From a virus, in the IMG/VR virus record IMGVR_UViG_3300028676_000003, positions 62,001-126,000 of that record: a stretch of DNA of 64,000 bases. One strand, 5' to 3'. Under the pieces are notes generated by a model. The model was not told the DNA's origin, ran no database searches, and worked only from the letters and a program-made list of their open reading frames with translations. Shown piece by piece: positions 1 to 64,000 of the stretch. The translations under genes were made by a program, and so were the position numbers. The first letter of the stretch is position 1, and the number at the start of each line of letters is the position of its first letter.

Positions 1-68
1 TTGGCGGTGTTGTTGTAACAATTATCGTCGGTCTATTTGTAATCTATCGATTATTTAGACATTGGTAA
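1..68 (+). CDS. C-terminal end of a membrane protein (5' truncated)
   Basis: An open frame runs in from the window edge and stops at TAA 66-68. The visible 21 residues are a hydrophobic Gly/Val/Ile stretch followed by a basic end (RLFRHW), typical of a last transmembrane helix with a cytoplasmic tail. It is followed by two more tiny membrane-protein genes, so this may be the end of a cluster of small membrane proteins. The family cannot be recognised from this fragment. Confidence 0.45.
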   Translation, partial: GGVVVTIIVGLFVIYRLFRHW

Positions 69-75
69 TATTTAT
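68..75 (+). promoter_or_regulatory. ATATTTAT late-type promoter motif
   Basis: Exact ATATTTAT ending 4 nt before the ATG at 80. It overlaps the stop codon of the preceding frame. It belongs to the short-spacing class also seen at 3089, 30526 and 10545. Confidence 0.5.
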
Positions 76-79
76 CATT

Positions 80-190
80 ATGAATGATTTTTTTACATCA
101 CTAATAATTTGTGGAATAACGACTCTAATCGTTGGTATTCTGCTATACTTTATAATTTATTTTATCAGAGAGATTCTGAGACTAAAATAA
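80..190 (+). CDS. Small single-span membrane protein (36 aa)
   Basis: Starts at ATG 80 right after an ATATTTAT motif and stops at TAA 188-190. The protein begins MNDFFTSLIICG, continues with about 22 uninterrupted hydrophobic residues (residues 5-28), and ends in a basic amphipathic segment (REILRLK). That is the layout of a one-pass inner-membrane peptide. It sits 2 nt before another membrane ORF. Holin-like or membrane-remodelling roles are possible but nothing in the sequence proves one. Confidence 0.45.
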   Translation: MNDFFTSLIICGITTLIVGILLYFIIYFIREILRLK

Positions 191-192
191 GA

Positions 193-318
193 ATGACAAT
201 AATTTATGACATATTACTTGGGCTTTCATCGTATTTGATTACGATGCCCTTGTACTATGTCATCATCTTTTTAATACACAAATACTATGGTTCTAGAAAT
301 AAAAGACCTAATAGCTAA
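193..318 (+). CDS. Small membrane protein (41 aa)
   Basis: The frame is open from 109, but the ATG at 193 is preferred because it follows the stop of the preceding small gene by 2 nt. From there the 41 residues contain one or two hydrophobic stretches (IIYDILLGLSSYLI and LYYVIIFLI) and a basic tail (HKYYGSRNKRPNS). It overlaps the next gene by 32 nt in another frame, as tightly packed phage genes often do. Function unknown. Confidence 0.4.
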   Translation: MTIIYDILLGLSSYLITMPLYYVIIFLIHKYYGSRNKRPNS

Positions 319-607
319 GCTACACGAACTTGGACACAAGGTGGAAGTTCAAGATGAACGCCCAACGTTCTATACAGGCAGTTCGGGATTCATCTCAACG
401 AATGAAAAGGTTCTACTTGAACACAAGCTTTCTAAGAAGCTAACTTTCTTTAAAGGGGATTCTTTACAAGATTCTTTTATAAATCTCTCAGAGGCTCTTA
501 AAATAGCTAAGCGGCTTGATGTAATTAATAGAGAAGGCTTATATTCGAAAGATGTTATGGATATTGCTTCATACATCGATGGTCTAGGCCCTATCAACGA
601 GGAATAA
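287..607 (+). CDS. Hypothetical protein (106 aa)
   Basis: Soluble, mixed-charge protein beginning MVLEIKDLIAKLHELGHKVEV. The N-terminus looks like a short helix plus strand. The middle holds a Gly/Ser/Thr-rich turn followed by helical segments. No family is recognised. It is the last gene of the opening + strand run and ends 20 nt before a bidirectional terminator shared with the convergent nuclease gene. Confidence 0.6.
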   Translation: MVLEIKDLIAKLHELGHKVEVQDERPTFYTGSSGFISTNEKVLLEHKLSKKLTFFKGDSLQDSFINLSEALKIAKRLDVINREGLYSKDVMDIASYIDGLGPINEE

Positions 608-626
608 TTCATATACCTTATAAAAC

Positions 627-664
627 AAAACCACCTTTGAAATTACTTCTTAGGTGGTTTTTTA
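627..664. terminator. Bidirectional intrinsic terminator
   Basis: Stem AAAACCACCT (627-636) pairs with AGGTGGTTTT (652-661), with T tracts on both strands. It lies between convergent genes ending at 607 (+) and 643 (-); the stop codon of the - gene lies in the loop. Confidence 0.75.
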
Positions 665-1278
665 TTCTTAGGTGTCTTTGTAGCCGCCTTTGGCTTAGCC
701 TTTGGAGGTAACTTGTTGATTTTCAGACTCTTTGAGCCAGGAATCGACTTAGCCTTCGGCTTCTTTTTCTTATACTTCTTCACTTCAAATATCCTTTTAT
801 CGGTCTCTTTTAACTTGATATTATAAGGTGCTTCTTCTAGAATGCTTAGGTCTAATAGCCATTGATACTTAGACCTTTCTTTATGTATGATGAAAGACAT
901 TTGTATATGGTCAAGGATTTGTTCTTTGGTCCATTTGTTTACCATAGCTAGTTGAATCATGCAAGGTAGTTGCTTCCCAATCTTTATTGCTCGGCCGATG
1001 TGCTTTACTTGGTGGCAAGTCGGGCAAAGGGAAATAAGGCCAGTTAATTTTTGGATATGGGTTTCGTCGTCGTAGTGCCAAATCTCGTGACATTCTACAT
1101 TATGTTTATATCCTTGGTTTTTTCCTGTGTCTCCACAGATTTCACATTGGTTCTTGGCTTTCTCGTATGAGATGAATCTTATCTTGTCCCATTCTGACGA
1201 TGTTACGGTTGTTCTTACGTTCGAAAAGTGGCAAGTTGATGGAATTAGTTCTACTGTTAATTTTGGTTGTTTAGGCAT
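643..1278 (-). CDS. HNH endonuclease with basic C-terminal tail
   Basis: 211 aa. Residues about 40-95 form a zinc-stabilised HNH module: a CEIC pair, then HNVECHEIWHYD, then CPTCHQVKH, giving two Cys pairs around the His-Glu-His core of the family. Such proteins cut or nick DNA using one metal ion. From about residue 165 the chain becomes an unusually Lys/Pro-rich tail, probably non-specific DNA binding. The start overlaps the end of the upstream PD-(D/E)XK gene by 22 nt, so the two nucleases are probably co-expressed. It could be a free-standing homing-type enzyme or a phage DNA-processing enzyme; the target is unknown. Confidence 0.75.
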   Translation of the reverse strand: MPKQPKLTVELIPSTCHFSNVRTTVTSSEWDKIRFISYEKAKNQCEICGDTGKNQGYKHNVECHEIWHYDDETHIQKLTGLISLCPTCHQVKHIGRAIKIGKQLPCMIQLAMVNKWTKEQILDHIQMSFIIHKERSKYQWLLDLSILEEAPYNIKLKETDKRIFEVKKYKKKKPKAKSIPGSKSLKINKLPPKAKPKAATKTPKNKKPPKK

Positions 1279-1721
1279 TGAATATTGAAGTGTTCTTTAA
1301 ATTGTCTTCGTGGTATAAGATAGCCGTGGGTTGCGCTTCCTATGTCGCCAGCATTCTTAATTACACGAAAATTGTTATTATTTATTAGTTGTCTTAAATC
1401 GTTGGACTTGATGAACCATATTTCATTTAAGAATGGGAAGTAGTTTACGAACCAATCAGCTTGTGTAACGGAGATTCCTGAGTCTTTGCCTCTTGAGTGG
1501 AATTCAACGAAAATGTTTCCAGTATCTTTTTCAGGCTTACATATTACGTCAGTCTTAATCTCATAGGTAATTTCTTTTCCTTCCTTAAGCATCTTGATAT
1601 CGTATTTGTTATTGTTGTTTGAATCGACGTGGGTTAGTCCCTTATATTCTAAGAATTCAACGATGTGTTGTTCTCCTTCTATACCTAGTTTTAGGTCTTG
1701 TCTGAAATTTAAATTTGCCAT
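1257..1721 (-). CDS. PD-(D/E)XK superfamily nuclease-like protein
   Basis: 154 aa. An N-terminal helix with GIEGEQHIVEFLEYKG is followed by KYDIKML and then ITYEIKTD. This gives the Glu / Asp / Glu-x-Lys arrangement of the restriction-endonuclease-like fold (Asp in KYD, Glu and Lys in YEIK). A glycine/serine loop and an aromatic-rich C-terminal half (TQADWFVNYFPFL) follow. Length suits a minimal single-domain nuclease. It overlaps the HNH gene downstream. Exact substrate (branched DNA, host DNA or defence target) is not evident. Confidence 0.65.
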   Translation of the reverse strand: MANLNFRQDLKLGIEGEQHIVEFLEYKGLTHVDSNNNNKYDIKMLKEGKEITYEIKTDVICKPEKDTGNIFVEFHSRGKDSGISVTQADWFVNYFPFLNEIWFIKSNDLRQLINNNNFRVIKNAGDIGSATHGYLIPRRQFKEHFNIQCLNNQN

Positions 1722-1758
1722 AAGTTTTTTATCAAATATAACGTATTTAAAAAATCTG

Positions 1759-2013
1759 TCAAATATTAAGGACTTGTGTTATGAACTTATTGGCTTCTTC
1801 TTTGTTGAATGCGAATATCTTTTGGATTGAGTTTGAGACCTTGTTTTTAATGGCTCTTGTTGTTGGTTCATCGGCAAGAAGGTGTACTTGTCCATCATCG
1901 AAGATAATGGCTCTACGAAAACGCATATTGTGTTTTACTCTAGAGACAGTATAATTTTTTTGTATGAAATTAACTACGATTTTATTGAATTCGTCTTCAT
2001 ATGAACTTTTCAT
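1759..2013 (-). CDS. Hypothetical protein (84 aa)
   Basis: Small basic/acidic mixed protein beginning MKSSYEDEFNKIVVNFIQKNYT. The middle, RFRRAIIFDDGQVHLLADEP, looks like two beta strands around a turn, and the C-terminal third is helical. It is the first gene of the leftward nuclease operon, 14 nt downstream of an ATATTTAT motif, so it is probably expressed with the nucleases. Family unknown. Confidence 0.6.
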   Translation of the reverse strand: MKSSYEDEFNKIVVNFIQKNYTVSRVKHNMRFRRAIIFDDGQVHLLADEPTTRAIKNKVSNSIQKIFAFNKEEANKFITQVLNI

Positions 2014-2027
2014 GATAACATTTATAT

Positions 2028-2035
2028 ATAAATAT
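2028..2035 (-). promoter_or_regulatory. ATATTTAT late-type promoter motif (- strand)
   Basis: ATAAATAT on the + strand, reading ATATTTAT towards the gene that starts at 2013 with 14 nt spacing. Lies back to back with the host-type promoter for the + gene at 2082. Confidence 0.5.
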
Positions 2036-2065
2036 TTGGATATATGAAATAAAGTCGTACCTTTG
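2036..2065 (+). promoter_or_regulatory. Bacteroidota-type promoter
   Basis: TTG at 2036-2038, 19 nt spacer, TACCTTTG at 2058-2065, about 16 nt before the ATG at 2082. Confidence 0.6.
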
Positions 2066-2081
2066 TATAAATTTAGAAGAA

Positions 2082-2402
2082 ATGAAAGGAATTGAAAATC
2101 ACATTCTAATGACTATTTGTGAGGAATCATTTGAGTTTTTTGGAACAACAAAGTTTACTACTTATACCAGCTTCTGCAATACCTTTAAGTATGCGATGAT
2201 TGAGGGTAACTTCAGCTTTCCACAAAAGCAGATGATGACTAGGGTCGGAAAGATGCTAAAGTTGGTTTACGCCTTGGATGATGATTCTATTGGTTTTTAT
2301 ATCAATACGTATTTCAGCTTAAGTCAAGACCAAATAATTCAATTTGAGAAGGTTGTGAGGACCATGAAGGTTGCTTATCCGATGAGTAGTATTAATAAAT
2401 AG
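2082..2402 (+). CDS. Hypothetical protein (106 aa)
   Basis: Begins MKGIENHILMTICEESFEFF. It is rich in Phe/Tyr/Met, has a helical pattern throughout, and no zinc motif or signal peptide. A Bacteroidota-type promoter lies directly upstream, implying expression by unmodified host polymerase, probably early. The 3' end overlaps the convergent gene at 2392 by 11 nt. No family recognised. Confidence 0.6.
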   Translation: MKGIENHILMTICEESFEFFGTTKFTTYTSFCNTFKYAMIEGNFSFPQKQMMTRVGKMLKLVYALDDDSIGFYINTYFSLSQDQIIQFEKVVRTMKVAYPMSSINK

Positions 2403-2643
2403 GAACTACTTGAATTTCTCCTTTAAAGTATTGTGATTTTTTATCTTCTAGGTATTCGGTTAGAATTCTTTTAAGATAAAAGGTTGGATATGTTGGGGAA
2501 AATATTGGACTAAGCCAAGCAATTCCTTTATCTATAGCATTGGCAGAACTTCTTTTGCCACCGCAAGCATATAGGTATATGATTTGGTGGTCATTTGGAA
2601 ATTGACGTTCGATATATTCACGTAGAAATTCTTCTTCAGACAT
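2392..2643 (-). CDS. Hypothetical protein (83 aa)
   Basis: Starts MSEEEFLREYIERQFPNDHQ and contains the segment YLYACGGKRSSANAIDKGIAWL, which might be a nucleotide- or phosphate-binding glycine turn but matches no family I can name. Convergent overlap with the + gene ending at 2402. The upstream side faces the thioredoxin promoter region. No clear promoter is seen for it. Confidence 0.5.
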   Translation of the reverse strand: MSEEEFLREYIERQFPNDHQIIYLYACGGKRSSANAIDKGIAWLSPIFSPTYPTFYLKRILTEYLEDKKSQYFKGEIQVVPIY

Positions 2644-2665
2644 TGCTTTTTAGATTAAGTATATT

Positions 2666-2673
2666 ATATTTAT
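2666..2673 (+). promoter_or_regulatory. ATATTTAT late-type promoter motif
   Basis: Exact motif with 31 nt to the thioredoxin ATG at 2705, the same spacing class as 3852 and 16110. Confidence 0.5.
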
Positions 2674-2704
2674 AATTATAACAAAAAAAATTAAAAATTA
2701 AAGA

Positions 2705-3031
2705 ATGGCATTAGAAATAAACGCAGAAAACTTTGACGAGTTGGTTATCAACTCAGACGTACCAGTATTGATGGACTTTTGGGCCCCTTGGTGCGGACCT
2801 TGCAGAATGCTTGGCCCTATTATTGATTCATTAAATGAAGAAAACAAAGATAAAAATATCAAGATTGTTAAGATTAACGTTGACGATAATCAAGAGATTG
2901 CTCTTAAATTTGGCGTTCGTGGTATTCCATTAACCCTAGCTATCAAAGATGGTAAGGAAGTGGAAGGTAGTCGAAACGCTGGTATTCAAGCTAAGGCTGA
3001 GTATCAAAAGCTTATTGATAGCTTATTGTAA
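2705..3031 (+). CDS. trxA: Thioredoxin
   Basis: 108 aa, the usual length of bacterial thioredoxin. The redox site WAPWCGPCR places the catalytic cysteines at residues 30 and 33. The cis-proline loop is GVRGIPLT and the C-terminal helix is present. It reduces disulfides and commonly supplies electrons to ribonucleotide reductase, here probably supporting phage dNTP synthesis along with the thyA and dUTPase genes elsewhere in the window. It has its own ATATTTAT promoter motif and a strong terminator, so it is a single-gene unit. Identification is secure; the physiological partner is inferred. Confidence 0.95.
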   Translation: MALEINAENFDELVINSDVPVLMDFWAPWCGPCRMLGPIIDSLNEENKDKNIKIVKINVDDNQEIALKFGVRGIPLTLAIKDGKEVEGSRNAGIQAKAEYQKLIDSLL

Positions 3032-3051
3032 GATGTTTTTAATGATAAAAT

Positions 3052-3079
3052 AAAAGGGGCCCTCAGTGGCCCTTTTTTT
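3052..3079 (+). terminator. Intrinsic terminator after thioredoxin
   Basis: GC-rich stem GGGCC (3057-3061) with GGCCC (3068-3072), flanked by A and T tracts (T7). Confidence 0.85.
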
Positions 3080-3088
3080 GTTCTGTAG

Positions 3089-3096
3089 ATATTTAT
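3089..3096 (+). promoter_or_regulatory. ATATTTAT late-type promoter motif, 4-nt spacing
   Basis: GATATTTATTAGT runs directly into the ATG at 3101. If the motif acts as a -10 box the transcript would be nearly or fully leaderless. Confidence 0.55.
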
Positions 3097-3100
3097 TAGT

Positions 3101-3442
3101 ATGAAAAAGAAATTAATAATTACGGAAAGTCAAATGACTCGTTTGAAACAATATATAGTTGAGGGCAGCGAGTCTGCAAAGTTTGTTAAGATGATGAAAG
3201 AGGAATTGGATGCCAACTATGAGGTATCTAATACATTCGTTCGTGAAGGTGGTGAATATTCTAATTCACCGATGATTAAGGTTAAGGTAGATGAGGAATT
3301 AATTACCCCTAAAGCCTTGTATGAGTACTTGAGTTACAAATACAAGAAAGGTAGAAAATTCACTGAACAAGTAATTAGGGATTGGGTAGATAACAAAATA
3401 TCTGATAACTATATGCTTTCCAAAAATGTACCATTAAATTAA
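3101..3442 (+). CDS. Hypothetical protein with tag-like N-terminus (113 aa)
   Basis: Begins MKKKLIITESQMTRLKQYIVEG. This short helix ends in I-V-E (residues 19-21) before Gly, matching the (L/I)xE cleavage consensus of T4-type prohead proteases. The rest (about 90 residues) is a small mixed alpha/beta domain with VKVDEELITPKALYEYLSYKYKKGRKFT. The start is fixed by the promoter motif 4 nt upstream. I infer a capsid-targeted cargo protein, but its biochemical role is unknown. Confidence 0.6.
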   Translation: MKKKLIITESQMTRLKQYIVEGSESAKFVKMMKEELDANYEVSNTFVREGGEYSNSPMIKVKVDEELITPKALYEYLSYKYKKGRKFTEQVIRDWVDNKISDNYMLSKNVPLN

Positions 3443-3458
3443 TCTAATAATACGAGCT

Positions 3459-3779
3459 ATGATACTTAAAGACAAAATAAGGCAAGTTTTACGAGAGCAC
3501 TATGGTGATTTCAATACTTATTTGGAACATGAGTATGAAGATAGGCTGACAGAGCAGTTATCTGTTGACGACATAGGGAACAAACAAGCTTGGGCCACAT
3601 ACAACCAAGTGATACTAGAATTAAAGAATACTCTTAAGGACATGTTAAAGGTCAAAGAGTTACAATATAAGCTTACAGAAAACACAAATCCTAATGAGGT
3701 TTGTATTGAAGTGATTGAAGGAATTAAACATCGAAGCCCTGAATTAAGCAGGCTATATGATAAGATAAAAAATTTTTAA
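3459..3779 (+). CDS. Hypothetical protein, paralogue of the gene at 3891
   Basis: 106 aa. The N-terminus MILKDKIRQVLREH resembles the LLRE tags of other genes in the window, with (L/I)xE ending at residue 13. The body WATYNQVILELKNTL and LQYKLTENTNPNEVC aligns with WETYNLVISEL and VKYRLTDGENPNEII in the next gene. The two probably arose by tandem duplication. The protein is all-helical by eye. Function unknown. Confidence 0.6.
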   Translation: MILKDKIRQVLREHYGDFNTYLEHEYEDRLTEQLSVDDIGNKQAWATYNQVILELKNTLKDMLKVKELQYKLTENTNPNEVCIEVIEGIKHRSPELSRLYDKIKNF

Positions 3780-3851
3780 TTGATTCTCAAGGGATTATCA
3801 AAGAGAGATAAAACATTAACAAAATAGTAAAGCTTAAGCGAGAGTCTGTAG

Positions 3852-3859
3852 ATATTTAT
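3852..3859 (+). promoter_or_regulatory. ATATTTAT late-type promoter motif
   Basis: GATATTTATAGTTAAATAAC; the 16-mer ATATTTATAGTTAAAT recurs at 6473 and, inverted, at 39274. Spacing to ATG 3891 is 31 nt. Confidence 0.55.
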
Positions 3860-3890
3860 AGTTAAATAACACATACTTAAATGATACGCC

Positions 3891-4232
3891 ATGAATGCTA
3901 ATAAATTTTTATTGACAGCTAATCAAGGTAATAGAACTGCACTAGATAAAGCATATAATAATCATATGAATTCTGTCTTGAATTCTTTCGACGAAGAAGA
4001 AGAGAATAGATGGGAAACGTATAATTTAGTGATAAGCGAGCTTATGTCGCAAGGTAATAAGAATTATTTCAAAGAGGTTAAATATCGTTTAACTGACGGT
4101 GAAAATCCAAATGAAATTATTCTAGATATCATTGACAGAGCAAACGACGATGCAAGTAGTCTTGTATGGTTACTTAAACGTAGAATTGAGGAATATGTTG
4201 AGGATGATTATTTTAAAAGATTTTTGGTCTAA
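3891..4232 (+). CDS. Hypothetical protein, paralogue of the gene at 3459
   Basis: 113 aa, helical and acidic (DEEEENRWETYNLV). It shares the WxTYNxVIxEL and YxLTxxxNPNE signatures with its upstream neighbour but lacks that protein's LRE-type N-terminal tag, starting MNANKFLLTANQG instead. It has its own late-type promoter motif. ATG 3891 is chosen because the ATG at 3881 leads to a stop within seven codons. No family recognised. Confidence 0.6.
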   Translation: MNANKFLLTANQGNRTALDKAYNNHMNSVLNSFDEEEENRWETYNLVISELMSQGNKNYFKEVKYRLTDGENPNEIILDIIDRANDDASSLVWLLKRRIEEYVEDDYFKRFLV

Positions 4233-4236
4233 GCTA

Positions 4237-4267
4237 TTGTCAAGTTTCTTTTTTTTGCGTATATTTG
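4237..4267 (+). promoter_or_regulatory. Bacteroidota-type promoter
   Basis: TTG at 4237-4239, 20 nt spacer, TATATTTG at 4260-4267, 19 nt before the ATG at 4287. Confidence 0.75.
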
Positions 4268-4286
4268 TATAAAGACACACAAAAGA

Positions 4287-5696
4287 ATGAAAAAAGATAT
4301 TACTGATAGAATTGTTTACTTAGCGGAGATGTTTGACGTATTTGAATGCGGAGAACAACACTTGGTAGCCAGCAAATTGCAAAGCCTAGTAGAAATAGGT
4401 TTCACACCAAGTACAATAACATCAACAAATGGAACAATCCTAGCGATAATTTCAACAAAACAGAATGAAAAAGATAGAACTCTTAAAAAAGTAAGTGTTT
4501 GTTCTGATGTTTATTCTGATATAATTGCGGCCGACCCAACTGAGAACAAGATTTATCTTCAGTGGATGCTTACTGTATTTACTCAATTGATTAAAGATGG
4601 TAAACAAACCAACATTGATGCGGCTATACGTTTTGTTGAAGAGGATTTGCCTCAGTCAAATAAGTACCTTATATTGTTTGAGGACAATAAAAGAAAAAAG
4701 AAATTTAAAGATTTATGTTTGGGTTCTTACAGTTTAAAAAATGTAAATGACCCAACAAACATTAATCAATACAAATCATTATCCCAACTATTTGATGCGG
4801 TTGACCCGTTCATTGAAAAGGACCCAAGTGCAATCGAAAGAACGCTAATGAAATTTGTAAATGCAGGTAAGGCTCTTATGCCAGTTAAGGATAGAAAGTT
4901 TACGCTTTATATTCCAAAGACTACAGAGGCCAGTACTATTTTTGCTAATTTCGCTAACTGGTGTACAGCTAGGGAAGGTAATGGTATGTTTAAAAGTTAT
5001 ACCGAAGGCCACAGAAAACCCAACGGAAAGAATTCTGACATTTATATCATTATAAACAACGATTTTTTCTTAGGGAAGTCTAAGGATGTTTTTCAGATTC
5101 ATTTTGAAACAAACCAATTAAAAGACAGCCGTAATGGACAAAACGTTAGCATCTTTGAAGATGTAATTTCAAAGAGTGAGGGTATTTCTAATTTCTTCTA
5201 TGAGGAATTATTAGGAATGGCTAAAGGTTTTAACAAAGGATTAGAAGACAACAAATACATTGATTATTTGATTAAATTCGGATTTGCTGAGAGCTTATTT
5301 GAGTTGATTGATTATACAACACCGACAATAAAATTTATGACAAGAGAAATACCAAGATTACCTGATATTAGCAAGTTTAAACAACTTGACTCACTTATCA
5401 TCATTGATGCTAAGATGGTGGATTTACATCCATCCATCGGTAGCTTGCATAATCTTGCGGTATTATCGCTAACAAATAATCGTATCACAAAGTTGCCGAA
5501 AGAGATTGGGAACTTAAAAAACTTACGTTTTTTAAACATAACTGGAAATCCTATAACGGAGATTCCAGCCAGTATTTCGCAACTTGACCCAAGCAACGGT
5601 GGGTTATTATTCCGTGTAGGAGTAAATAAAAGTGACATAGGAGAAGAAAATTATAAACGCTTAAAAGAGTTGTTACCAACAACTAAGATAGGTTAA
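4287..5696 (+). CDS. Large protein with C-terminal leucine-rich repeats
   Basis: 469 aa. Residues about 1-330 are a domain I cannot name. It contains the segment NWCTAREGNGMFKSYTEG, then a strand pattern (DIYIIINNDF) and FQIHFETNQLKDSRNGQ. Residues about 360-450 carry at least three LRR units of the LxxLxxLxLxxNxIxxLP type (LHNLAVLSLTNNRITKLP, LKNLRFLNITGNPITEIP). LRRs usually mediate protein binding, so this may recognise a host or phage protein. A perfect host-type promoter and a private terminator make it an independently expressed, probably early, gene. Confidence 0.75.
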   Translation: MKKDITDRIVYLAEMFDVFECGEQHLVASKLQSLVEIGFTPSTITSTNGTILAIISTKQNEKDRTLKKVSVCSDVYSDIIAADPTENKIYLQWMLTVFTQLIKDGKQTNIDAAIRFVEEDLPQSNKYLILFEDNKRKKKFKDLCLGSYSLKNVNDPTNINQYKSLSQLFDAVDPFIEKDPSAIERTLMKFVNAGKALMPVKDRKFTLYIPKTTEASTIFANFANWCTAREGNGMFKSYTEGHRKPNGKNSDIYIIINNDFFLGKSKDVFQIHFETNQLKDSRNGQNVSIFEDVISKSEGISNFFYEELLGMAKGFNKGLEDNKYIDYLIKFGFAESLFELIDYTTPTIKFMTREIPRLPDISKFKQLDSLIIIDAKMVDLHPSIGSLHNLAVLSLTNNRITKLPKEIGNLKNLRFLNITGNPITEIPASISQLDPSNGGLLFRVGVNKSDIGEENYKRLKELLPTTKIG

Positions 5697-5702
5697 TGAT
5701 TT

Positions 5703-5728
5703 AAAGGCTCCATTTTGGGGCCTTTTTT
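5703..5728 (+). terminator. Intrinsic terminator
   Basis: AAAGGCTCC pairs with GGGGCCTTT (one G-T pair), followed by a T run; directly after the LRR gene. Confidence 0.85.
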
Positions 5729-5749
5729 ATTTAAAACAAATATAAAATT

Positions 5750-6259
5750 ATGGAATGGAAAAGAAACAACAAGAAAATTGACGAGCCAATCGTTGATTAC
5801 TTAGAAAAGTTATTCGACGAAGAGTTGAGTAAAAATCACATCTTAAAAGTGGCTGTAGGTACAGATTCACAAAAAGTTAGAGGTGGAACTTATAAATTTG
5901 TTACGGTTATTCTTATCAGCGTAAGTGAAGACTTAGGTGGTGGTGTTATTGTAGGTCGTGGTGGTAAAATCGTTGCGGGTTCTCACTTCAATACCTTCAA
6001 AAAACGTAATAAAGAATTGGTTAACGAAAGAATGATGTACGAGGTAGCCAAGTCTCTTGAAGTGGCTTATCAAATCCATGACCTTTTAGACTTATATGAT
6101 ATCAAGATGGAAATCCACGCTGATATCAACCCTGATTCTAAACACGAATCAAATAAAGCTTTACAAAGTGCCGTAGGTTATATCTTAGGTATGGGTTACG
6201 AATTCAAGGTAAAGCCTGACGCACCAGCTTCAAGTAACTGTGCGGATAAATTATGTTAA
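5750..6259 (+). CDS. YkuK/DUF458-like RNase H-fold protein
   Basis: 169 aa. Early strand VAVGTDSQKVRGG, a second strand VTVILIS, a helix starting NKELVNERMMYEV, then MEIHADINPDSKHESNKALQSAVGYILGMGYEFKVKPDAPAS. The VGTDSQ, H-D-N-P-D and KP-A-A/S features are those of the YkuK (DUF458) family, which has an RNase H-like fold. The Asp residues in GTDSQ and HADIN are candidate metal ligands. Activity on RNA or DNA is not established for this family as far as I know. It follows the LRR gene by 54 nt after a terminator; no strong promoter is visible. Confidence 0.7.
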   Translation: MEWKRNNKKIDEPIVDYLEKLFDEELSKNHILKVAVGTDSQKVRGGTYKFVTVILISVSEDLGGGVIVGRGGKIVAGSHFNTFKKRNKELVNERMMYEVAKSLEVAYQIHDLLDLYDIKMEIHADINPDSKHESNKALQSAVGYILGMGYEFKVKPDAPASSNCADKLC

Positions 6260-6286
6260 AATTTTTCATTTTGGTCTAGCGTTTAT

Positions 6287-6294
6287 ATATTTAT
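6287..6294 (+). promoter_or_regulatory. ATATTTAT late-type promoter motif
   Basis: Within TATATATTTATTATAAA, 16 nt before the ATG at 6311. Confidence 0.5.
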
Positions 6295-6310
6295 TATAAA
6301 CGTTAGTCCG

Positions 6311-6469
6311 ATGAAAAAATATGTCTTACAAGTTAGTGATGGAGAAGTAATTAACAGTGTTCTTACTTACTCTATAGAAGATGCGATAGAAATTTTCGCA
6401 ATCACAAAAAACCTCTCAATTGAACAATTACTAAAAATTTTTACAGTTGGTGAAGTATTATCTAAATAG
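6311..6469 (+). CDS. Small hypothetical protein (52 aa)
   Basis: ATG 6311 to TAG 6467-6469, flanked on both sides by ATATTTAT motifs, so it appears to be its own transcription unit. The protein begins MKKYVLQVSDGEVINSVLTY and continues with a helical segment (SIEDAIEIFAITKNLSIEQLLKIF). It may be a small beta-hairpin plus helix domain. No family recognised. The open frame and promoter spacing are the only support. Confidence 0.5.
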   Translation: MKKYVLQVSDGEVINSVLTYSIEDAIEIFAITKNLSIEQLLKIFTVGEVLSK

Positions 6470-6472
6470 TTA

Positions 6473-6480
6473 ATATTTAT
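6473..6480 (+). promoter_or_regulatory. ATATTTAT late-type promoter motif
   Basis: AATATTTATAGTTAAAT, 15 nt before ATG 6496. Sixteen bases are identical to the motif at 3852. Confidence 0.55.
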
Positions 6481-6495
6481 AGTTAAATATATATT

Positions 6496-7347
6496 ATGGC
6501 AGATAAAAAAATAAGTCAATTACCTCAAGGTGTAATTAACTCAAATAGCATATTTCCATTGCTAAGCAATGGTGTAACCTCACAAGTATCATATGATGAT
6601 ATGGCTACCGCATTCAGTAGTAGTGGTGGTAGTGGTTCTCAAGATTTTCAAGAAACACTTGAAAATGGATTCACAACAGATATTCCTTTTTATCATGAAA
6701 CATCAGATGGTATTACAGTTCAAAGTGGTATCATAGAACGTGATGGTGAAGCATTTCCTTTGAATGGTATTAACATGGATTATAGTAGTCAAGTAGCTGG
6801 AGCTTTTGTTAGAATAGGTTTCTCTACTGGTGAAGGACCAGTTATTGTTATCGAAACTAATTATATTGGTGGTGAAGAACTTGTTGATACAATTTCAACT
6901 AATTATTATTTACCTCATAGTCAAGATGGTGGGTCAAACCAAGTTATAACAGACAAGGATTTGTCTACAGGTAATTTTACTTCAGAAATTAGTTCACGTG
7001 CAACTGAAGTACCAAGTTCAGGTAATACATGGATTCAAGATTTTTATTGGACACGTGTTGGAAATACTGTTAGCTGTACTGCTGAGATTAGTGTTCAAAT
7101 TAACCAAGATGTTAGTAGCAATGGAACTTGGGTTGAATTTACTCTTCCTTTCCCTCAATCTAATTCTCAATCAAGGACCAATGTCGGAAACGGTGTACTA
7201 GCTGGTGGTGGTGTTAACGGTATTTATACCTCAGCATTTATCCAAATGGAAGATACAACACACGCTAAGGTTAGATTCTACGGAAAATCAGGCGATACTT
7301 CAAGTTCATATCAAGGTGAAATTCACTTTACATACTTAACAGAATAA
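6496..7347 (+). CDS. Short tail-fibre-like protein sharing the N-terminus of the long fibre
   Basis: 283 aa. Residues 1-40 (MADKKISQLPQGVINSNSIFPLL ... VTSQVSYDDM) are a close paralogue of the start of the 801-aa fibre at 60962. This suggests a shared virion-attachment domain. A Gly/Ser linker (SSSGGSGS) follows. The rest is beta-rich and uncharged, ending in a receptor-like domain (about 155-283) with WIQDFYWTRVGNTVSCTAE and many Ser/Thr/Asn. It is probably an alternative or accessory fibre tip. The next gene, a methyltransferase, starts 5 nt later. Confidence 0.75.
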   Translation: MADKKISQLPQGVINSNSIFPLLSNGVTSQVSYDDMATAFSSSGGSGSQDFQETLENGFTTDIPFYHETSDGITVQSGIIERDGEAFPLNGINMDYSSQVAGAFVRIGFSTGEGPVIVIETNYIGGEELVDTISTNYYLPHSQDGGSNQVITDKDLSTGNFTSEISSRATEVPSSGNTWIQDFYWTRVGNTVSCTAEISVQINQDVSSNGTWVEFTLPFPQSNSQSRTNVGNGVLAGGGVNGIYTSAFIQMEDTTHAKVRFYGKSGDTSSSYQGEIHFTYLTE

Positions 7348-7351
7348 AAAT

Positions 7352-7822
7352 ATGGAATATAAAAACAATTTAGCTGACTATACAGCTTACATAAAAGAAA
7401 TGGGTGAGAAAACCAATATTGGCCCTAATGATATTATAGATGTAAAATACCTAAGACCACTATATGGAATCTTTAAACCTGAAATGAAATTCTTGGAATT
7501 GGGTTGCGGTGGTGGAAATGTTGTTAGATTTGCTAACAATATTGGATATAAATCAACTGGTGTTGAAATCAACAGAGAATTGACAAAAGACCTTGTAAAT
7601 GTTCAAATAATCAATTGTGATATTAAATTGCTTAGCCCTTATGAATATCAGACAAACGATGTAATTTATATTTATTCTCCTTTTAATGAAGGTTTTGATG
7701 AATATGTTGAGATGGTGGTTGATTCGATGAAGGTTGGTGCTTATATTATGACTCCAAATGTTCATCAAACAAAGAATAAATCACTTAAAAGAGTTGCTCA
7801 TTTTCTATACAAAAAGATATAA
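7352..7822 (+). CDS. Class I SAM-dependent methyltransferase-like protein
   Basis: 156 aa, short for the class. Motif I is FLELGCGGGNVVRFA (about residues 48-62). The acidic end of strand 2 is TGVEIN, motif II is IINCDIK, and the YIYSPF segment sits at the motif IV position. The AdoMet-binding half is complete, but the C-terminal substrate part is minimal. Being 5 nt from the fibre gene, it might modify a virion protein or glycan. The substrate is not evident. Confidence 0.75.
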   Translation: MEYKNNLADYTAYIKEMGEKTNIGPNDIIDVKYLRPLYGIFKPEMKFLELGCGGGNVVRFANNIGYKSTGVEINRELTKDLVNVQIINCDIKLLSPYEYQTNDVIYIYSPFNEGFDEYVEMVVDSMKVGAYIMTPNVHQTKNKSLKRVAHFLYKKI

Positions 7823-7857
7823 TTTTAAACAAAATTAATTTTTTTTGATTTTATAAC

Positions 7858-7865
7858 ATATTTAT
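7858..7865 (+). promoter_or_regulatory. ATATTTAT late-type promoter motif
   Basis: ACATATTTATTATAGAAAT, 35 nt before ATG 7901. Confidence 0.5.
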
Positions 7866-7900
7866 TATAGAAATAAGATTTTATTTAAAACTTAGAACAT

Positions 7901-8116
7901 ATGTCAGACAAAACAGTTACAAAAAAAACCGTAAAAATTAAAGAATCTCATTTAGTTGATTTAATCGACGATATCGTAAATGAAGCAGTTGCGGTTAAAA
8001 AACAGGAATGGATTAACGAACAAGCTAATCTTGAAGCTGGTAAAACAGCAATCTTAGAATCTAAGATGAAAGAATTAGAAGAAAAATTGAATAGACTTAC
8101 TGAAGGTAAGAAATAA
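7901..8116 (+). CDS. Small coiled-coil protein (71 aa)
   Basis: Starts MSDKTVTKKTVKIKESHLVDLIDDIVNE, where KIKESHLVDLIDDIV resembles the IITESQMTRLKQYIVE tag of the gene at 3101. The C-terminal half (ILESKMKELEEKLNRLTE) has heptad leucines and is probably a coiled coil. It has its own late-type motif and a terminator. It may be a small virion or head-core component; function unknown. Confidence 0.6.
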   Translation: MSDKTVTKKTVKIKESHLVDLIDDIVNEAVAVKKQEWINEQANLEAGKTAILESKMKELEEKLNRLTEGKK

Positions 8117-8140
8117 TTTAATTTTACATAAATATATAAC

Positions 8141-8176
8141 AGGCTAGAGGGTTTTCGTAACATCTCTAGCTTTTTA
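8141..8176 (+). terminator. Intrinsic terminator
   Basis: GCTAGAG (8143-8149) pairs with CTCTAGC (8164-8170), followed by TTTTTATTTTT. Confidence 0.75.
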
Positions 8177-8202
8177 TTTTTATACCTTTCCTATTTTACG
8201 AG

Positions 8203-8210
8203 ATATTTAT
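8203..8210 (+). promoter_or_regulatory. ATATTTAT late-type promoter motif
   Basis: GAGATATTTATATCAAG, 17 nt before ATG 8228. Confidence 0.55.
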
Positions 8211-8227
8211 ATCAAGACATACACATT

Positions 8228-9319
8228 ATGGAAAGAGTTATACAAAAACTAGAAAGAGCTACTATACCTCTTGTATCTAGTGTCATTAAAGACGAATTTA
8301 TCGCTGCAAGTGAAACTGCTTTTGACTGTGCTTTTAACGGTACATCAACATTTTATCCTTGGAAGATGCCCGATATACCTAAAGACTTCAAGTTAGGAAT
8401 TATCGTAGGTTCTTCAGGTTCGGGGAAATCTACACTTCTTAAAGAATTTGGTACAGAAGAAGTTCCTGTTTGGGAATCTGACAAATCAATCATATCACAT
8501 TTCGAAACACCAAACGATGGAATCAACAAGCTTATGGCCGTTGGACTGAATTCTATACCGTCTTGGTACAAGCCATATCACGTATTATCCAATGGTGAAA
8601 AATTTAGAGCTGATTTAGCACGCAAATTACGCACGAACTGTGTCATAGATGAGTATACTTCCGTTGTAGATAGAAACGTGGCTAAGGCGGCTTCTGTGAG
8701 CTTATCTAAGTATGTTCAAAGACATAAGTTAAGTGGAGTTGTTTTATCGACGTGTCATCATGACATTGTTGATTGGTTGGAACCTGATTGGGTTTTGAAT
8801 ACAGATACAGGTGAATTAATTCACGGTTTTTTTTTTAAAAGACCAAGCATCGATATTGAAGTATATCGCACAACAAATGAAAGTTGGCGAATGTTTAAAG
8901 ACCATCACTATTTAACTGGAAACCATAATTCAGCTTCAAGATGCTACTTGGCTGTTTGGAACGATACCGTTGTTGGATTTGCCAGCGTAATTACTATGCC
9001 TAGCGGAACCGTTAAGAATGCGTGGCGTGGACATAGGAGTGTTGTCTTGCCTGATTTTCAGGGAATGGGAATTGGTGTGAGATTTACTGAGGCTGTTGCT
9101 CAAATTCACTTGGATGAGGGACATAAGTTTTATTCTCGTACAGCTCACCCAAAGATGATAGAGTATAAGACTGCATCACCTTTGTGGAAACCGACTAGTA
9201 AAAATAAGAAGCTAAGAAAAGATGTTACCGATGATAATACCTTTAAGAATCACGTTTACGATAATAAACGTTTATGTGGTAGCTTTGAGTATATTGGTCC
9301 TAAACAAGACCAATCTTAA
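8228..9319 (+). CDS. ABC-type ATPase fused to GNAT acetyltransferase
   Basis: 363 aa. The N-terminal half is an ABC ATPase: Walker A GSSGSGKST (residues 61-69), signature LSNGE (120-124), Walker B VIDE (139-142) followed by a D-loop-like SVVD, and the switch histidine in STCHHD (175-179). No membrane segment is present, so it is not a transporter subunit. The C-terminal half (about 215-340) has the GNAT AcCoA-binding pattern VVLPDFQGMGIGVRFTEAV. It resembles soluble ABC-GNAT fusions seen in phages, whose substrate I do not know. It has its own late-type promoter motif. The 3' end overlaps the convergent gene by 20 nt. Confidence 0.85.
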   Translation: MERVIQKLERATIPLVSSVIKDEFIAASETAFDCAFNGTSTFYPWKMPDIPKDFKLGIIVGSSGSGKSTLLKEFGTEEVPVWESDKSIISHFETPNDGINKLMAVGLNSIPSWYKPYHVLSNGEKFRADLARKLRTNCVIDEYTSVVDRNVAKAASVSLSKYVQRHKLSGVVLSTCHHDIVDWLEPDWVLNTDTGELIHGFFFKRPSIDIEVYRTTNESWRMFKDHHYLTGNHNSASRCYLAVWNDTVVGFASVITMPSGTVKNAWRGHRSVVLPDFQGMGIGVRFTEAVAQIHLDEGHKFYSRTAHPKMIEYKTASPLWKPTSKNKKLRKDVTDDNTFKNHVYDNKRLCGSFEYIGPKQDQS

Positions 9320-9758
9320 AGATTGCATCGTACATTTCTTGTTTCTTGAACATTGATGCGTCGAAGAATCTTTTGCTAATTTCTTCAAAAAGCTGAGTAT
9401 CAAGGTTATCCATTTCGTATGCCTTGTCTGCTTCTCTAACGATGTAATTTCTGTTTTCTAGAGTAGTAATCATATCTTCATCACAAATTTGGTTTGTGAA
9501 GTCATGGTTATTATTTTCTAGTTTTTGGATAAGTTCATCATCATCGAAATCATCAATATCTGATTCAAAATCCTTTGTATATTTTACTTCGTAGTTGTCT
9601 ACTACATAATCAGGAAGCATATCGTCTTGATATTCTTCGATTTCTTCAAGAACTTCTTTGATTGAGATTTCAATATCTGCGAAACCATCTAGTGTTTCCG
9701 AATGAATAAGTCTACCGTGAAGGGTAATTTTATCGTCTATTGTTTTTGGTGTTTCCAT
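9300..9758 (-). CDS. Acidic hypothetical protein (152 aa)
   Basis: Start chosen at 9758 (METPKTIDDKITLHG). The upstream ATG at 9779 lies inside the -7 box of a host-type promoter and would not be in the mRNA. The protein is strongly acidic (EVLEEIEEYQDDMLPDYV, DIDDFDDDELIQ) with no cysteine motifs or membrane spans. Acidic single-gene early products of phages often bind host proteins or mimic DNA, but that is only a possibility here. Confidence 0.6.
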   Translation of the reverse strand: METPKTIDDKITLHGRLIHSETLDGFADIEISIKEVLEEIEEYQDDMLPDYVVDNYEVKYTKDFESDIDDFDDDELIQKLENNNHDFTNQICDEDMITTLENRNYIVREADKAYEMDNLDTQLFEEISKRFFDASMFKKQEMYDAIFKIGLV

Positions 9759-9776
9759 ATAATGTCTTTTAATAGA

Positions 9777-9807
9777 CAAAGGTACTAAAATAAAACAATA
9801 AAAGCAA
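9777..9807 (-). promoter_or_regulatory. Bacteroidota-type promoter (- strand)
   Basis: Reads TTG (9807-9805), 20 nt spacer, TACCTTTG (9784-9777) towards the gene at 9758; it decides that gene's start. Confidence 0.8.
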
Positions 9808-9810
9808 GTC

Positions 9811-10539
9811 TTATTGGTATAGTTGAGGGTTTAGTTTTCCATATTTTCTAATGATAACACCAGCAACTGCATTGGCTTCATTTTCAATTGGACTTCCGTC
9901 TTCTCCATCTTTTCCAGCGTTTAGTAGTCTTCCTTGAATATTTTGTTGATGGTGGACCAATTCGTGAGCTATTGAACGACATACATCGATAATTGCTCTG
10001 TCTTTAACATAAATCTTGATGAATCCATCTAAGTTATAGTAAGCAGTTGTTGTTAAGTCAGGCGTTCTCTCATAGGCCAATTCAACCTTGATATCATCAT
10101 TTATTCCAAGATGTGCCTTGGCAAAGTTTATAAAGTCTGCAACTTGTCTTACATCTCTTTCATCGTGTGTTAAAAGACCTTCTCTAAGAAGACTTTTAAT
10201 CATTGGTTTATTTTCATTCATCTTAGGGTATCTAATCATATCATCTTTGAATCCAAAGTGCTTATATTGTCCTTTATTGGCTTTAAAACCAAACTTTTTA
10301 TAGAATTGAACAAGTCTGTTCTTATTTCCACCGAAATCACTTGATGGAGTAAGAGCGATAATTTGTTTATTTTTATCTGCATAGTTTATCAGGTCGGTCA
10401 TAATCTTTGAACCAACACCACTATTTCTAACGTCTTTATTTAAAATAATTTTAGATAAGATAAGACTTGTTTTGTTTTCGTAGATATCTAAACCTTGTAG
10501 ATATTCACTATATTTGTTTCTTAAAATTTCTTGTATCAT
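9811..10539 (-). CDS. GNAT-like domain fused to zinc metallopeptidase
   Basis: 242 aa. Residues 1-105 resemble a GNAT acetyltransferase (VRNSGVGSKIMTDLINYA, then VQFYKKFGFK). Residues 113-121, MIKSLLREG, match the LLRE tag found at the N-termini of other genes here. Residues about 130-242 form a peptidase-like domain with HELVH (192-196) and a candidate third ligand in ENEANAVAG (Glu221), as in minimal gluzincin or ImmA/IrrE-like proteases. The internal tag fits the (L/I)xE prohead-protease consensus, so the two halves could be separated during maturation. The promoter motif lies 5 nt upstream. Confidence 0.75.
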   Translation of the reverse strand: MIQEILRNKYSEYLQGLDIYENKTSLILSKIILNKDVRNSGVGSKIMTDLINYADKNKQIIALTPSSDFGGNKNRLVQFYKKFGFKANKGQYKHFGFKDDMIRYPKMNENKPMIKSLLREGLLTHDERDVRQVADFINFAKAHLGINDDIKVELAYERTPDLTTTAYYNLDGFIKIYVKDRAIIDVCRSIAHELVHHQQNIQGRLLNAGKDGEDGSPIENEANAVAGVIIRKYGKLNPQLYQ

Positions 10540-10544
10540 ACTTT

Positions 10545-10552
10545 ATAAATAT
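10545..10552 (-). promoter_or_regulatory. ATATTTAT late-type promoter motif (- strand), 5-nt spacing
   Basis: Reads ATATTTATAAAGT into the ATG at 10539. It overlaps the terminator of the upstream unfoldase gene. Confidence 0.55.
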
Positions 10553-10583
10553 AAAAAAACCCGTGAAAAAATCCACGGGTTTA
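10551..10583 (-). terminator. Intrinsic terminator after the Clp-type gene
   Basis: On the - strand AAACCCGTG and CACGGGTTT form a 9-bp stem followed by a T run. Confidence 0.85.
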
Positions 10584-10590
10584 GTTATTT

Positions 10591-13113
10591 TTACTTAGCT
10601 ACTTTGCTTTTTTTTACCTTGACAATGATTTGACCTGTTTTCTTGTCCAAGTCAATAAGGATTGTTTCACCTTCTTTAACATTTTCGTTAAGGATTTCAT
10701 CAGCCACAGGGTCTTCAACGTAGTGTTGAATTGCTCTACCAAGAGGTCTAGCACCATATGTCTCATCATAACCTTTATCTGCAAGATAATCAACTGCTGA
10801 TGGGGTGATTTCGAACTTGAAGTGTAATTCTCCAATTCTAGATTCCAACTTAGCCAACTCTAAATAGATGATTTCGTTGATATCTTCTTTACGTAAGCTG
10901 TTGAAGATGATTGCTTCATCGATACGGTTAAGGAACTCAGGCTTGAATTTTTTCTTAAGCTCTTTATCAATGATGTTTCTAGCTCTTAATTCAGTGTCCA
11001 TTACGCTATCGATTGTCTCGAATCCCATTTTTCTACCGAAGCTTGAAACTTCTTTAACACCGATGTTTGATGTAAGGATGATAAGCGCATTCTTAAAGTT
11101 AACCTTACGACCTAAACCGTCAGTTAATTGTCCTTCATCCAACAATTGTAACAATATATTGAATACATCAGGGTGTGCTTTTTCAATCTCATCAAAAAGG
11201 ATAACACAATGAGGTTTTCTACGAACCTTTTCTGTTAATTGTCCCCCTTGGTCATACCCCACATATCCAGGAGGTGGACCAACTAAACGAGATACTGAAT
11301 GTTTCTCCATGTATTCCGACATATCCATACGGATAAGAGCATCTGAGTCTCCGAAAACTTGTTCAGCCAATAACTTAGCCAAAAGAGTCTTTCCAACACC
11401 AGTTGGACCTAAGAAAATAAACGAACCTACTGGTTTATTTTTATCTTTGATACCAATACGGTTTCTTTTGATAGCCTTAACAACCTTAGTAACAGCGGCA
11501 TCTTGTCCGATTACCTTACCTTGTAAGTCTTTATCCATGTTGATAAGCTTTTTACCTTCTTGGGTTGAGATTTTACTTAAAGGAATTCCAGTCATCATCG
11601 AAACGATTTCTGAGATTAATTCAACACCAACTTCGGTAATTTTCCCGTCAAGAGTAGCTTCCCATTCAGCTGTAGCAGTTTCAAGTTCACTTTGGATTTC
11701 TTTTTCAACATCACGAAGCTTAGCGGCTTCTTCGTATTTCTGTCTGATAACAACTTCTTTTTTCTCTTCGTTTATTTCTAAGCGTCTAGCTTCAAGTCGT
11801 TTGATATTTTCAGGTTTCTCAACGCTAACACCAGTGCTTGAACCAGCTTCATCTAATACGTCGATTGCTTTATCAGGCATAGCTCTATCCATGATATATC
11901 TATCAGAAAGCTTAACACATTCCTCAATAGCTTCATCAGTGAATTTAACCTTGTGATGTTTTTCGTATTTATCCTTGATATTCATAAGGATAGTTTTTGT
12001 TTCTTCAAGAGTTGGTTCATTAACCAATACAGGTTGAAAACGTCTTGTAAGGGCACCATCTTTTTCAATATTTTCACGATACTCATCAAGAGTAGTAGCA
12101 CCAATACATTGGATTTCACCTCTTGCTAAAGCAGGTTTAAGAATATTTGAAGCATCAAGGGAACCCGAAGCGTTTCCAGCACCTACAATAGTATGTAACT
12201 CATCAATAAACAAGACTACTTCAGGGTTTGCTTTACATTCTTCAAGAATGGCTTTCATTCTTTCTTCGAATTGTCCACGGTATTTTGTACCTGCAACGAT
12301 TGACGCTAATTCAAGGGTCATAATACGTTTATTTGCAAGGGTTCTAGGAGCTTCACCATCTTTGATAAGTTGAGCAAGACCTTCAATTATACTGGTTTTA
12401 CCAACACCTGGGTCTCCGATAAGAACTGGATTGTTTTTCTTTCTACGTGAAAGAATTTGTGAAACTCTTTTGATTTCCACTTTACGACCAACTACTGGGT
12501 CAATTTCACCTCTTTCAACGGCTTTAGATACGTCTCTACAGAAATTATCTAGAACTTGTGTTTTTGATTTGGAATCGTTTGTTGTCGGTTTTTTGAAGTT
12601 ACGCATAGACTTGTTTAAATCGTCTTGGTCTTCGTCGTCACCACTAAAGGCACTGTTTTTGTTTTCTTTGTTCCCCATATCTTTCATTATTTTTAAAAAA
12701 CTATTATACGTTACACCACCTTCTCTTGAAAGGTGATTGTTAACTGGTATTTCGGCACGTAGTATTCCTAACATAAGATGGGTTGTATCAATAACAGAAT
12801 CATTTAGTTTCTCACATTCTGAGTCTACTGTTTTGATTATCAATTTCATGTCTTTAGAAAATGGCAATTTACCTTTTTTGGACCCTACTCTAGGTGTTAA
12901 GTCGGTGTCTCTTAAATACTGAGAAACTTTATCGTGTAGTTCTTCAGTATTCACTTTTAATTTTTCGAACACTTGAGTACATGCATTATCATCGTCTTGT
13001 AAGATAGATAATAGTATGTGTTCGGGTTTGATTTCAATATCATCAAACGTCTTTGCCACAACCGTAGCTTGATTCATTATAATTTTTACTTTAGGAAAAA
13101 TATCATTATTCAT
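10591..13113 (-). CDS. ClpC-like AAA+ protein unfoldase
   Basis: 840 aa, full length for the ClpA/B/C class. Domain order: Clp N domain with two repeats (1-150); AAA-1 with Walker A GDPGVGKT (233-240), pore loop [11 protein letters not shown] and Walker B VLFIDE (300-305); a UVR-like segment [17 protein letters not shown] (457-473); AAA-2 with GPTGVGKT (569-576), VILFDE (637-642) and pore loop [12 protein letters not shown]. The UVR segment in place of the long ClpB middle domain points to ClpC. MGF at 696-698 sits where ClpP-binding loops carry (L/I/V)GF. It could redirect host ClpP or act alone on virion proteins. It has a host-type promoter, so expression is probably early. Confidence 0.93.
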
Positions 13114-13144
13114 ATTATATTGTAGGTTTAAATCGTTTACTTAG

Positions 13145-13175
13145 CAAAGGTACTAAATATTTTTTATATAATCAA
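13145..13175 (-). promoter_or_regulatory. Bacteroidota-type promoter (- strand)
   Basis: Reads TTG (13175-13173), 20 nt, TACCTTTG (13152-13145) towards the unfoldase gene. Its -33 box lies in the palindrome at 13169-13184. Confidence 0.8.
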
Positions 13176-13184
13176 GCTTGATTA
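13169..13184. promoter_or_regulatory. 16-bp palindrome between divergent promoters
   Basis: TAATCAAGCTTGATTA is a perfect inverted repeat. It contains the -33 TTG of the rightward promoter and, on the other strand, that of the leftward promoter. It could be an operator controlling both, or may arise simply because the two -33 boxes are back to back. Confidence 0.45.
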
Positions 13185-13208
13185 CTAACATAAATATTCG
13201 TATATTTG
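13178..13208 (+). promoter_or_regulatory. Bacteroidota-type promoter
   Basis: TTG at 13178-13180, 20 nt, TATATTTG at 13201-13208. Transcription would begin just upstream of the ATG at 13224. Confidence 0.8.
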
Positions 13209-13223
13209 TATAAACTATTAATT

Positions 13224-13433
13224 ATGGCAGAATTAACAAAATACGGATTCCCAAAAATTGAGGTCCTAATAAGGTCTAACACTGGTTCAATCAGTAGATT
13301 AGAATTTTTAAATTCGACATATTCCATTGAATGTGGATTTATGATGATTGAAAAATACGACGAAAATAATAATATAATTTGTGAGGTTTTCAGCTTAAAT
13401 GAAGTAAAATCTTACAAAGCATATACAAATTAA
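13224..13433 (+). CDS. Small hypothetical protein (69 aa)
   Basis: Start at ATG 13224 (MAELTKYGFPKIEV), because the in-frame TTG at 13206 is inside the promoter -7 box. The sequence suggests a small beta-rich domain: KIEVLIRS, SRLEFLNS, FMMIEKYDENNNIICEVF. First gene of the rightward operon that ends with thymidylate synthase, so probably expressed early. No family recognised. Confidence 0.6.
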   Translation: MAELTKYGFPKIEVLIRSNTGSISRLEFLNSTYSIECGFMMIEKYDENNNIICEVFSLNEVKSYKAYTN

Positions 13434-13446
13434 ATAAATTTAAAAA

Positions 13447-13887
13447 ATGTTACTAAAAAAAACAGAACAACAAGGAAAAATTAAAGCATTATATTTGTCA
13501 TCAAATATTTGTGCGTCAATCTATGACAAAGAGAATAAGGATTTAATCATCATTTACAAAAACGGTGGTCAATACAAATATCCAACTGTTAGTCTTACAG
13601 ATTACACAAGATTCGAAATGGCCGATAGTCAAGGAGCCGTATTCAACTCACACTTGAAAAAATATGCTCACTTGAAATTAGACAGAGTTGATACTGCTGA
13701 AATCATGAACGAGGTTAACGACCTTAAAGAAGCTGAAGATAAAAAGATGCTTGAGGATGCTACAATCCTTATGATTCACCAATTACAATCAGTTCTTACA
13801 ATGTATAATGTTAGTGGAGCTATTGACAGTGCTATCTTAGATAAAGCTGACAAATCTATTCAACACTACAAAGGTATAAAAAAATAA
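13447..13887 (+). CDS. KTSC-like domain protein
   Basis: 146 aa. Residues about 12-75 fit the KTSC pattern: small residues then SSNICASIYD, LIIIYKNGGQYKYPTVSLTDY, RFEMADSQGAVFNSHLKK. This is a short beta-rich domain found in phage and bacterial proteins, sometimes linked to RNA or nucleic-acid binding, with no firm function. Residues 85-146 are helical. It ends with a 1-nt overlap (TAATG) with the next gene, indicating an operon. Confidence 0.6.
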   Translation: MLLKKTEQQGKIKALYLSSNICASIYDKENKDLIIIYKNGGQYKYPTVSLTDYTRFEMADSQGAVFNSHLKKYAHLKLDRVDTAEIMNEVNDLKEAEDKKMLEDATILMIHQLQSVLTMYNVSGAIDSAILDKADKSIQHYKGIKK

Positions 13888-14072
13888 TGGAACAACCAAA
13901 TTATTTAGATGGTTTTATCCAACAATCCAAAGAAGAGCTGTCCGATGAAGATTGGACAGTTTCTCGTTGGTTGCAATGGATGAAGTTGAATAAGTATAAA
14001 ATAATAAACGAAAGAGATGAGCAAAGAAACAGTACAAATCAGCAAGAAAAAACTTCAGAAGCTTCTGAATAA
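13887..14072 (+). CDS. Small hypothetical protein (61 aa)
   Basis: Begins MEQPNYLDGFIQQSKEELSDEDWTVSRW, then a basic Trp-containing helix (LQWMKLNKYKI) and a polar tail. Start and stop overlap neighbours (TAATG at the front, 56 nt out-of-frame overlap with the gene at 14017). Nothing recognisable; supported by its position inside a compact operon. Confidence 0.5.
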   Translation: MEQPNYLDGFIQQSKEELSDEDWTVSRWLQWMKLNKYKIINERDEQRNSTNQQEKTSEASE

Positions 14073-14205
14073 TTTTTATAGTGTTTGTAGTATGTGTGAT
14101 GAACTTGATATCTATGAACACCAAGAATTAGATAAAAGCATGCAGAAAAAAGAAGAATGGGCTGAAAAGAACTTCGGAAGAGACATTGATAAAGAACAAT
14201 ATTAA
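14017..14205 (+). CDS. Small hypothetical protein (62 aa)
   Basis: Begins MSKETVQISKKKLQKLLNNFYSVCSMC. The N-terminus (VQISKKKLQKLLNNF) has the form of the ITESQ-type segments elsewhere. Two cysteines occur as CSMC, but no second pair follows for zinc binding. The C-terminal half is a charged helix. It overlaps the previous gene and ends 1 nt before the next ATG. Function unknown. Confidence 0.5.
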   Translation: MSKETVQISKKKLQKLLNNFYSVCSMCDELDIYEHQELDKSMQKKEEWAEKNFGRDIDKEQY

Positions 14206-14206
14206 T

Positions 14207-14662
14207 ATGGATTTAACTAAAATAAATGGTGATGAAATCATAGCTTTCCTCAACGAACAATCAGAAAATAACGATGATTTAATTGATATCAGTGTTTATC
14301 CAAGTACATTTGTTTTTGTAGACCAAAAAATTGAAAATGGTATTTATACACTTACTTGTACTGGTAAATATAATAATTGGGGGACACTTCAAGTAATTGA
14401 AGATAACTTAATACAGATTTCTGATAATAAGGTTGAATGTTGGTTTAGTGAACCTTTTGATGGTGATGGAACCTGTGAGGCTTTAGAAGAGGTATTATTA
14501 CCTTGGCTTGAGACACATGAATTTAAAGATGATAAAGAAGAGCAATTCTACATAGAATTGGCTGATGTTTATGAAGGAATCCGTGATGTTAAATTTGATG
14601 ATAAAGAATACTTACAAACACTAATTGATGATTTGATAAGGATTAAAACATATATGAAATAA
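14207..14662 (+). CDS. Hypothetical acidic protein (151 aa)
   Basis: Start at ATG 14207 (MDLTKINGDEIIAFLNEQ), directly after the preceding stop, rather than the in-frame TTG at 14186. It is rich in Asp/Glu (about a quarter of residues). Strand-like segments FVFVDQKIENGIYTLTCTG and IQISDNKVECWFSEP suggest a beta sandwich or small SMI1-like fold. The stop overlaps the thymidylate synthase start (TAATG), so it is co-translated with it. No confident family. Confidence 0.55.
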   Translation: MDLTKINGDEIIAFLNEQSENNDDLIDISVYPSTFVFVDQKIENGIYTLTCTGKYNNWGTLQVIEDNLIQISDNKVECWFSEPFDGDGTCEALEEVLLPWLETHEFKDDKEEQFYIELADVYEGIRDVKFDDKEYLQTLIDDLIRIKTYMK

Positions 14663-15780
14663 TGAATAATTTAGATAAACAATATCAAAACCTACTTCAA
14701 GACATTCTTGATAACGGTAATGTAAAAGGAGACAGAACTGGAACTGGAACGATTTCAACGTTCGGACGACAATTTCGTCATAATATGAAAGATGGTTTTC
14801 CACTTCTTACAACAAAAAAGGTTCCATTTAAGCTAGTTTTAACTGAACTTATTTGGTTTCTTAAAGGAGATACCAACATTAAGTTCCTTGTTGATAACGG
14901 ATGTAATATTTGGAATGGTGATGCTTACAAGAATTACATAAATAATTCTAAATCAACCAAAGAAGGTCCTGATTGGATGCAACATGATGTTGATTTTCAG
15001 TATCTAACTATGGACGAATTCGTATCTAGAATCAAAGATGATGAGGGTTTTGCTAGAAAATGGGGTGAATTAGGACCTGTTTATGGAAAGCAATGGAGAG
15101 ATTGGGAAGTAAACGAATTGGGTGATGGTGCTTATGCAACAACAAATGATGATGGTTATATGAAACAATCATTTTTTGGTCATGTCGATATTAAAAGAAT
15201 TGACCAAATTGCCGATATCATTCAAGAAATAAAAACAAACCCTGATTCAAGAAGACTTATTGTTAGTGCTTGGAACGTTGGAAAGATTAACGAGATGGTA
15301 TTGCCGCCTTGTCATAACTTCTTCCAATTTTATACAAGAGAATTAACTCATAATGAGAGAATGGTAATATGGCAAAACCAACAGGATGGTAGAAGTGAAT
15401 TTATTATGGAGTGTTTAGATAATATTCCTAGAAGAGCTATTAGCCTTATGTGGAACCAACGTAGTGTTGACACATTCCTTGGATTACCTTTCAACATAGC
15501 ATCTTATGGTCTTTTACTTGAAATCATCGCTACAGAAGTTAATATGGTTGCTGAGGAATTGATTGGTAACTTGGGTGATACTCACTTATATACAAATCAT
15601 TTGGAACAAGCCAAGGAACAAATTGGTAGAGATTCATTTGATTTACCAAAAATTAAAATTAATGATTCTTGGAAATTTGGTTCAAGTTCGCCAATATTTG
15701 CTGACAAGTTAGAACTAGAAATGTTCGAATTACTAGATTATAAATCACACGGAGTAATAAAAGCTCCATTATCAAATTAA
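14662..15780 (+). CDS. thyA: Thymidylate synthase
   Basis: 372 aa. The canonical order is present: DRTGTGT, FPLLTTKK, TELIWFLKGDTNI, GPVYGKQWRDW, SRRLIVSAWNV, catalytic cysteine 217 in LPPCHNFFQFY, FNIASYGLLLEIIA and GDTHLYTNH. It converts dUMP to dTMP with methylene-tetrahydrofolate. It is about 100 residues longer than the 264-aa bacterial enzyme. Extra segments lie at about 85-130 and 150-177, and an inserted stretch lies between FQFY and the downstream QRSVD motif. Last gene of the rightward early operon; a terminator follows. Confidence 0.96.
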   Translation: MNNLDKQYQNLLQDILDNGNVKGDRTGTGTISTFGRQFRHNMKDGFPLLTTKKVPFKLVLTELIWFLKGDTNIKFLVDNGCNIWNGDAYKNYINNSKSTKEGPDWMQHDVDFQYLTMDEFVSRIKDDEGFARKWGELGPVYGKQWRDWEVNELGDGAYATTNDDGYMKQSFFGHVDIKRIDQIADIIQEIKTNPDSRRLIVSAWNVGKINEMVLPPCHNFFQFYTRELTHNERMVIWQNQQDGRSEFIMECLDNIPRRAISLMWNQRSVDTFLGLPFNIASYGLLLEIIATEVNMVAEELIGNLGDTHLYTNHLEQAKEQIGRDSFDLPKIKINDSWKFGSSSPIFADKLELEMFELLDYKSHGVIKAPLSN

Positions 15781-15783
15781 ATT

Positions 15784-15808
15784 AAAGCATCGTTTAGATG
15801 CTTTTTTT
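15784..15808 (+). terminator. Intrinsic terminator after thyA
   Basis: AAAGCATC (15784-15791) pairs with GATGCTTT (15797-15804), followed by T7. Confidence 0.85.
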
Positions 15809-15818
15809 GTTTTCTATA

Positions 15819-15826
15819 ATATTTAT
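15819..15826 (+). promoter_or_regulatory. ATATTTAT late-type promoter motif
   Basis: TAATATTTATAAATAAAG, 17 nt before ATG 15844; first late-type motif of the head gene block. Confidence 0.55.
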
Positions 15827-15843
15827 AAATAAAGATAAAAATT

Positions 15844-16089
15844 ATGGCAAAAATTAATGATATTCACAGTATTATCGTATCTGCGGATGCTCCTATCTTC
15901 AGCGCACACACTTACACTGAGATACTTGGTGGAACAGCTGGGTGTTCGGTAACTCTTAACGGTACAGCCGTTGAAATTGCTCCTAGTTCAAGTATTAGTA
16001 TTTGGGTTAGAACAATTAGTGGTGGAGCGGGTTGTTACTTATTGGGTGACAATAGAGATGTAACTCAAGGAAGTCCAACAGTTGGATAA
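15844..16089 (+). CDS. Small beta-rich virion-type protein (81 aa)
   Basis: Begins MAKINDIHSIIVSADAPIFSAH. It is rich in Ala/Gly/Ser/Thr/Ile and almost free of charge, with alternating strand patterns (SIIVSAD, CSVTLNGTAVEI, SSSISIWVRTISGG). This composition is typical of small capsid-decoration or head-completion proteins. It has its own late-type motif and sits directly before the head genes. The structural role is inferred from composition and place only. Confidence 0.55.
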   Translation: MAKINDIHSIIVSADAPIFSAHTYTEILGGTAGCSVTLNGTAVEIAPSSSISIWVRTISGGAGCYLLGDNRDVTQGSPTVG

Positions 16090-16109
16090 CAACTTTGGTT
16101 AAAACCTAG

Positions 16110-16117
16110 ATATTTAT
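16110..16117 (+). promoter_or_regulatory. ATATTTAT late-type promoter motif
   Basis: TAGATATTTATATAACAT, 30 nt before ATG 16148. Confidence 0.55.
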
Positions 16118-16147
16118 ATAACATAAAAGAAAACAAAAATATTTAAT

Positions 16148-16870
16148 ATGAAAAACAATAACATAAATGTAAACCCAATTGGTTTAAAAGGTTCTGAAGT
16201 TAACGCTCGTATGAAAGAGTTAATGGGAATTAGCACTATCAACGAAAACAAAACCAATTCTAAGGTTGAATTAACTAAGATTGGTCCTGATGGGAAGTCT
16301 TATGCTATCATAAGAGAAAACCATAAATACTTTATCAAAAGCAGTGAAAAAACCAAAGGTTTAATTGCTGAAGATTTTAGCTACATTGGTGGTTTAAAAA
16401 ACAAAACTTCTGAAGCTTACGATTCATATGCTAGTGCTATCAAACACTTGAACATCAACTTTAAATCACTTGCTGATGCACATGGTCAAGGTGGTGATAT
16501 CAACGTGTTCAAAAACGACAACTTGATTAATGAATCAGGTGTTGCTGGATTCTCTAATCATAGTGGTAACGGTTTCTCAGGTGCTGGTAACATGGAAGGT
16601 AACACTCCATTATACGAAGATACTGAAGAAGTAACTGAAGGTTATGATGACGAACCATACTACGACGATGTTAAAGGTAAAAAAAGCGACAGATGGGATT
16701 CTGATGATGCTGACGACAAAGAAAGCGATGATGCTGATGATATGTCAGAAGCTGAATTGGCTGTTGATGCTATCCTACAAGAAACTGAAGGTAAGAGATT
16801 ATCTATCCGTTTTGCTATGGAGAACATGGACGCTATCATTGAGTCTATCGACGTAAAAAAAAAAGACTAG
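16148..16870 (+). CDS. Virion-type protein, short (unshifted) form
   Basis: 240 aa in the zero frame, ending VKKKD-stop just after a run of ten A. The N-terminal half (KSYAIIRENHKYFIKSSEK, then GLIAEDFSYIGGLKNK) is a compact folded domain. The second half is acidic and low-complexity (DRWDSDDADDKESDDADD). It contains (L/I)xE sites such as LINE and ILQE. Probably a structural or head-core component. The product is shorter than the coding potential of the locus because the next frame continues without a start codon. Confidence 0.6.
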   Translation: MKNNNINVNPIGLKGSEVNARMKELMGISTINENKTNSKVELTKIGPDGKSYAIIRENHKYFIKSSEKTKGLIAEDFSYIGGLKNKTSEAYDSYASAIKHLNINFKSLADAHGQGGDINVFKNDNLINESGVAGFSNHSGNGFSGAGNMEGNTPLYEDTEEVTEGYDDEPYYDDVKGKKSDRWDSDDADDKESDDADDMSEAELAVDAILQETEGKRLSIRFAMENMDAIIESIDVKKKD

Positions 16871-17715
16871 TTAAAGAAGAAAAATATACATTAAAGGTTG
16901 CGAGCCCTGCGCCAGCACCTGTTCCACAACCCCAAGAACCAGCACCTACTGCTGGTTTTGGTGCTTCTGAAAACCCTGAACCAACTGATAAACCATTCAA
17001 CGATGAACCGTTTGATGCTGGTGTTGAGGCCGATGAAGAAACAGACCCAAAAAGATACATTGAACAATTAACTGGAAAGCTTGGACAATCACTTAGACAA
17101 TATACGTCTAGTATTGGTCGTCCTGATTTCGACCTTGAAAAGTTCGCAATAAATTCATTATTGTCAGCTACTCATACCGCTGAAATGGATGAAAAAGATA
17201 GAGAAGATATAATAACTAAAGTTAACACAGCTGGTAACAATGATGACGATTCAGAGAATTCTGATTTTGATAGTACTGACCGTACTCCCGATAATAACGA
17301 TGGTAGTAACGATGGGGGTAATGATGAGTTTGGCGGTGATGCTGAATTTGGGAATGATAACGATGAAGAAGACTTGGAAGAAGTCCAAATATACGAAAAC
17401 GAAAGTCTTTTTCTTGAAGAGCCAGTGAGATGTAATATGTTTCAGCATGGGTCGAATGATATTTTAGATGAAACTCTTAATGAGGGCTTGATTAATCAAA
17501 AAAAAAGTAGTATCTTTGAAAAAAGATATTTAAAGTCTAAATTACAAGAAAGTTTTAATCAAGAAGAAGAAATGAAGAACAACGAAGAACCATTAACTGC
17601 ACCTGCGCCTGTCGTTAAACCTGACGTAAAGCCTGACGTGGCACCAAGTAGAAGAAATAAACCCTTCTTACCGATGCCTGAAGTGCAACCAGACCCTAAA
17701 GCTAAGAATGAGTAA
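16148..17715 (+). CDS. Virion-type protein, long form by -1 frameshift
   Basis: Shifting back one base in the A10 run (16855-16864) joins the 240-aa frame to a frame open to 17715, giving about 522 aa. The joined part reads RLVKEEKYTLKV, then a Pro/Ala linker (PAPAPVPQPQEPAPT), a helical module (RYIEQLTGKLGQSLRQY ... FAINSLLSATH), an Asp/Asn-rich acidic stretch, and LNEG and LQES sites. The first ATG in the second frame lies inside the helical module, so it is unlikely to start there. Programmed slippage, or a sequence error in the A-run, would both explain this. Confidence 0.7.
16855..16864 (+). other. A10 slippery run at a frame junction
   Basis: Zero-frame codons GTA AAA AAA AAA GAC TAG. 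The A-AAA-AAA heptamer permits -1 tandem slippage, and the run also suits transcriptional slippage. The zero-frame stop follows 4 nt after the run. Confidence 0.65.
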
Positions 17716-18128
17716 TGAAAGACTTATTCTTAATCTACATCAACGTAGTTGGTAAGGATTACACAGGGAACTTCATCTATGAATTCATATTGTCAGATAC
17801 AATAGAAGACATAGATGGAGAAGAATGGGACACGTTTCCAGCTTCGGGAAGACCAGCACCACCACATGTTAATTTCATTAAAAAGGTAGGTCGTCTCGAA
17901 ACTGAAATTCAATTGGATGTAATTCAAAATAGTGATACGTTCGCTGTTTGGGATGCAGTCGATGGAGTTATAGCTTTGGCTTGGGAATATATCAATGCAT
18001 ATGATTCATATCCTGAGAAAAGACTTTGTTTTAAATTTGGTGAACCAATTGAAGAAGTTGAGGCCAAGTTATATGAAAAAGACCTAATACTAGACTATAA
18101 ATACAAAACACATGAAAAAACTAAATAA
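17715..18128 (+). CDS. Hypothetical protein (137 aa)
   Basis: Start overlaps the preceding stop (TAATG at 17713-17717). Begins MKDLFLIYINVVGKDYTGNFIYEFILSD, an alternating-strand pattern, and contains EEWDTFPASGRPAPP and ETEIQLDVIQNSDTFAVWDAVDG. A compact soluble alpha/beta protein without cysteine or membrane motifs. Located among virion-precursor genes and overlapping the next by 17 nt. Function unknown. Confidence 0.6.
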   Translation: MKDLFLIYINVVGKDYTGNFIYEFILSDTIEDIDGEEWDTFPASGRPAPPHVNFIKKVGRLETEIQLDVIQNSDTFAVWDAVDGVIALAWEYINAYDSYPEKRLCFKFGEPIEEVEAKLYEKDLILDYKYKTHEKTK

Positions 18129-19203
18129 TGAGAGCTTAAATGTAACTACGGACCAACTTACAAAGGATGCAAATCTTAAAAGATACTTGCAGACACCTGA
18201 TGCTAAGAAAACACCTATTAACATTGTTGATAAGAACTCAAATACTGCTACGGCAACAAACTCAACATCTCCTACTACAACTACACTTGGTGAAGGAGAC
18301 ATGATTGAACCACAAGACCAAGCAACTCTTAAGTATCTTTCAAATCTACAAGACGCAAACGGTCAAGTTTCACAACCATTCGAAATCAACGCAAGAAAAT
18401 ACCAAATGGTAAGAGCTATGCAACCTGATAGACAAGTTGTACCTGCTGTTTATTCTCTTGATGAAATGGACGAACAAGGCCAAAATAAATTGTATTCAGT
18501 AGAAGAATTTGATAGAAGCATAGCTACACCCGCACGTCAAATGATGGAGAATAAACCTGTTCCTAGCGAAGACCCTCATTTCTCTAAAATGGCTGAACTT
18601 AGTAGAAACAATGAAACTATCGATTATCTAAATACTGATGATATGGCAGGTTCTAAACACTTCTTTATAAACAAGAAAACTGGTGAAGTAATCGCTAAAT
18701 TTGGTAATACAAGAGACATGATTAAATCAGGTATCAAGTTAAGTGAAGATGAGGACTATATGGATGCTAAGGCACTTAGAAGACACAGACTTGGAAAGTT
18801 GCTTAACAATGATGAAGAATTAGATGAAGCGGTAAATGTAGGTAAGCTTCAACAAGACGTAAAAAAATTATCTAAATTGATTAAGGATAAATTCGTAATC
18901 GCTTTAGAGAAAATAAACACACCGCTTGAACAATCACAATTTTTGGTTGCAATGGCAAAAGAAATTGGTGTACCTTTTAGCAAGCTAACAAGTATTATCA
19001 ATTCATTCAAAGACATATCTAAGGACCAAGACACGCTTAGTTCAATGACTTCGTTAGATGCCGATTCAGGTATTGACACAAGCTCAACAACTGGTGCTAT
19101 AGCCGAAGGGAGTAGAATAATAACAAAAAATGATTTGTTGGAATCACTAAAACCAATTTCAACAAGAATAAAAGTAAAAGACATAAAGAATGGCAGATTA
19201 TAA
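18112..19203 (+). CDS. Virion-associated-type hypothetical protein (363 aa)
   Basis: N-terminus MKKLNNESLNVTTDQLT, then a Thr/Ser/Asn-rich linker around residues 40-62. A central region with SKHFFINKKTGEVIAKFGN (strand-turn-strand) is followed by a helical C-terminal part (LQQDVKKLSKLIKDKFVIALEKI). It contains several (L/I)xE sites near its ends. It overlaps both neighbours by 14-17 nt, so it is translated with the head block. Probably a head or head-core component; no family recognised. Confidence 0.6.
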   Translation: MKKLNNESLNVTTDQLTKDANLKRYLQTPDAKKTPINIVDKNSNTATATNSTSPTTTTLGEGDMIEPQDQATLKYLSNLQDANGQVSQPFEINARKYQMVRAMQPDRQVVPAVYSLDEMDEQGQNKLYSVEEFDRSIATPARQMMENKPVPSEDPHFSKMAELSRNNETIDYLNTDDMAGSKHFFINKKTGEVIAKFGNTRDMIKSGIKLSEDEDYMDAKALRRHRLGKLLNNDEELDEAVNVGKLQQDVKKLSKLIKDKFVIALEKINTPLEQSQFLVAMAKEIGVPFSKLTSIINSFKDISKDQDTLSSMTSLDADSGIDTSSTTGAIAEGSRIITKNDLLESLKPISTRIKVKDIKNGRL

Positions 19204-20473
19204 AAAAATCGCAGAAGAAGCTTTAAGAAGAGCGCAACAAGGCAAACCTAAACCAACTCTTAATGAGAGTGTTGTTTATCCTGATGGATTAACTGAAAGA
19301 ATGCACCCTGAATTAGAAGTTGAATTGGCCGAGCAAAAACACTCTTTGGGTAAACACCCTATCTTCCCTGAAGGAGATGAGACTTCTTTTGAACAAAAGA
19401 TTATGGGTGAGCGTTTTAGCGAAGTTGCTAAACGTTACAAAAAAGCTTTCGATTGTGATGATATTGATAACAAGTTACTATTAAGCCAAATGATGCCTCT
19501 TGTTGATGAGGCTATGAAAATGGAAGGTAAACATAAAAAAGACCTTGAAGAATTGGCTGTTAAGATGATTCGTGAAGAATATGATATGGGAGAGGATGTT
19601 GTTGAAATACACGCTGAACTTACACCAAAAATCAGTCTTATTGGAACAAAGAAAAATCCTAAACCAATGTCAGTTGAGATGGAATTTAATAACCACAACG
19701 ATATTACAAGTGCTAACGAAGAAGTTTATAAAAGACGTTTCCTTAATGCTATGACACAAGGTGCCGCTAAGAAATGTAATCACATGTTCCACATGGTAGA
19801 TGAAGAACTAAGTGACATGGAACCTAGACTTGGTAATGTATATTCTAAGATGATGGCGGCCGCTGATTACATGTATTATGTAATCCCTAAGATGGAAAAC
19901 GGTACAACTGGTGGTATTGTTAAGGTTCAATTTCCAACTGCAAAGAATCCAAAAGCTGTTATCTATGCTCAAGCAATGGTTTTCCCTGTTCTTATTCATG
20001 AATTGGTTAAGGGTGTTATGGAATTGCTTTCAGCACACGGACTTCCAAAAGATAAACAAATTGGTGAATATGTTATCAATAAAGCAGATTTCTTGGCCGC
20101 TGAGCCTTGGGATATGAGACTTGGCCCTGCATTATGGGAAAGATTTACAAGTCAAATCGACCCTGCTGATTTTGAATTGAAACATCATATTTATTCTGAA
20201 TTAGCCGCATTGCCAGTAAGAGAATTCAATCAAAAGATGAAAGAAATAATGGCTGGAACCAAAGAAGGAAAGAATTTAATCAAACACATGGTTAACGAAA
20301 TCAGAAATGGACTTCAAGAGGAAGATTATAATATTGCAATGGATGAAATTTCAAGCAAAGGTGCTAAAAAAGAAACACCACAACAAGATGATACTTTTGA
20401 CTTGGGTGACTTCTTAAATCTTGGAAATGAAGATGATGATGAAGATACATATGACTACGACGATTTATTCTAA
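19190..20473 (+). CDS. Hypothetical virion-block protein (427 aa)
   Basis: Begins MADYKKIAEEALRRAQQGKPKPTLNESVV, an amphipathic helix with an LNE-S site. The long middle is mixed alpha/beta with AKKCNHMFHMVDEEL and LIHELVKGVMELLSAHG. HELVKG resembles but does not complete an HExxH zinc site. The tail is acidic (DLGDFLNLGNEDDDEDTYDYDDLF), as in head-core or genome-bound proteins. Last gene before a terminator and the terminase. Probably a virion protein of unknown role. Confidence 0.6.
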   Translation: MADYKKIAEEALRRAQQGKPKPTLNESVVYPDGLTERMHPELEVELAEQKHSLGKHPIFPEGDETSFEQKIMGERFSEVAKRYKKAFDCDDIDNKLLLSQMMPLVDEAMKMEGKHKKDLEELAVKMIREEYDMGEDVVEIHAELTPKISLIGTKKNPKPMSVEMEFNNHNDITSANEEVYKRRFLNAMTQGAAKKCNHMFHMVDEELSDMEPRLGNVYSKMMAAADYMYYVIPKMENGTTGGIVKVQFPTAKNPKAVIYAQAMVFPVLIHELVKGVMELLSAHGLPKDKQIGEYVINKADFLAAEPWDMRLGPALWERFTSQIDPADFELKHHIYSELAALPVREFNQKMKEIMAGTKEGKNLIKHMVNEIRNGLQEEDYNIAMDEISSKGAKKETPQQDDTFDLGDFLNLGNEDDDEDTYDYDDLF

Positions 20474-20481
20474 AAGATACT

Positions 20482-20507
20482 AAAAGGGCCTTAATTGGCC
20501 CTTTTTT
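20482..20507 (+). terminator. Intrinsic terminator
   Basis: AAAAGGGCC (20482-20490) pairs with GGCCCTTTT (20497-20505); separates the precursor genes from the terminase unit. Confidence 0.85.
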
Positions 20508-20562
20508 ATTACCCATAAATTAGGAGTAATCTTGTAACCCTTAATTTTTAGGCATTTGCGAC

Positions 20563-20570
20563 ATATTTAT
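20563..20570 (+). promoter_or_regulatory. ATATTTAT late-type promoter motif
   Basis: GACATATTTATAAGAAAC, 21 nt before the terminase ATG at 20592; it lies within an upstream in-frame extension, arguing for the later start. Confidence 0.55.
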
Positions 20571-20591
20571 AAGAAACTAAAACTTATAATT

Positions 20592-22361
20592 ATGTTAACA
20601 ACAAATGAAATATTTAAGGAATATTCTAAGTGTTTGATGAATCCAGCATACGCTATTGAAACGTATTTGGAAACATTCGATAAAACACAAGAAGGTTTTG
20701 TGCCGTTTAAACTATTTCCAAGACAGCATGAAATTATCAAAGCATACGATAAACACAGATTTAATATTGTAACAAAACCAAGACAAGCTGGTGTATCAAC
20801 AACTACTGCCGCTTATATGTCTATCAAGGTTGGTTGGGCTGACCCTGAGAACCCTGAGAGTATTCTTATTATTGCCAATAAACAAGAACTTGCATTTGAG
20901 TTCTTAGGAAAGATTAAAGATTTCTTAAGACAACTTCCAAGATGGGTTTGGGGTGAAGAATACTATGGAACACCACAAAAAGAAGGTAAATCTATTTTTA
21001 ATACAGATTCAAAAAAAGAAATCAAATTACCAAATGGAAGCCGTGTTAAAGCCGTTGCGACATCTAAGGATGCCCTTCGTGGATTTACACCAACTTATCT
21101 TGTAATGGATGAGGCCGCTTATATTGATAATGGAGCTGAGGTGTTTGGTGCCGCTCTTACATCGTTAGGTACTGGGGGTAGAGCTACCCTTATTTCTACA
21201 CCTAATGGTATGGATGCTTTATACTACAAAACATATGACCAAGCTATCAATAAAAGAAATAACTTTAATGTTATTGAAATGAAATGGTACGAAGACTTAC
21301 GTTATAATAAAGACTTACGTTGGATTAGAGGTGATGAAGAAGAAGAAGAACCTGATAAGTTATCATTCGCAACATATGAACAAAGAATCAAGGACGGTTG
21401 GAAACCAACATCTTCTTGGTATGAGGAAATGTGTCTTGGTATGAACAACGATGAAAAAATGATTGCTCAAGAGCTTGATGTATCATTCATTGGTTCAGGG
21501 GGTAATATCATCAACGAGAAATATATAGAATATCAAGAAAAAAATAATGTTCAAAAACCAATGTTATATTTTGGGCCTGAACAAGAAACTTGGGTTTGGG
21601 CTGAACCTAAAGAAGGACACCAATACATTATGGGTGTCGATGTAGCTAGAGGTGATGGTGCCGATGCTTCAACTATTGTTATTATTGATTTTACAACAAT
21701 GGAACAAGTTATGGAATACCAAGCTAAGATTCAACCCGATTTGCTTGCACACGTTGTGTTTGAATGGGGTAATCGTTATAAAGCTTATACTGTCGTAGAT
21801 ATTACTGGTGGTATGGGTGTTTCTACAGTACTTAAGCTTCTTGAATTAAACTACAAACACTTACACTACGATACTACTGTTGGGAAGATTCTTTCACCTA
21901 AACAAAGAAATATGCAAATTATGAATAATTCTGAAAAAATCCCAGGTTTCCAAGCCAATGGTGTACGTACATCTATGGTTGCAAATCTAGAATACAGAAT
22001 TAGAGAAAACCACGTAAAGATTCGTTCATCAAGAATGATTTCTGAAATGAAAACATTTATCTATGATAAGAATGGTCGTCCTGACCACATGGCTGGATAT
22101 CATGATGATTTACTTATGTCACTAGGTATGGCTTTATGGGTATTGGATAATTCATTCAAAAATTTAGAAAGACTTGAAGCTCAAACTAAAGCTATTCTTA
22201 ATTCTTGGATGAGTACTGGAACTCAACACACTTTGAATAGTGTTGATGCTAGTGGTAAAGAGGTAAGAAAACCAGTTCATGCGAAGCCATTTGTGAACCC
22301 ACGTGACCCAAAAGGTGAACATATGTGGTTATTTGCTGGTATGGCTGGTAATAAAAGGTAA
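20592..22361 (+). CDS. terL: Terminase large subunit (T4 gp17-like)
   Basis: 589 aa from ATG 20592 (MLTTNEIFKEY); the frame is open from ATG 20556 but that start lies upstream of the promoter motif. ATPase: adenine-motif region, Walker A KPRQAGVST (62-70), Walker B LVMDEA (170-175), coupling motif ISTPNG. Nuclease of RNase H fold: GVDVARGDGADAST, VVDITGGMG and HDDLLMSLGMAL supply the acidic metal ligands. It powers DNA translocation into the prohead and cuts the concatemer. The next gene, the portal, is its docking partner. Confidence 0.96.
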   Translation: MLTTNEIFKEYSKCLMNPAYAIETYLETFDKTQEGFVPFKLFPRQHEIIKAYDKHRFNIVTKPRQAGVSTTTAAYMSIKVGWADPENPESILIIANKQELAFEFLGKIKDFLRQLPRWVWGEEYYGTPQKEGKSIFNTDSKKEIKLPNGSRVKAVATSKDALRGFTPTYLVMDEAAYIDNGAEVFGAALTSLGTGGRATLISTPNGMDALYYKTYDQAINKRNNFNVIEMKWYEDLRYNKDLRWIRGDEEEEEPDKLSFATYEQRIKDGWKPTSSWYEEMCLGMNNDEKMIAQELDVSFIGSGGNIINEKYIEYQEKNNVQKPMLYFGPEQETWVWAEPKEGHQYIMGVDVARGDGADASTIVIIDFTTMEQVMEYQAKIQPDLLAHVVFEWGNRYKAYTVVDITGGMGVSTVLKLLELNYKHLHYDTTVGKILSPKQRNMQIMNNSEKIPGFQANGVRTSMVANLEYRIRENHVKIRSSRMISEMKTFIYDKNGRPDHMAGYHDDLLMSLGMALWVLDNSFKNLERLEAQTKAILNSWMSTGTQHTLNSVDASGKEVRKPVHAKPFVNPRDPKGEHMWLFAGMAGNKR

Positions 22362-22409
22362 TTACTATTTAATTACTGGAAAAAATGATTATAATTTAAT
22401 AAAAAAACT

Positions 22410-24476
22410 ATGGCAGATAAAAAATTAACAATATTTAATAGATTAGGTCAAGTACTTAATCCTAACTATATTGCGACAAAGCAACAACAACCATCTCAAA
22501 GATACAATATCGGTAGTAACGAATTACTTAGAACCGATAGTAAAGCTGAGTATGAGCGAGCAAAGTTACAAGCGATGCAAAACAAATTGCTTGGAAATAC
22601 TTGGAAGAAAGTTGAAACTGGACTTTTCCAACAATCGATTAATTATGAAACAACACGTATTGGTTCATATTCTGATTTTGAAGCAATGGAATTCTACCCT
22701 ACGATTGCGGCCGCTTTGGACGTAATGATGGAAGAATCTACAACAATCAACGATAACGGTAGAATCATGAATATCTATTCAGATAGCAAGCGTGTTAAGG
22801 GTATCTTAGAGGACCTTTTCTTCAACAGACTTGACGTACACACTGCTTTACCTATGTGGACTAGAAATACGTGTAAATACGGGGATAATTTCGTTTATTT
22901 GAACATCAATGATACTCATGGTATTCTTGGTGCTAAGCAAATGCCTAATTACGAAATGGAACGTAGAGAAACTGGTTTATTTGATATGGTTTCAGGTAGA
23001 GAATTACCTGAAGAAGAACAAACAACTACAGATAAGGTTAAATTCTTTTGGAGAGGTCGTGATGTTGAATTCAACTCTTGGCAAATTGCTCACTTTAGAC
23101 TTCTAGGTGATGACAGACGTTTACCTTATGGAACTAGTATCTTAGAGAAAGCTAGACGTATTTGGAAACAACTTGTATTATCAGAAGACTCTATGCTTGT
23201 GTATCGTGTTACACGTGCGCCTGAGAGACGTGTTTATAAAATTTATGTTGGTAACATTGATGATGCCGATGTGGAAGCTTATGTAAATACAATTGCTGAC
23301 AGATTTAAAAGAACTCAAGTTATTGACCCAGCGACTGGACAAATTGATTTAAGATTTAACCAATTGGCTAATGACCAAGATTACTTTATTCCTGTTAGAA
23401 GCGAGGATGCTCCTAACCCTATTGATACACTGCCTGGGGCTCAGAACTTGGACCAAATTGCTGATATTGAATACTTACAAAGAAACTTATTTACTGCACT
23501 TCGTGTACCAAAGCCTTTCTTAGGGTTTGAAGATACAGCTGGTGAAGGTAAAAACTTAGCATTACAAGATATTCGTTTCTCTAGAACAATCAATAGAATT
23601 CAACAATCTATGCTTCAAGAGATGAATAAACTAGCTATCATTCATTTATACATTCTTGGTTTTGAAGAAGAATTGGATAATTTTACTCTTACGTTGAATA
23701 ATCCTTCTACACAAGCTGAAATGCTTAAGGTTGAACACATGCAACAAAAAATTACTCTTCTTAAAGATGCAGTTTCTGATACTGGTAACGGATTTGGTGC
23801 AATGTCTTGGACAAGAGCTCACAGAGAAATCATGGGTTGGTCAGATGATGATATCAAACAAGATTTACTTGAACAACGTATGGAAAAAGCAGCGGCCGCT
23901 GAGTTGGCTAATTCTGCTAACGTTATCAAGCATACTGGTATGTTCGATACTGTTGATAAGATTTACGGTGATTACCAAGTAGCACTTAATGGTGGAATGC
24001 CTGAAGGTGGTGCTCCTGCTGAAGGTGGTGAAGAAGGTGCCGCTGGTGGTGGACTTGGTGGTTCATTCGGTGGTGGCGGTGGTGGAGGTGAAGACCTTGA
24101 CTTCGGAGCTGATGAAGAAGAAGTAGACTTGGATGCTGAGGCTGATGGTGGAGATTTTGGTGGTGAAGAAGGTGGAGATGTAGATGCTGGCGAGGCACCT
24201 GACGGAGACGCTGTAGAAGCACCTGCTGAAACTGTTAACGAGTCTATTAGAATATACGAAAAGAAACTTCTTAATGAGAAGGTTCAATTAAGTAAAAGAC
24301 TTGAGCAAAGAACTCAAAAATACCAAGGAAAATGGATTGATGCTTTGATTGAGAATTTCGTTCATGACAAAAAAGATAAAAGTGTTGAGAGTATTAAAAT
24401 GACCGATAAGAATATCAAAATAAATGAAGGTGTTGATTCTATGATAAAAGATATCAATAATATGTTAGATGAATAA
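22410..24476 (+). CDS. Portal protein (T4 gp20-like)
   Basis: 688 aa. The core (about 50-530) has the gp20 hallmarks: FEAMEFYPTIAAALDVMMEE, NTCKYGDNFVYLNI, LPYGTSILEKARRIWKQL, RAPERRVYKIYVGN and a long channel helix region. It forms the dodecameric vertex through which DNA enters and leaves. Unusual: a long Gly/Glu/Asp-rich insertion (about 530-605), then a charged helical tail with the site TVNESIRIYEKKLLNE. That tail may be trimmed or contact the core. It follows the terminase without a separate promoter motif. Confidence 0.93.
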   Translation: MADKKLTIFNRLGQVLNPNYIATKQQQPSQRYNIGSNELLRTDSKAEYERAKLQAMQNKLLGNTWKKVETGLFQQSINYETTRIGSYSDFEAMEFYPTIAAALDVMMEESTTINDNGRIMNIYSDSKRVKGILEDLFFNRLDVHTALPMWTRNTCKYGDNFVYLNINDTHGILGAKQMPNYEMERRETGLFDMVSGRELPEEEQTTTDKVKFFWRGRDVEFNSWQIAHFRLLGDDRRLPYGTSILEKARRIWKQLVLSEDSMLVYRVTRAPERRVYKIYVGNIDDADVEAYVNTIADRFKRTQVIDPATGQIDLRFNQLANDQDYFIPVRSEDAPNPIDTLPGAQNLDQIADIEYLQRNLFTALRVPKPFLGFEDTAGEGKNLALQDIRFSRTINRIQQSMLQEMNKLAIIHLYILGFEEELDNFTLTLNNPSTQAEMLKVEHMQQKITLLKDAVSDTGNGFGAMSWTRAHREIMGWSDDDIKQDLLEQRMEKAAAAELANSANVIKHTGMFDTVDKIYGDYQVALNGGMPEGGAPAEGGEEGAAGGGLGGSFGGGGGGGEDLDFGADEEEVDLDAEADGGDFGGEEGGDVDAGEAPDGDAVEAPAETVNESIRIYEKKLLNEKVQLSKRLEQRTQKYQGKWIDALIENFVHDKKDKSVESIKMTDKNIKINEGVDSMIKDINNMLDE

Positions 24477-24496
24477 GTTTTTTGTCTAAAATTATA

Positions 24497-24504
24497 ATAT
24501 TTAT
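24497..24504 (+). promoter_or_regulatory. ATATTTAT late-type promoter motif
   Basis: TAATATTTATTAATAAAT, 16 nt before ATG 24521; lies downstream of the in-frame TTG at 24482, so that TTG is not the start. Confidence 0.55.
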
Positions 24505-24520
24505 TAATAAATTAAAACAC

Positions 24521-25282
24521 ATGCAAAATTTTGGTAAAATAAAAAATACGTTTAACGGGATTTTGTCCGAAGCTTTGGTTACTAACAATAACAAAGACAA
24601 GCAATTATTCGGTAAATACGTTAAAACAATCAAGGAAAATAAAGTATTAAGAACTCAGTTTTTGATATACAATAATATTGAAAATAAGGTAGAAGATAAC
24701 GAATTCAAAGCAAGCTTGTTCTTGCAAGAAAACCTAAACCTTTTAAACCAATTTTCAAAGAAAGAGATTTTAGAGGCTAATCAAAAGTTAGCTTCTTCTT
24801 TATCTGAAATTTCAGAGGACTGTGATAAAGCAAGCCTTTATGAAAATATTTCTACTCTAATTTTTACTGATAGAATCAGTGAAAACATTGATACGGTAAT
24901 TGATGCCACAGCTAATATCATTAAATACATAATGGAAAATAAGTCAAAAGAGGTTAATGAATCTTTTGATTTACCTACCACTATGTTGACAAGTATTATG
25001 GTTGACAAATACAATGACAAGTACTCAACTATCGATGAGTCTGATTTAAAGATTATCAAGTCTTTAATCGATTCTACCGATGAAACGAAAAAACAAGTTT
25101 ACACTGAAACAGTAAGAGAATGCATTGATTTAATCAATGAACAATATGCTGATGCTTCTCTAGAAACAAAGGAGAAACTATTGAAAGTTAAAGATAAATT
25201 GTTAAACGATAAAGCTGAAATCAATGAAGATTATTTGACTAATATTACAAAATTAGTTGAGTTAAAGAGCAGTTTACAATAA
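24521..25282 (+). CDS. Helical head-block protein (253 aa)
   Basis: Starts MQNFGKIKNTFNGILSEALV, with L-S-E (15-17) before Ala, a good prohead-protease consensus site. The rest is almost entirely helical and charged, with no Gly/Pro breaks (NLLNQFSKKEILEANQKL, SLETKEKLLKVKDKLL). Its place between portal and protease is where T4 keeps core-protein genes (gp67, gp68), so an internal core role is plausible; no sequence similarity is claimed. Confidence 0.6.
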   Translation: MQNFGKIKNTFNGILSEALVTNNNKDKQLFGKYVKTIKENKVLRTQFLIYNNIENKVEDNEFKASLFLQENLNLLNQFSKKEILEANQKLASSLSEISEDCDKASLYENISTLIFTDRISENIDTVIDATANIIKYIMENKSKEVNESFDLPTTMLTSIMVDKYNDKYSTIDESDLKIIKSLIDSTDETKKQVYTETVRECIDLINEQYADASLETKEKLLKVKDKLLNDKAEINEDYLTNITKLVELKSSLQ

Positions 25283-25302
25283 CATAATTTAACACCCGAA
25301 AA

Positions 25303-25533
25303 ATGAATAATGTTCCAAGTGAAAATATCCTTAAGTTAATAGAATTAACGGATAAAATTTGTATCGACGATAACAACAGAGACTACAAAGATGTTGTTGT
25401 GAAATTAAAAGAAATTATTGAAAGCGGAAAAGGAGATGTTCTGAAATCGAGAACGATTAAAAATAAAATAAAATGTTACGAAACCATGTGCGTTACGATA
25501 ACAAATGTTTTAAATAATATAAAAATTATATAA
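25303..25533 (+). CDS. Small hypothetical protein (76 aa)
   Basis: Begins MNNVPSENILKLIELTDKICIDD; helical and lysine-rich, with KSRTIKNKIKCYETMCVTITNVL. No motif recognised. Follows the helical head-block gene by 20 nt and precedes the membrane-anchored gene by 1 nt, so probably part of the same transcript. Confidence 0.5.
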   Translation: MNNVPSENILKLIELTDKICIDDNNRDYKDVVVKLKEIIESGKGDVLKSRTIKNKIKCYETMCVTITNVLNNIKII

Positions 25534-25534
25534 A

Positions 25535-25873
25535 ATGTCAGAACAAAAAGATAGTTGGGGAGAATACAGTAAATTAGTTTTGAACGAGTTAGTTCGTCTA
25601 AATGATAATCATGAGAAAATGAGAAATGATTTTGACACTAAGCTTCAAGAAATGAATTTCAAACTAGGAGATATTAAAAGTATCGAAAAAAATGTAAGCA
25701 CTAATACTGCGTGGATGGAGAAGGTGAACGATGTATGGTCACCAAATCAAATGAAAGAGGCTAAGGATGAGATTTATAAACAAAAGTCAAGATGGGTAGC
25801 GGCAATTGCTATTATTACTTTTGTTCAGATAATTATTGGATTTGTCATTTCTATTTGGAGTAAGATGCACTAA
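25535..25873 (+). CDS. Coiled-coil protein with C-terminal membrane anchor
   Basis: 112 aa. Residues 1-85 are helical with heptads (KLVLNELVRLNDNHEKM, then FKLGDIKSIEKNVSTN). Residues about 89-110 (WVAAIAIITFVQIIIGFVIS) are a single transmembrane span, and the chain ends in a short tail. This is the layout of XhlA-type phage lysis proteins and of tail-anchored membrane proteins. A lysis or membrane role is inferred from topology only. Confidence 0.6.
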   Translation: MSEQKDSWGEYSKLVLNELVRLNDNHEKMRNDFDTKLQEMNFKLGDIKSIEKNVSTNTAWMEKVNDVWSPNQMKEAKDEIYKQKSRWVAAIAIITFVQIIIGFVISIWSKMH

Positions 25874-25878
25874 GGGAG

Positions 25879-25908
25879 TTGACTTTCCTGGATTTTTCGT
25901 TATATTTG
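25879..25908 (+). promoter_or_regulatory. Bacteroidota-type promoter
   Basis: TTG at 25879-25881, 19 nt spacer, TATATTTG at 25901-25908, 19 nt before ATG 25928; a host-type promoter embedded in the head block. Confidence 0.8.
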
Positions 25909-25927
25909 TAATAAATAAAACCAGGAG

Positions 25928-26371
25928 ATGAAAACAGGAAAAGAACTAAAAATTAGCAAATTCAAAAACTATAACGTAGTATTTGGAAGCGTTAATAATA
26001 AAAACGCTAAAGCAGTATACATTAACATTTCAGCATGGGCTGAACCCGTATCAGAATATGATGCGAACTATAATAGAGTCATTAAAGATTTGAATAAGAA
26101 GTTGAAGCAAGTTCTTTTTAATCACTTTGATTCTAGAGTAGCGTCAAATTTTATCAAGAATAACACCATTGTCGATTTAGACATTCGTGAATCAGGAATC
26201 AAGTTTGGGAAACGAAGCTTTATTAATTGTGAAACAACTCTGTTTCTAAATGAAGAAATCCCAGTAAATTCCGAGCTTATGAAATATGACTTAGATGAAA
26301 TAACAAATCTGTTGATTAAAAGTGTATTTGAAAACAATAAAACATTTGATTTTCACAGGAAAAAGAATTAA
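25928..26371 (+). CDS. Hypothetical protein (147 aa), independently promoted
   Basis: Begins MKTGKELKISKFKNYNVVFGSV. Strands AKAVYINISAWAEPV and IVDLDIRESGIKFGKRSFINCETTLFL alternate with a basic helix (NRVIKDLNKKLKQVLF). No cysteine pair or membrane span. A complete host-type promoter upstream and a terminator downstream isolate it from the late genes on either side. It is therefore probably expressed on a different schedule. Family unknown. Confidence 0.6.
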   Translation: MKTGKELKISKFKNYNVVFGSVNNKNAKAVYINISAWAEPVSEYDANYNRVIKDLNKKLKQVLFNHFDSRVASNFIKNNTIVDLDIRESGIKFGKRSFINCETTLFLNEEIPVNSELMKYDLDEITNLLIKSVFENNKTFDFHRKKN

Positions 26372-26383
26372 AACAATAATATT

Positions 26384-26415
26384 AAACCCTCAATAGAAAT
26401 ATTGGGGGTTTTTTT
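26384..26415 (+). terminator. Intrinsic terminator
   Basis: AAACCCTCAAT (26384-26394) pairs with ATTGGGGGTTT (26401-26411, one G-T pair), followed by T7. Confidence 0.85.
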
Positions 26416-26426
26416 GTTATTGGCAT

Positions 26427-26434
26427 ATATTTAT
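26427..26434 (+). promoter_or_regulatory. ATATTTAT late-type promoter motif
   Basis: CATATATTTATATC, 21 nt before the protease ATG at 26456. Confidence 0.55.
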
Positions 26435-26455
26435 ATCTATAAAGACTAGCAAAAC

Positions 26456-27181
26456 ATGGATATAAATTATAAAGATTTAAAGGTATTAAAACGTGGTGAA
26501 AGTGGAACAGGTTATCTTATTGAACAAGATGCTGGTTATATTTCACCTGACGAACCAAGAAATCAACCTTTCATTAACGAAATCAAGAAACTTGATGGTG
26601 GAAACAGACTAGCGATAGTTGAGCCGCTTATTGTTTTCGTTGTACTACAAAAATACGGTATTCTTAACCGTAATGGGAGAATCTATCCTGAAGCAATCTT
26701 AAGAAGACAAGACCAATTATATCAACAAGCGATTAAAGAACGTAGAGCTGTAGGTGAATTAGACCACCCTGAATCTAGTATTATTGCTGGTGACAGAATA
26801 TCTCATAACATCATTGAAACATGGTGGGAAGGACAAACTCTTATGGGTAAGATGGAGATATTGATGACTCCTGGGTTTATTAATTATGGTATTGTTTCTA
26901 CTAAAGGAGACGAAGTTGCAAATTTACTAAGAAATAGAATTAAGATTGGTGTATCTTCTAGAGGTGTTGGTTCACTTAAAGAAGGTAGAAATGGTGAGCA
27001 AATTGTTCAAGAGGATTTCGAGATTATTTGTTGGGACGTAGTAACGGCTCCATCAACTCCTGATGCTTGGATATTCAGAAGTCACGAAGAATCTAGACCT
27101 TATGTTGAGAACGTAGAAGTGAAAAAACCACTACTAAAAGAAAGCTTAAATGATGATTTGGATAAATTTTTATCTGAATAG
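26456..27181 (+). CDS. Prohead core protease (T4 gp21-like)
   Basis: 241 aa. Characteristic blocks: YGILNRNGRIYPEAIL, AVGELDHPESS with candidate catalytic His104, and IGVSSRGVGSL with candidate nucleophile Ser167 or Ser168. These match the gp21 (S77) serine protease family, which assembles inside the prohead and cuts head proteins after (L/I)xE. The C-terminus itself carries PLLKE-SLND, a probable self-processing site. It precedes the core and capsid genes in T4 order. The unusual number of possible substrates in this window is discussed in the findings. Confidence 0.93.
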   Translation: MDINYKDLKVLKRGESGTGYLIEQDAGYISPDEPRNQPFINEIKKLDGGNRLAIVEPLIVFVVLQKYGILNRNGRIYPEAILRRQDQLYQQAIKERRAVGELDHPESSIIAGDRISHNIIETWWEGQTLMGKMEILMTPGFINYGIVSTKGDEVANLLRNRIKIGVSSRGVGSLKEGRNGEQIVQEDFEIICWDVVTAPSTPDAWIFRSHEESRPYVENVEVKKPLLKESLNDDLDKFLSE

Positions 27182-27233
27182 CACTTTTTTTGCTGAAATT
27201 TTATCAAAAAAAAGTTTTTTGGTGAAATCATAT

Positions 27234-27241
27234 ATATTTAT
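27234..27241 (+). promoter_or_regulatory. ATATTTAT late-type promoter motif
   Basis: TATATATTTATTAACAAAT, 62 nt before ATG 27304; the longest leader of the class, and the only one upstream of the scaffold and capsid genes. Confidence 0.5.
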
Positions 27242-27303
27242 TAACAAATGATGACTACACAAATAGTTTATTACACAAAAACAAAAAAAATTTAAAAAAT
27301 AAA

Positions 27304-28590
27304 ATGGCTGAAAAAAATTCAATTATAAAAGAAGCTTTATTGGATATTCAAAATATCCAAAATGCTCTTAGTGCCAATACCAAAGAAATACTTCGTGGCG
27401 TAGCTAGAGAAGAAATTGACGGTGTGGTTAAAGAATCTCTTATGAAAGAGATTTACGAAGAAGAAGATTTAGACGCTCCTGAATTTGGTGGTGATGACTT
27501 AGGTCAAGAAGCTCCAATGGATGCTCCGATAGGTGCAGATTTAGGAAGTGAAGATGATTCAGTAGCAGGTGGTTTAGGTGATATCGACGCTCCGATGGAT
27601 GGTGCCCCAATGGGTGCAGATTTAGGAATGGACTCAGTAGAGTTAGGTGGAGATGATTTGGATATGACAGCGGCATCTGATGATGAAGTAATCGCAATTT
27701 ACAAAAAATTAAGTGGCGAGGACGAAATCGAAATTGTAGGTGATGAAATTCACTTAAATATTTCAGAACCTGGGGAATACGTAGTTAAACTAGACGATTC
27801 AACAGCTCCAGCGGCAGGAGGATTTGATGCACCAATGGGTGGAGATGATTTAGGTGCTGAAGAAGGTGGAGACGAAGCTGAGTATGAAATCGAAATGGGT
27901 GATGACGAAGAAGAAACTGAAGAACCAGCATTTGGTGGTGAAGAAGGTGAATCTGATTCTGAAGACGCTCCTGATGATTTAGTAGCAGTTGGTGGTGATG
28001 AAGAAGAAAGCGACGACGAAGAGGAAGAAGAAGAGACAGAAGAATTAACAGAAGCAATTCCAGTTGGTTCAGCTCAAGCTCACAGATTACCTGCAAAGTC
28101 TTTAAAAGGAATTCCTTTAGGAGCTGGAGCAGATAACTTAAAAGAATCTCAAGCCGCAAAAAAATTAGTTTCTGAAACAGTAACAAAATATAATGCTTTA
28201 TTGACTGAAGCAAATCAACTTAAAGCTGAGAACTTAGAATTTAGAACTGCGTTAAAACACTTTAGAACAAAATTAGTTGAAACTGTATTACACAACGCTA
28301 ATTTAACTTATGTTACAACTCTTTTCTTAGAGCACTCTACAACTAAAGCGGAGAAAGATGCAATCTTGATGCGTTTTGATGAAGTAACAAGCTTAGCTGA
28401 GTCAAAAAAATTAAACAGAATTATTGAGAACGAATTGAGCCTAAGAAAGCCAATTACTGAATCAGTAGAGAATAAAATAATCAAAGGTGGAACGACAAGC
28501 ATTTCAAAACAATTAAATGAAAGCACAGCTTACGTTGACCCTTCAACAAAGAGAATCATGGATTTGATTAACAGAGTTGAAAAAAGATAA
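27304..28590 (+). CDS. Prohead core/scaffold protein (T4 gp22-like position)
   Basis: 428 aa. Helical N-terminus (NSIIKEALLDIQNIQNALS), then about 200 residues of Asp/Glu/Gly/Ala-rich low complexity. A helical C-terminal region follows (LVSETVTKYNALLTEANQLKAENLEF), with many (L/I)xE sites (LTEA, ITES, LNES). Extreme acidity, cleavable sites and position between protease and capsid protein are the pattern of T4 gp22, the scaffold degraded after assembly. Identification rests on composition and gene order, not on a conserved domain. Confidence 0.8.
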   Translation: MAEKNSIIKEALLDIQNIQNALSANTKEILRGVAREEIDGVVKESLMKEIYEEEDLDAPEFGGDDLGQEAPMDAPIGADLGSEDDSVAGGLGDIDAPMDGAPMGADLGMDSVELGGDDLDMTAASDDEVIAIYKKLSGEDEIEIVGDEIHLNISEPGEYVVKLDDSTAPAAGGFDAPMGGDDLGAEEGGDEAEYEIEMGDDEEETEEPAFGGEEGESDSEDAPDDLVAVGGDEEESDDEEEEEETEELTEAIPVGSAQAHRLPAKSLKGIPLGAGADNLKESQAAKKLVSETVTKYNALLTEANQLKAENLEFRTALKHFRTKLVETVLHNANLTYVTTLFLEHSTTKAEKDAILMRFDEVTSLAESKKLNRIIENELSLRKPITESVENKIIKGGTTSISKQLNESTAYVDPSTKRIMDLINRVEKR

Positions 28591-28625
28591 TAACCCTAAC
28601 AACAAAAAAAAATAAAAAACAAATT

Positions 28626-30452
28626 ATGTCACACTTATTAACATCTGGACAAGTTGGAAATATCGGATTAAACCACATGAAGGCTATCCGTAAAGAGACT
28701 CAATCTAAATGGGATTCATTAGGATTCCTTGACGGTCTTAAAGGTCACGTTAAAGAGAATATCGCTCAATTATACGAAAACCAAGCGTCAACATTATTAA
28801 CTGAAAGCACAACGACAAACTCTTCAGGTTCATTCGAAACTGTAGTTTTCCCAATCGTTCGTAGAGTTTTCTCAAAATTATTAGCTAACGATATCGTTTC
28901 TGTACAAGCTATGAACATGCCAATTGGTAAATTGTTCTACTTCGTACCAGTTACATCAAGCCGTGTGGATGCTTTAGGTAACCCTGGTTCTGATTACGCT
29001 GCAAACGGTGGTAACGGAGCTTACGCAACTCAATACTCTGCACACACAGGTATGGCGGCTCAAGGTCTTCCATCATGTGTTGTTGGTTCAGGTTGTACAC
29101 TTACTCCATTCGAGGGTAAAAACTTATACGATGCATTCTACAATGACGGTTTATTTGATAACTCAAAAGGTACTCTTACAATCGTTGCAGGTGGATATAA
29201 CGTATACACTTTAGGTATTGACGGTAAATATACAGTTGCGACTGGAGCTGCTCAATTACCAACAGCTAATGACGGTTCATTAAGAGAAGTTGTTATCGGT
29301 ATCACTGGATTCTCTCCAAACGTACACGCTAAACAAGTTATGACAGGTGCTAACGGTGACCCAATGGACACTGAATCATTCTTAGCTTCATTACACGTTC
29401 TTTCAACTAATGCAATTTTAGATAAAGATGGTAATACAATTATCGCTGCTGGTAAGGAAATTCCTTTCAGATTAGTAACTCAACAATACGGTAGAGGTAT
29501 CGTAGACTACACTAACTTAACAGATACTTCAGGTACTCTTTATGTTGCTTTAGATTTACGTCACCCTGTTGGAACATCTGCTGGTGTTATTGGTGGTGCT
29601 GGAACATCAACTTATGATGGTTACGTTGGAGCTTCTGCTTCTACAGTATCAGCGTTTACTTTCACTGCGGCTTGGGCTGAGTACGCTACATTAGAGCTTG
29701 AAACTGAAATGGGAGAGGTATCTTTCAAATTAGATGAAATCGTTGTTGCGGTTGAAGAAAGAAAATTACGTGCTACATGGTCTCCTGAGTTAGCTCAAGA
29801 CGTTAGTGCATTCCACAACATTGATGCAGAAGCTGAATTAACAGCTATGTTATCTGAGCAAGTTGCTGCGGAAATCGATAGAGAAATCTTGAGAGAGTTA
29901 CGTAAAGCTGGTGCTTGGCAATTAAGATGGGATTACAACGGTTGGAGAAAAGCTTCTACAGCGGCAAGCCCATACACACAAAAAGACTGGAACCAAACTT
30001 TAATCACTAGATTAAACCAAGTTTCTGCACAAATCCACAAGTCTACTCTTAGAGGTGGTGCTAACTTTATCGTAGTTTCTTCTGAAATCTCTGCTATCTT
30101 TGATGATTTAGAATACTTCCACGTAAGTGATGCTAACCCAGAGCAAGACCAATATAACATGGGTATCGAAAGAATCGGTTCTTTATCAGGACGTTTCCAA
30201 GTATACCGTGACCCTTATGCTCCAGCTTATTCAATTATCATTGGACACAAAGGTAAATCATTATTAGACACAGGGTATATCTATGCTCCATACGTGCCTC
30301 TTCAATTGACACCTACAATGTTTAATCCGTTTAACTTTGCGCCAGTAAAAGGTATCATGACACGTTATGCTAAAAAAGTGGTTAACAACAGATTCTACGG
30401 ACACGTAAGAGTTGACGGTGTACCTACATTCGACGTAAACGAATTAAGATAA
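28626..30452 (+). CDS. Major capsid protein (T4 gp23-like)
   Basis: 608 aa. The N-terminal segment ends in LYENQASTLLTE (48-60), then STTT. L-T-E60 matches the gp21 cleavage consensus at nearly the position where T4 gp23 is cut (after residue 65). Then VVFPIVRRVFSKLLANDIVSVQAMN, the start of the HK97-fold body, a long insertion with beta content (about 110-370), and RKLRATWSPELAQDVSAFHNIDAEAE, a strongly gp23-like block. It forms the shell hexamers. It is longer than T4 gp23 (521 aa) through the central insertion. A terminator follows. Confidence 0.95.
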   Translation: MSHLLTSGQVGNIGLNHMKAIRKETQSKWDSLGFLDGLKGHVKENIAQLYENQASTLLTESTTTNSSGSFETVVFPIVRRVFSKLLANDIVSVQAMNMPIGKLFYFVPVTSSRVDALGNPGSDYAANGGNGAYATQYSAHTGMAAQGLPSCVVGSGCTLTPFEGKNLYDAFYNDGLFDNSKGTLTIVAGGYNVYTLGIDGKYTVATGAAQLPTANDGSLREVVIGITGFSPNVHAKQVMTGANGDPMDTESFLASLHVLSTNAILDKDGNTIIAAGKEIPFRLVTQQYGRGIVDYTNLTDTSGTLYVALDLRHPVGTSAGVIGGAGTSTYDGYVGASASTVSAFTFTAAWAEYATLELETEMGEVSFKLDEIVVAVEERKLRATWSPELAQDVSAFHNIDAEAELTAMLSEQVAAEIDREILRELRKAGAWQLRWDYNGWRKASTAASPYTQKDWNQTLITRLNQVSAQIHKSTLRGGANFIVVSSEISAIFDDLEYFHVSDANPEQDQYNMGIERIGSLSGRFQVYRDPYAPAYSIIIGHKGKSLLDTGYIYAPYVPLQLTPTMFNPFNFAPVKGIMTRYAKKVVNNRFYGHVRVDGVPTFDVNELR

Positions 30453-30480
30453 TCTAAACAATTATCTTTCTTAGATAAAT

Positions 30481-30516
30481 AAAAAAAGACCCACCGATAT
30501 GGTAGGTCTTTTTTTT
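30481..30516 (+). terminator. Intrinsic terminator after the capsid gene
   Basis: AAAAAGACC and GGTCTTTTT arms form the stem, with T8 at the end. Confidence 0.8.
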
Positions 30517-30525
30517 GTTTTTAAG

Positions 30526-30533
30526 ATATTTAT
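30526..30533 (+). promoter_or_regulatory. ATATTTAT late-type promoter motif, 4-nt spacing
   Basis: GATATTTATTAATATG: the motif ends 4 nt before ATG 30538. The longer frame from ATG 30499 would start upstream of the motif. Confidence 0.55.
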
Positions 30534-30537
30534 TAAT

Positions 30538-30993
30538 ATGAAACATACAATAAAAAAACTACTTAGAGAATCTCTATTGAAAGAATCATTATTAGATAAT
30601 GATATTAAATCTTTAATAAGAGATACCAATGTTTTTGCTTCTTTTGGGAATCCATATGGGTTTAAAGAAAATAAAATAATTGGTAGAAATACTGATATAT
30701 TAGATAAGACTGTACCATATGAAGGAACTGATTTTAGAATTGCTGTAACTCCATTAGGTGACAAAAAAAAGTTAAGTATACACTTTCCACAAATTGAACA
30801 AACTTCAAGTAGAGGTGGTGGTCATGCTGGATTAAGTTTTCTATTTGATAATGATGTTGTAATAAATAAACAATTGGTTAATATGTTGCTACCAGCTGTT
30901 GATGATTTTAGAAGTCAAAATTTTACATTAAACAATGGTGTTTATCAAATAAATACAAATAATCCTAGCGAAATGAAACCTGTTAATCTTTAA
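30538..30993 (+). CDS. Tagged cargo-like protein (151 aa)
   Basis: N-terminus MKHTIKKLLRESLLKES. L-R-E (9-11) before Ser fits the prohead-protease consensus, and the first 11 residues match those of the - strand gene at 34389 (MKHIIKKLLRE) except at one position. The rest differs: a mixed alpha/beta domain with DFRIAVTPLGDKKKLSIHFPQIEQ and a Gly-rich loop (SSRGGGHAG). Start is fixed by the promoter motif. Inferred to be packaged in the head; enzymatic role unknown. Confidence 0.65.
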   Translation: MKHTIKKLLRESLLKESLLDNDIKSLIRDTNVFASFGNPYGFKENKIIGRNTDILDKTVPYEGTDFRIAVTPLGDKKKLSIHFPQIEQTSSRGGGHAGLSFLFDNDVVINKQLVNMLLPAVDDFRSQNFTLNNGVYQINTNNPSEMKPVNL

Positions 30994-31412
30994 GAAGCTA
31001 CTCGTTCGTGATATGTATGTTTGTCTCCACAAGAAGTACATTTACACTCATTTAAGTCTTTATAATCATCTAGGTTGTTGACATCTATAATATACCCAGC
31101 AAGGGTAGTTATATACGTTTCTCCTTTACAGTTAGGGTTAGGACAATATGCATGGTCCTTCTTATATTTCTTACGAAATTCTTCGACCTTCTTCTCAGTT
31201 TCTCTATGCTTGATAGCGCAGTCAATATGAACTGGTTCAACATAGATTGGACTCTTTTGATTTACATCTACTTCCTCAGAACACAGAACACATTTCATAG
31301 GTTCAGGTTCATCAATTCTAGCGAAGTATTTTCTAACAAGTCGGCCCAATTCCATATCATTAGGTTCAGCTTCGACAATTTGTCGTATGTGTTGAACGTA
31401 AGCTTTTTTCAT
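30990..31412 (-). CDS. Protein with multiple zinc-binding cysteine pairs
   Basis: 140 aa. CVLCSEEV (about 41-44) with downstream VHIDC, then CPNPNC and CKCTSCGDKHTYH form two or three Cys2 pairs, enough for two zinc ribbons or knuckles. A charged helix (RETEKKVEEFRKKYKKDH) separates them. It lies directly after a small winged-helix gene (start/stop overlap) under one host-type promoter. Probably a nucleic-acid or protein-binding regulator; target unknown. Confidence 0.65.
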   Translation of the reverse strand: MKKAYVQHIRQIVEAEPNDMELGRLVRKYFARIDEPEPMKCVLCSEEVDVNQKSPIYVEPVHIDCAIKHRETEKKVEEFRKKYKKDHAYCPNPNCKGETYITTLAGYIIDVNNLDDYKDLNECKCTSCGDKHTYHERVAS

Positions 31413-31645
31413 TAAGCTTTTTCTTTTACAAGTCTGTAACGAGTGTATCTAGTTTTCTCACCAAACTTATCAACACCATTTTCTTTTTCAGACGAAATTT
31501 CATATCCCTCTTTCTTCAAGGAATTAATTGTTGCCGCAAGTCTTAAGTTTGCTAAATGAATTGCCGCATACCAAGGTGAAACACCTCTTGGGTCTCTAAG
31601 GGCTGTTAATACTCTTTGTTTTTTTGAATTTAATTTAGTTGCCAT
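31412..31645 (-). CDS. Small winged-helix/HTH-like DNA-binding protein
   Basis: 77 aa. MATKLNSKKQRVLTALRDPRGVSP is followed by WYAAIHLANLRLAATINSLKKEG as the helix-turn-helix pair and YEISSEKENG...TRYTRYRLV as the wing. This pattern fits helix-turn-helix proteins of phages and mobile elements. Preceded by a strong host-type promoter (-7 box at 31671-31678), so it may act early as a transcription or replication regulator. Regulatory role inferred. Confidence 0.6.
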   Translation of the reverse strand: MATKLNSKKQRVLTALRDPRGVSPWYAAIHLANLRLAATINSLKKEGYEISSEKENGVDKFGEKTRYTRYRLVKEKA

Positions 31646-31670
31646 AATTTAATTGTTTAAAGTTAAAGTA

Positions 31671-31701
31671 CAAAGGTAAGACTTATTTTCGAGACTACCA
31701 A
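31671..31701 (-). promoter_or_regulatory. Bacteroidota-type promoter (- strand)
   Basis: TTG (31701-31699), 20 nt, TACCTTTG (31678-31671), 25 nt before the start at 31645. Confidence 0.8.
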
Positions 31702-31703
31702 AT

Positions 31704-32333
31704 TTATTTTAAAATATTTTCCAATAAAGTGAAATCATCCATAACTCCCTTATAGTAATTATCATGAACAAACTCACCATAAGGTGTAATAAACTTGATA
31801 TTATCCAAGAAAACTCTTTGTCCAATCATCAATTGATTAACTGGATAGTGCATTTCTTCTGATAAACCAAGTACCATTTGTTTAATCCAATCGTATTCTA
31901 GTATTTGACATAAGTCAGCATCACGAATAATGCTTTGGTAAATATTCAAATCATCAACCTTAATAACGTATGGATATTGTGTTGCATAAATGATTTCTTT
32001 CATGAACTCAAAATCTAAATGAACTATTTGATATTCACTTAAGAATGTACCTAATCCAACGATTGCTTGTTCCACGTTGAAAGCATCATCTCTTCGTCCC
32101 ATAGAGTGGTTAAAATCGTGAAATAAAGCAGCCATAAGCAAAGCTTCTACCTTATCATCTTCTAACATCTTCATGAAGTCTAGAGCTTGATAACAGTTCT
32201 TAACAACAGTAAGCATATGGTTGAAGTTATGATATGGTGCATGATTTGATTTGTTATTTTCAACCAAATACTTTAAACCAAACCTAAGTGAAGGATATTG
32301 GTTTATTATGTGTAATACGTTCTTCTTATTCAT
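31704..32333 (-). CDS. HD-domain phosphohydrolase
   Basis: 209 aa from ATG 32333 (MNKKNVLHIINQYPS), which overlaps the previous stop as TAATG; the in-frame ATG at 32345 is less likely. HD signature: YHNFNHM (34-40) supplies the first His, FHDFNH (71-76) the His-Asp pair, and RDADL a downstream Asp. This is the metal site of nucleotide or cyclic-nucleotide phosphohydrolases. It could cleave nucleotides or a signalling nucleotide of the host. Co-transcribed with the small Cys protein upstream from a host-type promoter. Confidence 0.75.
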   Translation of the reverse strand: MNKKNVLHIINQYPSLRFGLKYLVENNKSNHAPYHNFNHMLTVVKNCYQALDFMKMLEDDKVEALLMAALFHDFNHSMGRRDDAFNVEQAIVGLGTFLSEYQIVHLDFEFMKEIIYATQYPYVIKVDDLNIYQSIIRDADLCQILEYDWIKQMVLGLSEEMHYPVNQLMIGQRVFLDNIKFITPYGEFVHDNYYKGVMDDFTLLENILK

Positions 32334-32578
32334 TAGCAAGTACAATTATCATTTCCACACCAACCACATTTATCCAATTCTTTTTGACGAGCATCTTCTC
32401 TAGCTTGATTCTGTGCGTCAAGAACCCATTCTTCACCGTTCCACTCCATACCTTCGTAGAAGCCACCCTTAGCGTTTGATGTAAAGAATTCTCTATTGGT
32501 CATAAGACCGTTCTTTCTATGATGGTCGTCCCAATTGGTATCGTCCTCATTGTATGCTGGGTATTTATTTTTATCCAT
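32333..32578 (-). CDS. Small protein with C-terminal Cys cluster (81 aa)
   Basis: Begins MDKNKYPAYNEDDTNWDDHHRKNG; aromatic/acidic middle with WNGEEWVLDAQNQARE. It ends KCGWCGNDNCTC, four cysteines in a C-x2-C-x4-C-x-C pattern that could bind one metal. First gene of an early unit with the HD-domain protein. Family unknown. Confidence 0.55.
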   Translation of the reverse strand: MDKNKYPAYNEDDTNWDDHHRKNGLMTNREFFTSNAKGGFYEGMEWNGEEWVLDAQNQAREDARQKELDKCGWCGNDNCTC

Positions 32579-32596
32579 AGTTATTTAATTACGAAA

Positions 32597-32627
32597 CAAA
32601 GGTACAAAAAAAATCCCGATAATACAA
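32597..32627 (-). promoter_or_regulatory. Bacteroidota-type promoter (- strand)
   Basis: TTG (32627-32625), 20 nt, TACCTTTG (32604-32597), 18 nt before the start at 32578. It overlaps the terminator of the upstream gene. Confidence 0.8.
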
Positions 32628-32640
32628 ATTATCAGGACTA
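32606..32640 (-). terminator. Intrinsic terminator (- strand)
   Basis: Reads AGTCCTGATAAT, loop, ATTATCGGGAT, then T8, downstream of the zinc-ribbon protein gene. Confidence 0.8.
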
Positions 32641-32668
32641 TTTTTTACGTTAACTCTAGTTATTATTT

Positions 32669-33598
32669 TTATGCTTTTGTTCCGCAGTTTGAGCAAAACT
32701 TATCAGTTTTACCTAATTTTGCACCGCAGTTTGTACAGTATTTTTTTACATTGATATCTTCTGATGTATTCACTTTTTGTGAAATAGGAAGCATCTTATA
32801 TTCAAGTGTGTGGAATGCAAAGTATTCAAACTCCTTGCTTACTGTTGTGAATTTTTGGTCAGATTTAGAACCTTCCTCAACTCTACCAGTTTCTATGGTT
32901 TTTGATTTCTTTTCAAGCTTAGGAGCCGCTGACGAACTTCTAAGGATTCCTTTAGAAATTGGTTGGCTTTTAAGTCTATCCATTTGATTAAGCGCAGATG
33001 AAGTAACATTGAAGTCAAGACCATCAAGACTAATACCACCAGTGTTTGAAACATTGGTACTAGATAAGAAAGCGTTATTATCTGTTGCATTAAATGAAGT
33101 TGTTGTGAATGAACCACCAAGACTAACAATTGAACCACTGTTATAGCTTTTATAATCATTATAGTCAGGACCACCGAATGAACCACCAAGTCTTGTTGTA
33201 CCGATGTTGCCAAGAGTTAGAATTGGTCTTCTTTGTTGTTCTCTAAAGAACTCAACCTTGAAGTCTCCGTTGCTTTTGATTGCTTCTTTCACTTCAGCAG
33301 TATTTGCTACTTCGTATGTGTCGAATAAGAATTTCTTTTCAACATCTAAGAAACGCTCCAAGAATACTCTCTGTCCAGGTCTCAATACAAGACCACCTTG
33401 AGAAATGATTTTTCCGTTTAATTTGATTTTTGCAAGAATATTATCTGTAGTTGGATTGAATAATTCAATCTGAAATTCTTGCCCTTTTTGAAGGTAATAA
33501 GTTGGCATTTCGCCTTTTTTGTTGTAAACTTTTAGTCTACTTTTGTTCACAGCAATACTAGCTGTAGGAACCGCAGTCCCTAGTGTTTTTTGAGTCAT
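32669..33598 (-). CDS. Beta-rich protein with C-terminal double zinc ribbon
   Basis: 309 aa. The N-terminal 130 residues are beta-sandwich-like (FQIELFNPTTDNILAKIKLNG, then RPGQRVFLERFLD). A Ser/Gly/Asn-rich flexible middle follows, then YCTNCGAKL and FCSNCGTKA (about 285-307), a zinc-ribbon of the double CxxC type. Such ribbons often mediate protein binding. It has a host-type promoter with an unusually long leader (about 100 nt) and its own terminator. Function unknown; possibly an early scaffold or adaptor protein. Confidence 0.65.
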   Translation of the reverse strand: MTQKTLGTAVPTASIAVNKSRLKVYNKKGEMPTYYLQKGQEFQIELFNPTTDNILAKIKLNGKIISQGGLVLRPGQRVFLERFLDVEKKFLFDTYEVANTAEVKEAIKSNGDFKVEFFREQQRRPILTLGNIGTTRLGGSFGGPDYNDYKSYNSGSIVSLGGSFTTTSFNATDNNAFLSSTNVSNTGGISLDGLDFNVTSSALNQMDRLKSQPISKGILRSSSAAPKLEKKSKTIETGRVEEGSKSDQKFTTVSKEFEYFAFHTLEYKMLPISQKVNTSEDINVKKYCTNCGAKLGKTDKFCSNCGTKA

Positions 33599-33702
33599 TT
33601 TTTAACTTTTAATTTTTGTAATTATGTACTAATTTCTTTGTTGCCTTAACAACTCCAAAGCCATATTTCAGGCTCGAAACTAATACGTGAGTTAACGTAA
33701 TA

Positions 33703-33733
33703 CAAAGGTACTATATAATTTCTTGAAAGTCAA
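33703..33733 (-). promoter_or_regulatory. Bacteroidota-type promoter (- strand) with long leader
   Basis: TTG (33733-33731), 20 nt, TACCTTTG (33710-33703); about 100 nt of untranslated leader precede the start at 33598. Confidence 0.75.
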
Positions 33734-33738
33734 GTACT

Positions 33739-34389
33739 TTAGTCATATTTTGAGAAAAATAAATCAGAACCACTCTTGAAAGCCTTGATAGGGTTGAATC
33801 CTTTCTTAATATAATTTTGTCCACGGCCAAGCATTTCTTTGAAATCATCATTGGGTTGCATCGAATAAACAGTATTATATTTTTTTATCAGCTCTTGAGT
33901 TTCAGGGTTAATTTCACTTAACCATTCCTCATATTCTTCAGGGTTTTCAAATGTGTCGTTACTACCAGTATATAATGCAACACTAAATTCTGGGTTCCAT
34001 TTACCACTGGCATCAAATGGTGCAATGTTTGTTTTATTAACATCAGGTCTATCATAAAATTTAACCCATACATTCAATGCTTCACTTCTAACGTCACCTT
34101 TTCTAGCTGGCATAAGTCCTTTACCCTTCGTACTAGCCATCATCATAGCCATTTCGTAGATATAAGGCCCGAAACCATCTTCTGCGGCCACTTTATCCAC
34201 ATCGAAATTTTGACCTCTTAGAGAGGCTGAAATCACGCCATATGATTTATTGGTCATAGGGTCATATAAGACAAGACTTATCCTGTTATCCTTTTGGAAT
34301 AACGCAGTTTCTATTGGTAGATTTTTTGATGTAAGCATAGTTTCTCCTAATAGATTTTCTCTAAGTAATTTTTTAATTATATGTTTCAT
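33739..34389 (-). CDS. Tagged cargo-like protein (216 aa)
   Basis: N-terminus MKHIIKKLLRENLLGE, nearly the same as that of the gene at 30538, with L-R-E ending at residue 11. The body contains VYDPM-like strands and the block DGFGPYIYEMAMMMAST, GLMPARKGDVRSEAL and VWVKFYDRPDV. That block resembles a motif I associate with hypothetical proteins of large phages, possibly GNAT-related, without a proven activity. It follows the structural gene at 34392 by 2 nt and shares its late-type promoter. Inferred head cargo. Confidence 0.65.
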   Translation of the reverse strand: MKHIIKKLLRENLLGETMLTSKNLPIETALFQKDNRISLVLYDPMTNKSYGVISASLRGQNFDVDKVAAEDGFGPYIYEMAMMMASTKGKGLMPARKGDVRSEALNVWVKFYDRPDVNKTNIAPFDASGKWNPEFSVALYTGSNDTFENPEEYEEWLSEINPETQELIKKYNTVYSMQPNDDFKEMLGRGQNYIKKGFNPIKAFKSGSDLFFSKYD

Positions 34390-34391
34390 TT

Positions 34392-35798
34392 TTATTGACT
34401 TTTACGAAGATTAACTTGATTTACAATATCGAAGTTAATCACATTTTTTAGTGTTGTAACTTCCAAATCAGAACTAACAAGAACATCTAAATAATAAGTG
34501 TTAGGTAAAAGGCTGTCAGTATCTAACAAGAAATAATAATTGTTGATGCTTCTTTCAATTGGTTCGAAATCAATAACTGTTAATTCACCTTGCCCTTCTT
34601 TCACATAAAGTCTGTATTTCAAACCATCAATTTTTTGTGTTTGCTCAACTGTATAAGGAATTCTAGCAGAAACAATTACCTTACGAATATCTCCACGTTT
34701 AATTTTTTCATTAGCATATATTCCTGAAACGCTGATAGCAGTTTTCTTAGGTTGAGAGTCTGAATTTGCAATATTGTAATATCCAAGTGAGTTTTTCATA
34801 ACAAAATCAAGACTTGCGTCAGGTCTTGCTACACCGTTGATGATAAGGCCACTCCATACGTCATTGTACATAGTACAATCGTTATCAGCAGTTGTTGGAA
34901 CCGTGATATCGATAGAGTATACTCCTTTTGTAACTTGTGTTACACCTGAACCAGTAAACGTAGCAAAAGATGTGCCAGTATTATCAAACACTTCAACACT
35001 TGGTAAAGTATCAAGGTTTGTTGGATTACCGCCAAGACTAACGTAAAGATATAATTTATTTGGCTTATCTAAATAGAAATCATTTCTATCATCAGTAATA
35101 TGACCATCATAGATAGTTTCAACAAATGGTTCGTAAAATGTTTGTGTATTGTTTGTAAAGAAACCAACATATTGTGGGTTAACAGTTTCTAGGTCCTCAT
35201 AGTAATCAGGGAATGCAATTCCAAGACCATAATTCGTATCACCAGTAAGAACACCATTAACATAATCAGTAATATCAATTTCAATATTTTCATTACCCTT
35301 GTCGAAGTGTTGAGTTGCAACGGTTACACCAGTTGATGAACCTGTATACACACCTGAACCACCTGACCAAAAAATTCCATTTTGAGAGTAGTACCAATTT
35401 GAATAACCTTCTCTGTAAGCTTGGTCTCCAAATGTTAGAATTGGTAATTCATAGTCATAACCAGTACCGTTATCCCATGGTTGGTCCACCTTGAAAACAA
35501 TAAGGTCGAATGAAGTAGTTCTTTCTTTAGAACCCATTCCCTTGTTTAAAAGGTCTGTATCGAATGCACCAGTATTGGTCATTTTAAGTGTATGTCTAAG
35601 CTTAGTTAAATCAGGGAATGTTCCACCAGTATATAGGTTAGTCAGCTTAGTTTCATCGAAATGAAATAAGAACCTGCTATGGCTTTTAGTTGCTGACTCA
35701 CCACCGTAGTATAATTCAGCAATAGGGTTTAAACCAGTGTTAATGTTTGATTTGCTTAGAATCGTATTGTTTTTATCGAAATATGTACGTATTACCAT
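34392..35798 (-). CDS. Beta-rich tail/baseplate structural protein (468 aa)
   Basis: Rich in Thr/Gly/Asn/Tyr with alternating strands. The N-terminal part (AELYYGGESATKSHSRFLFHFDE) resembles DNRLRE-type beta-sandwich domains that describe linear protein features. The central part (KLYLYVSLGGNPTNLDTLP) and the C-terminal part (KYRLYVKEGQGELTVIDFEPIER) look like repeated immunoglobulin-like domains. Transcribed away from the gp5-like gene 32 nt upstream, with its own late-type motif. Probably a baseplate or fibre connector. Confidence 0.65.
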   Translation of the reverse strand: MVIRTYFDKNNTILSKSNINTGLNPIAELYYGGESATKSHSRFLFHFDETKLTNLYTGGTFPDLTKLRHTLKMTNTGAFDTDLLNKGMGSKERTTSFDLIVFKVDQPWDNGTGYDYELPILTFGDQAYREGYSNWYYSQNGIFWSGGSGVYTGSSTGVTVATQHFDKGNENIEIDITDYVNGVLTGDTNYGLGIAFPDYYEDLETVNPQYVGFFTNNTQTFYEPFVETIYDGHITDDRNDFYLDKPNKLYLYVSLGGNPTNLDTLPSVEVFDNTGTSFATFTGSGVTQVTKGVYSIDITVPTTADNDCTMYNDVWSGLIINGVARPDASLDFVMKNSLGYYNIANSDSQPKKTAISVSGIYANEKIKRGDIRKVIVSARIPYTVEQTQKIDGLKYRLYVKEGQGELTVIDFEPIERSINNYYFLLDTDSLLPNTYYLDVLVSSDLEVTTLKNVINFDIVNQVNLRKSQ

Positions 35799-35813
35799 TT
35801 TTATCTTTTTATA

Positions 35814-35821
35814 ATAAATAT
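35814..35821 (-). promoter_or_regulatory. ATATTTAT late-type promoter motif (- strand)
   Basis: Reads TAGATATTTATTATAAAAAG, 15 nt before the start at 35798. Confidence 0.55.
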
Positions 35822-35830
35822 CTAAAAAGT

Positions 35831-36817
35831 TTAGTTTATTCGTACATTTGCGCTTAACATTGATTTTTCTAAATCATCAGCTTTTGCTTTAAAAATAGCT
35901 AGAGCTTGTTTATTCCCTGAAGCAGTTAAATCGGTCGCTGGGTTACCGTTTCCATTATGTACGTGAGCGAAAAGAGCCTCTTTCAAAAGTATAAGATATT
36001 GAATAAGAACATCACCAAATGGTACTTGATGTGCTGACTCTAAGATAATAGCCATTTCCTCATCAGAGATAAGTTCATCTTGTCCTGTAAGGTTGAATCT
36101 TGGGCTACCACCGCTATGTGTAAGTAAGTTGATTTTATTTGCTACAATATTTGTAATAGTTCCTTTTTGAGCAACAGAATTTTGTTGAGTAGGTTTCTCT
36201 ACTACAGCATCGTTTTTGATTTGAATGTAGGCTTGTGTTTTTGTATTAAACTGAATTCCATATGGGTTTTGAGCCGTTGTAGGTATTGTTTCAAACTTTC
36301 CAGCTCTAAGTATTATCTCATTGGCTTTTTGTGTAATATCAGTATTGTATCTACCTTGAACACTGATATCTTCAGATTCAGGAAAAACACCTCTTAATTG
36401 TGGTAGTGTATTGATATTTACGCTTGGTGTTGTTGCACCAAAAGTAAACCCACGAAATGCTGTAAACTTGGCATTATCGAAGTTTAATTTATCAGGTTGT
36501 GAAATAACTGGCCCAATATAAATTCTATCTGCATGTTGTCTGTTTTTATCGAATACGAATATCCAAACAGCTTCACCAACCTTTGGAACACTTGAAAAGT
36601 GCTTAGGTATCATAGGGAAGGCATAAGGTAAATTACCATTAAGAATACCATCATCACCACCCGCAGATTGTGACCCTTTAATTCTAACTTGGATTCTACC
36701 TAAATTAAATTCGTCAGTATTAGAAACAACCTCACCGTATTTTAGATATTGGAAACTACTTACGTTCTCATATGCTCCCGAACCTGTTCTATTTAATTTA
36801 TTGGTACCTTCTGCCAT
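35831..36817 (-). CDS. Baseplate hub/spike protein with gp5-type OB domain
   Basis: 328 aa. Residues about 25-115 are a gp5/VgrG-type OB fold: YGEVVSNTDEFNLGRIQVRIKG, LPYAFPMIPKHFSSVPKVGEAVWIFV and DRIYIGPVISQP. The C-terminal part (about 240-328) is helical (IQYLILLKEALFAHVHNG). No lysozyme domain is seen, unlike T4 gp5. It probably forms the central hub at the tail tip. Start overlaps the preceding small gene as TAATG. Confidence 0.85.
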   Translation of the reverse strand: MAEGTNKLNRTGSGAYENVSSFQYLKYGEVVSNTDEFNLGRIQVRIKGSQSAGGDDGILNGNLPYAFPMIPKHFSSVPKVGEAVWIFVFDKNRQHADRIYIGPVISQPDKLNFDNAKFTAFRGFTFGATTPSVNINTLPQLRGVFPESEDISVQGRYNTDITQKANEIILRAGKFETIPTTAQNPYGIQFNTKTQAYIQIKNDAVVEKPTQQNSVAQKGTITNIVANKINLLTHSGGSPRFNLTGQDELISDEEMAIILESAHQVPFGDVLIQYLILLKEALFAHVHNGNGNPATDLTASGNKQALAIFKAKADDLEKSMLSANVRIN

Positions 36818-36996
36818 TATTTATCTCCTTTTAACCTTTTTAATATAATTTTATTTGCTTCATCGAAACGTTTCTCGATTTCCACCATTTTATCGTAATC
36901 CTTAAGCATTCTTAATTTGATTGCTTCATGGTCCGCTTCCATTTGTTTTATTTCAAATAGAATTTCGTTGTTTGATTTATCCTCTAGTTTATCCAT
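36817..36996 (-). CDS. Small coiled-coil protein (59 aa)
   Basis: ATG 36996 to TAA 36819-36817. Begins MDKLEDKSNNEILFEIKQME and is one continuous charged helix to the end (KRFDEANKIILKRLKGDK). Both ends overlap neighbours by the TAATG arrangement, which makes a real gene very likely despite the size. Sits inside the baseplate operon; perhaps a small assembly chaperone or tail component. Confidence 0.7.
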   Translation of the reverse strand: MDKLEDKSNNEILFEIKQMEADHEAIKLRMLKDYDKMVEIEKRFDEANKIILKRLKGDK

Positions 36997-37448
36997 TATC
37001 TGATTATACCGTCTCCTACGGCCATTGTTGTTGTTACACCTTGTGAAACCACTGGAATACCTAAGTTTCCAATTCCAACTGTCATAACAGAAATCCCAGG
37101 TGGTATAACCACATTAACTACTGATTCTGTTAGTATTGTGTTGATTATTTCTTCGATTCTAATAAGCTCCATTGCTTCTTCATTGTTAGGTCCATCGGCA
37201 AATACATCACCAACTTGTCTTCCAGCTTCAGATTGTCTCGCTATGATTCGAGAGGCTACAGCTTGTGCTGAGACTCCTGGTCTTAGTTTGGCACCAACCA
37301 TAATAAGAGGTGGTGGGAGTGCCGCTACTGGTTCATCGGGTATTGAAAATGCTGATAAAATCAGATTTAAAACTCCACTAATTGAACCTAGATTAAAAGA
37401 TGAATTATTCTTTACGTCTTCTAACTTTTCTTGATTAAATGTACTCAT
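36996..37448 (-). CDS. Tail/baseplate-block protein (150 aa)
   Basis: Begins MSTFNQEKLEDVKNNSSFNLGS. It has a Pro/Ala-rich loop (DEPVAALPPPLIMVGAKL) and a helical middle. The C-terminal 50 residues (VVNVVIPPGISVMTVGIGNLG and TTTMAVGDGIIR) are a Gly/Val-rich strand repeat reminiscent of PAAR-like tips but without their histidines. Located next to the gp5-like hub. A spike-tip role is possible but unproven. Confidence 0.6.
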   Translation of the reverse strand: MSTFNQEKLEDVKNNSSFNLGSISGVLNLILSAFSIPDEPVAALPPPLIMVGAKLRPGVSAQAVASRIIARQSEAGRQVGDVFADGPNNEEAMELIRIEEIINTILTESVVNVVIPPGISVMTVGIGNLGIPVVSQGVTTTMAVGDGIIR

Positions 37449-38863
37449 TATGCTAATCCTTTTATAATTCTAATTGCCTCTTGTGGTACACCACTTAAGC
37501 TTAACAGCTGAGAGATTTTATTTTTATTCTTATCTATTTGTTTTTTGACTTGGGCCTGTGCAACCAATTCTGCAATTCTTTTAAGTGCTATAACTACAAG
37601 CATTTCAACGATTGTTTTAGTAACTTCTTTAATAAGCTGTCTAAATAATTGTTTGTTTTTTTGTATGAAATCAACACCATCTGCAAATATGGCACCTGAA
37701 CCGTAGATTATCTTGAAATTAATCAAGAATGTCATAACAACCTTTGGTGATAATATAACACCAACAATTGATTTAATCAAGGTTTCAATTATATTTTGAA
37801 TAAAATTTAACTTTATTGTTTGGTTATCCGCTACGTTCGTTGATTTGTTTGCTGATTCACTAGCCATAACTTCCAAGTTAGTTGAAAGTACGTTCTTTTG
37901 TTCTTCTACTGTAACAGCATTACCCATTTGAGTATTGAACTCAATAAGTGAGTTTTGTGATACACTAGAATCGATTTCTGTTGAAGCTTTAACCTTGATG
38001 ATTCCTTGTTTGCGTAAATCAACTTGGTTTTCTATCTTTGAAAGTTCAGTACTATCAAATGTAAAGTAAGTATCGCTAACTGTTTCACCAGCATCTGATT
38101 GTACCATCTTATCAACAACTGCGTTTATCTTTCCTTCAGCTTCCAATTGTTTTCTAGTTTTATTAAGATTGATTGAAATACTACCGAAGATAGTGTTAAT
38201 AATACTTGTAACAAGATTGCTAGTATTGAATAGTTGAATACTATCAATATAGTCATTGTTTAGGTCGTTAAGAGTTTTTGAATTGTAAGCTGGATTTGAC
38301 CTAATTATAAGTGAATTGTTTGGATTAACACCATTTGGGTCAAGCGAAACAAACGTTACATCTAGAATTCCTTTCCATGTGTTGGTAATTCCGTCTTGTT
38401 GGATTACTCCGTATAAGAAGGTATTGAAATCTGTTGAATCTGTTAGGTTATTTGTTACATCATTGTATAATAGCTTCCCTGAAGCAGACTTTGGGTCTAC
38501 TTTCAATAAATCCAAAAAATCAATCTTTTTTAATTCGATTACAATTCCAGTTGTTTTGATAAAACTTGGTAGGCTTGGATTAACACCACAACTAACAATT
38601 CCTTTAAGTTCACGTTTCATTGCTTTTTTTACTTTAATCTCTATGTCTCCAAGTGAATGTGTTAGCATATCCACTAGACTTTTAACCAAAGCATCATACC
38701 CTATTAAAGATTTAATAAGGTCAGTTAAGAATGTGATGCTATCACCGTTATTGTTGATTGATGGGAATGATGAACTAAGTTTAAGTTGTGGCATCGATTC
38801 TGTAAGAGTCTTTGCGGCCGCAATATTACCAAAAACCTTTCTTTTTTTATCTAATATTGACAT
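37448..38863 (-). CDS. Large tail/baseplate-block protein (471 aa)
   Basis: Starts MSILDKKRKVFGNIAAAKTLTES. Soluble N-terminal two thirds with many Asn/Thr/Ser strands. The C-terminal third is markedly hydrophobic and helical (FIQNIIETLIKSIVGVILSP, MTFLINFKIIYG, MLVVIALKRIAELVA), which could be membrane-active or a buried oligomer core. Gene overlaps link it to both neighbours. May be a tape-measure-like or injection-associated protein; no family recognised. Confidence 0.55.
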   Translation of the reverse strand: MSILDKKRKVFGNIAAAKTLTESMPQLKLSSSFPSINNNGDSITFLTDLIKSLIGYDALVKSLVDMLTHSLGDIEIKVKKAMKRELKGIVSCGVNPSLPSFIKTTGIVIELKKIDFLDLLKVDPKSASGKLLYNDVTNNLTDSTDFNTFLYGVIQQDGITNTWKGILDVTFVSLDPNGVNPNNSLIIRSNPAYNSKTLNDLNNDYIDSIQLFNTSNLVTSIINTIFGSISINLNKTRKQLEAEGKINAVVDKMVQSDAGETVSDTYFTFDSTELSKIENQVDLRKQGIIKVKASTEIDSSVSQNSLIEFNTQMGNAVTVEEQKNVLSTNLEVMASESANKSTNVADNQTIKLNFIQNIIETLIKSIVGVILSPKVVMTFLINFKIIYGSGAIFADGVDFIQKNKQLFRQLIKEVTKTIVEMLVVIALKRIAELVAQAQVKKQIDKNKNKISQLLSLSGVPQEAIRIIKGLA

Positions 38864-38865
38864 GT

Positions 38866-39243
38866 TTATTCTTCGTTCTCTTGTCCTTTATTTTTGAACA
38901 TTTCTCTAATTGTTCTGAAGTCACTAAGTGATGCTGTACCACTGCTTCTTTCGGAAACAGCCGCTTCTTCGTTACCACGATTCTTGATAATATCGCTTTG
39001 TAATTTTGCTAGTTCTAACTTAATACGAATAGCTGAATCTTTAATTTTCAAAAGACCACCTTTTTCTTTGGCAACCTTTGTTAATTCATCTACTGTTTCA
39101 GAAATAGCACTTACTGATAATTCGTTAATTGTACGTTGTGCATCAGTTATTTGTAAACAAGCATCATTATAGGTTTCTTGCATAAGTCCTTCTAATGATT
39201 CATTGTTATTTACTTTTACTACTTGTTTTGTTTTTCTTGGCAT
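38866..39243 (-). CDS. Helical protein, first gene of the baseplate operon (125 aa)
   Basis: Begins MPRKTKQVVKVNNNESLEGL. The centre is a long coiled-coil-like helix (TVDELTKVAKEKGGLLKI, IRIKLELAKLQSDIIKN), and the C-terminal part is polar (SERSSGTASLSDFRTIREMF). A terminase small subunit has a comparable helical core, but I see no decisive motif, so this is only an alternative. Driven by a late-type motif 30 nt upstream. Confidence 0.5.
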   Translation of the reverse strand: MPRKTKQVVKVNNNESLEGLMQETYNDACLQITDAQRTINELSVSAISETVDELTKVAKEKGGLLKIKDSAIRIKLELAKLQSDIIKNRGNEEAAVSERSSGTASLSDFRTIREMFKNKGQENEE

Positions 39244-39273
39244 GATTTTATTAATAGTTTACGTTATTTAACT

Positions 39274-39281
39274 ATAAATAT
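39274..39281 (-). promoter_or_regulatory. ATATTTAT late-type promoter motif (- strand)
   Basis: Reads AGATATTTATAGTTAAATAACG towards 39243 with 30 nt spacing; shares the 16-mer of 3852 and 6473. Confidence 0.6.
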
Positions 39282-39307
39282 CTGTAAATCTGTTTTAAAA
39301 CCAATTT

Positions 39308-40036
39308 CTACAAACCACGTAGCTTTAAGAGCTCATACATCTCTTTGAAACGTTTCATAGCTAACCTAATATCTTTTGTAGATAGATTGGTATAGTTTCT
39401 CATGGTTTCTAATACAGAATTTTTATTGTATTTTGAACCACCTTCCATTGATTCAAATGCGGTTTCCCAATTCTCAAGAATTTCAATTAGGGCATAGCCG
39501 ACTTTTCTTTCATTGTCATTTAGTTTTTTCTTTGGTGGTTGGTCTTCATCGTTTAATTCATCCTTGATTCCACTAGAAAGTTTTTTGATGAAATCATCCA
39601 TCATAAATCCGTCATTATCGATTACGTAAGTTAAGTCTTCACGTTCTTCGATACTACTAGACATATCTTCATACGAAGCATTTTGCTTCATATATTTTTC
39701 ATCTTTGATAAGCAAACCCAAGATATAGTGTTTTGCTATTGTTCCAAAATATGAATAGGCTTTTTTTCCTCTCCCTGCTTCAAATTTATGCACTTTGGTC
39801 ATTAGAAACGAAAGGGTGTCTCCGTGTAATTCTTCAAACGTTTCACCCTTTCTATATAATTTATATCTTCTAATGATTGATTCAATCATTTTATCTAACG
39901 GGGCCTTTAGCCACTCGTTGAATATTTGGTTTCTTTCTGCTTCGTCTTCTGATTCTAGAAAATTGATTACTGCTTCTTCTTCATTTGGACCAAAGTACAT
40001 GTCATTTGTTCTTTTACGTCCTCTTTTATTAACCAT
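39308..40036 (-). CDS. Late-transcription sigma factor (T4 gp55-like)
   Basis: 242 aa. Begins MVNKRGRKRTNDMYFGPNEEEAVINFL. The region LDKMIESIIRRYKLYRKGETFEELHGDTLSFLMTKVHKFEAGRGKKAYSYFGTIAKHYIL is the sigma region 2-like core shared by gp55 and its phage relatives (YFGP, FEEL, FLxxKxxKF and KAYSYFGTIAK blocks). The tail has a helical segment (STKDIRLAMKRFKEMYELL), probably the clamp- or polymerase-contact end. gp55 directs host RNA polymerase to late promoters. Here the probable target is the ATATTTAT motif. Confidence 0.88.
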   Translation of the reverse strand: MVNKRGRKRTNDMYFGPNEEEAVINFLESEDEAERNQIFNEWLKAPLDKMIESIIRRYKLYRKGETFEELHGDTLSFLMTKVHKFEAGRGKKAYSYFGTIAKHYILGLLIKDEKYMKQNASYEDMSSSIEEREDLTYVIDNDGFMMDDFIKKLSSGIKDELNDEDQPPKKKLNDNERKVGYALIEILENWETAFESMEGGSKYNKNSVLETMRNYTNLSTKDIRLAMKRFKEMYELLKLRGL

Positions 40037-40834
40037 TTATCCATTCTGTACTTCATACGTTATTTTTCTATCATTTGGAAAATAGTATTCTTTTTTAGCA
40101 GTCTGTAACCACCATCTAGCCTCAATTGGGTCAAGATTTTCTTTGTAGTCAGCAAATAATGAACCAACTCTTTGATTAACGTGTTTGTAACCGAATTTAG
40201 GGATAACCATAACCTTAACATCTTTGAATGTCATTCTTAATAAGAATTCATAAATGAATGTTAATTTGATACTTGGTTTGAATCCTCCGAACTCATCTAA
40301 CACTGATTTCTTAACAACCATTCCGTCAATATTGAAGTTTTGATAAGCTAATAAAGCTGTGTTATCTAATACTCCTAATTCATCAGAAAAACTGTTTGCC
40401 CATACTGCTTCATTAGTAAATCCTAAGAAGTTTCCTTCAGGGTCAACGTCAATGATAATCGGCATGAATAAATCGATGTTTGTATGTTTTGTTTTGTATT
40501 CTACTGCGTTTTTAATCCAAATGTTTGCGAATTCGTCATCGAACTCTAAGATGCTTAACCATTCAGTTTTTACATTCGCAACACCCAAGTTAACTTGAGA
40601 GGCAAAGTCTGTTGGACCATCATTTTGAATAACTCTAACTGAGTCTTTGTAATCACCAAAGTCAAATGAATCTAAATAGCTTACTAAATCACTCCCTGCT
40701 GGAACTACAATAAGTAATTCATCAGGTCTTACGATTTGTGATTTAACACTTGCAATTGCATTAGCGAACATTGGTTTTGTAACTTCGTTCAATTCATGAA
40801 CAGGAAGTATAATTGATATTTGTGTTTTTTCCAT
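40037..40834 (-). CDS. Family 2-type glycosyltransferase
   Basis: 265 aa. GT-A fold: SIILPVHELNEVTKPMFANAIASVKSQ (nucleotide-sugar binding start), DELLIVVPAG, and WLSILEFDDEFANIW with the DxD-like EFDDE metal motif, then YQNFNIDGMVVKKSVL and an acceptor region. Adjacent (1 nt) to the sigma factor and 11 nt from another glycosyltransferase. The donor and acceptor are unknown: phage DNA, virion glycoprotein or host surface glycan. Confidence 0.85.
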   Translation of the reverse strand: MEKTQISIILPVHELNEVTKPMFANAIASVKSQIVRPDELLIVVPAGSDLVSYLDSFDFGDYKDSVRVIQNDGPTDFASQVNLGVANVKTEWLSILEFDDEFANIWIKNAVEYKTKHTNIDLFMPIIIDVDPEGNFLGFTNEAVWANSFSDELGVLDNTALLAYQNFNIDGMVVKKSVLDEFGGFKPSIKLTFIYEFLLRMTFKDVKVMVIPKFGYKHVNQRVGSLFADYKENLDPIEARWWLQTAKKEYYFPNDRKITYEVQNG

Positions 40835-40845
40835 TTGTTTATTTA

Positions 40846-42006
40846 TTATTTAGCTTCTGCTTTTGATGTTTTCTCTTTTAAAGCTTCCTCTAAAGTAGAT
40901 AATGTTTTTTTAAGCTCAACTAGTCTGTTTTCAACAAGAGTTGAATACGTTACCGTCATAGCTTCAACTTGATTTTCTTCAGTGTACTGACCTTTGCTTT
41001 CAAGAGCACCTTTAACTAAATCAGTTGGAACTCCATCTTCTAACCAAAGCTTCAAGTAAGTAGCAATCAATTCAGGAATGTTTGTAGTTGTATTTGTCCA
41101 AACTCCATTATTTTTGATTGTACCAACACCATTCTCATCAACTTCTTCCATCCATTCAGGAATAAGATTAGGTAATTTACCGATTACTGGTGTATTTGCT
41201 TCCATAGCCTCTAATGGGAATGTACCGAAACCTGAAGTATCGTCAATCCATACAGCTAAACAAGCTTTACCTAATTCTTCAGCAAATTGTTGTCTTGGTA
41301 GACCTCTTAATTCTCTGAAGGTAATCCATTTGTAGATTGGGTATTGTAAGTAGAATGACTTAGCAATCTTAGCCGCATCACTTTGATTTCTTGTGTGTAT
41401 CGCAACAACTGGAATCTTAGGTTTCTCGCTATCTTTGAAATAAGATGGGATAGAAACTGGAACAATGTGTGTTGCAATTGTTGGGAACAAGCTTGTTAAG
41501 TAATCTGCTTGTTTTTGACTTGTTGTAATTACATCATTGAAACCGAAGTCAGTTGTCCATCTTTTACCAATAGGTAATAATTCAAGCAAGTAATCATAAC
41601 TTTGAGAAATTACAACCTTTTTGCAAGGGAAACCTTTTACTTGGTCCATAATGTTTGAGAAAATCTCAGGGATAACAATAAAATCAGCTGGGCTAATGTT
41701 TAATTGTTGTGCTTCAATAGAGATGTGAGGCAAGTTTGCATATTCTTCACCTAACCATTCAGCGATACCTTGACCATCTTCATTTGCTCTTAATTTGTAG
41801 TCATTTTTTTCATGTAAAATCTTAGCTGAATATCCTAATTCATTAAGAATTTTTACGTGTTCGTAAATGTTAGCAATACCAGCCGTTGGGTTACCTTTGG
41901 TATCTAGAGTAAAAAAATATAGTGAGAAATCTTTATTTTTTAATTTATCGATAACTCCAGTCAATTGACCGATTTGTTCTTCGAATTGTTTTATTTGTTC
42001 TTCCAT
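40846..42006 (-). CDS. GT-B type glycosyltransferase
   Basis: 386 aa. N-terminal coiled-coil start (QFEEQIGQLTGVIDKLK). An N-terminal Rossmann half follows (FVIPEIFSNIMDQVKGFPCKKVVISQSYDYLL, DVITTSQKQADYL). The C-terminal half carries the nucleotide-sugar signature CLAVWIDDTSGFGTFPLEAMEANTPVIG, where the GFGxFPLEAM block corresponds to the E-x7-E region of GT4 enzymes. A helical tail (VELKKTLSTLEEALKEKTSK) completes it. It may glycosylate the same target as its neighbours. Confidence 0.82.
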   Translation of the reverse strand: MEEQIKQFEEQIGQLTGVIDKLKNKDFSLYFFTLDTKGNPTAGIANIYEHVKILNELGYSAKILHEKNDYKLRANEDGQGIAEWLGEEYANLPHISIEAQQLNISPADFIVIPEIFSNIMDQVKGFPCKKVVISQSYDYLLELLPIGKRWTTDFGFNDVITTSQKQADYLTSLFPTIATHIVPVSIPSYFKDSEKPKIPVVAIHTRNQSDAAKIAKSFYLQYPIYKWITFRELRGLPRQQFAEELGKACLAVWIDDTSGFGTFPLEAMEANTPVIGKLPNLIPEWMEEVDENGVGTIKNNGVWTNTTTNIPELIATYLKLWLEDGVPTDLVKGALESKGQYTEENQVEAMTVTYSTLVENRLVELKKTLSTLEEALKEKTSKAEAK

Positions 42007-42029
42007 TTTTATGTTTATTGGATAATTAA

Positions 42030-42395
42030 TTATTCTGTTTCTATTTCTTTGATAATTCCATAAGAAATAAGGGTATTAAATGCTATTTTATAAGATAACC
42101 CTAATTTATCTAAAGCTCTGTCGGCACCTAACGTGTCATCAGTTTCTTCATCTACATCGTCCATTATTATTTCTAATAACATTCTAAGTGTATCGTACTT
42201 TCCACCATCCACTTCAAATCCTCTTTCTGTTAAGATTTCTGTCATCTCAGAGCTGACGATTTTTCCATGCTCATCTCTAAATGTTTTCACTGTTTTATGT
42301 GAAACCACATCTGTAGGTTTTGTATCACCTAATTTAATGGCTTTGCTAAAAGCCTCAAGGTCTATTGAATAAACCACTCCACCAAAATCAATCAT
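42030..42395 (-). CDS. Hypothetical protein (121 aa)
   Basis: Starts MIDFGGVVYSIDLEAFSKAIKLGD. Contains FRDEHGKIVSSEMTEILTERG and a helical C-terminal half with an acidic stretch (IIMDDVDEETDD). Four nt from the gene upstream, within the long leftward transcript. No motif recognised. Confidence 0.55.
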   Translation of the reverse strand: MIDFGGVVYSIDLEAFSKAIKLGDTKPTDVVSHKTVKTFRDEHGKIVSSEMTEILTERGFEVDGGKYDTLRMLLEIIMDDVDEETDDTLGADRALDKLGLSYKIAFNTLISYGIIKEIETE

Positions 42396-42398
42396 AAT

Positions 42399-43001
42399 TT
42401 AAATCTCTTCGTATGTCGTTATTTTTGTTGAAAGTATTCTGTTTCTAAGTTCTTCATCTTTGATGAAATCAAGAATAGAATCTATCTCATAATCAGCTAC
42501 AGAATCAGCGTTATATGACGCTTTTACCTTAACACTAATTTTACCGCTTGGCTTGTTTGCTAGGGCAATTGGATTGGCTGTGATTAGAACATCTGCATCT
42601 CCCCACTCTTCCTCATTGTGTTTAACAAATCTTAACTTGTCAATTCTACAACTTGTTTTTGATAAAAAGAAATACGTTGAAGGAATACTCTTGTCGATTT
42701 CTCTACTAACTAATTCAACTTCATGTTCTTCATCATCTTTCATATCCATGATAAAATGATTAAATTGGTTCATTAAACCATCTGACATTTGGTCGGCATG
42801 GCCGAATATTTCTAGAGGTGCTTCCAAATATATGAAAGAGTTAAGTCTGTTAATGTCATCAAACTTAAAGAACTCAATTAAATTAAAGTTTGTTACATCA
42901 CCTACTGTCAATTCTGTCGGCTCGACATACTTGTCATAAGTGTAAACTAACTGTTCAATAAAACCTCGTAAAACCTCATTAATGCTAATTGCTATTTTCA
43001 T
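42399..43001 (-). CDS. Hypothetical protein, weakly nucleotidase-like (200 aa)
   Basis: Begins MKIAISINEVLRGFIEQLVYTYDKY. The segment STYFFLSKTSCRIDKLRFVKHNEEEWGDADVLITANPIALANKPSGKISVKVKASYN has the order of a HAD-type nucleotidase: strand, W-x-DADVLITA, KPxGK, IKV-x-YN. The first-motif DxDxT is missing, so catalysis is doubtful. I have seen similar blocks in hypothetical phage proteins. Function unproven. Confidence 0.5.
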   Translation of the reverse strand: MKIAISINEVLRGFIEQLVYTYDKYVEPTELTVGDVTNFNLIEFFKFDDINRLNSFIYLEAPLEIFGHADQMSDGLMNQFNHFIMDMKDDEEHEVELVSREIDKSIPSTYFFLSKTSCRIDKLRFVKHNEEEWGDADVLITANPIALANKPSGKISVKVKASYNADSVADYEIDSILDFIKDEELRNRILSTKITTYEEI

Positions 43002-43040
43002 AAACCCAATTTAAGACTGTAAGGCCCATAAGTAAAGTAA

Positions 43041-43916
43041 TTATCTAAATAAATCCGCTAATTTATCCCAAAAAGTTCTTTTTTTGATATTTTTAGGTTT
43101 AGATTCTATAATAATCACTTCTTTTTTCTTATAATCTTTGTGTTCAAATATTTGAATGAAGTATTTTGTTAGTCTATGTCTTACAACTTCATTCTCAGTA
43201 AACTCAACTACATTAACCCCTTCTTCAGGGTGTAACTTAGCCATTCTAACTAATTCAAACAAACAACTTGACTCAGGGTTTTTTAAATCGACCTGATTGC
43301 TATCACCTAATGCGATAACCTTTGTATTTTCAGCAAAACGAGTAAGAAGTGTTTTACCGTTGTTATCTGTTACGTTTTGAAACTCATCAAATAAAATGAT
43401 ACAGTTTGAAAGCGAACGTCCACGAATGCTTCCGAATACTTCCATCTTAACATATCCAGCATTGATTAGTTTTCCAGTTAATTCTTCTCCGATAAGCTTA
43501 TAGAAAGCATCTAAGAATGACATCATGATGAATTTAAGTTTATCTTTTTCATCACCTGGGAGTGTACCAAGGTCCTCATCTTTTAATTGAACAATAGACT
43601 TAACCAATTTGATTTCATGATATGTGTCAGGATTATTCTTTAAAAGAATAAGAGCTTCTGCAACACTTAAAAGAGTTTTACCAGTTCCTGCTGGCCCTGT
43701 ACAAATTGTAACATCTCCTTTTTTAATTGATTGTGTAAGCTTTTTTTGAACCTCATTTTTATGTTTCAAATCAATCTTAATTTGACTTAATAAATCTTCT
43801 TTACTAGAAACTTCTTGAGCTACTACTGCATCTGTTTTTTTAACCCTAGTAGTTCTTGTTGTTCCAGTTTTTGCTGTTGATGCCGACTTCGTTGTTGAAG
43901 ATGTTTTTCGTTGCAT
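43041..43916 (-). CDS. phoH: PhoH-like ATPase
   Basis: 291 aa. An unusual Ser/Thr/Lys-rich N-terminus (about 1-35) precedes the PhoH core: Walker A TGPAGTGKT (73-81), MEVFGSIRGRSLSNC, Walker B IILFDEFQNVT, and the sensor region KVIALGDSNQVD. PhoH proteins are common in marine phages; the biochemical role is thought to involve RNA or stress functions and is not settled. The start overlaps the upstream glycosyltransferase by 71 nt, in the low-complexity part only. Confidence 0.9.
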   Translation of the reverse strand: MQRKTSSTTKSASTAKTGTTRTTRVKKTDAVVAQEVSSKEDLLSQIKIDLKHKNEVQKKLTQSIKKGDVTICTGPAGTGKTLLSVAEALILLKNNPDTYHEIKLVKSIVQLKDEDLGTLPGDEKDKLKFIMMSFLDAFYKLIGEELTGKLINAGYVKMEVFGSIRGRSLSNCIILFDEFQNVTDNNGKTLLTRFAENTKVIALGDSNQVDLKNPESSCLFELVRMAKLHPEEGVNVVEFTENEVVRHRLTKYFIQIFEHKDYKKKEVIIIESKPKNIKKRTFWDKLADLFR

Positions 43917-44565
43917 GTGTGTTGTTGTTAATTCTATTATGGTTATTGAAATAGTCTACTTTTTTGTTTTGAATATCACTATAATCAATCTTTTGTACCG
44001 TCATATTTGGGAAAAAACCATAAATATTATTTGTCTTTTGTAAATCAGCGTAATAACCATCAATCGGTTTCTCACGTTTGGTAGCCAATTCAAGAATCTT
44101 ATTAAATAAGGTATCTCTAATTACAACTCCTTCTAGAGCAAATGTATTATGAAGTCTCATAATCTTTTCATTCACTTGGTCAGGAATTCCACCGTATGTA
44201 TGATTACCACCGAAATAAATCATATCCCAATCACTTGGTACGCTATTGATGTACTCTTCTAAATTAGCGATTTCAGGCATAAAGTAAACATCATCTTCAA
44301 AAATAACTACAGAAGAATATCCTTTTTCGATTGCTTCAGTTATTATATTTATATGTGTTTCCATGATTCCTAACTCACCCTTAAGCAGATTTTCGTTGTA
44401 TGTAGTTGTTGACCAATCATATAACTTTCCATCAATTGCTTGATATCTTTCAATATCATCTAAATTATGCTTAGCAAATTCCTTTAAAGAATTTTTCCAT
44501 CTGTCAGGTCTTCTTTTTAAATTAACACAAAAAGCCTTATCAAAATATTTTGTTAATACACTCAT
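43846..44565 (-). CDS. Family 25-type glycosyltransferase
   Basis: 239 aa. Canonical GT25 start: FDKAFCVNLKRRPDRWKNSLKEF, then YQAIDG, KGELGIMETHINIITEAIEKGYSSVVIFEDDVYFMPE, with the EDD metal motif, and WDMIYFGGNHTYGG. The C-terminal 25 residues (Asn-rich) overlap the PhoH gene in another frame. Start overlaps the preceding stop as TAATG. Known members transfer galactose or glucose to LPS or proteins; target here unknown. Confidence 0.88.
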   Translation of the reverse strand: MSVLTKYFDKAFCVNLKRRPDRWKNSLKEFAKHNLDDIERYQAIDGKLYDWSTTTYNENLLKGELGIMETHINIITEAIEKGYSSVVIFEDDVYFMPEIANLEEYINSVPSDWDMIYFGGNHTYGGIPDQVNEKIMRLHNTFALEGVVIRDTLFNKILELATKREKPIDGYYADLQKTNNIYGFFPNMTVQKIDYSDIQNKKVDYFNNHNRINNNTHATKNIFNNEVGINSKNWNNKNY

Positions 44566-45494
44566 TATTTTTTCTCTTTATTCTCGTATTTAGTATCTAG
44601 TTTATCTTGTCTATATCCTTCCATGATATATTCACCGTTAGTTTTTACATCAGCAATGAACTTTACAACGTAGTGTCCATTATGTGTTACAATCTTGTCG
44701 AATACCAAATTGTTATATTCGTATAAATGATTGTTTGCCGCACCTTGGGTTTTATCAGTAACAAAACCAACCTCATCTAGTTCAAGCATTGTACCACCCA
44801 TTTGAGTGTTTTCAATTACTTTTTTAATATTTGAAATGAAGAACCTACTAGCTCTGTTGTATTCATCAGGGTATAGGCTAACATAAAATTCTAATAAGTG
44901 TTTTGTTTCATCTATCTTACGAATCTTAAGTGTTTTTGTATAGTCTTCCAAATAAAAGTTAGGAGCGTTGCTTCTTTTAATCTTGATTGGTCTTTCATTT
45001 TTATCTTGTACAAAATAATCATGTCCGCTAATCTCAGCACGTGTTACCTCACCAACATCTTCATTCACTGGTTTTTCTTCCAAATTAGAGATATCAAATG
45101 TTTCATGAACACTTTTACCAATCTCAGTATTATCTACGATTAAAACAGCTGGATATGGGTCAAAACTATCTAGATTAGGTTTTGTAATCTTTAATTTTTT
45201 ATCAGCCATTTTATAAATTGGGTTATCATTTTCATCATACCCTTCTAACTTGATGGTTTTACCTTCTGTTGCTTCCATAATCTTATACATTCTCCAACGT
45301 AAATCCATAACTTCTTGAGTTATCTCACCATTGATTAATGAATCAGATATCTTTCCTTGATTTAAACGAGTTGATTGGGTTGCATCTGTTACTAACCCTT
45401 CACCTGTTTGTGATAATGCATTCTTTTCTACGTTGCTTAACGCTACAGCCGCTACAGCCGCTTGTTTTTTAACCCATTTGGTAATTTTTCCCAT
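44565..45494 (-). CDS. Hypothetical protein (309 aa)
   Basis: Begins MGKITKWVKKQAAVAAVALSN with a basic amphipathic helix. A strand-rich middle follows: LEGYDENDNPIYKMADKK, then YFVQDKNERPIKIKRSN. The C-terminal domain is beta-rich (HLYEYNNLVFDKIVTHNGHYVVKFIADV). The composition suits a virion or baseplate protein, although it lies between glycosyltransferase genes. Unknown family. Confidence 0.55.
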   Translation of the reverse strand: MGKITKWVKKQAAVAAVALSNVEKNALSQTGEGLVTDATQSTRLNQGKISDSLINGEITQEVMDLRWRMYKIMEATEGKTIKLEGYDENDNPIYKMADKKLKITKPNLDSFDPYPAVLIVDNTEIGKSVHETFDISNLEEKPVNEDVGEVTRAEISGHDYFVQDKNERPIKIKRSNAPNFYLEDYTKTLKIRKIDETKHLLEFYVSLYPDEYNRASRFFISNIKKVIENTQMGGTMLELDEVGFVTDKTQGAANNHLYEYNNLVFDKIVTHNGHYVVKFIADVKTNGEYIMEGYRQDKLDTKYENKEKK

Positions 45495-45495
45495 T

Positions 45496-46149
45496 TTAGT
45501 TGTGTTTTAAATAACTGCAATTCAAAAGATTGAAGTTATATGTATTGTAATTTGTTTTATGTTTTGTTAGAAGATATGGTAGACTCAATTGGTCTTGTAT
45601 TGAATACATTGCATTGTGGTAAAACCAATCTTTCATTAGATTATTATCTTTATCCTTGATTAATTCTTTTGAATACATAAAGCATCCGCAAGCAAATAAC
45701 TTATCATCTACGAATTCTTCATCCTGAGTGTATTTAAGCACTTGTTTATCCATATCCTCTCCTTGGTATCGACTAATCAAATAATTATCACCACGGGCCA
45801 TAAGATTGTTCATGAAGTCTAATTCTGATTGTATTGTATTTCTATAAGGATGATTGAATAAACATAAGTCATATCCTTCTATTCCTTTTAGTAGCTGTTC
45901 AATTATTCCATCATTTAGTGTAAACTTTGAATCGGCCCAAATATAATAATCATAATCTTCATCTAATTCCCATTCAAGCATCTTAGGAATCTTACCTTTG
46001 AGTCTTGAATGTAGACTAAGTGCTCTAGATGGTGTATTTGAATCATTATAAAGAACCACATCAACATTGTACTTAGCCAATTCTTCATGGTTATTAATTA
46101 TAAGTTGTGAATGTCCACCGAAAGCACCTGATATAAGTTTTATTTTCAT
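45496..46149 (-). CDS. Glycosyltransferase-like protein (DUF616-type)
   Basis: 217 aa. MKIKLISGAFGGHSQ start, NVDVVLYNDSN, then KIPKMLEWELDEDYDYYIWADSKFTL with the WADS pattern of DUF616 glycosyltransferase-like proteins, CLFNHPYRNTIQSEL, CGCFMYSKELIKD and WFYHNAMYSIQDQLSLPYLL. Overlaps the upstream methyltransferase start by 1 nt. Probably acts in the same glycan-building set. Confidence 0.75.
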   Translation of the reverse strand: MKIKLISGAFGGHSQLIINNHEELAKYNVDVVLYNDSNTPSRALSLHSRLKGKIPKMLEWELDEDYDYYIWADSKFTLNDGIIEQLLKGIEGYDLCLFNHPYRNTIQSELDFMNNLMARGDNYLISRYQGEDMDKQVLKYTQDEEFVDDKLFACGCFMYSKELIKDKDNNLMKDWFYHNAMYSIQDQLSLPYLLTKHKTNYNTYNFNLLNCSYLKHN

Positions 46150-46703
46150 TAAAAGGTTATTTTAAAGACAATTTCTTTATTGTAACCAGTATCAGTATCA
46201 AGAGTTTCAACTTCTACCAATTTAGGATTAGCTATTTTTAAAATATCATCAAAAATATCCTTAGAAATAGCCAAATCAGGAACATCTACACCATGTTGTA
46301 AATTATGCGCTAATTCCTCTGTAGCTCCGTCAGCAAATGGTATAAATAATGTGATACATAATTTTTTTGTTGCGCTATTTAAAGCATTCGCAAATATTCT
46401 TTCCCATTCATAGTTATGTTCCAATACGTGTCTCATATGAATTCCTTCAACACTTGATTCATATTCACATAAATCAATGTGTTTTTTTGTTGCAAATGGA
46501 GTATCACTTCCATCGATACCAATAGCCTGTGGACAGAATCTAAGGAAACCACCACCACCTACTCCCCAATCTTCAATTGTTTCACAGTCAGCTAAAAAAT
46601 CAGCACCAATTTGGTACGTTGATGTTTCTCCATATTTGTATGAACTTGGTATTCCTGATTTTAAATCTTTATACCAATTGTCCCATTTTCCTACATTACT
46701 CAT
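46149..46703 (-). CDS. Class I methyltransferase-like protein
   Basis: 184 aa. IEDWGVGGGGFLRFCP is the AdoMet-binding motif I, AIGIDGSD ends strand 2 with Asp, IDLCEYESSVEGIHMRHVLEHNYEW holds motif IV-like HVLEH. LCITLFIPF follows. Overlaps the fused GT gene upstream by 8 nt. It may methylate a sugar or glycan made by the neighbours; target inferred only. Confidence 0.75.
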   Translation of the reverse strand: MSNVGKWDNWYKDLKSGIPSSYKYGETSTYQIGADFLADCETIEDWGVGGGGFLRFCPQAIGIDGSDTPFATKKHIDLCEYESSVEGIHMRHVLEHNYEWERIFANALNSATKKLCITLFIPFADGATEELAHNLQHGVDVPDLAISKDIFDDILKIANPKLVEVETLDTDTGYNKEIVFKITF

Positions 46704-48018
46704 TTCTTTTTAATATTGTTAATCCGTTGTTATTTGTTAAGTCTTCTAGAATACTCCAATTGGTATTCTCAGCCAAGAAATCTTCCATAGCCGTTCTAAG
46801 TCCAAGCTTCGTTGATGATTGTCCTTTAATAATCTCACTTGCATGTTGATAGATTTGCTCATCAACTCTACCAAACGTAGTTGTATCATGAAGTATGATA
46901 TACTTAGATACATTACCTTCGTGAATTCTTAATTCTGCAATTAATTGATTGTAAGTGTGAAGTGTATCTATGAAAAGAAGCTCCGTTGGTTCAATTGTTA
47001 AATTAAGAGTATCTGCCAATACAAAAGAATGATTTAGTAATTGAGTACTTTCAGTCATTATTTGTTGTATTTCATGAGTTGATTGGATATCATAAGAGAT
47101 AAGTCTTTCAGGATTTGCCATTATAAAAGCAAGAGTCGAAGCTCCCCATCTAACACCCATTTCTGTTATGTGCTTACACTCTTCACCATATCTTTTAAGA
47201 ACTGGCATGTGTTCATAAATGTCTATACTCTGTGTTACATTTGGATTAACCAAAGAAACATTATATAGTTCTGTAATTCTATTGCTCATTGCGTTTTCAT
47301 TTGTTTTTGTAAATGTTAAAAACGTAGGTCTTAAATTTGAATATTCAAAGTTAGGTTTCAAATAATGTGGATTATTATTGTCAACATAAGCTCTGATATC
47401 TTCAACACCACTCGTTTTCATTGATTTTTTTGATTGACCTTCATAGTGTATGATAGGTGAGTTTAAAACATAGGCTAAGTTAAATCCTCTTTCGTAAATA
47501 GAATGAAAGATAAAATCATCACCACAATATGTTTTAATGTAGCTTGGTAGTGTTGGAAATAATGCATGTCTAAGACTGAAATCCCATCCTTGCATATTAA
47601 CAAACGGCTCAACTACTCTATAGTTTAATTGTGTTTGTTCTGAACTATAACTCATATGGTTAGTTGAATGTACTACGATACCAACATAAGGTTCTTTATC
47701 GAAAACCGCAATGGTTGATTCAACAAAGTTGCTACATAAATTAATATCGTTATTCAAGAAACATAAGTATTCATTCTTATAGGTTGCATGAAACCAAGAC
47801 CACACATGATTAAGTGGGATATTCTCAGCATTCCTAACTATTTCTACGTTTTCGTAGTCTATTGAATCTAAAAATTCGCTAGTTCCTTCTTCGGTTGAAG
47901 CTTGGTCAACCAAAACGATTTCAAAATCATCACTTGTTTGTGTTTGTAAGTCTTTCAAACAATCTCTAGTGAACTCAATGTTATCTAAATTCACTATTAA
48001 AATTTTTAGTTTTTTCAT
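46696..48018 (-). CDS. GT2 glycosyltransferase fused to a methyltransferase-like domain
   Basis: 440 aa. N-terminal GT2: KILIVNLDNIEFTRDCLKDLQTQTSDDFEIVLVDQAST, then YLCFLNNDINL, with NND in the DxD position, and KTYCGDDFIFHSIYERGF. C-terminal part (about 265-430): HITEMGVRWGASTLAFIMANPERLISYDIQ, TELLFIDTLHTYNQLIAEL, KYIILHDTTTFG. This is the CmcI/Methyltransf_24-type AdoMet fold. Coupling of sugar transfer and methylation in one chain is notable. Confidence 0.82.
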   Translation of the reverse strand: MKKLKILIVNLDNIEFTRDCLKDLQTQTSDDFEIVLVDQASTEEGTSEFLDSIDYENVEIVRNAENIPLNHVWSWFHATYKNEYLCFLNNDINLCSNFVESTIAVFDKEPYVGIVVHSTNHMSYSSEQTQLNYRVVEPFVNMQGWDFSLRHALFPTLPSYIKTYCGDDFIFHSIYERGFNLAYVLNSPIIHYEGQSKKSMKTSGVEDIRAYVDNNNPHYLKPNFEYSNLRPTFLTFTKTNENAMSNRITELYNVSLVNPNVTQSIDIYEHMPVLKRYGEECKHITEMGVRWGASTLAFIMANPERLISYDIQSTHEIQQIMTESTQLLNHSFVLADTLNLTIEPTELLFIDTLHTYNQLIAELRIHEGNVSKYIILHDTTTFGRVDEQIYQHASEIIKGQSSTKLGLRTAMEDFLAENTNWSILEDLTNNNGLTILKRNE

Positions 48019-49694
48019 TATATAAGTTTTTTATAAATGTCAATTATCTCCTTAGCAACAACATCACTCTTAAATTTATCTAAGTCAGTTGGTACTTCAT
48101 GTAGTGTTTTTGATATTATATCACCAGTAGCGTTAACATTATATATCCAACCTTTTTTACCACATAACCATCCTTCAATAGTTGTTCTACCTAAAAGAAT
48201 TCCAGCTGTCTCATCACATTGGTGAATAAACTTTTCGATGTTAGGTGTTGGCTCAAAATATGTCACGTGGTCATTTTGTGCAATGTATGCATCTAGCGTA
48301 GCTTCACGTTTTTTACCAACAATCCATAATTCACCACCTTCTTCTTTGGTTGTGTTAATTAAGTCTACTAGGGTTTGGATTCTCAAGAAATCAATAGTTC
48401 CAACGAATAGTGTTCTTTTCTTGGTTCTTTTTTCTGTTAGTTTAACTTCTTTAAATCTTGTTGTGTCAATTGGATTATAGATAATATCAATCATCTCACT
48501 ATCAATCCCAAATTTATCAATAAGATAGTCTTTGATTTCAGGACGAATAGCAATGTATTTTTTTACATTATCAGTAATAAAAGGTTCTTCCATTGGAATT
48601 ACTTCTGAGTGGATTGAAGTTACTATCGGAGTATTTGGATAGAACTTAGCCAAGTGTTCAGTAATTGGTTTGTGGTTTGAATGGATTACATCGAATTCTA
48701 CATTAGAAACTTTATAAAGAGTCGCTTCTTGTGATGGAATTTCACCTTGTGGTGTCTTAAGTAACCATTTACCATCCCCTAACTTATACCCAGGAGGTGA
48801 TTTCAAGTCATATGTCTTGATTCCTATACCATTAGCAATCTTATTAAGTGGATTACCCAAGTTGGCCCAAATACTAACCTCACAACCTTGTTTCATAAGT
48901 TGTTTAGCCAATTCAAAAACATATAATTCTGAACCAGTATGTGATTGTAAACTTAAACAACCAATAAGGACCTTAAGCTTCTCACCTTTACGAATAACTC
49001 TTTTTATTTCAGCTGGCAATACACTAGCATATTTTTCACTAAAATTAATACGGTTTGTTTCCCAAGAATCATTTGTTTCACCAATTGATTTATGGTTTAT
49101 TCTGATTTGAGTTGAAACTCCTACCTTAACACCTTCCAAGTAATTATCAAATGAGAATGTAACATCATAGAAATGGAATCCTTCAACTGATTCATCAAAG
49201 GTTGCTTTGATACGTGTTTTGTCAACTGCGAAGAATACACCATCAACATTTACAACTTCTTCCAAGTGTTGCCCTAAGTCATCAGAATAAGCTGATAACC
49301 AAGATTTACCACCACTAGTATGTTGTACTCTACCAAACATTTTTTTAGGGTCTTCCCACCATTTACCTGAAGAAGGCATAGCTTTACTTCCAGCAACACC
49401 AATTATTCCAAATTCAGGGTTCTTTTCAAACTGTTTAAGTAATTTATTACCCCATTGCTTAGTATCAATAGAAATATCATCATGACAAAATACAACTATA
49501 TCGTATTTCGCTTGATTTAAGCCTTGATTATATGCTGAGGTTAGTGATTGTCCACCATTGAAATATGTTGACGCAGGGTCGTTGTTATTGATGATTTCAA
49601 TAACTTCAATGTGTTTATGTAGACCAGAAGATTTGATTATATGGTCAATGTGTGGTTTATTATGTTCTTTTGTGCAATATACAACTGTTATCAT
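48018..49694 (-). CDS. Two-domain glycosyltransferase (GT-A plus GT-B)
   Basis: 558 aa. Residues 1-225: GT-A domain MITVVYCTKEHNKPHIDHI, AKYDIVVFCHDDISID (metal motif HDD), GVAGSKAMP, VNVDGVFFAVDKT. Residues 245-558: GT4-like GT-B domain LIGCLSLQSHTGSELYVFELAKQLMKQGCEVSIWA, VIHSNHKPITEHL, then TLFVGTIDFLRIQTLVDLI and GILLGRTTIEGWLCGK. First gene of the leftward glycan operon, with a near match to the late-type motif 27 nt upstream. Confidence 0.85.
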   Translation of the reverse strand: MITVVYCTKEHNKPHIDHIIKSSGLHKHIEVIEIINNNDPASTYFNGGQSLTSAYNQGLNQAKYDIVVFCHDDISIDTKQWGNKLLKQFEKNPEFGIIGVAGSKAMPSSGKWWEDPKKMFGRVQHTSGGKSWLSAYSDDLGQHLEEVVNVDGVFFAVDKTRIKATFDESVEGFHFYDVTFSFDNYLEGVKVGVSTQIRINHKSIGETNDSWETNRINFSEKYASVLPAEIKRVIRKGEKLKVLIGCLSLQSHTGSELYVFELAKQLMKQGCEVSIWANLGNPLNKIANGIGIKTYDLKSPPGYKLGDGKWLLKTPQGEIPSQEATLYKVSNVEFDVIHSNHKPITEHLAKFYPNTPIVTSIHSEVIPMEEPFITDNVKKYIAIRPEIKDYLIDKFGIDSEMIDIIYNPIDTTRFKEVKLTEKRTKKRTLFVGTIDFLRIQTLVDLINTTKEEGGELWIVGKKREATLDAYIAQNDHVTYFEPTPNIEKFIHQCDETAGILLGRTTIEGWLCGKKGWIYNVNATGDIISKTLHEVPTDLDKFKSDVVAKEIIDIYKKLI

Positions 49695-49721
49695 GATTTT
49701 AATTTTTCATAATAATAGTAT

Positions 49722-49729
49722 TTAAATAT
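49722..49729 (-). promoter_or_regulatory. Near match to the late-type promoter motif (- strand)
   Basis: Reads ATATTTAA (7 of 8 matches) 27 nt before the start at 49694; the only candidate seen for the long glycosyltransferase operon. Confidence 0.3.
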
Positions 49730-49752
49730 CAAAGTGTAAATGGTTTATAAAC

Positions 49753-49783
49753 AAAAAAACCCTACTCGTTAAAGTAGGGTTTT
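49753..49783 (-). terminator. Intrinsic terminator (- strand)
   Basis: AAAACCCTACT pairs with AGTAGGGTTTT, followed by T7, downstream of the GMP reductase gene. Confidence 0.85.
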
Positions 49784-49786
49784 AAT

Positions 49787-50779
49787 TTATTTCTTATATC
49801 TTTGGTAAGCATTATCTGTAATTTTGATAATATCTGCCATTCCAATAAATTCATCAAGAGTTTTTGTGTTTGAATAACTCATGGCCGAGCGTAGGTAATC
49901 TTCAAAATTACTAGCCCATTGTCTTAGGTTATATTCAGCTTTTCTAAATCGAATAACACCTTCAGAAGAAATTAATTCTTCTTTTCCCCATTCTTTTTGA
50001 ACTTCTTTGGTGCTCATACCTCTAAACTTCTTATAAACAGGTAGGTTATTGTTATAACACCATCTTGCAAAGCTTTGTTTAATCTTTATGCATTTGAAAA
50101 GATAATTATCACCACATGAATCAATAGCTTTGTTGAAGATGCTTCCTACCATTACGTAATCAGCTCCAAGTGCTAGTGCTTTGATAATATCGCTGTAGTT
50201 TTGCATCCCACCATCTGCGACTATCTTAGCTGGTTTATCTAAACTACAAGAAATTTCGTAACACTCTCGGATAAGACTTGCCATTGGATATCCAACACCA
50301 GTATGTACAGTAGTACTACATCCACCGCCATTTCCGATTCCAACCCTAACATAATCAGCACCAGCATCAGAAAGAACCTTGTATGTTTCAGGGTTAGCAA
50401 CATTACCAACCATAAGGGTCATTTCAGGATATTTAGCTTTTAATGCTTTGGTCATTTCCACTAGGGTTGCCATGTGTCCATTTGCGATATCAATAAGATA
50501 CATACCTTTTTGGTTAAGATTTCCTTTTCTAGCTTGTTTCTCAATTTCTTGTAAAGAATATGATTCAAATCCAGTTAAGTTCATTTCACCTCTTGGAGTA
50601 CAAGTAATAATCTTTAACCCTTTGTAAATGTATTTGTTATCTTTACTAATAACAGTGTCCATTGGTGCTGTAATTAAAGGTAAAAACCCATCGTGAAATG
50701 GGTTTATATCTTTTCGAGAATTAATATTAGATATCTTAGCTGGTTTAATTAAAATATCGTTAAAATCGAATTTGTTCAT
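49787..50779 (-). CDS. guaC: GMP reductase / IMP dehydrogenase family enzyme
   Basis: 330 aa TIM barrel. FDFNDILIKP start, PLITAPMDTV, GMYLIDIANGH, VGNVANPETY, RVGIGNGGGCSTTVHTGVGYP with catalytic Cys154, KIVADGGMQNYSDIIKALALGADYVMVGS, and a C-terminal flap (KKFRGMSTKEVQ). Lack of a CBS domain and TGVGYP after the Cys loop favour GMP reductase (GMP to IMP) over IMP dehydrogenase. The Cys loop GNGGGCSTT differs from the usual GPGSxCTT. Last gene of a nucleotide-metabolism operon. Confidence 0.88.
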   Translation of the reverse strand: MNKFDFNDILIKPAKISNINSRKDINPFHDGFLPLITAPMDTVISKDNKYIYKGLKIITCTPRGEMNLTGFESYSLQEIEKQARKGNLNQKGMYLIDIANGHMATLVEMTKALKAKYPEMTLMVGNVANPETYKVLSDAGADYVRVGIGNGGGCSTTVHTGVGYPMASLIRECYEISCSLDKPAKIVADGGMQNYSDIIKALALGADYVMVGSIFNKAIDSCGDNYLFKCIKIKQSFARWCYNNNLPVYKKFRGMSTKEVQKEWGKEELISSEGVIRFRKAEYNLRQWASNFEDYLRSAMSYSNTKTLDEFIGMADIIKITDNAYQRYKK

Positions 50780-50794
50780 TAAAATATTTGTGTT

Positions 50795-51385
50795 TTATTT
50801 TGTTCCTGTACTTCCAAATCCACCAGCTCCACGCTCAGTATCATTAGATATTTCGTCTATTTTGTTTAAATTAATTGTGTTCTTAGCTGTTACAGTTGCT
50901 ACTACTGCTTGTGCAATTCTTTCACCATGCTTGATTATGAATTCTTGCTTACCATGATTGATAAGGATAACCTTAACTTCTCCACGATAATCTGCATCAA
51001 CCGTCCCAGGTGTATTCAACACAGTAATACCATGCTTTGCCGCTAGTCCGCTTCTTGGTCTAACTTGAATCTCAAAATTAGGTGGTAATTCAAAGTATAA
51101 ACCTGTCGGAATAAGCTTTATTTCACCACTTTCAAGTATGATATCATCTTCACCTAAATCAGCTCTTAAATCGAAGCCTGATGCTCCGTCAGTTGCATAT
51201 TCAGGGTCAGGGTTATTTGATTTATTTACGAAGTTAACCTTCATTCTAAAATCATTTGATACGTTTACTATGTTTCCATTCATAGCTCCACCGAATTCTT
51301 TGTCAAAATCTGCTTGACTGTAAGGATTAGAAGGGTCCGCAATTTCGAGAACCCTCTCCTTCATTTTTTGAATGTCAAATGTCAT
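50795..51385 (-). CDS. dut: dUTPase
   Basis: 196 aa. The five trimeric dUTPase motifs are present: [38 protein letters not shown] and [10 protein letters not shown]. It hydrolyses dUTP to dUMP, feeding thymidylate synthase. About 55 residues precede motif 1, longer than typical enzymes (about 150 aa). The extension ([21 protein letters not shown]) is unassigned. Overlaps the upstream HD-like gene by TAATG. Confidence 0.95.
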
Positions 51386-51948
51386 TATTTACTTGCTTTT
51401 TCGTTTTTGATAGCGAACAAGTTAGCAACCTTTAATAAGTCACCCATAGTTGAGTTATGATACTCTACCATTTTGTCGTCCTCTCTATCAAACATTATGA
51501 TTGCTTGGTATTCCTCTTCTGTAAAAGTAACACCGTGAGCTGAAGCATAAAAAATGCTACGGTCACTAACTCTCATAGAAACTAAATCCTCATTGAACTT
51601 GTACATTTGTCCAAGATTTTTTTTATGCCATTCAGATTCATTCTCAATGTATAATTTTGCTTTACCAATTTGGTGTAAAAGTGCAACCTTCAATAATGAA
51701 GATTGGTCAACTCTTTCATCTGCTGGTAAAGCGTTATTAAACATCACTGCATACTTAGCAACATTTAATAAGTGAGCAATAAGGCCACCTTCAAATGCGT
51801 TATGTAATTTTGTTACAGTAGATGCTGGAGCTTTAATGAAATCTGTTCCTAAGAAAGCTTGTAATTCATCTGTCATGAATCCTAAATTTGTTGCTGTCTC
51901 AAAGTATTTTTTTGTATTAGCAACGATTTTTGTTTGGTCTAAAGACAT
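51385..51948 (-). CDS. HD-domain-like protein with altered HD pair
   Basis: 187 aa. Start at 51948 ([15 protein letters not shown]): the in-frame ATG at 51990 lies upstream of the promoter's -7 box. Contains [20 protein letters not shown] (His49, His59), then [16 protein letters not shown], where the usual HD is HQ (92-93). The fold is HD-type, but loss of the metal-binding Asp suggests reduced or changed catalysis. It heads the operon with dUTPase and GMP reductase. Confidence 0.75.
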
Positions 51949-51979
51949 GTCTTTATGTATTATCTTCTCGTTATTTGTA

Positions 51980-52010
51980 CAAATATACACCTTTATTTTG
52001 ACTAAAGCAA
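51980..52010 (-). promoter_or_regulatory. Bacteroidota-type promoter (- strand)
   Basis: TTG (52010-52008), 20 nt, TATATTTG (51987-51980). Drives the HD-like/dut/guaC operon and fixes the start at 51948. Confidence 0.8.
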
Positions 52011-52023
52011 ATAAATTTTAAAA

Positions 52024-52464
52024 TTATTCACCTAAAACTCTAGTTTGTCCGAATCCGTGTTTAAACTCATCTTTAAATCTAACTGCATCCATTTTTGGTT
52101 CAGGGTCAGCTTTTAGTTTAGGTTCATCACTTGATTTAAGAACACTCAACAAATCAGCTTTTAATGATTTGATTGTATCTTCAAATTGTTTCTTTTGATT
52201 AGAAAGAATATTCTTGATTTGGTCTTCTTCAGGTGTTTTGTACTTATCATCAACTCTGTCCATAAGTTCTTTGATGTGAGATGTTTTTGTTGTATCATCT
52301 AAATCAATTGTATACTTAGGTTTAACGTTGTCAGTTAACAATTGGTTAACTCCAACAAATTTTTCAGGTGCTTTTTTCTCACCATCACTAGTTGAATTTG
52401 CTTTATCCTCTTTCAAGGCTTTAGCTAGGAATTCGAAAACTAGAATTAAATCATCTTGTTTCAT
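52024..52464 (-). CDS. Hypothetical helical protein (146 aa)
   Basis: Begins MKQDDLILVFEFLAKALKEDK. A Ser/Gly/Lys linker (NSTSDGEKKAPEKF) leads to a beta segment (KYTIDLDDTT), then a coiled coil (QIKNILSNQKKQFEDTIKSLKADLLSVL) and a polar tail. Four nt downstream of a glycosyltransferase gene, so probably co-transcribed with it. No family recognised. Confidence 0.55.
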   Translation of the reverse strand: MKQDDLILVFEFLAKALKEDKANSTSDGEKKAPEKFVGVNQLLTDNVKPKYTIDLDDTTKTSHIKELMDRVDDKYKTPEEDQIKNILSNQKKQFEDTIKSLKADLLSVLKSSDEPKLKADPEPKMDAVRFKDEFKHGFGQTRVLGE

Positions 52465-52467
52465 AAT

Positions 52468-53694
52468 TTATTTTTTTAAAAGGCTCAAGTATAAGTCTCT
52501 TCTTTGTTCAGTTACTTTATCCATAGAATATGTGTCTTTAACTGTTTCGAAAAGATTTTCTTGAAGTGTTGTTATAATTTCAGGATTATTGATTAATTTC
52601 TTAATCGCAGTATACCAATCCTTGTTATTTTTTTTGCTGTCAATCAAGATACCATTTGCTGTTGTATCAAAACCACCACCATATTGTATAGCGTTTTTAA
52701 GGTCAATTTGGTATGGCCCGAAATCTTGTGCAATTAATGCTTTTTTATGGAAACCAGCTTCAATAACCTTCAACTGACTCTTAACCTTGTTGAATACGTT
52801 TTCTTCAAGTGGTGCCAAAGAAATATCAAATAAGTTATAGTTTGTTGCATATGTTGAGATTGGTTTTGTCCAAACTCTACGGTATGCTTCATTGGTAGTA
52901 TCAAATTCTTGGTCTTGCGTGAATTTTAACAAATAATTTTTATATTCAGGGCTAACAGTAGAATAGTTGTCTGTAAAGATTTGCTCATAACGGAACCAAA
53001 CACTTTCTTTTGGTGTAATTTGTCTAGTTGTTTGTTGCTTAGTAATACTATCAATTGTTGTGTGTGTTCCTCTAACATCAAATCCGCAAAGTACAAATTG
53101 TACCTTATCTAGTAAATTATCAGCTCTTAGTTTACCAACAACTCCTTGAAGGATTTCTAAATCTTTTAAGTGAGATGAACCACCTAACCAACCAATTCTG
53201 ATTCTATCAGAAGGTTCAACGTTAGAAATAAATTGTTTTTCTTTAGGGTCGATAGCATTAGGTAAAACGTAAACATTTTTGTTTACTTTTCTAATTTCAT
53301 CAGCGAAGAATGGTGTTGTTGTTGTAACATTTCTAGCAGAACGAATATTATCAAGAATCTTTTTATCTAATTCAGCATTTTTAATAAGGTGATAAGCAGG
53401 GTGGTGTAACCCAGGAGCCCAATAATCATCCAAATCCATAATCGTTACAATTCCAAGACCGTCTAATTTTTTCAATAGATTTTCCATCTGCTCATAAGAA
53501 CCTAATGCTCTATGGTAGTGAATAATATCATATTGTTTTAAGAAAACGTCATCATCCAAGTTTATATCATATTCGATATCGATGTGAAATTCATCAGGAT
53601 ATTTATTTTCTAATGCAATGTGTGGGTTAGTACTTCTGTAGTAAGAAACACCTGTTCTATCGCTAGGAACTACTAGCACTTTTATTTTTTTCAT
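52468..53694 (-). CDS. GT4-type glycosyltransferase
   Basis: 408 aa. GT-B fold: KVLVVPSDRTGVSYYRSTNPHIAL, YDIIHYHRALGSYEQM, IVTIMDLDDYWAPGLHHPAYH, VTTTTPFFADEIRKVNKNVYVLPNAIDP, and IRIGWLGGSSHLKDLEIL at the start of the C-terminal half. It lacks the standard E-x7-E spacing but keeps the SLAPLEENVFNKVKSQLKVIEAG segment there. Separate from the main glycosyltransferase block. Only a -7 box (53728-53735) without a clear -33 box is seen upstream. Confidence 0.82.
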   Translation of the reverse strand: MKKIKVLVVPSDRTGVSYYRSTNPHIALENKYPDEFHIDIEYDINLDDDVFLKQYDIIHYHRALGSYEQMENLLKKLDGLGIVTIMDLDDYWAPGLHHPAYHLIKNAELDKKILDNIRSARNVTTTTPFFADEIRKVNKNVYVLPNAIDPKEKQFISNVEPSDRIRIGWLGGSSHLKDLEILQGVVGKLRADNLLDKVQFVLCGFDVRGTHTTIDSITKQQTTRQITPKESVWFRYEQIFTDNYSTVSPEYKNYLLKFTQDQEFDTTNEAYRRVWTKPISTYATNYNLFDISLAPLEENVFNKVKSQLKVIEAGFHKKALIAQDFGPYQIDLKNAIQYGGGFDTTANGILIDSKKNNKDWYTAIKKLINNPEIITTLQENLFETVKDTYSMDKVTEQRRDLYLSLLKK

Positions 53695-53727
53695 ATTAAA
53701 TTTTTTAAAACTATTTTATAAGTAAAA

Positions 53728-53735
53728 CAAATATA
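53728..53735 (-). promoter_or_regulatory. Possible host-type -7 box (- strand)
   Basis: Reads TATATTTG 33 nt before the start at 53694, but the -33 position has AAA on the + strand (TTT) rather than TTG; weak candidate. Confidence 0.3.
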
Positions 53736-53757
53736 TCTTTATTAAAATATTAGTAAA

Positions 53758-53786
53758 TAAAAAAGGAGCCTAAATAGCTCCTTTTT
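53758..53786 (-). terminator. Intrinsic terminator (- strand)
   Basis: AAAAAGGAGC pairs with GCTCCTTTTT and is followed by TTATT, after the gene ending at 53797. Confidence 0.85.
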
Positions 53787-53796
53787 GTTAATTATT

Positions 53797-54429
53797 TTAA
53801 ATTGTTTTCTTTTTCGTTGGGATTATTCCTTCTTTTATCAGCGTAGTAATTGTTTTTTTAATTGTTTCTTCTGTTAAGGTTTTGTCATAAATCTGTTTAA
53901 AAAACGTTGAAATACCTTCATTTATCATATCTTTAAGTTCTGTCTTGCTGATAGTTATCATTTCTGAATTCCCTCTTGGTTGTTGAATGTTCTCTCTTAT
54001 CGGCTGTTGTCTTGGTGGCAGAGCCTGTGGAGCTTGTTTTGTATCATTTAAATTCTTACGAGTCATTCTAGCAATCTGTTCCACTGAAACACCACCAGTC
54101 ATACTTACTTGCGGAATTGGTTTAGCTATCATAATTGCTTTGATTGCATCAGGCAATCTAGAATTCTGTACCATTTCAGCTGTATAATCAGTAGGTGCTT
54201 GATATTCTGTTTCGTTAGGGTTACTTGGTAAATAACTTTCATAAACAGGTTCTCTCTCATCATTTTCATTGTAAAATCCTGAATCATAGATATTACTATA
54301 AGATTCATTCATGCTTTCTCTCCTAGTAGGAGTTGGCATGTCACCCTCGACCTTTTGCATAACCTGTTTTGATTTGGCTAAAAGTCCTTGTAGAGCGGAT
54401 AAATTTACTGGTTGTGGCATTCCATCCAT
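53797..54429 (-). CDS. Virion-type hypothetical protein (210 aa)
   Basis: Begins MDGMPQPVNLSALQGLLAKSK. The middle is disordered and rich in Pro/Gln/Asn, with MNES, INEG and (L/I)xE-like sites. The C-terminal part, MITISKTELKDMINEGISTFFKQIY, resembles the ITESQ/IKESH helices found at 3101 and 7901. Last gene of a late operon of small proteins. Probably a virion-internal or tail-assembly protein; function unknown. Confidence 0.55.
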   Translation of the reverse strand: MDGMPQPVNLSALQGLLAKSKQVMQKVEGDMPTPTRRESMNESYSNIYDSGFYNENDEREPVYESYLPSNPNETEYQAPTDYTAEMVQNSRLPDAIKAIMIAKPIPQVSMTGGVSVEQIARMTRKNLNDTKQAPQALPPRQQPIRENIQQPRGNSEMITISKTELKDMINEGISTFFKQIYDKTLTEETIKKTITTLIKEGIIPTKKKTI

Positions 54430-54435
54430 ATTATT

Positions 54436-54981
54436 TTATGTATTAAGTTCATTATTTGTAGCTTGAGGCTGTTGTGGTGCCTGTTGCTGTTGTGTTGGTG
54501 CTGGCGGTTGAGGCGCAGGTTCCGTTGGTTTTTGATTGATATCGCTTCTTTTACGATTAAATTTATTAGGGTCTACAATCTTGTAAACAACACTAAATGA
54601 ATCATCACCCATTTGATTAAATGGTGGAATACTAGCATCATAATCAGAAACTGGATTATACCATTTCATGTTGGTAGGTAACCAAGACTCAATTCTATCA
54701 AGTCTAAAGATTTTCCAACCATTTGATACTGTTTTGGTACCACCATCAATTTGGTATGCTCTGATTGCATCATTACCACCGTGTGTTTTACCGTAAACAT
54801 AAACTTGGATATATCGTTTACTTGGAACGCTTTGTCCTTCGTCACGATATGTAATATTTACGTTATATAATCCATCTATTGCGGCTCCAACACTATCCGT
54901 ATCTACTCCTTCAACTAACAAGCCTAACGCTTTCTGTGTTTCTTCAAGTATAACTTGTTCGAATAAATTGTAAAGCTTCAT
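54436..54981 (-). CDS. WYL-like domain protein with tag-like N-terminus (181 aa)
   Basis: N-terminus MKLYNLFEQVILEETQKALGLLVEG contains I-L-E (11-13) and L-V-E before Gly (22-25), both prohead-protease-like. Residues about 32-115 follow the WYL pattern: AIDGLYNVNITYRDEG, SKRYIQVYVYGKTHGGNDAIRAYQI, NGWKIFRLDRIESWLP. WYL domains bind nucleic acids or ligands in bacterial regulators. The tail is a Pro/Gln-rich disordered segment (PAPQPPAPTQQQQAPQQPQ). Inferred packaged regulator. Confidence 0.65.
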   Translation of the reverse strand: MKLYNLFEQVILEETQKALGLLVEGVDTDSVGAAIDGLYNVNITYRDEGQSVPSKRYIQVYVYGKTHGGNDAIRAYQIDGGTKTVSNGWKIFRLDRIESWLPTNMKWYNPVSDYDASIPPFNQMGDDSFSVVYKIVDPNKFNRKRSDINQKPTEPAPQPPAPTQQQQAPQQPQATNNELNT

Positions 54982-54993
54982 ATATTATTTTTA

Positions 54994-55452
54994 TTAGAAA
55001 TATACTTGACCTGAATTCTTAGAAGTATCAGGAGATACATATCTACTACCAGCAACAATTGAAGGTCCGTAACCCCAATTACCAGCATTAAGTGTTATTT
55101 GTGCGATTCTACCTGAACCAGCTAATCCAATAGCTCCGTTGATATCTTCAGTACTACCACCTGCATAGTTTTCAATAGCAGCGAACATACCTAAAGAAAT
55201 ACCATCACCAGTACCTTTACCGTTATATGGTGAGTTGTTATCAGCTAATGCATTCGTATGGTTTACGTTATAAGCATCACCGTCATTACCTGTAATTTCA
55301 GGGTTTTTGTATGTACCTGCATACTTGTATTTTGATGTTCCAATTTTAGTTTGTTGGATGATTGCAAGTCTTCCTGTTCCTGGGTAAATAGGGTTACCAT
55401 TGATTGCGTAGTATTCTAATGGTGATTGATTACCGTTATATGGTGTTGGCAT
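54994..55452 (-). CDS. Gly/Asn/Tyr-rich structural-type protein (152 aa)
   Basis: Begins MPTPYNGNQSPLEYYAINGNPIYPG. Two similar halves: NGNPIYPGTGRLAIIQQTK and INGAIGLAGSGRIAQITLNAG share the GxGRxAxI pattern, suggesting an internal duplication. Very low charge, many Gly/Asn/Tyr, no helix. Likely a virion surface or tail protein of a late operon. Family unknown. Confidence 0.55.
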   Translation of the reverse strand: MPTPYNGNQSPLEYYAINGNPIYPGTGRLAIIQQTKIGTSKYKYAGTYKNPEITGNDGDAYNVNHTNALADNNSPYNGKGTGDGISLGMFAAIENYAGGSTEDINGAIGLAGSGRIAQITLNAGNWGYGPSIVAGSRYVSPDTSKNSGQVYF

Positions 55453-55454
55453 AA

Positions 55455-55898
55455 TTATAAAATTTGTTTATTGTTATTGTTATTCATGTATTCTATTAAA
55501 TATCTGATATCAGAAATTTCTTTGTTTAATCCTTCACTTAATGCTTGGTTGTTACTAAGAATTTTGTGTTTTTCTCCACCTGAGTGGTCAGCTTTTCTAC
55601 TAACACTAGCTGGCCCTGCTACCTTTGTCGGGTCATGTTGTTGATACATTCCATTTGGGTTTGTATCTTTCTGAACCTTTCTTCTTAATTCATCAGCTTT
55701 CTTAGGTACTTCAACAACTGGTTCGATTTCCCTCATTCTAGTGTCGCCACCCAATGAATTATATTCTGAGCAATTCTTGGTATCAACACAAGTCTTCTGA
55801 GCTGATTTAAGTCTTGATAACTCCATAGCATAAGCTTGGTGTTTCTTACCATCTTCATTCCCAGTCGTTAAATGTCTGTCTTTGATATTTGAATTCAT
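55455..55898 (-). CDS. Hypothetical hydrophilic protein (147 aa)
   Basis: Starts MNSNIKDRHLTTGNEDGKKHQAYAMEL. Charged, Asn/Lys/Glu-rich, with two cysteines near CVDTKNC and a basic segment RRKVQKDTNPNGMYQQHD. Mostly disordered by composition. The start overlaps the upstream stop by 1 nt and the end is 2 nt before the next gene. No motif recognised. Confidence 0.5.
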   Translation of the reverse strand: MNSNIKDRHLTTGNEDGKKHQAYAMELSRLKSAQKTCVDTKNCSEYNSLGGDTRMREIEPVVEVPKKADELRRKVQKDTNPNGMYQQHDPTKVAGPASVSRKADHSGGEKHKILSNNQALSEGLNKEISDIRYLIEYMNNNNNKQIL

Positions 55899-56371
55899 TA
55901 TAGTTTTTTTGGTTTATTCACATCAGCTTTTTTAGCTTCTATGGTTTTACATAATTCTTCGATTTGTTCTTCCGATAAATCTGTATCTTTTATATTGTCA
56001 ATTATCTTGGCAAGCTTGGGGTTATAATTTTTATCAGTAAGGTCTGAAGATTTACTTTTTTTAACCAAGTCTTCAATTTTTTCTTCGACATTTTTCTTTT
56101 TAATAATTGTTGATTTATTTTCTGCAATTGGATTACCTCTATTAGCTCCCCATGCATATACTGCAAACCAAGGAATATCTTGACGATAACGACTTGTCAC
56201 CTTATCAGTTGTAGGCGGCATTCCTTTCTCATAGTCAGAATCATCATTAAATGGTTTTTGAATCGGCCCAGTTTCAATTTCACTATTGCTGGTAACGTTT
56301 CTGTCACCACCGCTAGAAAAAGGGTCACCACCAACTAATTCATCTAACTGTTTCTTTATATTTGTATTCAT
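55898..56371 (-). CDS. Hypothetical protein, first gene of the late operon (157 aa)
   Basis: Begins MNTNIKKQLDELVGGDPFSSGG, sharing the MNxNIK start with the next gene. Central SRYRQDIPWFAVYAWGANRGN is the only aromatic core; the C-terminal half is a charged helix (NVEEKIEDLVKKSKSSDLT). Driven by an ATATTTAT motif in a divergent arrangement with the long fibre gene. Probably a small virion or assembly protein. Confidence 0.55.
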   Translation of the reverse strand: MNTNIKKQLDELVGGDPFSSGGDRNVTSNSEIETGPIQKPFNDDSDYEKGMPPTTDKVTSRYRQDIPWFAVYAWGANRGNPIAENKSTIIKKKNVEEKIEDLVKKSKSSDLTDKNYNPKLAKIIDNIKDTDLSEEQIEELCKTIEAKKADVNKPKKL

Positions 56372-56386
56372 AATTTGACTTTTAAT

Positions 56387-56394
56387 ATAAATAT
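56387..56394 (-). promoter_or_regulatory. ATATTTAT late-type promoter motif (- strand)
   Basis: Reads ATATTTATATTAAAAG towards 56371 with 15 nt spacing; 14 nt from the divergent motif at 56409. Confidence 0.6.
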
Positions 56395-56408
56395 ATTCAA
56401 AACGTAGA

Positions 56409-56416
56409 ATATTTAT
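56409..56416 (+). promoter_or_regulatory. ATATTTAT late-type promoter motif
   Basis: GAATATTTATAATAAAAC, 16 nt before ATG 56433; divergent partner of 56387. Confidence 0.6.
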
Positions 56417-56432
56417 AATAAAACCTATAAAT

Positions 56433-59066
56433 ATGGCATTTACAACAAAATTAGACTATTCTAATAATAGACAAATCAAACAACATATAGAAACCTTCAC
56501 ACTTTTATCAGGTGGGACTGTATTTGGTGTGACTTTCAACGATTTACCAACTGGACCAAATGAATCAACAAGTGCGATTACTGAAACACATACGCTAGTA
56601 GCAAGTACGTTCTCAGGAAACAACACAACAACGAATTTCAATTGGTATCATCCTCTTATGGAATTGGGTCACCCTCAACTTTCAGCTATAACTCCATCAA
56701 ACTCAGGGGAAACACAAACCGCTTTACCTGCTTATTCTGCAACTGCATTCACAACCATTGATGGTAACGTTGCGGCTACTGAATATACAGGTTCAACATT
56801 TGATATTACTGTTATTACAATGACAGATTTAGGTGGTGGTAATTATACTGGAACACTACAAACAGATGAACTTCTTATACTTTCAGCTCAAACAGCTGAT
56901 TTTACTGGTAGAACAATATGGAATGATGTTCAAGGAATTTCTAGAACTGAAAGACTTATAGTGACAAATAACCCACAAGTTGGTTATGTATTAACTTGTG
57001 CTGATACTGAAGGTATGGCCGAATGGTCTCCATCATCAGGTGGTTCGGGTGGAACTGGTGATACATACGTAACAGGTGGTACATATAATGGTGGAACAGC
57101 AATTTTTACAAATAATACAGGTGGAACATTTAGTGTTACAGGTTGGAAATTATCAGGTGGAACTGGCCTAAATAGTCAAGCAACCGTTAATGGTAATAAT
57201 CAAGCATTAGGTGATTATTCATTAGCTGTTGGTTCAGGTTCAACAGCTTTAGGTTATGCATCGTTTGCAAGTGGTAGAAACACAATTGCTGGTAGTTTTG
57301 CTCATGCAGAAGGGATTAATACTCAAGCCAATGGCCCTGAATCTCACGCTGAGGGTGCATTTAGTATAGCTGGTGGTGCGGCATCTCATGCTGAAGGTCA
57401 AGATACTCAAGCTATTGCAAATAGGTCACACGCTGAGGGAAGCGGGACAACAGCAAATGGTGATTCAAGTCATGCTGAAGGTTCAGGAAGTATTGCAAGT
57501 GGTATAGCGTCACATGCTGAAGGTCTTCAATCACAAGCATTAGGTGTTGCTAGTCATGCTCAAGGTAATACAACAATAGCTTCAGGTCACTCATCTTTTG
57601 CTAGTGGAACATTAACAAATGCTAATGGTGCTGGTAGTTTCGTTCATGGAACTGGAAGTACCGTTAACGGTAACTATTCAATCGTATTAGGTAGAAATAT
57701 TACTGGAAATACAGCCGATACAACATATGTCGATTTTTTAAATATTAAAAATATACCAGCGGGTACACCAATAAATAATTTAGGTTATGATGCAACAGGA
57801 CGTGTAGTTATTGGTACTACTGGTGGTGGTGGAACCAATTATTGGTCTGCATCAACTGGAACAAACGCAATCGGAGTAATAAACTTTGGTGGAACAGCTT
57901 CAGGTGACTATGGTATTACAATGGGTTGGCAAACAACAGCTTCAGGGGTAATGTCTTTGGCTCAGAACTCAGGGACGACAGCTTCAGGTACTGCTTCATA
58001 TGCTGAGGGTTCATTTACAATTGCTGGTGGTGATGGAGCACATGCTGAAGGTGGTTATACTAACGCTTCAGGTTTCTTCTCTCATGCACAAGGATATGGT
58101 TGTGTTGCTAGTAATGAATTTTGTCATGCTGAAGGTTCGGGAAGTATTGCAAGTGGTCATACATCTCACGCTGAAGGTACGTTTTGTATCGCTGGTGGTT
58201 CAGATGCACATGCTCAAGGATTTAGAACACAAGCATATGGGAATGGTGCTCACTCAGGTGGACTAGAAACACAAGCAAATGGTATTGCTAGTTTTGTTCA
58301 TGGTTCAGGAAGTACAGCAAATGGAAATTACTCAATTGTATTGGGTAGATTTATCACAGGAAATACAGCTGACACAACATATGTTGATAATTTGAATATT
58401 AAGACTGTTGGAACTGGTCCTGGGACTATTGATTTAGGTGTTAATGCTTCAGGTGTTGTAGTTAATCAAGCTTCTGATGCTAGACTTAAAGAAAATGTAA
58501 ACACAATTGATAATGCTTTGGGTATCGTTATGAATCTTAGAGGTGTTAGTTATAATTGGATAGATAGAGTTAATGGTGGTAATGATTTAAGACTTGGGTT
58601 TATCGCTCAAGAAGTTCAAGAGGTTGTACCTGAATTGGTAACACAAAATGGTGAATACTTAGGTGTTCAATATAAAGATGTACCTGCGTTGCTTGTTGAA
58701 GCTATCAAGGAATTGGTTAATGGTAAAACTTTGTATACCAACACACAGATTGAAACACAAACAATTCTTGCTGAGGATAATAATATCGAACTTAATGTAA
58801 ATGGTACTACTGAAACTAGTATAGGTGGTGGTATTAAGGTATTAAACACAAAAAATGAAGAAGGATTTTCTGACTTAACTCTTAACGAAAACGGTGATTG
58901 GATAACAAATACAGGTTTTGAACCAAAAGCTATTAGTATTCCTTTCTATACTCCAACATCTTCAAATGATGAAATCGGTAGTATTGGAAACGTAACGAGA
59001 AATGATGATTATTTATACATAAAAACAACCAATGGTTGGAAACGTAGCAGTTTAGAAAGCTTTTAA
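56433..59066 (+). CDS. Long tail fibre with YadA-like repeats and S74 chaperone domain
   Basis: 877 aa. N-terminal beta domain (1-200), Gly-rich linker, two blocks of 14-residue YadA/Hep_Hag-like repeats (about 258-430 and 487-640, pattern ASGxxSHAEGxxTxA). Each block is closed by a module ITGNTADTTYVDxLNIK. Residues about 681-780 are a Peptidase_S74 intramolecular chaperone: SDARLKENV with Ser681 and Lys686 as the expected self-cleavage dyad, RGVSYNWIDR, GFIAQEVQEVVPELV. About 95 residues follow it. Such domains fold the trimeric fibre and then cut themselves off. Confidence 0.88.
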   Translation: MAFTTKLDYSNNRQIKQHIETFTLLSGGTVFGVTFNDLPTGPNESTSAITETHTLVASTFSGNNTTTNFNWYHPLMELGHPQLSAITPSNSGETQTALPAYSATAFTTIDGNVAATEYTGSTFDITVITMTDLGGGNYTGTLQTDELLILSAQTADFTGRTIWNDVQGISRTERLIVTNNPQVGYVLTCADTEGMAEWSPSSGGSGGTGDTYVTGGTYNGGTAIFTNNTGGTFSVTGWKLSGGTGLNSQATVNGNNQALGDYSLAVGSGSTALGYASFASGRNTIAGSFAHAEGINTQANGPESHAEGAFSIAGGAASHAEGQDTQAIANRSHAEGSGTTANGDSSHAEGSGSIASGIASHAEGLQSQALGVASHAQGNTTIASGHSSFASGTLTNANGAGSFVHGTGSTVNGNYSIVLGRNITGNTADTTYVDFLNIKNIPAGTPINNLGYDATGRVVIGTTGGGGTNYWSASTGTNAIGVINFGGTASGDYGITMGWQTTASGVMSLAQNSGTTASGTASYAEGSFTIAGGDGAHAEGGYTNASGFFSHAQGYGCVASNEFCHAEGSGSIASGHTSHAEGTFCIAGGSDAHAQGFRTQAYGNGAHSGGLETQANGIASFVHGSGSTANGNYSIVLGRFITGNTADTTYVDNLNIKTVGTGPGTIDLGVNASGVVVNQASDARLKENVNTIDNALGIVMNLRGVSYNWIDRVNGGNDLRLGFIAQEVQEVVPELVTQNGEYLGVQYKDVPALLVEAIKELVNGKTLYTNTQIETQTILAEDNNIELNVNGTTETSIGGGIKVLNTKNEEGFSDLTLNENGDWITNTGFEPKAISIPFYTPTSSNDEIGSIGNVTRNDDYLYIKTTNGWKRSSLESF
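57205..57715 (+). repeat. YadA-like coding repeats, block 1
   Basis: About twelve copies of a roughly 42-nt unit encoding GxxSHAEGxxTxAx; bases around CACATGCTGAAGGT recur with variation. Confidence 0.8.
57890..58345 (+). repeat. YadA-like coding repeats, block 2
   Basis: About ten further 42-nt units in the same gene, after a non-repetitive spacer encoding the TTYVD module. Confidence 0.8.
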
Positions 59067-59068
59067 TA

Positions 59069-60913
59069 ATGGGAAACATAAGAAATTATAATTTTAGTCT
59101 ACAAGACCTTAAATTAACGGATGCTGGGTTTTGGGATTTTTATTTAACAAATGATGCTGGTGGTGATGGTGCTTACAATTATTGTGAGCCACTTCTAACT
59201 GGAAGTTGTTCAGTTGTTTGGTATGATTTTAATAACCTAAGTATCTACACGAATTCAGCTATAACATCAAATGATATTTACAGCTTGTATACTTGGACTG
59301 GTGCAACCAATTCAGGTTATACCTTTAATACTATTGGTCTAACTGGAATTGACAATGGTTTTATTCTTTTTGATAAGTTGAGTGGTGATACTTCTAATGA
59401 AGCATTATTATCTGCCTTGACTGGAAGCACTCTTGTAATTCCTTCAGGTGATACGAGACTTCATATGAATAGAGTTAGCGGTACTACAGGTTTATATACC
59501 TATGGTGGTGATGTGATGCTTGAACCAACAAACCCTGATGTAGGTTATTTCTTTAATTTATATGGTGGATTTTATCAAGGATTCTATAAAATTGATGGTT
59601 CAACCTACGAAGTTTTGCCAGTTAGAGTAAATTACTCATGGGCCGCTGAATTTTGGTTAACAACAACACAATTCTCAGCTTCAACTGGAACTACACTAAA
59701 TGATTTTTACCCTGAAAATTCAGGATTCTTCTTTTATATTGGAACTCGTGCTGAGAATAAATTTTGGAATAAATGGGAAGGTGCAGATACTGGTTGTACT
59801 TCAGGTTGTACAGCTGATTCAGGATGTACAGATACAGTTAGTGAATGGTGTACAGTACCAAAAGAAAGTGAAATCACTCTTATTGGTGATTATGGAATTG
59901 GTATTCCGCTTGACCCACCTAGAGTTGATATTGACCTTGTTACAAACGGGTTTCTTATCTATGGTAGAGCTTGCGATTGTAGACCTGAAGAATTAACTGG
60001 TGATACTGGAAGTATCATTTACGAACCACCAATGATACTAACTGGTGACACACAACAACCTTGTAATGTTTGTCGTAAGTGTGGTGGGTGTAGTCCAACT
60101 GGTTTAGGAACTCAAACCGCTTGTTCATATGATGGTAAGGGTATTGCTGTTGCAAGTACTAGAGAGGTTCTAACAAATACTCAAAACCCATTCTTGGTTT
60201 ACGGTAGAGCAAGCAAAAATAAAGGTTGTTCATGTTGTTCAGGGCCTGAAGATGGTTTAGGTAATGAAACAGTTTGTTCATTTAGTGGGTTTACTTCAGA
60301 AGAAGTTAGTATAGATTATAACCTAGATATCATTGATAATGCTTTAGGTTTTAGAATTACACCTGAAGGTGCTATTGGATATCGTCTGCTTACCTCGACT
60401 GGAACTTGTGTTACAGAAAGTGGTGAGACTAAATATATTAGCGGTACAACGATTGAGGAAAAATATTCTGAAGATGGATTAATAAAAGATGGTTTTTGGT
60501 ATTATGTTGTTATTAAGTTTGTAACAAATTACTTAGATGATTGTGACTTAGAAACAGCGAAGCCAAGGAAAGGAAAATTAATGTTTTATATAAATGGTTT
60601 TTTAAAATTTGTCGTAGATGATTTCGATGAATTTGTAGCTAGAAGACTAGATGAATACAAAGATAAACAAGTAGGAGTACCATTCAACTTTAGCATAGGT
60701 GGTGGTTCTCAAGGACTTATTGATTCACAGACATTTGACGGGCTTGACCCTAATGATAGAGGACTACCAATTGAAACACATTTTGGTGGTACATTTATCG
60801 GTGGAATATCGCAATTCAAGTTTGATATTTGTGATTTGAGCCTTTGTAATATAAGGGAAAATTACGCTAGTCAATCTATTAGGTATGGTGTACAAGATTT
60901 ATTTACACTTTAA
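59069..60913 (+). CDS. Cysteine-rich structural protein (614 aa)
   Basis: Starts MGNIRNYNFSLQDLKLTDAGF, 2 nt after the fibre gene. The N-terminal part is beta-rich (CSVVWYDFNNLSIYTN). The middle is strikingly cysteine-rich: TGCTSGCTADSGCTDTVSEWC, CNVCRKCGGCSPTG, GCSCCSGPEDG. The C-terminal part (about 440-614) resembles a LamG/concanavalin-like sandwich: DGFWYYVVIKFV, GKLMFYINGFLKFVVDDF, GGGSQGLIDSQTFDG. Probably a fibre-associated adhesin or tail-tip protein binding glycans; the Cys region may hold metals or disulfides. Confidence 0.7.
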   Translation: MGNIRNYNFSLQDLKLTDAGFWDFYLTNDAGGDGAYNYCEPLLTGSCSVVWYDFNNLSIYTNSAITSNDIYSLYTWTGATNSGYTFNTIGLTGIDNGFILFDKLSGDTSNEALLSALTGSTLVIPSGDTRLHMNRVSGTTGLYTYGGDVMLEPTNPDVGYFFNLYGGFYQGFYKIDGSTYEVLPVRVNYSWAAEFWLTTTQFSASTGTTLNDFYPENSGFFFYIGTRAENKFWNKWEGADTGCTSGCTADSGCTDTVSEWCTVPKESEITLIGDYGIGIPLDPPRVDIDLVTNGFLIYGRACDCRPEELTGDTGSIIYEPPMILTGDTQQPCNVCRKCGGCSPTGLGTQTACSYDGKGIAVASTREVLTNTQNPFLVYGRASKNKGCSCCSGPEDGLGNETVCSFSGFTSEEVSIDYNLDIIDNALGFRITPEGAIGYRLLTSTGTCVTESGETKYISGTTIEEKYSEDGLIKDGFWYYVVIKFVTNYLDDCDLETAKPRKGKLMFYINGFLKFVVDDFDEFVARRLDEYKDKQVGVPFNFSIGGGSQGLIDSQTFDGLDPNDRGLPIETHFGGTFIGGISQFKFDICDLSLCNIRENYASQSIRYGVQDLFTL

Positions 60914-60935
60914 TCAAATAAATACATAAAATAAT

Positions 60936-60943
60936 ATATTTAT
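60936..60943 (+). promoter_or_regulatory. ATATTTAT late-type promoter motif
   Basis: AATATATTTATAAATAAAAC, 18 nt before ATG 60962. Confidence 0.55.
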
Positions 60944-60961
60944 AAATAAAACAATTTAAAC

Positions 60962-63367
60962 ATGGCAGATAAAAAAATATCACAGTTACCTAATGGTACC
61001 ATAACACCTGAAACAATATTTCCTATTGTTGCATTGGATGTAACTTCGCAAACATCATTTAATGACCTTGTTGATGCTTTAGAACCTTATTTTAGTGGTT
61101 CTACTTCAGGTGGAAATCACTATATGATTGGTTGGGAAGTTGAACAAGAAGTTGGGTCAACTGAAACTATCGGTATAGGTAAAGGGAAAATCCGTTTAAC
61201 AAATGGTTCAAACGAAATTTTAGGTATTGATGGAGTTATATTCTCTGACACAAAAGGATATAATTCACCATTTTCAACTGGTGAAATAACAGTTATTTTA
61301 CCAAATTCATTCGGTAATAGAAGATATATAACTATGGATGATTATACTGATGACACTCATGGTACATTTATTGAAATTTTTTATGATAATAGATTAGAGG
61401 GTTCAATTGGTAGTGTTTGGGATGGTGAGACTGGTGATTATGAGTATTATGCTTATCTTATTGGAGCAACAACAAGACTTGCACATGCTGAAGGTGAAGC
61501 TACTCAAGCATTTGGTCAACGTTCACATGCTGAAGGTCTTAGAACAACTGCTAGTGGAAATTATTCACATGCTCAAGGTTCAGGTAGTATTGCTAGTGGT
61601 GATTATTCACACGCTATGGGTGCAGATACAACAGCAAGTGGTCAATTTTCATTTGCTGGTGGTGTTAATTCATTTGCAGAAGCTGACTTTTCATTTGTTT
61701 TTGGTAGCCAATCAACAGCTAGTGGTAACCATACTTTTGTATTAGGTACTAATATGACTGGAACAAATGATAACACAACATATGTTGATAGACTTAATGT
61801 TAGAACTATTGGTAGTAATTCACCAGTTATAAATTTAGGACTTGATTCTAATGGAAATGTTGTTACTGGTAGTACTGGTGGCGGTGGTTCAAGTGTTTGG
61901 GTTGCTAGTAACGGTGCAAACTCTGCTGTTATTCCTAATTTAAACAATATTGCTTATGGTGTTGGTGCTATTGCTCATGGTACAGGTACGACTGCCGCAG
62001 GTGCTTATTCACATACTGAAGGTTCAGGTACAACTGCATCAGGAAACTCAGCTCACGCTGAAGGTATGGGGTCAAGAACCCAAGGACAAGCCGCTCACGC
62101 TGAAGGTACTAATACAATTGCAAACGCAAATAATGGACACTCAGAAGGTTTAAATACTATCGTTTTAGGTGAAAATGCTCACGCTGAAGGTGAAGGTACA
62201 TCTGCTACAACAAGAAATGCGCATGCTCAAGGTTCAGGGACAACAGCATCAGGTAATAACTCACATGCTGAAGGTTCAGGTACTGTTGCATTCGGACCTA
62301 ATTCACATGCTGAAGGTTCTAATACTCAAGCAACTGGAAGTTTTTCACATGCTGAAGGTCTTCAAACTCAAGCATCAGGAGATGCATCACATGCTGAAGG
62401 TTATGGTAGTGTTGCTTCAGGTCTTTATTCACATGCTCAAAATGATACAACAATTGCTAGTGGAACATATTCACATGCAGAAGGTCATGGTGCTCAAGCT
62501 ATTGGTTATACTTCACACGCTGAAGGAAGCTCAACAGCTTATGGTTATTATTCACACGCTGAAGGTAATTCTACTGCCGCTAATGGTGACTATTCACACT
62601 CGCAAGGTAATGAAACAACCGCTAATGGTACTTATGGTTTCGTAGGTGGTTTCCAATCAACAAGTGTTGGTGAATCATCTTTTGCATATGGTACTAAGGT
62701 GAATGTATCGGGTGATTGGTCAGTTGGTACTGGAACTGGTTCAACAACTTCTAATGAAGGTTCATTTGTTCACGGTTCAGGTGCTACTTCTGATGGTCTT
62801 TGGAGTGTTGCTTTTGGTAGAAACACACAAGTATCAGGAGATTGGTCATTTGGTGCTGGTGCAGGTGTAGTTGTATCAGGTGAGTCATCTGTTGCTTTTG
62901 GATGGAATAGTATTGCTGGTGGTTATGCATCTTGTTCTATTGGTGAAAACAATAGAGCTTTAGGTTCTCGTAGTACTGCATTTGGTAGTGGTACACATGC
63001 AAATGACCAATGTTCTTTCTCTTGGGGTCAAAATACACAAGCTAACGGTGCTGGAGCAACAGCCTTTGGAGCAACAACACAAGCTAACGGTGGTGGGTCA
63101 TTTGTTGGTGGTTACTTAAGTAATGCTGACGCTAATAACTCATTCGTATTTGGTTCTGCATCAACTACTAATTCTAATGCTGACTGGTCATTCATTTTAG
63201 GTAATGGAATTACAGCAAACACACCAAATACAGTATTTGTTGAAAGACTTAGTATCAAGACAGCTGGTCCATATGCAAATGATGCGGCCGCAGATGCTGA
63301 TGTGAGTCTTGCATCAGGTGGTCTTTATACTCTAACAGGTTCAAGAGTTGTTTATAGAAAACCATAA
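60962..63367 (+). CDS. Long YadA-like repeat tail fibre
   Basis: 801 aa. Residues 1-40 (MADKKISQLPNGTITPETIFPIV) match the start of the 283-aa protein at 6496, implying one attachment domain used by two fibres. Residues about 45-165 form a beta domain. The rest is about 34 tandem 14-residue YadA-like repeats in two blocks, split by NTTYVDRLNVRTIG...VINLG and closed by NTVFVERLSIKTAG. No S74 chaperone domain is present, unlike the neighbour. The C-terminus is only about 25 residues after the last module. It is probably a trimeric host-recognition fibre. Confidence 0.85.
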   Translation: MADKKISQLPNGTITPETIFPIVALDVTSQTSFNDLVDALEPYFSGSTSGGNHYMIGWEVEQEVGSTETIGIGKGKIRLTNGSNEILGIDGVIFSDTKGYNSPFSTGEITVILPNSFGNRRYITMDDYTDDTHGTFIEIFYDNRLEGSIGSVWDGETGDYEYYAYLIGATTRLAHAEGEATQAFGQRSHAEGLRTTASGNYSHAQGSGSIASGDYSHAMGADTTASGQFSFAGGVNSFAEADFSFVFGSQSTASGNHTFVLGTNMTGTNDNTTYVDRLNVRTIGSNSPVINLGLDSNGNVVTGSTGGGGSSVWVASNGANSAVIPNLNNIAYGVGAIAHGTGTTAAGAYSHTEGSGTTASGNSAHAEGMGSRTQGQAAHAEGTNTIANANNGHSEGLNTIVLGENAHAEGEGTSATTRNAHAQGSGTTASGNNSHAEGSGTVAFGPNSHAEGSNTQATGSFSHAEGLQTQASGDASHAEGYGSVASGLYSHAQNDTTIASGTYSHAEGHGAQAIGYTSHAEGSSTAYGYYSHAEGNSTAANGDYSHSQGNETTANGTYGFVGGFQSTSVGESSFAYGTKVNVSGDWSVGTGTGSTTSNEGSFVHGSGATSDGLWSVAFGRNTQVSGDWSFGAGAGVVVSGESSVAFGWNSIAGGYASCSIGENNRALGSRSTAFGSGTHANDQCSFSWGQNTQANGAGATAFGATTQANGGGSFVGGYLSNADANNSFVFGSASTTNSNADWSFILGNGITANTPNTVFVERLSIKTAGPYANDAAADADVSLASGGLYTLTGSRVVYRKP
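61470..61745 (+). repeat. YadA-like coding repeats, block 3
   Basis: About six to seven 42-nt units encoding AHAEG/SHAQG-type repeats at the start of the 801-aa fibre shaft. Confidence 0.8.
61950..63220 (+). repeat. YadA-like coding repeats, block 4
   Basis: About 27 to 28 tandem 42-nt units. The first 16 or so keep SHAEG; later ones drift to SFVHG, SVAFG, SFSWG. Confidence 0.85.
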
Positions 63368-63373
63368 TAATAT

Positions 63374-63616
63374 ATGCCAATATTAATAAAAAAAATAAGT
63401 GGAGAAGCCTTAAAGAATGTTAGCGATAGCATTCTTTATGTTTCTGCCATTAACGGACAAATTCAAAGAGAAGACTATATTAATTTATATGGTTTCATTG
63501 GATATACCCAAAACTTAAGCAGAGTTGAAGAGACTTCATTATTGAATAAACCTTCACCTTTTGGGTTAAAAAATGCTTATGATAATACAATAGTTACACT
63601 AGAAATAAATTATTAA
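63374..63616 (+). CDS. Small structural-type protein (80 aa)
   Basis: Begins MPILIKKISGEALKNVSDSILYVSA. Alternating-strand sequence with Ile/Tyr/Asn, ending TIVTLEINY. Seven nt after the long fibre gene and overlapping the next start by 1 nt (TAATG). Probably a fibre-associated or tail component translated with the fibre. Family unknown. Confidence 0.6.
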   Translation: MPILIKKISGEALKNVSDSILYVSAINGQIQREDYINLYGFIGYTQNLSRVEETSLLNKPSPFGLKNAYDNTIVTLEINY

Positions 63617-64000
63617 TGAGATATCAAGAACGCATATACATACAAAATGAGAATAAAGCTGTTAGAAATAAAGACATTTTAAATGTTAACATGAGTTCTG
63701 ACATTTGTATTTTCGAGACACCTATGTTTTCATTCAGTGGTGGTACGAAATTAGACTGTAGCACAGGTGCTACCAGTGGTACATCTTATGTTATTACAGG
63801 TTCTACAGATACAATTCCTTTAACGTTTGATTTTACAGCAAATACAAGCAGTTTTATTAACACAAATGCGATATTTAAATACGAAATCTATAAGTATTCA
63901 GATGCAATTGGTGAATTCAACTCAACAGCCGTTTACAAATCAAACCAAATTCCATATTCTGCATTTAGCGCAACAAATTCTACTACACAATATATTCCTT
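63616..64000 (+). CDS. Structural-type protein (3' truncated)
   Basis: ATG 63616, open to the window end (128 codons). Begins MRYQERIYIQNENKAVRNKD. Beta-rich and Thr/Ser/Gly-rich afterwards (IFETPMFSFSGGTKLD, SSFINTNAIFKYEIYKYSD), like the neighbouring tail proteins. The start overlaps the previous stop (TAATG). Likely another tail or fibre connector; the rest lies beyond the window. Confidence 0.65.
   Translation, partial: MRYQERIYIQNENKAVRNKDILNVNMSSDICIFETPMFSFSGGTKLDCSTGATSGTSYVITGSTDTIPLTFDFTANTSSFINTNAIFKYEIYKYSDAIGEFNSTAVYKSNQIPYSAFSATNSTTQYIP

Follow-up and report, generated by a model that had tools for sequence, protein, structure and literature searches.

Mullaney and Black reportedly described, in 1996, the capsid-targeting sequence of the phage T4 internal proteins IPI, IPII, IPIII and Alt. 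A ten-residue segment of IPIII is sufficient for targeting, IPIII affects head assembly, and Alt is cleaved at its C-terminus as well as at its N-terminus (PMC9026906). The T4 internal proteins are diverse defence proteins in which only the targeting sequence is conserved (PMC3012670), and gp21 removes the N-terminal propeptides of gp24, Alt and the internal proteins (PMC5694885). T4 gp24 starts MAKINELLRE↓STTT, and IPII and IPIII start MKTYQEFIAE↓A (here and below, the arrow marks an actual or predicted cut).

We analyzed bases 62001-126000 of a 368,549-base IMG/VR virus record from a T4-like phage; this 64,000-nucleotide stretch is the window. The original prediction held that unrelated proteins encoded in the window share short N-terminal tags that bring them into the phage head and are then removed by the prohead protease. 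All six N-termini that it listed (starting at 3101, 3459, 24521, 30538, 34389 and 54981) are present.

The phage and its head genes

As in T4, the head genes of the window run from the terminase and the portal through the core protein (24521), small ORFs and the S77 protease (26456) to the scaffold (27304) and the Gp23 capsid protein (28626). Coordinates of these and the other features are collected in Table 1.

Table 1. Features of the window, in window coordinates.
Feature	Position	Strand	Details
Element [AG]ATATTTAT	3088..3096	+	4 nt before ATG of 3101 gene
Class-B tagged protein	3101..3442	+	tag MKKKLIITESQMTRLKQYIVE↓G (3101-3163); class-B family test
Class-A tagged protein	3459..3779	+	tag MILKDKIRQVLRE↓H (3459-3497), matrix score 20.1
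Small protein, probable class-B-like tag	7901..8116	+	...DIVNE↓A; N-terminus conserved in three relative genomes
GNAT - internal tag - HExxH peptidase fusion	9811..10539	-	tag NE↓NKPMIKSLLRE↓G (10180-10212), score 28
Head-core protein, gp67/gp68 position	24521..25282	+	T4 gene order; 55-row alignment
gp21-type prohead protease (Peptidase S77), predicted cutter	26456..27181	+	PF03420 1.2e-24; phrog_207 5.3e-39; T4 gp21
Scaffold/core protein, gp22 position	27304..28590	+	flanked by the protease and capsid genes, as in T4
Major capsid protein (Gp23)	28626..30452	+	PF07068 2.7e-70
Element [AG]ATATTTAT	30525..30533	+	4 nt before ATG of 30538 gene
Class-A tagged cargo	30538..30993	+	tag MKHTIKKLLRE↓S (30538-30570), matrix score 30.5; second site LLKE↓S
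HD-type phosphohydrolase, untagged	31704..32345	-	PDEase_I 1.3e-05; natural tag-minus control
Class-A tagged cargo	33739..34389	-	tag MKHIIKKLLRE↓N (34357-34389), matrix score 33.7; second site LLGE↓T
Class-C tagged protein	54436..54981	-	MKLYNLFEQVILE...LLVE↓G (54910-54981)

The window does encode a gp21-type protease, as had been predicted; it aligns with T4 gp21 (PDB 5jbl) at 4.1e-16, including the GELDHP and GVSSRG blocks. The predicted LTE↓S at residue 60 of the capsid protein is also confirmed, at the end of a propeptide (28626-28805) that finishes LLTE↓S, and E60 is kept in 37/38 aligned rows while the middle residue of the motif is T, S, N, A or K. The cut motif is conserved in the core protein of the clade too. 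The 24521 protein has a propeptide-like MQNFGKIKNTFNGILSE↓A (24521-24571), with E17 in 54/55 aligned rows of its family and G, S, A or N at P1'. This protein had been counted among the cargo, but its place at the T4 gp67/gp68 position makes it a core protein. The scaffold N-terminus has I(I/L)xEA, and its homologues have SILEEA. We also noted that apparent homologues (L077 and L097) of a head-cluster protein at 17161-17715 have an internal tag-like segment (NIIKNMLRE and NQIKQMLKE).

Among annotated phages, the capsid protein is closest to huge-phage records without annotation and to the cultured Flavobacterium phage vB_FspM_immuto (immuto; host Flavobacterium sp. LMO8), with 42% identity. Judging by immuto and by published bS21-encoding phages (PMC9723584), this clade probably infects Bacteroidota. 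A tie of this genome itself to the published Bacteroidetes phage clades through bS21 was rejected: its record lacks bS21, and G000, G001, G003 and G010 have no S21 match. Among the class-B contigs described below, G020 and G024 have S21 matches above the cut-off and G022 just below it. By our matrix, immuto has zero class-A tags and only looser tag-like N-termini. These N-termini are on its genes 175-191, and just upstream of its terminase (MW353176, 102250-116487; L222) is a cluster with the tag-like starts MKKSELVKLIKEE, MKKSQLRQIIKEA, MRLLELLREA and MKKLIRIVEA.

A family of tags on unrelated proteins

The class-A tag is an N-terminal stretch of 11 residues, MKxLIKKLLRE↓, and we counted N-termini that scored at least 10 with a position-specific matrix trained on relatives. 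A genome-wide search for such a pattern had been proposed with the original prediction; in the 368-kb genome it gives 6 N-termini, whereas a shuffled genome is expected to give 0.12. The counts in three relative genomes are 9, 14 and 9, and the rate at N-termini is 20-31 times that at internal positions. Beyond those in Table 1, the genome carries METKSLIKKLLHE (genome position 273786), MNIKQRLREVLLE (310822), MEKNIIKEKLRE (359039) and, near 132.6 kb, a weaker tag, MKKFIKDKIRE.

In related viral contigs, gathered from loci around the protease and from a DNA-pattern scan of viral contigs (at least 119 stretches), class-A tags are found on at least 172 ORFs in at least 62 families of unrelated bodies. 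Aligned with each other, these ORFs have only MKxLIKKLLRExL in common, with the E invariant, and among the matches listed the E is at 11 residues in 53 of the 62 families. Bacterial and archaeal genomes totalling 257 Gb contained nine scattered matches to the same DNA pattern, at unrelated cellular protein starts or in very short frames. The shuffles, the internal-position controls and this cellular-genome scan rule out a chance origin of the tags. A literature search for the string IKKLLRE found no paper.

Class B (KxIITExQ...) was searched with the pattern MKKxIITExQ only, leaving the (L/I)xE motif out of the search, which yielded 91 stretches from 29 families. Of these families, 26 have [ILVM]xE at residues 13-28, compared with 5, 7 and 6 in control windows (Fisher 3e-11). 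At looser N-termini, an (L/I)xE within 30 residues has by itself no significance; homologues conserve the motif. Short tags on unrelated proteins, as originally proposed, are found in both classes.

The 30538 protein begins at the second Met of the ORF at 30499, a start backed by relatives, and its body had no homologues outside its own genome among the loci examined. In a structure model of the 34389 protein, the body is folded (pLDDT about 90) and the tag lies apart from it at below 50. The best Foldseek matches to this body are mostly GNATs, so we consider the fold weakly GNAT-like, and since none is below E 0.001 we rejected a firm GNAT assignment. The tag of the 3459 protein is kept in orthologues of three other genomes. 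All seven members of the 3101 family conserve the E, while the middle residue varies (YIVE, RLVE, FISE, ILAE, ILSE, LLNE and VLSE). Homologues of the 54981 protein have MKLYNIFEEVILEE...LISE↓G and MKLYNIYQNIILEE...LLE↓A, and its family has VILE...LLVE↓G. The earlier description of this protein as a WYL-like regulator was rejected because PF13280 scores 14.8 bits against a cut-off of 21.8 (E 0.029) and the homologue L232 has no match.

Several other proteins of the window deserve mention. A small zinc-ribbon-like protein (30990-31412, minus strand) has a tag-like start, HIRQIVE↓A, and its L058 relative starts ...IKKIVLE↓T. There is a phage protein with leucine-rich repeats at 4287-5696 (LRR_14 1.9e-11), a fusion of a P-loop ATPase domain with a GNAT domain at 8228-9319, and, at 56433-59066 and 60962-63367, long fibre-like proteins with SHAEG/ASG repeats like trimeric-adhesin head repeats.

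Tag position, cargo and start element

Homologous bodies can exchange one tag class for another or lose the tag. Homologues of the 34389 body have class-A or class-C tags, and a further body has MKHTIKQLLRE or MKIKITEEQYKRTMNALLE as alternative starts, while its immuto version starts MRLLELLRE; this start, MRLLELLRE↓A, is that of immuto gene 188, a homologue of class-A and class-B tagged cargo. This genome encodes untagged forms of a CCA enzyme, an RNA kinase and an HD protein whose counterparts in relatives bear tags; the untagged 31704-32345 protein has 53% identity over 205 aa with its class-A tagged homologue L061. In structure models, the tag is low-confidence sequence outside the folded bodies.

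The metallopeptidase fusion at 9811-10539 had been listed as tagged cargo, and it does carry a tag, but internally rather than at the N-terminus. The linker is a low-confidence segment in its model, and the fusion is predicted to be a two-cargo polyprotein; its peptidase domain also occurs standalone with an N-terminal tag (L106, L126, L140 and L209). Just upstream of internal and C-terminal tags we found an xxE cleavage-like site in 17/19 cases (background 0.099), a count from which four poor matches had been excluded by eye beforehand and which includes several homologous rows, so the independent contexts number about nine. With a cut site on each side of a between-domain or C-terminal tag, release of cargo from a polyprotein would be possible. 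In L195, L214, L235, L244 and L262 the tag is at the extreme C-terminus with an xxE site before it, for example INE↓NNKILIKRLIKENLNK at the end of the frame.

A short basic amphipathic helix, as in the tag consensus, is generally compatible with membrane or protein binding, so one could suppose that the tag is a localization or interaction signal with no link to the head (for the membrane, the replication compartment, the ribosome or degradation). We regard this as quite improbable: the invariant residue is the Glu of the gp21 motif, otherwise unrelated tag classes have only that ending in common, it recurs in gp24, a head protein of T4, and internal copies are flanked by a cut-like site on either side.

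The class-A families listed include ART-PolyVal (3), GNAT (3) and GP88 (2) domains, along with CCA/poly(A) polymerase, polynucleotide kinase, HD, pterin dehydratase, kinase-like proteins and many unknowns. The cargo at genome position 310822 is 2'-5' RNA ligase/Acb1-like (Acb1 7.2e-07), and one class-B protein resembles ART but scores slightly below the curated cut-off. Domain classes such as ART, GNAT and metallopeptidase have been proposed to be delivered in virions (PMC5512222), and the cargo fits these classes, consistent with injection into the host. A competing explanation is that the tag, as a docking helix, brings proteins to the core or into the virion, where they serve as structural or assembly factors of the head, with no injection. 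The core protein and the scaffold have similar removable-looking N-termini, and T4 IPIII affects head assembly, as would be expected from this. We nevertheless think it unlikely, since the cargo varies strongly among close relatives and its ART, CCA, RNA kinase, Acb1-like and kinase domains fit delivery better.

The protease accompanies the tags. S77 is present in 23/23 tag-bearing contigs longer than 80 kb with a well-covered Gp23, although nine of these had been retrieved, and for that reason selected, by way of the protease. In class B, S77 is present in each of the 12 examined contigs with Gp23, and the other four have neither. Among class-A contigs longer than 100 kb, S77 is found in 11/18 (nine fetched through the protease, two not); six of the remaining seven also lack Gp23, and in one Gp23 is cut by the contig end. 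In total, eleven tagged contigs longer than 80 kb lack S77, and these are probably fragments because Gp23 is missing too in ten of them and cut by the contig end in the other. In T4-like phages S77 and Gp23 co-occur anyway, and given this, and that some contigs were found via the protease, the association between S77 and tags lends weak support by itself.

The element [AG]ATATTTAT occurs genome-wide, in the window also at 24496, and from its position before structural genes it is a putative late promoter. Its distance to the ATG is bimodal, either 4-6 nt, where tagged genes are enriched, or 12-18 nt, where we find the others, including structural genes. Tagged ORFs make up 68/125 at 4-6 nt and 48/253 at 12-18 nt (Fisher 6e-12, with tag class assigned by loose patterns and related sequences counted). 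The two spacings suggest late promoters and possibly leaderless cargo mRNAs. That the element precedes many tagged starts by exactly 4 nt might suggest that the tag is a by-product of shared DNA, such as a repeated promoter/start module or a recombination site. This is very improbable, because synonymous codons vary freely inside the tag, indicating that selection acts on the protein, and because classes A, B and C differ in DNA yet have the same ending and spacing and tag copies are also found inside and at the end of ORFs. Based on the codon variation, we rejected a DNA-level repeat as the source of the tags.

Proposed mechanism and comparison with known systems

We believe that the tags are very probably interchangeable capsid-targeting sequences, which the prohead protease would cut off. 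Every sequence-level prediction of this that could be tested was borne out, namely N-terminal enrichment, unrelated bodies, class interchange, a conserved Glu at the cut, S77 co-occurrence, the T4 gp24 match and injected-effector-like cargo; what fell away from the original prediction is 24521 as cargo and the WYL assignment of 54981. A tagged protein would be made late in infection, and its short basic amphipathic helix would dock on the scaffold core of the assembling prohead. Once the shell closes, the S77 (gp21-type) protease would cut after the Glu of (L/I)xE and the tag peptide would be lost, and the freed cargo would stay in the head with the DNA and reach the next host. What the sequences show directly is the tags, their modularity, the conserved cut motif and the co-occurrence with the protease; the docking, the cleavage, the packaging and the injection are inferred. 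At least three interchangeable classes (A, MKxLIKKLLRE↓; B, KxIITExQxxxL...(L/I)xE↓; C, MKxxxIFxxxLxE↓) are found on many unrelated bodies, including predicted effectors and RNA-repair or counter-defence enzymes.

We slightly favor a broader view, in which capsid targeting has become a means of general delivery in a clade of jumbo T4-like phages whose hosts are probably Bacteroidota, with swappable tag classes, tags excisable anywhere, including between polyprotein domains, and in many cases a late start module of their own 4 nt ahead of the ATG, together carrying a changing load of injected counter-defence and host-takeover enzymes. If this is true, the tag reveals which phage proteins of unknown function reach the host at the first moment of infection, and dozens of new injected-effector candidates (ADP-ribosyltransferases, RNA-repair proteins, Acb1-like proteins and many unknowns) follow from sequence alone. 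There would also be new modular tags for loading proteins into phage heads, and one proteomics experiment could test what these phages inject.

The capsid-targeting interpretation is well supported by sequence and comparison, and the system is an expanded version of the known T4 mechanism. As in T4 IPI, IPII, IPIII and Alt, about ten N-terminal residues ending in (I/L)xE precede unrelated bodies, and a gp21-type protease and a gp23-type capsid protein are encoded, but the consensus is MKxLIKKLLRE here and MKTYQEFIAE in T4, and this clade has several interchangeable classes, far more cargo families, and internal and C-terminal copies. The T4 gp24 propeptide has the same LLRE↓S end and a similar length, but in T4 it is on one shell protein and not on cargo. 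DarB of phage P1 likewise has a short N-terminal signal, which is enough to bring a reporter into the phage head, although the P1 Dar proteins have no shared consensus and P1 has no T4-type scaffold (PMC9024508). The ejection proteins of SPN3US and phiKZ have comparable head-interior N-termini, which in those phages are removed by the prohead protease, but their propeptides are mostly longer than 100 residues, unlike the short tags here (PMC5694885). Polyvalent proteins share with this set the ART, GNAT and metallopeptidase domains and a predicted carriage in virions, whereas the proteins we describe mostly have a single domain behind a removable tag that they have in common, or are small fusions tagged between domains (PMC5512222).

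Follow-up and report, generated by a model that had tools for sequence, protein, structure and literature searches.

Two long reading frames of a large T4-like phage meet at a run of ten A. The question raised by this locus is whether slippage at the run joins them into one gene with two products and, if so, whether it is the RNA polymerase or the ribosome that slips. The window analysed here is a stretch of 64,000 nucleotides (positions 62,001 to 126,000) of a 369-kb virus record (IMG/VR record IMGVR_UViG_3300028676_000003), and positions given below are those of the window. Judged from the sequence and its relatives, the two frames are very probably joined by programmed slippage. The reading preferred here, with a probability of roughly 0.6, is that RNA polymerase slips at the A run and one gene thereby gives two proteins, the product being a probable head core or internal protein that is cleaved.

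The split gene and its A10 run

The zero-frame ORF (16148-16870, plus strand) encodes 240 amino acids: a leader, a conserved beta-beta-beta-alpha N-module (about residues 39-112), an acidic linker, and a C-terminal helix that ends in V-K-K-K-D-stop. The run consists of exactly ten A (A10; 16855-16864, plus strand) and is read in this frame as GTA AAA AAA AAA GAC TAG, placing the TAG stop (16868-16870, plus strand) one codon past the run. The -1 frame stays open between the run and 17715. Its extension (16865-17715, plus strand; 283 codons) contains a VKE site, a Pro/Ala linker, a three-helix module, and an acidic disordered tail, and the joined product is about 522 amino acids long. No ATG, GTG, or TTG occurs in the -1 frame ahead of the TTG at 17161, which is some 100 codons into the frame and within a conserved domain, so that the extension would be accessible by slippage only. 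A preliminary description made from these letters had proposed the join at A10, products of 240 and about 522 amino acids, a -1 frame lacking an early start, and a linker, helical module, and acidic tail in that frame. All of these are borne out.

The join is no chance effect: runs of at least nine A occur at about 27 separate places in the 369-kb record, and only the A10 at 16855-16864 joins two long frames. A10 is likewise present there in a second contig of the same phage, which is identical along 12.7 kb. Three other homopolymers of this phage may be recorded. An A9 (17498-17506) lies within the long-form frame, and slippage there would truncate the long form. A T10 run (8827-8836) is in frame inside an ORF with a P-loop motif (8228-9319). 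Another A10 of the same NNA AAA AAA AAA form (L053:1501-1510; G000, about 233,777) is in frame in a 286-aa gene.

Conservation among relatives

Relatives were collected from public viral contigs, searched with each half of the gene and with alignments. The yield was 252 loci in which a run lies close to the join, and many of them duplicate a contig already collected. A first set of 95 junction loci represents 54 lineages (less than 90% nucleotide identity over a 255-nt core), and in all loci together the split and the run recur in 73 lineages. The run is A9 in six of these, A10 in 62, A11 in four, and A12 in one; no lineage of the 73 has A7 or A8 at the join. The join is to the -1 frame in nearly all split lineages. 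L144 (A9) has a +1 join, and L276 keeps A10 (2498-2507) with the N-module and core in one frame; both arrangements would speak for the polymerase, each is from a single contig, and each could be a homopolymer miscall. L254 and L255 have one frame and no run. L099 and L335, in which several frames are broken in a way that resembles read errors, were set aside.

In a tree of the core domain, 74 split rows together with L254 and L255 fall in one branch (support 100/98) against 22 single-frame rows. The tree is built on few columns and its inner forks are weak, and on it the split lineages form one well-supported clade. Among the relatives outside this clade, 20 distinct lineages were compared, and in all of them a single ORF encodes both N-module and core and no run exceeds A8. 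In three distant single-frame relatives (L024:7012-7020, also L025 and L026), an A9 lies one codon ahead of the stop, with 89 open codons continuing in the +1 frame; this may be an independent slip site or simply a small gene that follows. No other run of at least nine A or T joins frames in 564 kb around the relatives, where each remaining match is either this run read on the opposite strand or a normal gene end. Among named phages nothing matched one of the halves or a single-frame relative, and genome contigs gave no match.

Selection on both frames and on the run

Many pairs, not independent of one another, were compared, and their median dN/dS is 0.29 for the zero frame and 0.30 for the -1 frame. 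By this measure, both sides of the join evolve as protein under purifying selection. Insertions on either side of the run preserve the frames (e.g., in the L004 group, 150 amino acids inserted directly behind the run).

Where the run is in its common phase, the three AAA are preceded by TTA, GTA, TCA, GGA, ATA, or CCA. The residue varies and the final A is always kept. The codon phase of the run itself differs in several lineages, three phases having been found, with a similar length and the join retained. Elsewhere in the same loci, only two of 122 xKKK motifs have A10. In these genes AAA makes up 83% of Lys codons, and third-position A is at 39%. If 47 lineages are counted as independent, although they are not entirely so, the chance products come to about 10^-11 and 10^-19. 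The run is kept at the nucleotide level, whatever the codon phase and the encoded residues.

A conserved inverted repeat downstream

An inverted repeat that could form a hairpin (16896-16931, plus strand) starts 32 nt 3' of the run. Compared with synonymous recoding, its signal is moderate in this phage (p of 0.02-0.03) and strong across the family. The hairpin of the relatives starts mostly 25-45 nt 3' of the run, with variable spacing. Compared with dinucleotide shuffles, folding is in excess between +20 and +80 nt (mean z of -2.9 at +30), and there is no general excess of structure at +0, directly at the run. Compared with synonymous recoding under local codon usage, z is -2.3, and p is at most 0.05 at +24 in 74% of 54 lineages; little is seen elsewhere in the gene. 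The single-frame relatives (20 lineages) have no downstream folding excess.

In two sets of four sequences, four and eight pairs have changed on both sides of the stem; these sets were picked for shared stem length, and they illustrate covariation rather than test it. The hairpin of L004 is a different one, at +42, within unrelated inserted sequence. In that locus (L004:1052-2605) the 150-aa insert immediately follows the run and brings its own hairpin at the usual distance. Mismatches in the stems comprise 30 G-U and 42 A-C. This is no strand preference, and sense RNA and an inverted DNA repeat are not told apart by it. A pseudoknot formed by pairing of the loop with upstream sequence was looked for by eye only and is not supported. 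On these comparisons the inverted repeat is conserved beyond coding and would make a third part of the slippage module.

The product and its gene neighbourhood

In structure prediction the N-module folds, at good local confidence, into three strands plus a helix. The -1 part is predicted as a three-helix module, with modest confidence, plus long disordered stretches. Sequence searches of Pfam, PHROGs, and PDB and fold searches with the N-module model gave no useful match. The linkers contain four [LIVM]xE sites in which Glu is nearly invariant (36 of 37, 33 of 36, 36 of 37, and 41 of 42 members), one of them a few residues past the join.

The gene lies in a cluster on the plus strand with head genes. 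Family matches identify the terminase large subunit (20556-22361; the listed ORF starts at TTG, and the 589-aa form from the ATG at 20592 was used in searches) and the portal protein (22410-24476). A prohead protease of the T4 gp21 type, Peptidase_S77 (26456-27181; E 1.2e-24), is the candidate protease for the [LIVM]xE sites. A 608-aa ORF (28626-30452) is probably the major capsid protein, judging from its position and its LLTE|STTTNSSGS site. Two further genes (30499-30993 and 33739-34389) share a leader, MKH(T/I)IKKLLRE(S/N)LL, near the starts of the listed ORFs, and it looks like a protease-cut, capsid-targeting leader.

Four near-invariant [LIVM]xE sites, in a product encoded in the same cluster as terminase, portal, and Peptidase_S77, make it likely that this is a core or internal protein of the head, cut during maturation at [LIVM]xE by Peptidase_S77. 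The assignment to a structural gene of the head block, made in the preliminary description, agrees with the neighbours; no homologue of known function was found, and it is position and the protease-type sites that point to a structural protein.

Alternative explanations for the interruption

Runs of ten A are error-prone in sequencing, and the split might be an artefact of sequencing or assembly or the mark of a decayed gene. What makes this extremely improbable is that 73 lineages, sampled independently, are interrupted identically and at one position, that both frames are under purifying selection, that the run length is conserved, and that the second frame has no start codon. It had been suggested beforehand that reads with A9 or A12 would mark a plain assembly error. 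This is wrong: A9 and A12 lead into a closed +1 frame, and it is A8 or A11 that gives one frame. The two frames also overlap by a few codons, like coupled genes. They could be distinct genes, translation of the second beginning at a start of its own or reinitiating at the stop. No ATG, GTG, or TTG is common to the lineages at the head of the -1 frame, the first one in the window is inside the conserved domain, and the outside relatives have both parts in one frame. Two genes are therefore very unlikely too, if slightly less so than an error. On the evidence of the relatives, both assembly error and an independent start were rejected; no independent start of the second frame was found in them, and slippage is not refuted.

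The serious alternative is programmed -1 ribosomal frameshifting on A_AAA_AAA within the run, with distant help from the downstream hairpin, to which we would give about one chance in three. The heptamer is present inside the run in every lineage, in the common phase and in the other phases seen. The -1 direction found almost everywhere suggests ribosomal frameshifting by a published rule (PMC3711429) and counts against the polymerase, for which joins in both directions were looked for among orthologues and only the single +1 and in-frame contigs turned up. The covarying 3' hairpin, selected beyond coding and absent from single-frame relatives, is of a kind that commonly accompanies ribosomal frameshifting, and it is hard to see what it would do for a slipping polymerase. 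SD-like pairing upstream shows a slight enrichment (30% versus 16% of controls). However, A7 or A8 would suffice for a ribosome, and none of the 73 lineages is below A9. Stimulators of ribosomal frameshifting typically lie 5-9 nt after the slippery site, whereas the hairpin here starts mostly 25-45 nt past the run with varying spacing, and the stem mismatches do not mark sense RNA as the functional strand. A ribosome held at the hairpin might leave a trailing ribosome on the run, which is a geometric guess.

Polymerase slippage as the preferred explanation

Slippage on long A runs is reported to be possible during transcription, translation, or replication (PMC3711429), and in bacteria RNA polymerase is reported to slip on runs of nine A or T (PMC5009743). 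All 73 lineages have a run of this size (9-12 A) at the join. The heptamer needs only seven A and no lineage has fewer than nine in any phase, which indicates transcriptional slippage; the floor of nine A and the freedom of codon phase together favour polymerase slippage over a ribosomal -1 shift. We infer that the polymerase, not the ribosome, is the slipping agent. Programmed slippage with a short and a long form, as proposed in the preliminary description, is strongly upheld by the conservation in 73 lineages, and its ribosomal heptamer is not the best fit. No phage-encoded RNA polymerase beta subunit is found in the 369-kb record, which may be incomplete. Note that both mechanisms may act at such sites according to a review (PMC5009743).

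Under polymerase slippage, normal reading would end just past the run and give the 240-aa short form. Slippage of RNA polymerase on A10 would produce a fraction of transcripts with one extra A (A11). Ribosomes on these transcripts would continue in the -1 frame to about 522 amino acids, adding the three-helix domain and the acidic tail. The product would then be cut at [LIVM]xE by the phage Peptidase_S77 prohead protease.

Significance and comparison with known systems

Most known cases of conserved slippage on long A runs are in bacterial genes and insertion sequences. Phage cases in the cited literature are ribosomal, and a family-wide example in a probable head gene of large phages would add a new setting. 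The natural variation (runs of 9-12 A, three phases, an in-frame copy, loss, single-frame outgroups, and a compensated hairpin) makes polymerase versus ribosome directly testable. Gene callers will split this gene in two, and the long form is likely to be absent from annotations. A more far-reaching and doubtful reading is that large T4-like phages carry an undescribed recoding module: A9-A12, a stop soon after, and a covarying repeat 25-45 nt 3' that governs slippage in a way without precedent and sets the ratio of two protease-processed forms of a head protein. Control in such a module might be exerted by a downstream element on polymerase slippage, or by a distant hairpin via queued ribosomes.

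The closest precedents for the run are dnaX of Thermus thermophilus (A9) and two-ORF dnaX genes (A10), which likewise have 9-10 A and short and long forms (PMC5009743, PMC3711429); the dnaX genes with A10 are attributed to transcriptional slippage (PMC3711429). Unlike dnaX, the gene described here is in a phage head block, in a family with a conserved downstream inverted repeat. The lambda gpG/gpGT tail assembly chaperone and the major head protein of phage A2 also obtain a longer form through a -1 shift, there by the ribosome (PMC5009743, PMC10885494). Those shifts use a heptamer, whereas here there are 9-12 A, a hairpin far from the site, and a probable head core protein in place of a tail chaperone. 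In Roseiflexus IS630, nucleic-acid structure is likewise combined with a slippery run in stem-loop-assisted transcriptional slippage (PMC5009743), but the stem-loop there lies directly 5' of the run and here the hairpin lies 25-45 nt 3'. The prohead core and internal proteins of T4 that are cut by gp21 resemble the product in being encoded near terminase, portal, Peptidase_S77, and a probable capsid gene and in having [LIVM]xE between modules. Unlike them, it has no detectable relation in sequence or fold to a known member.
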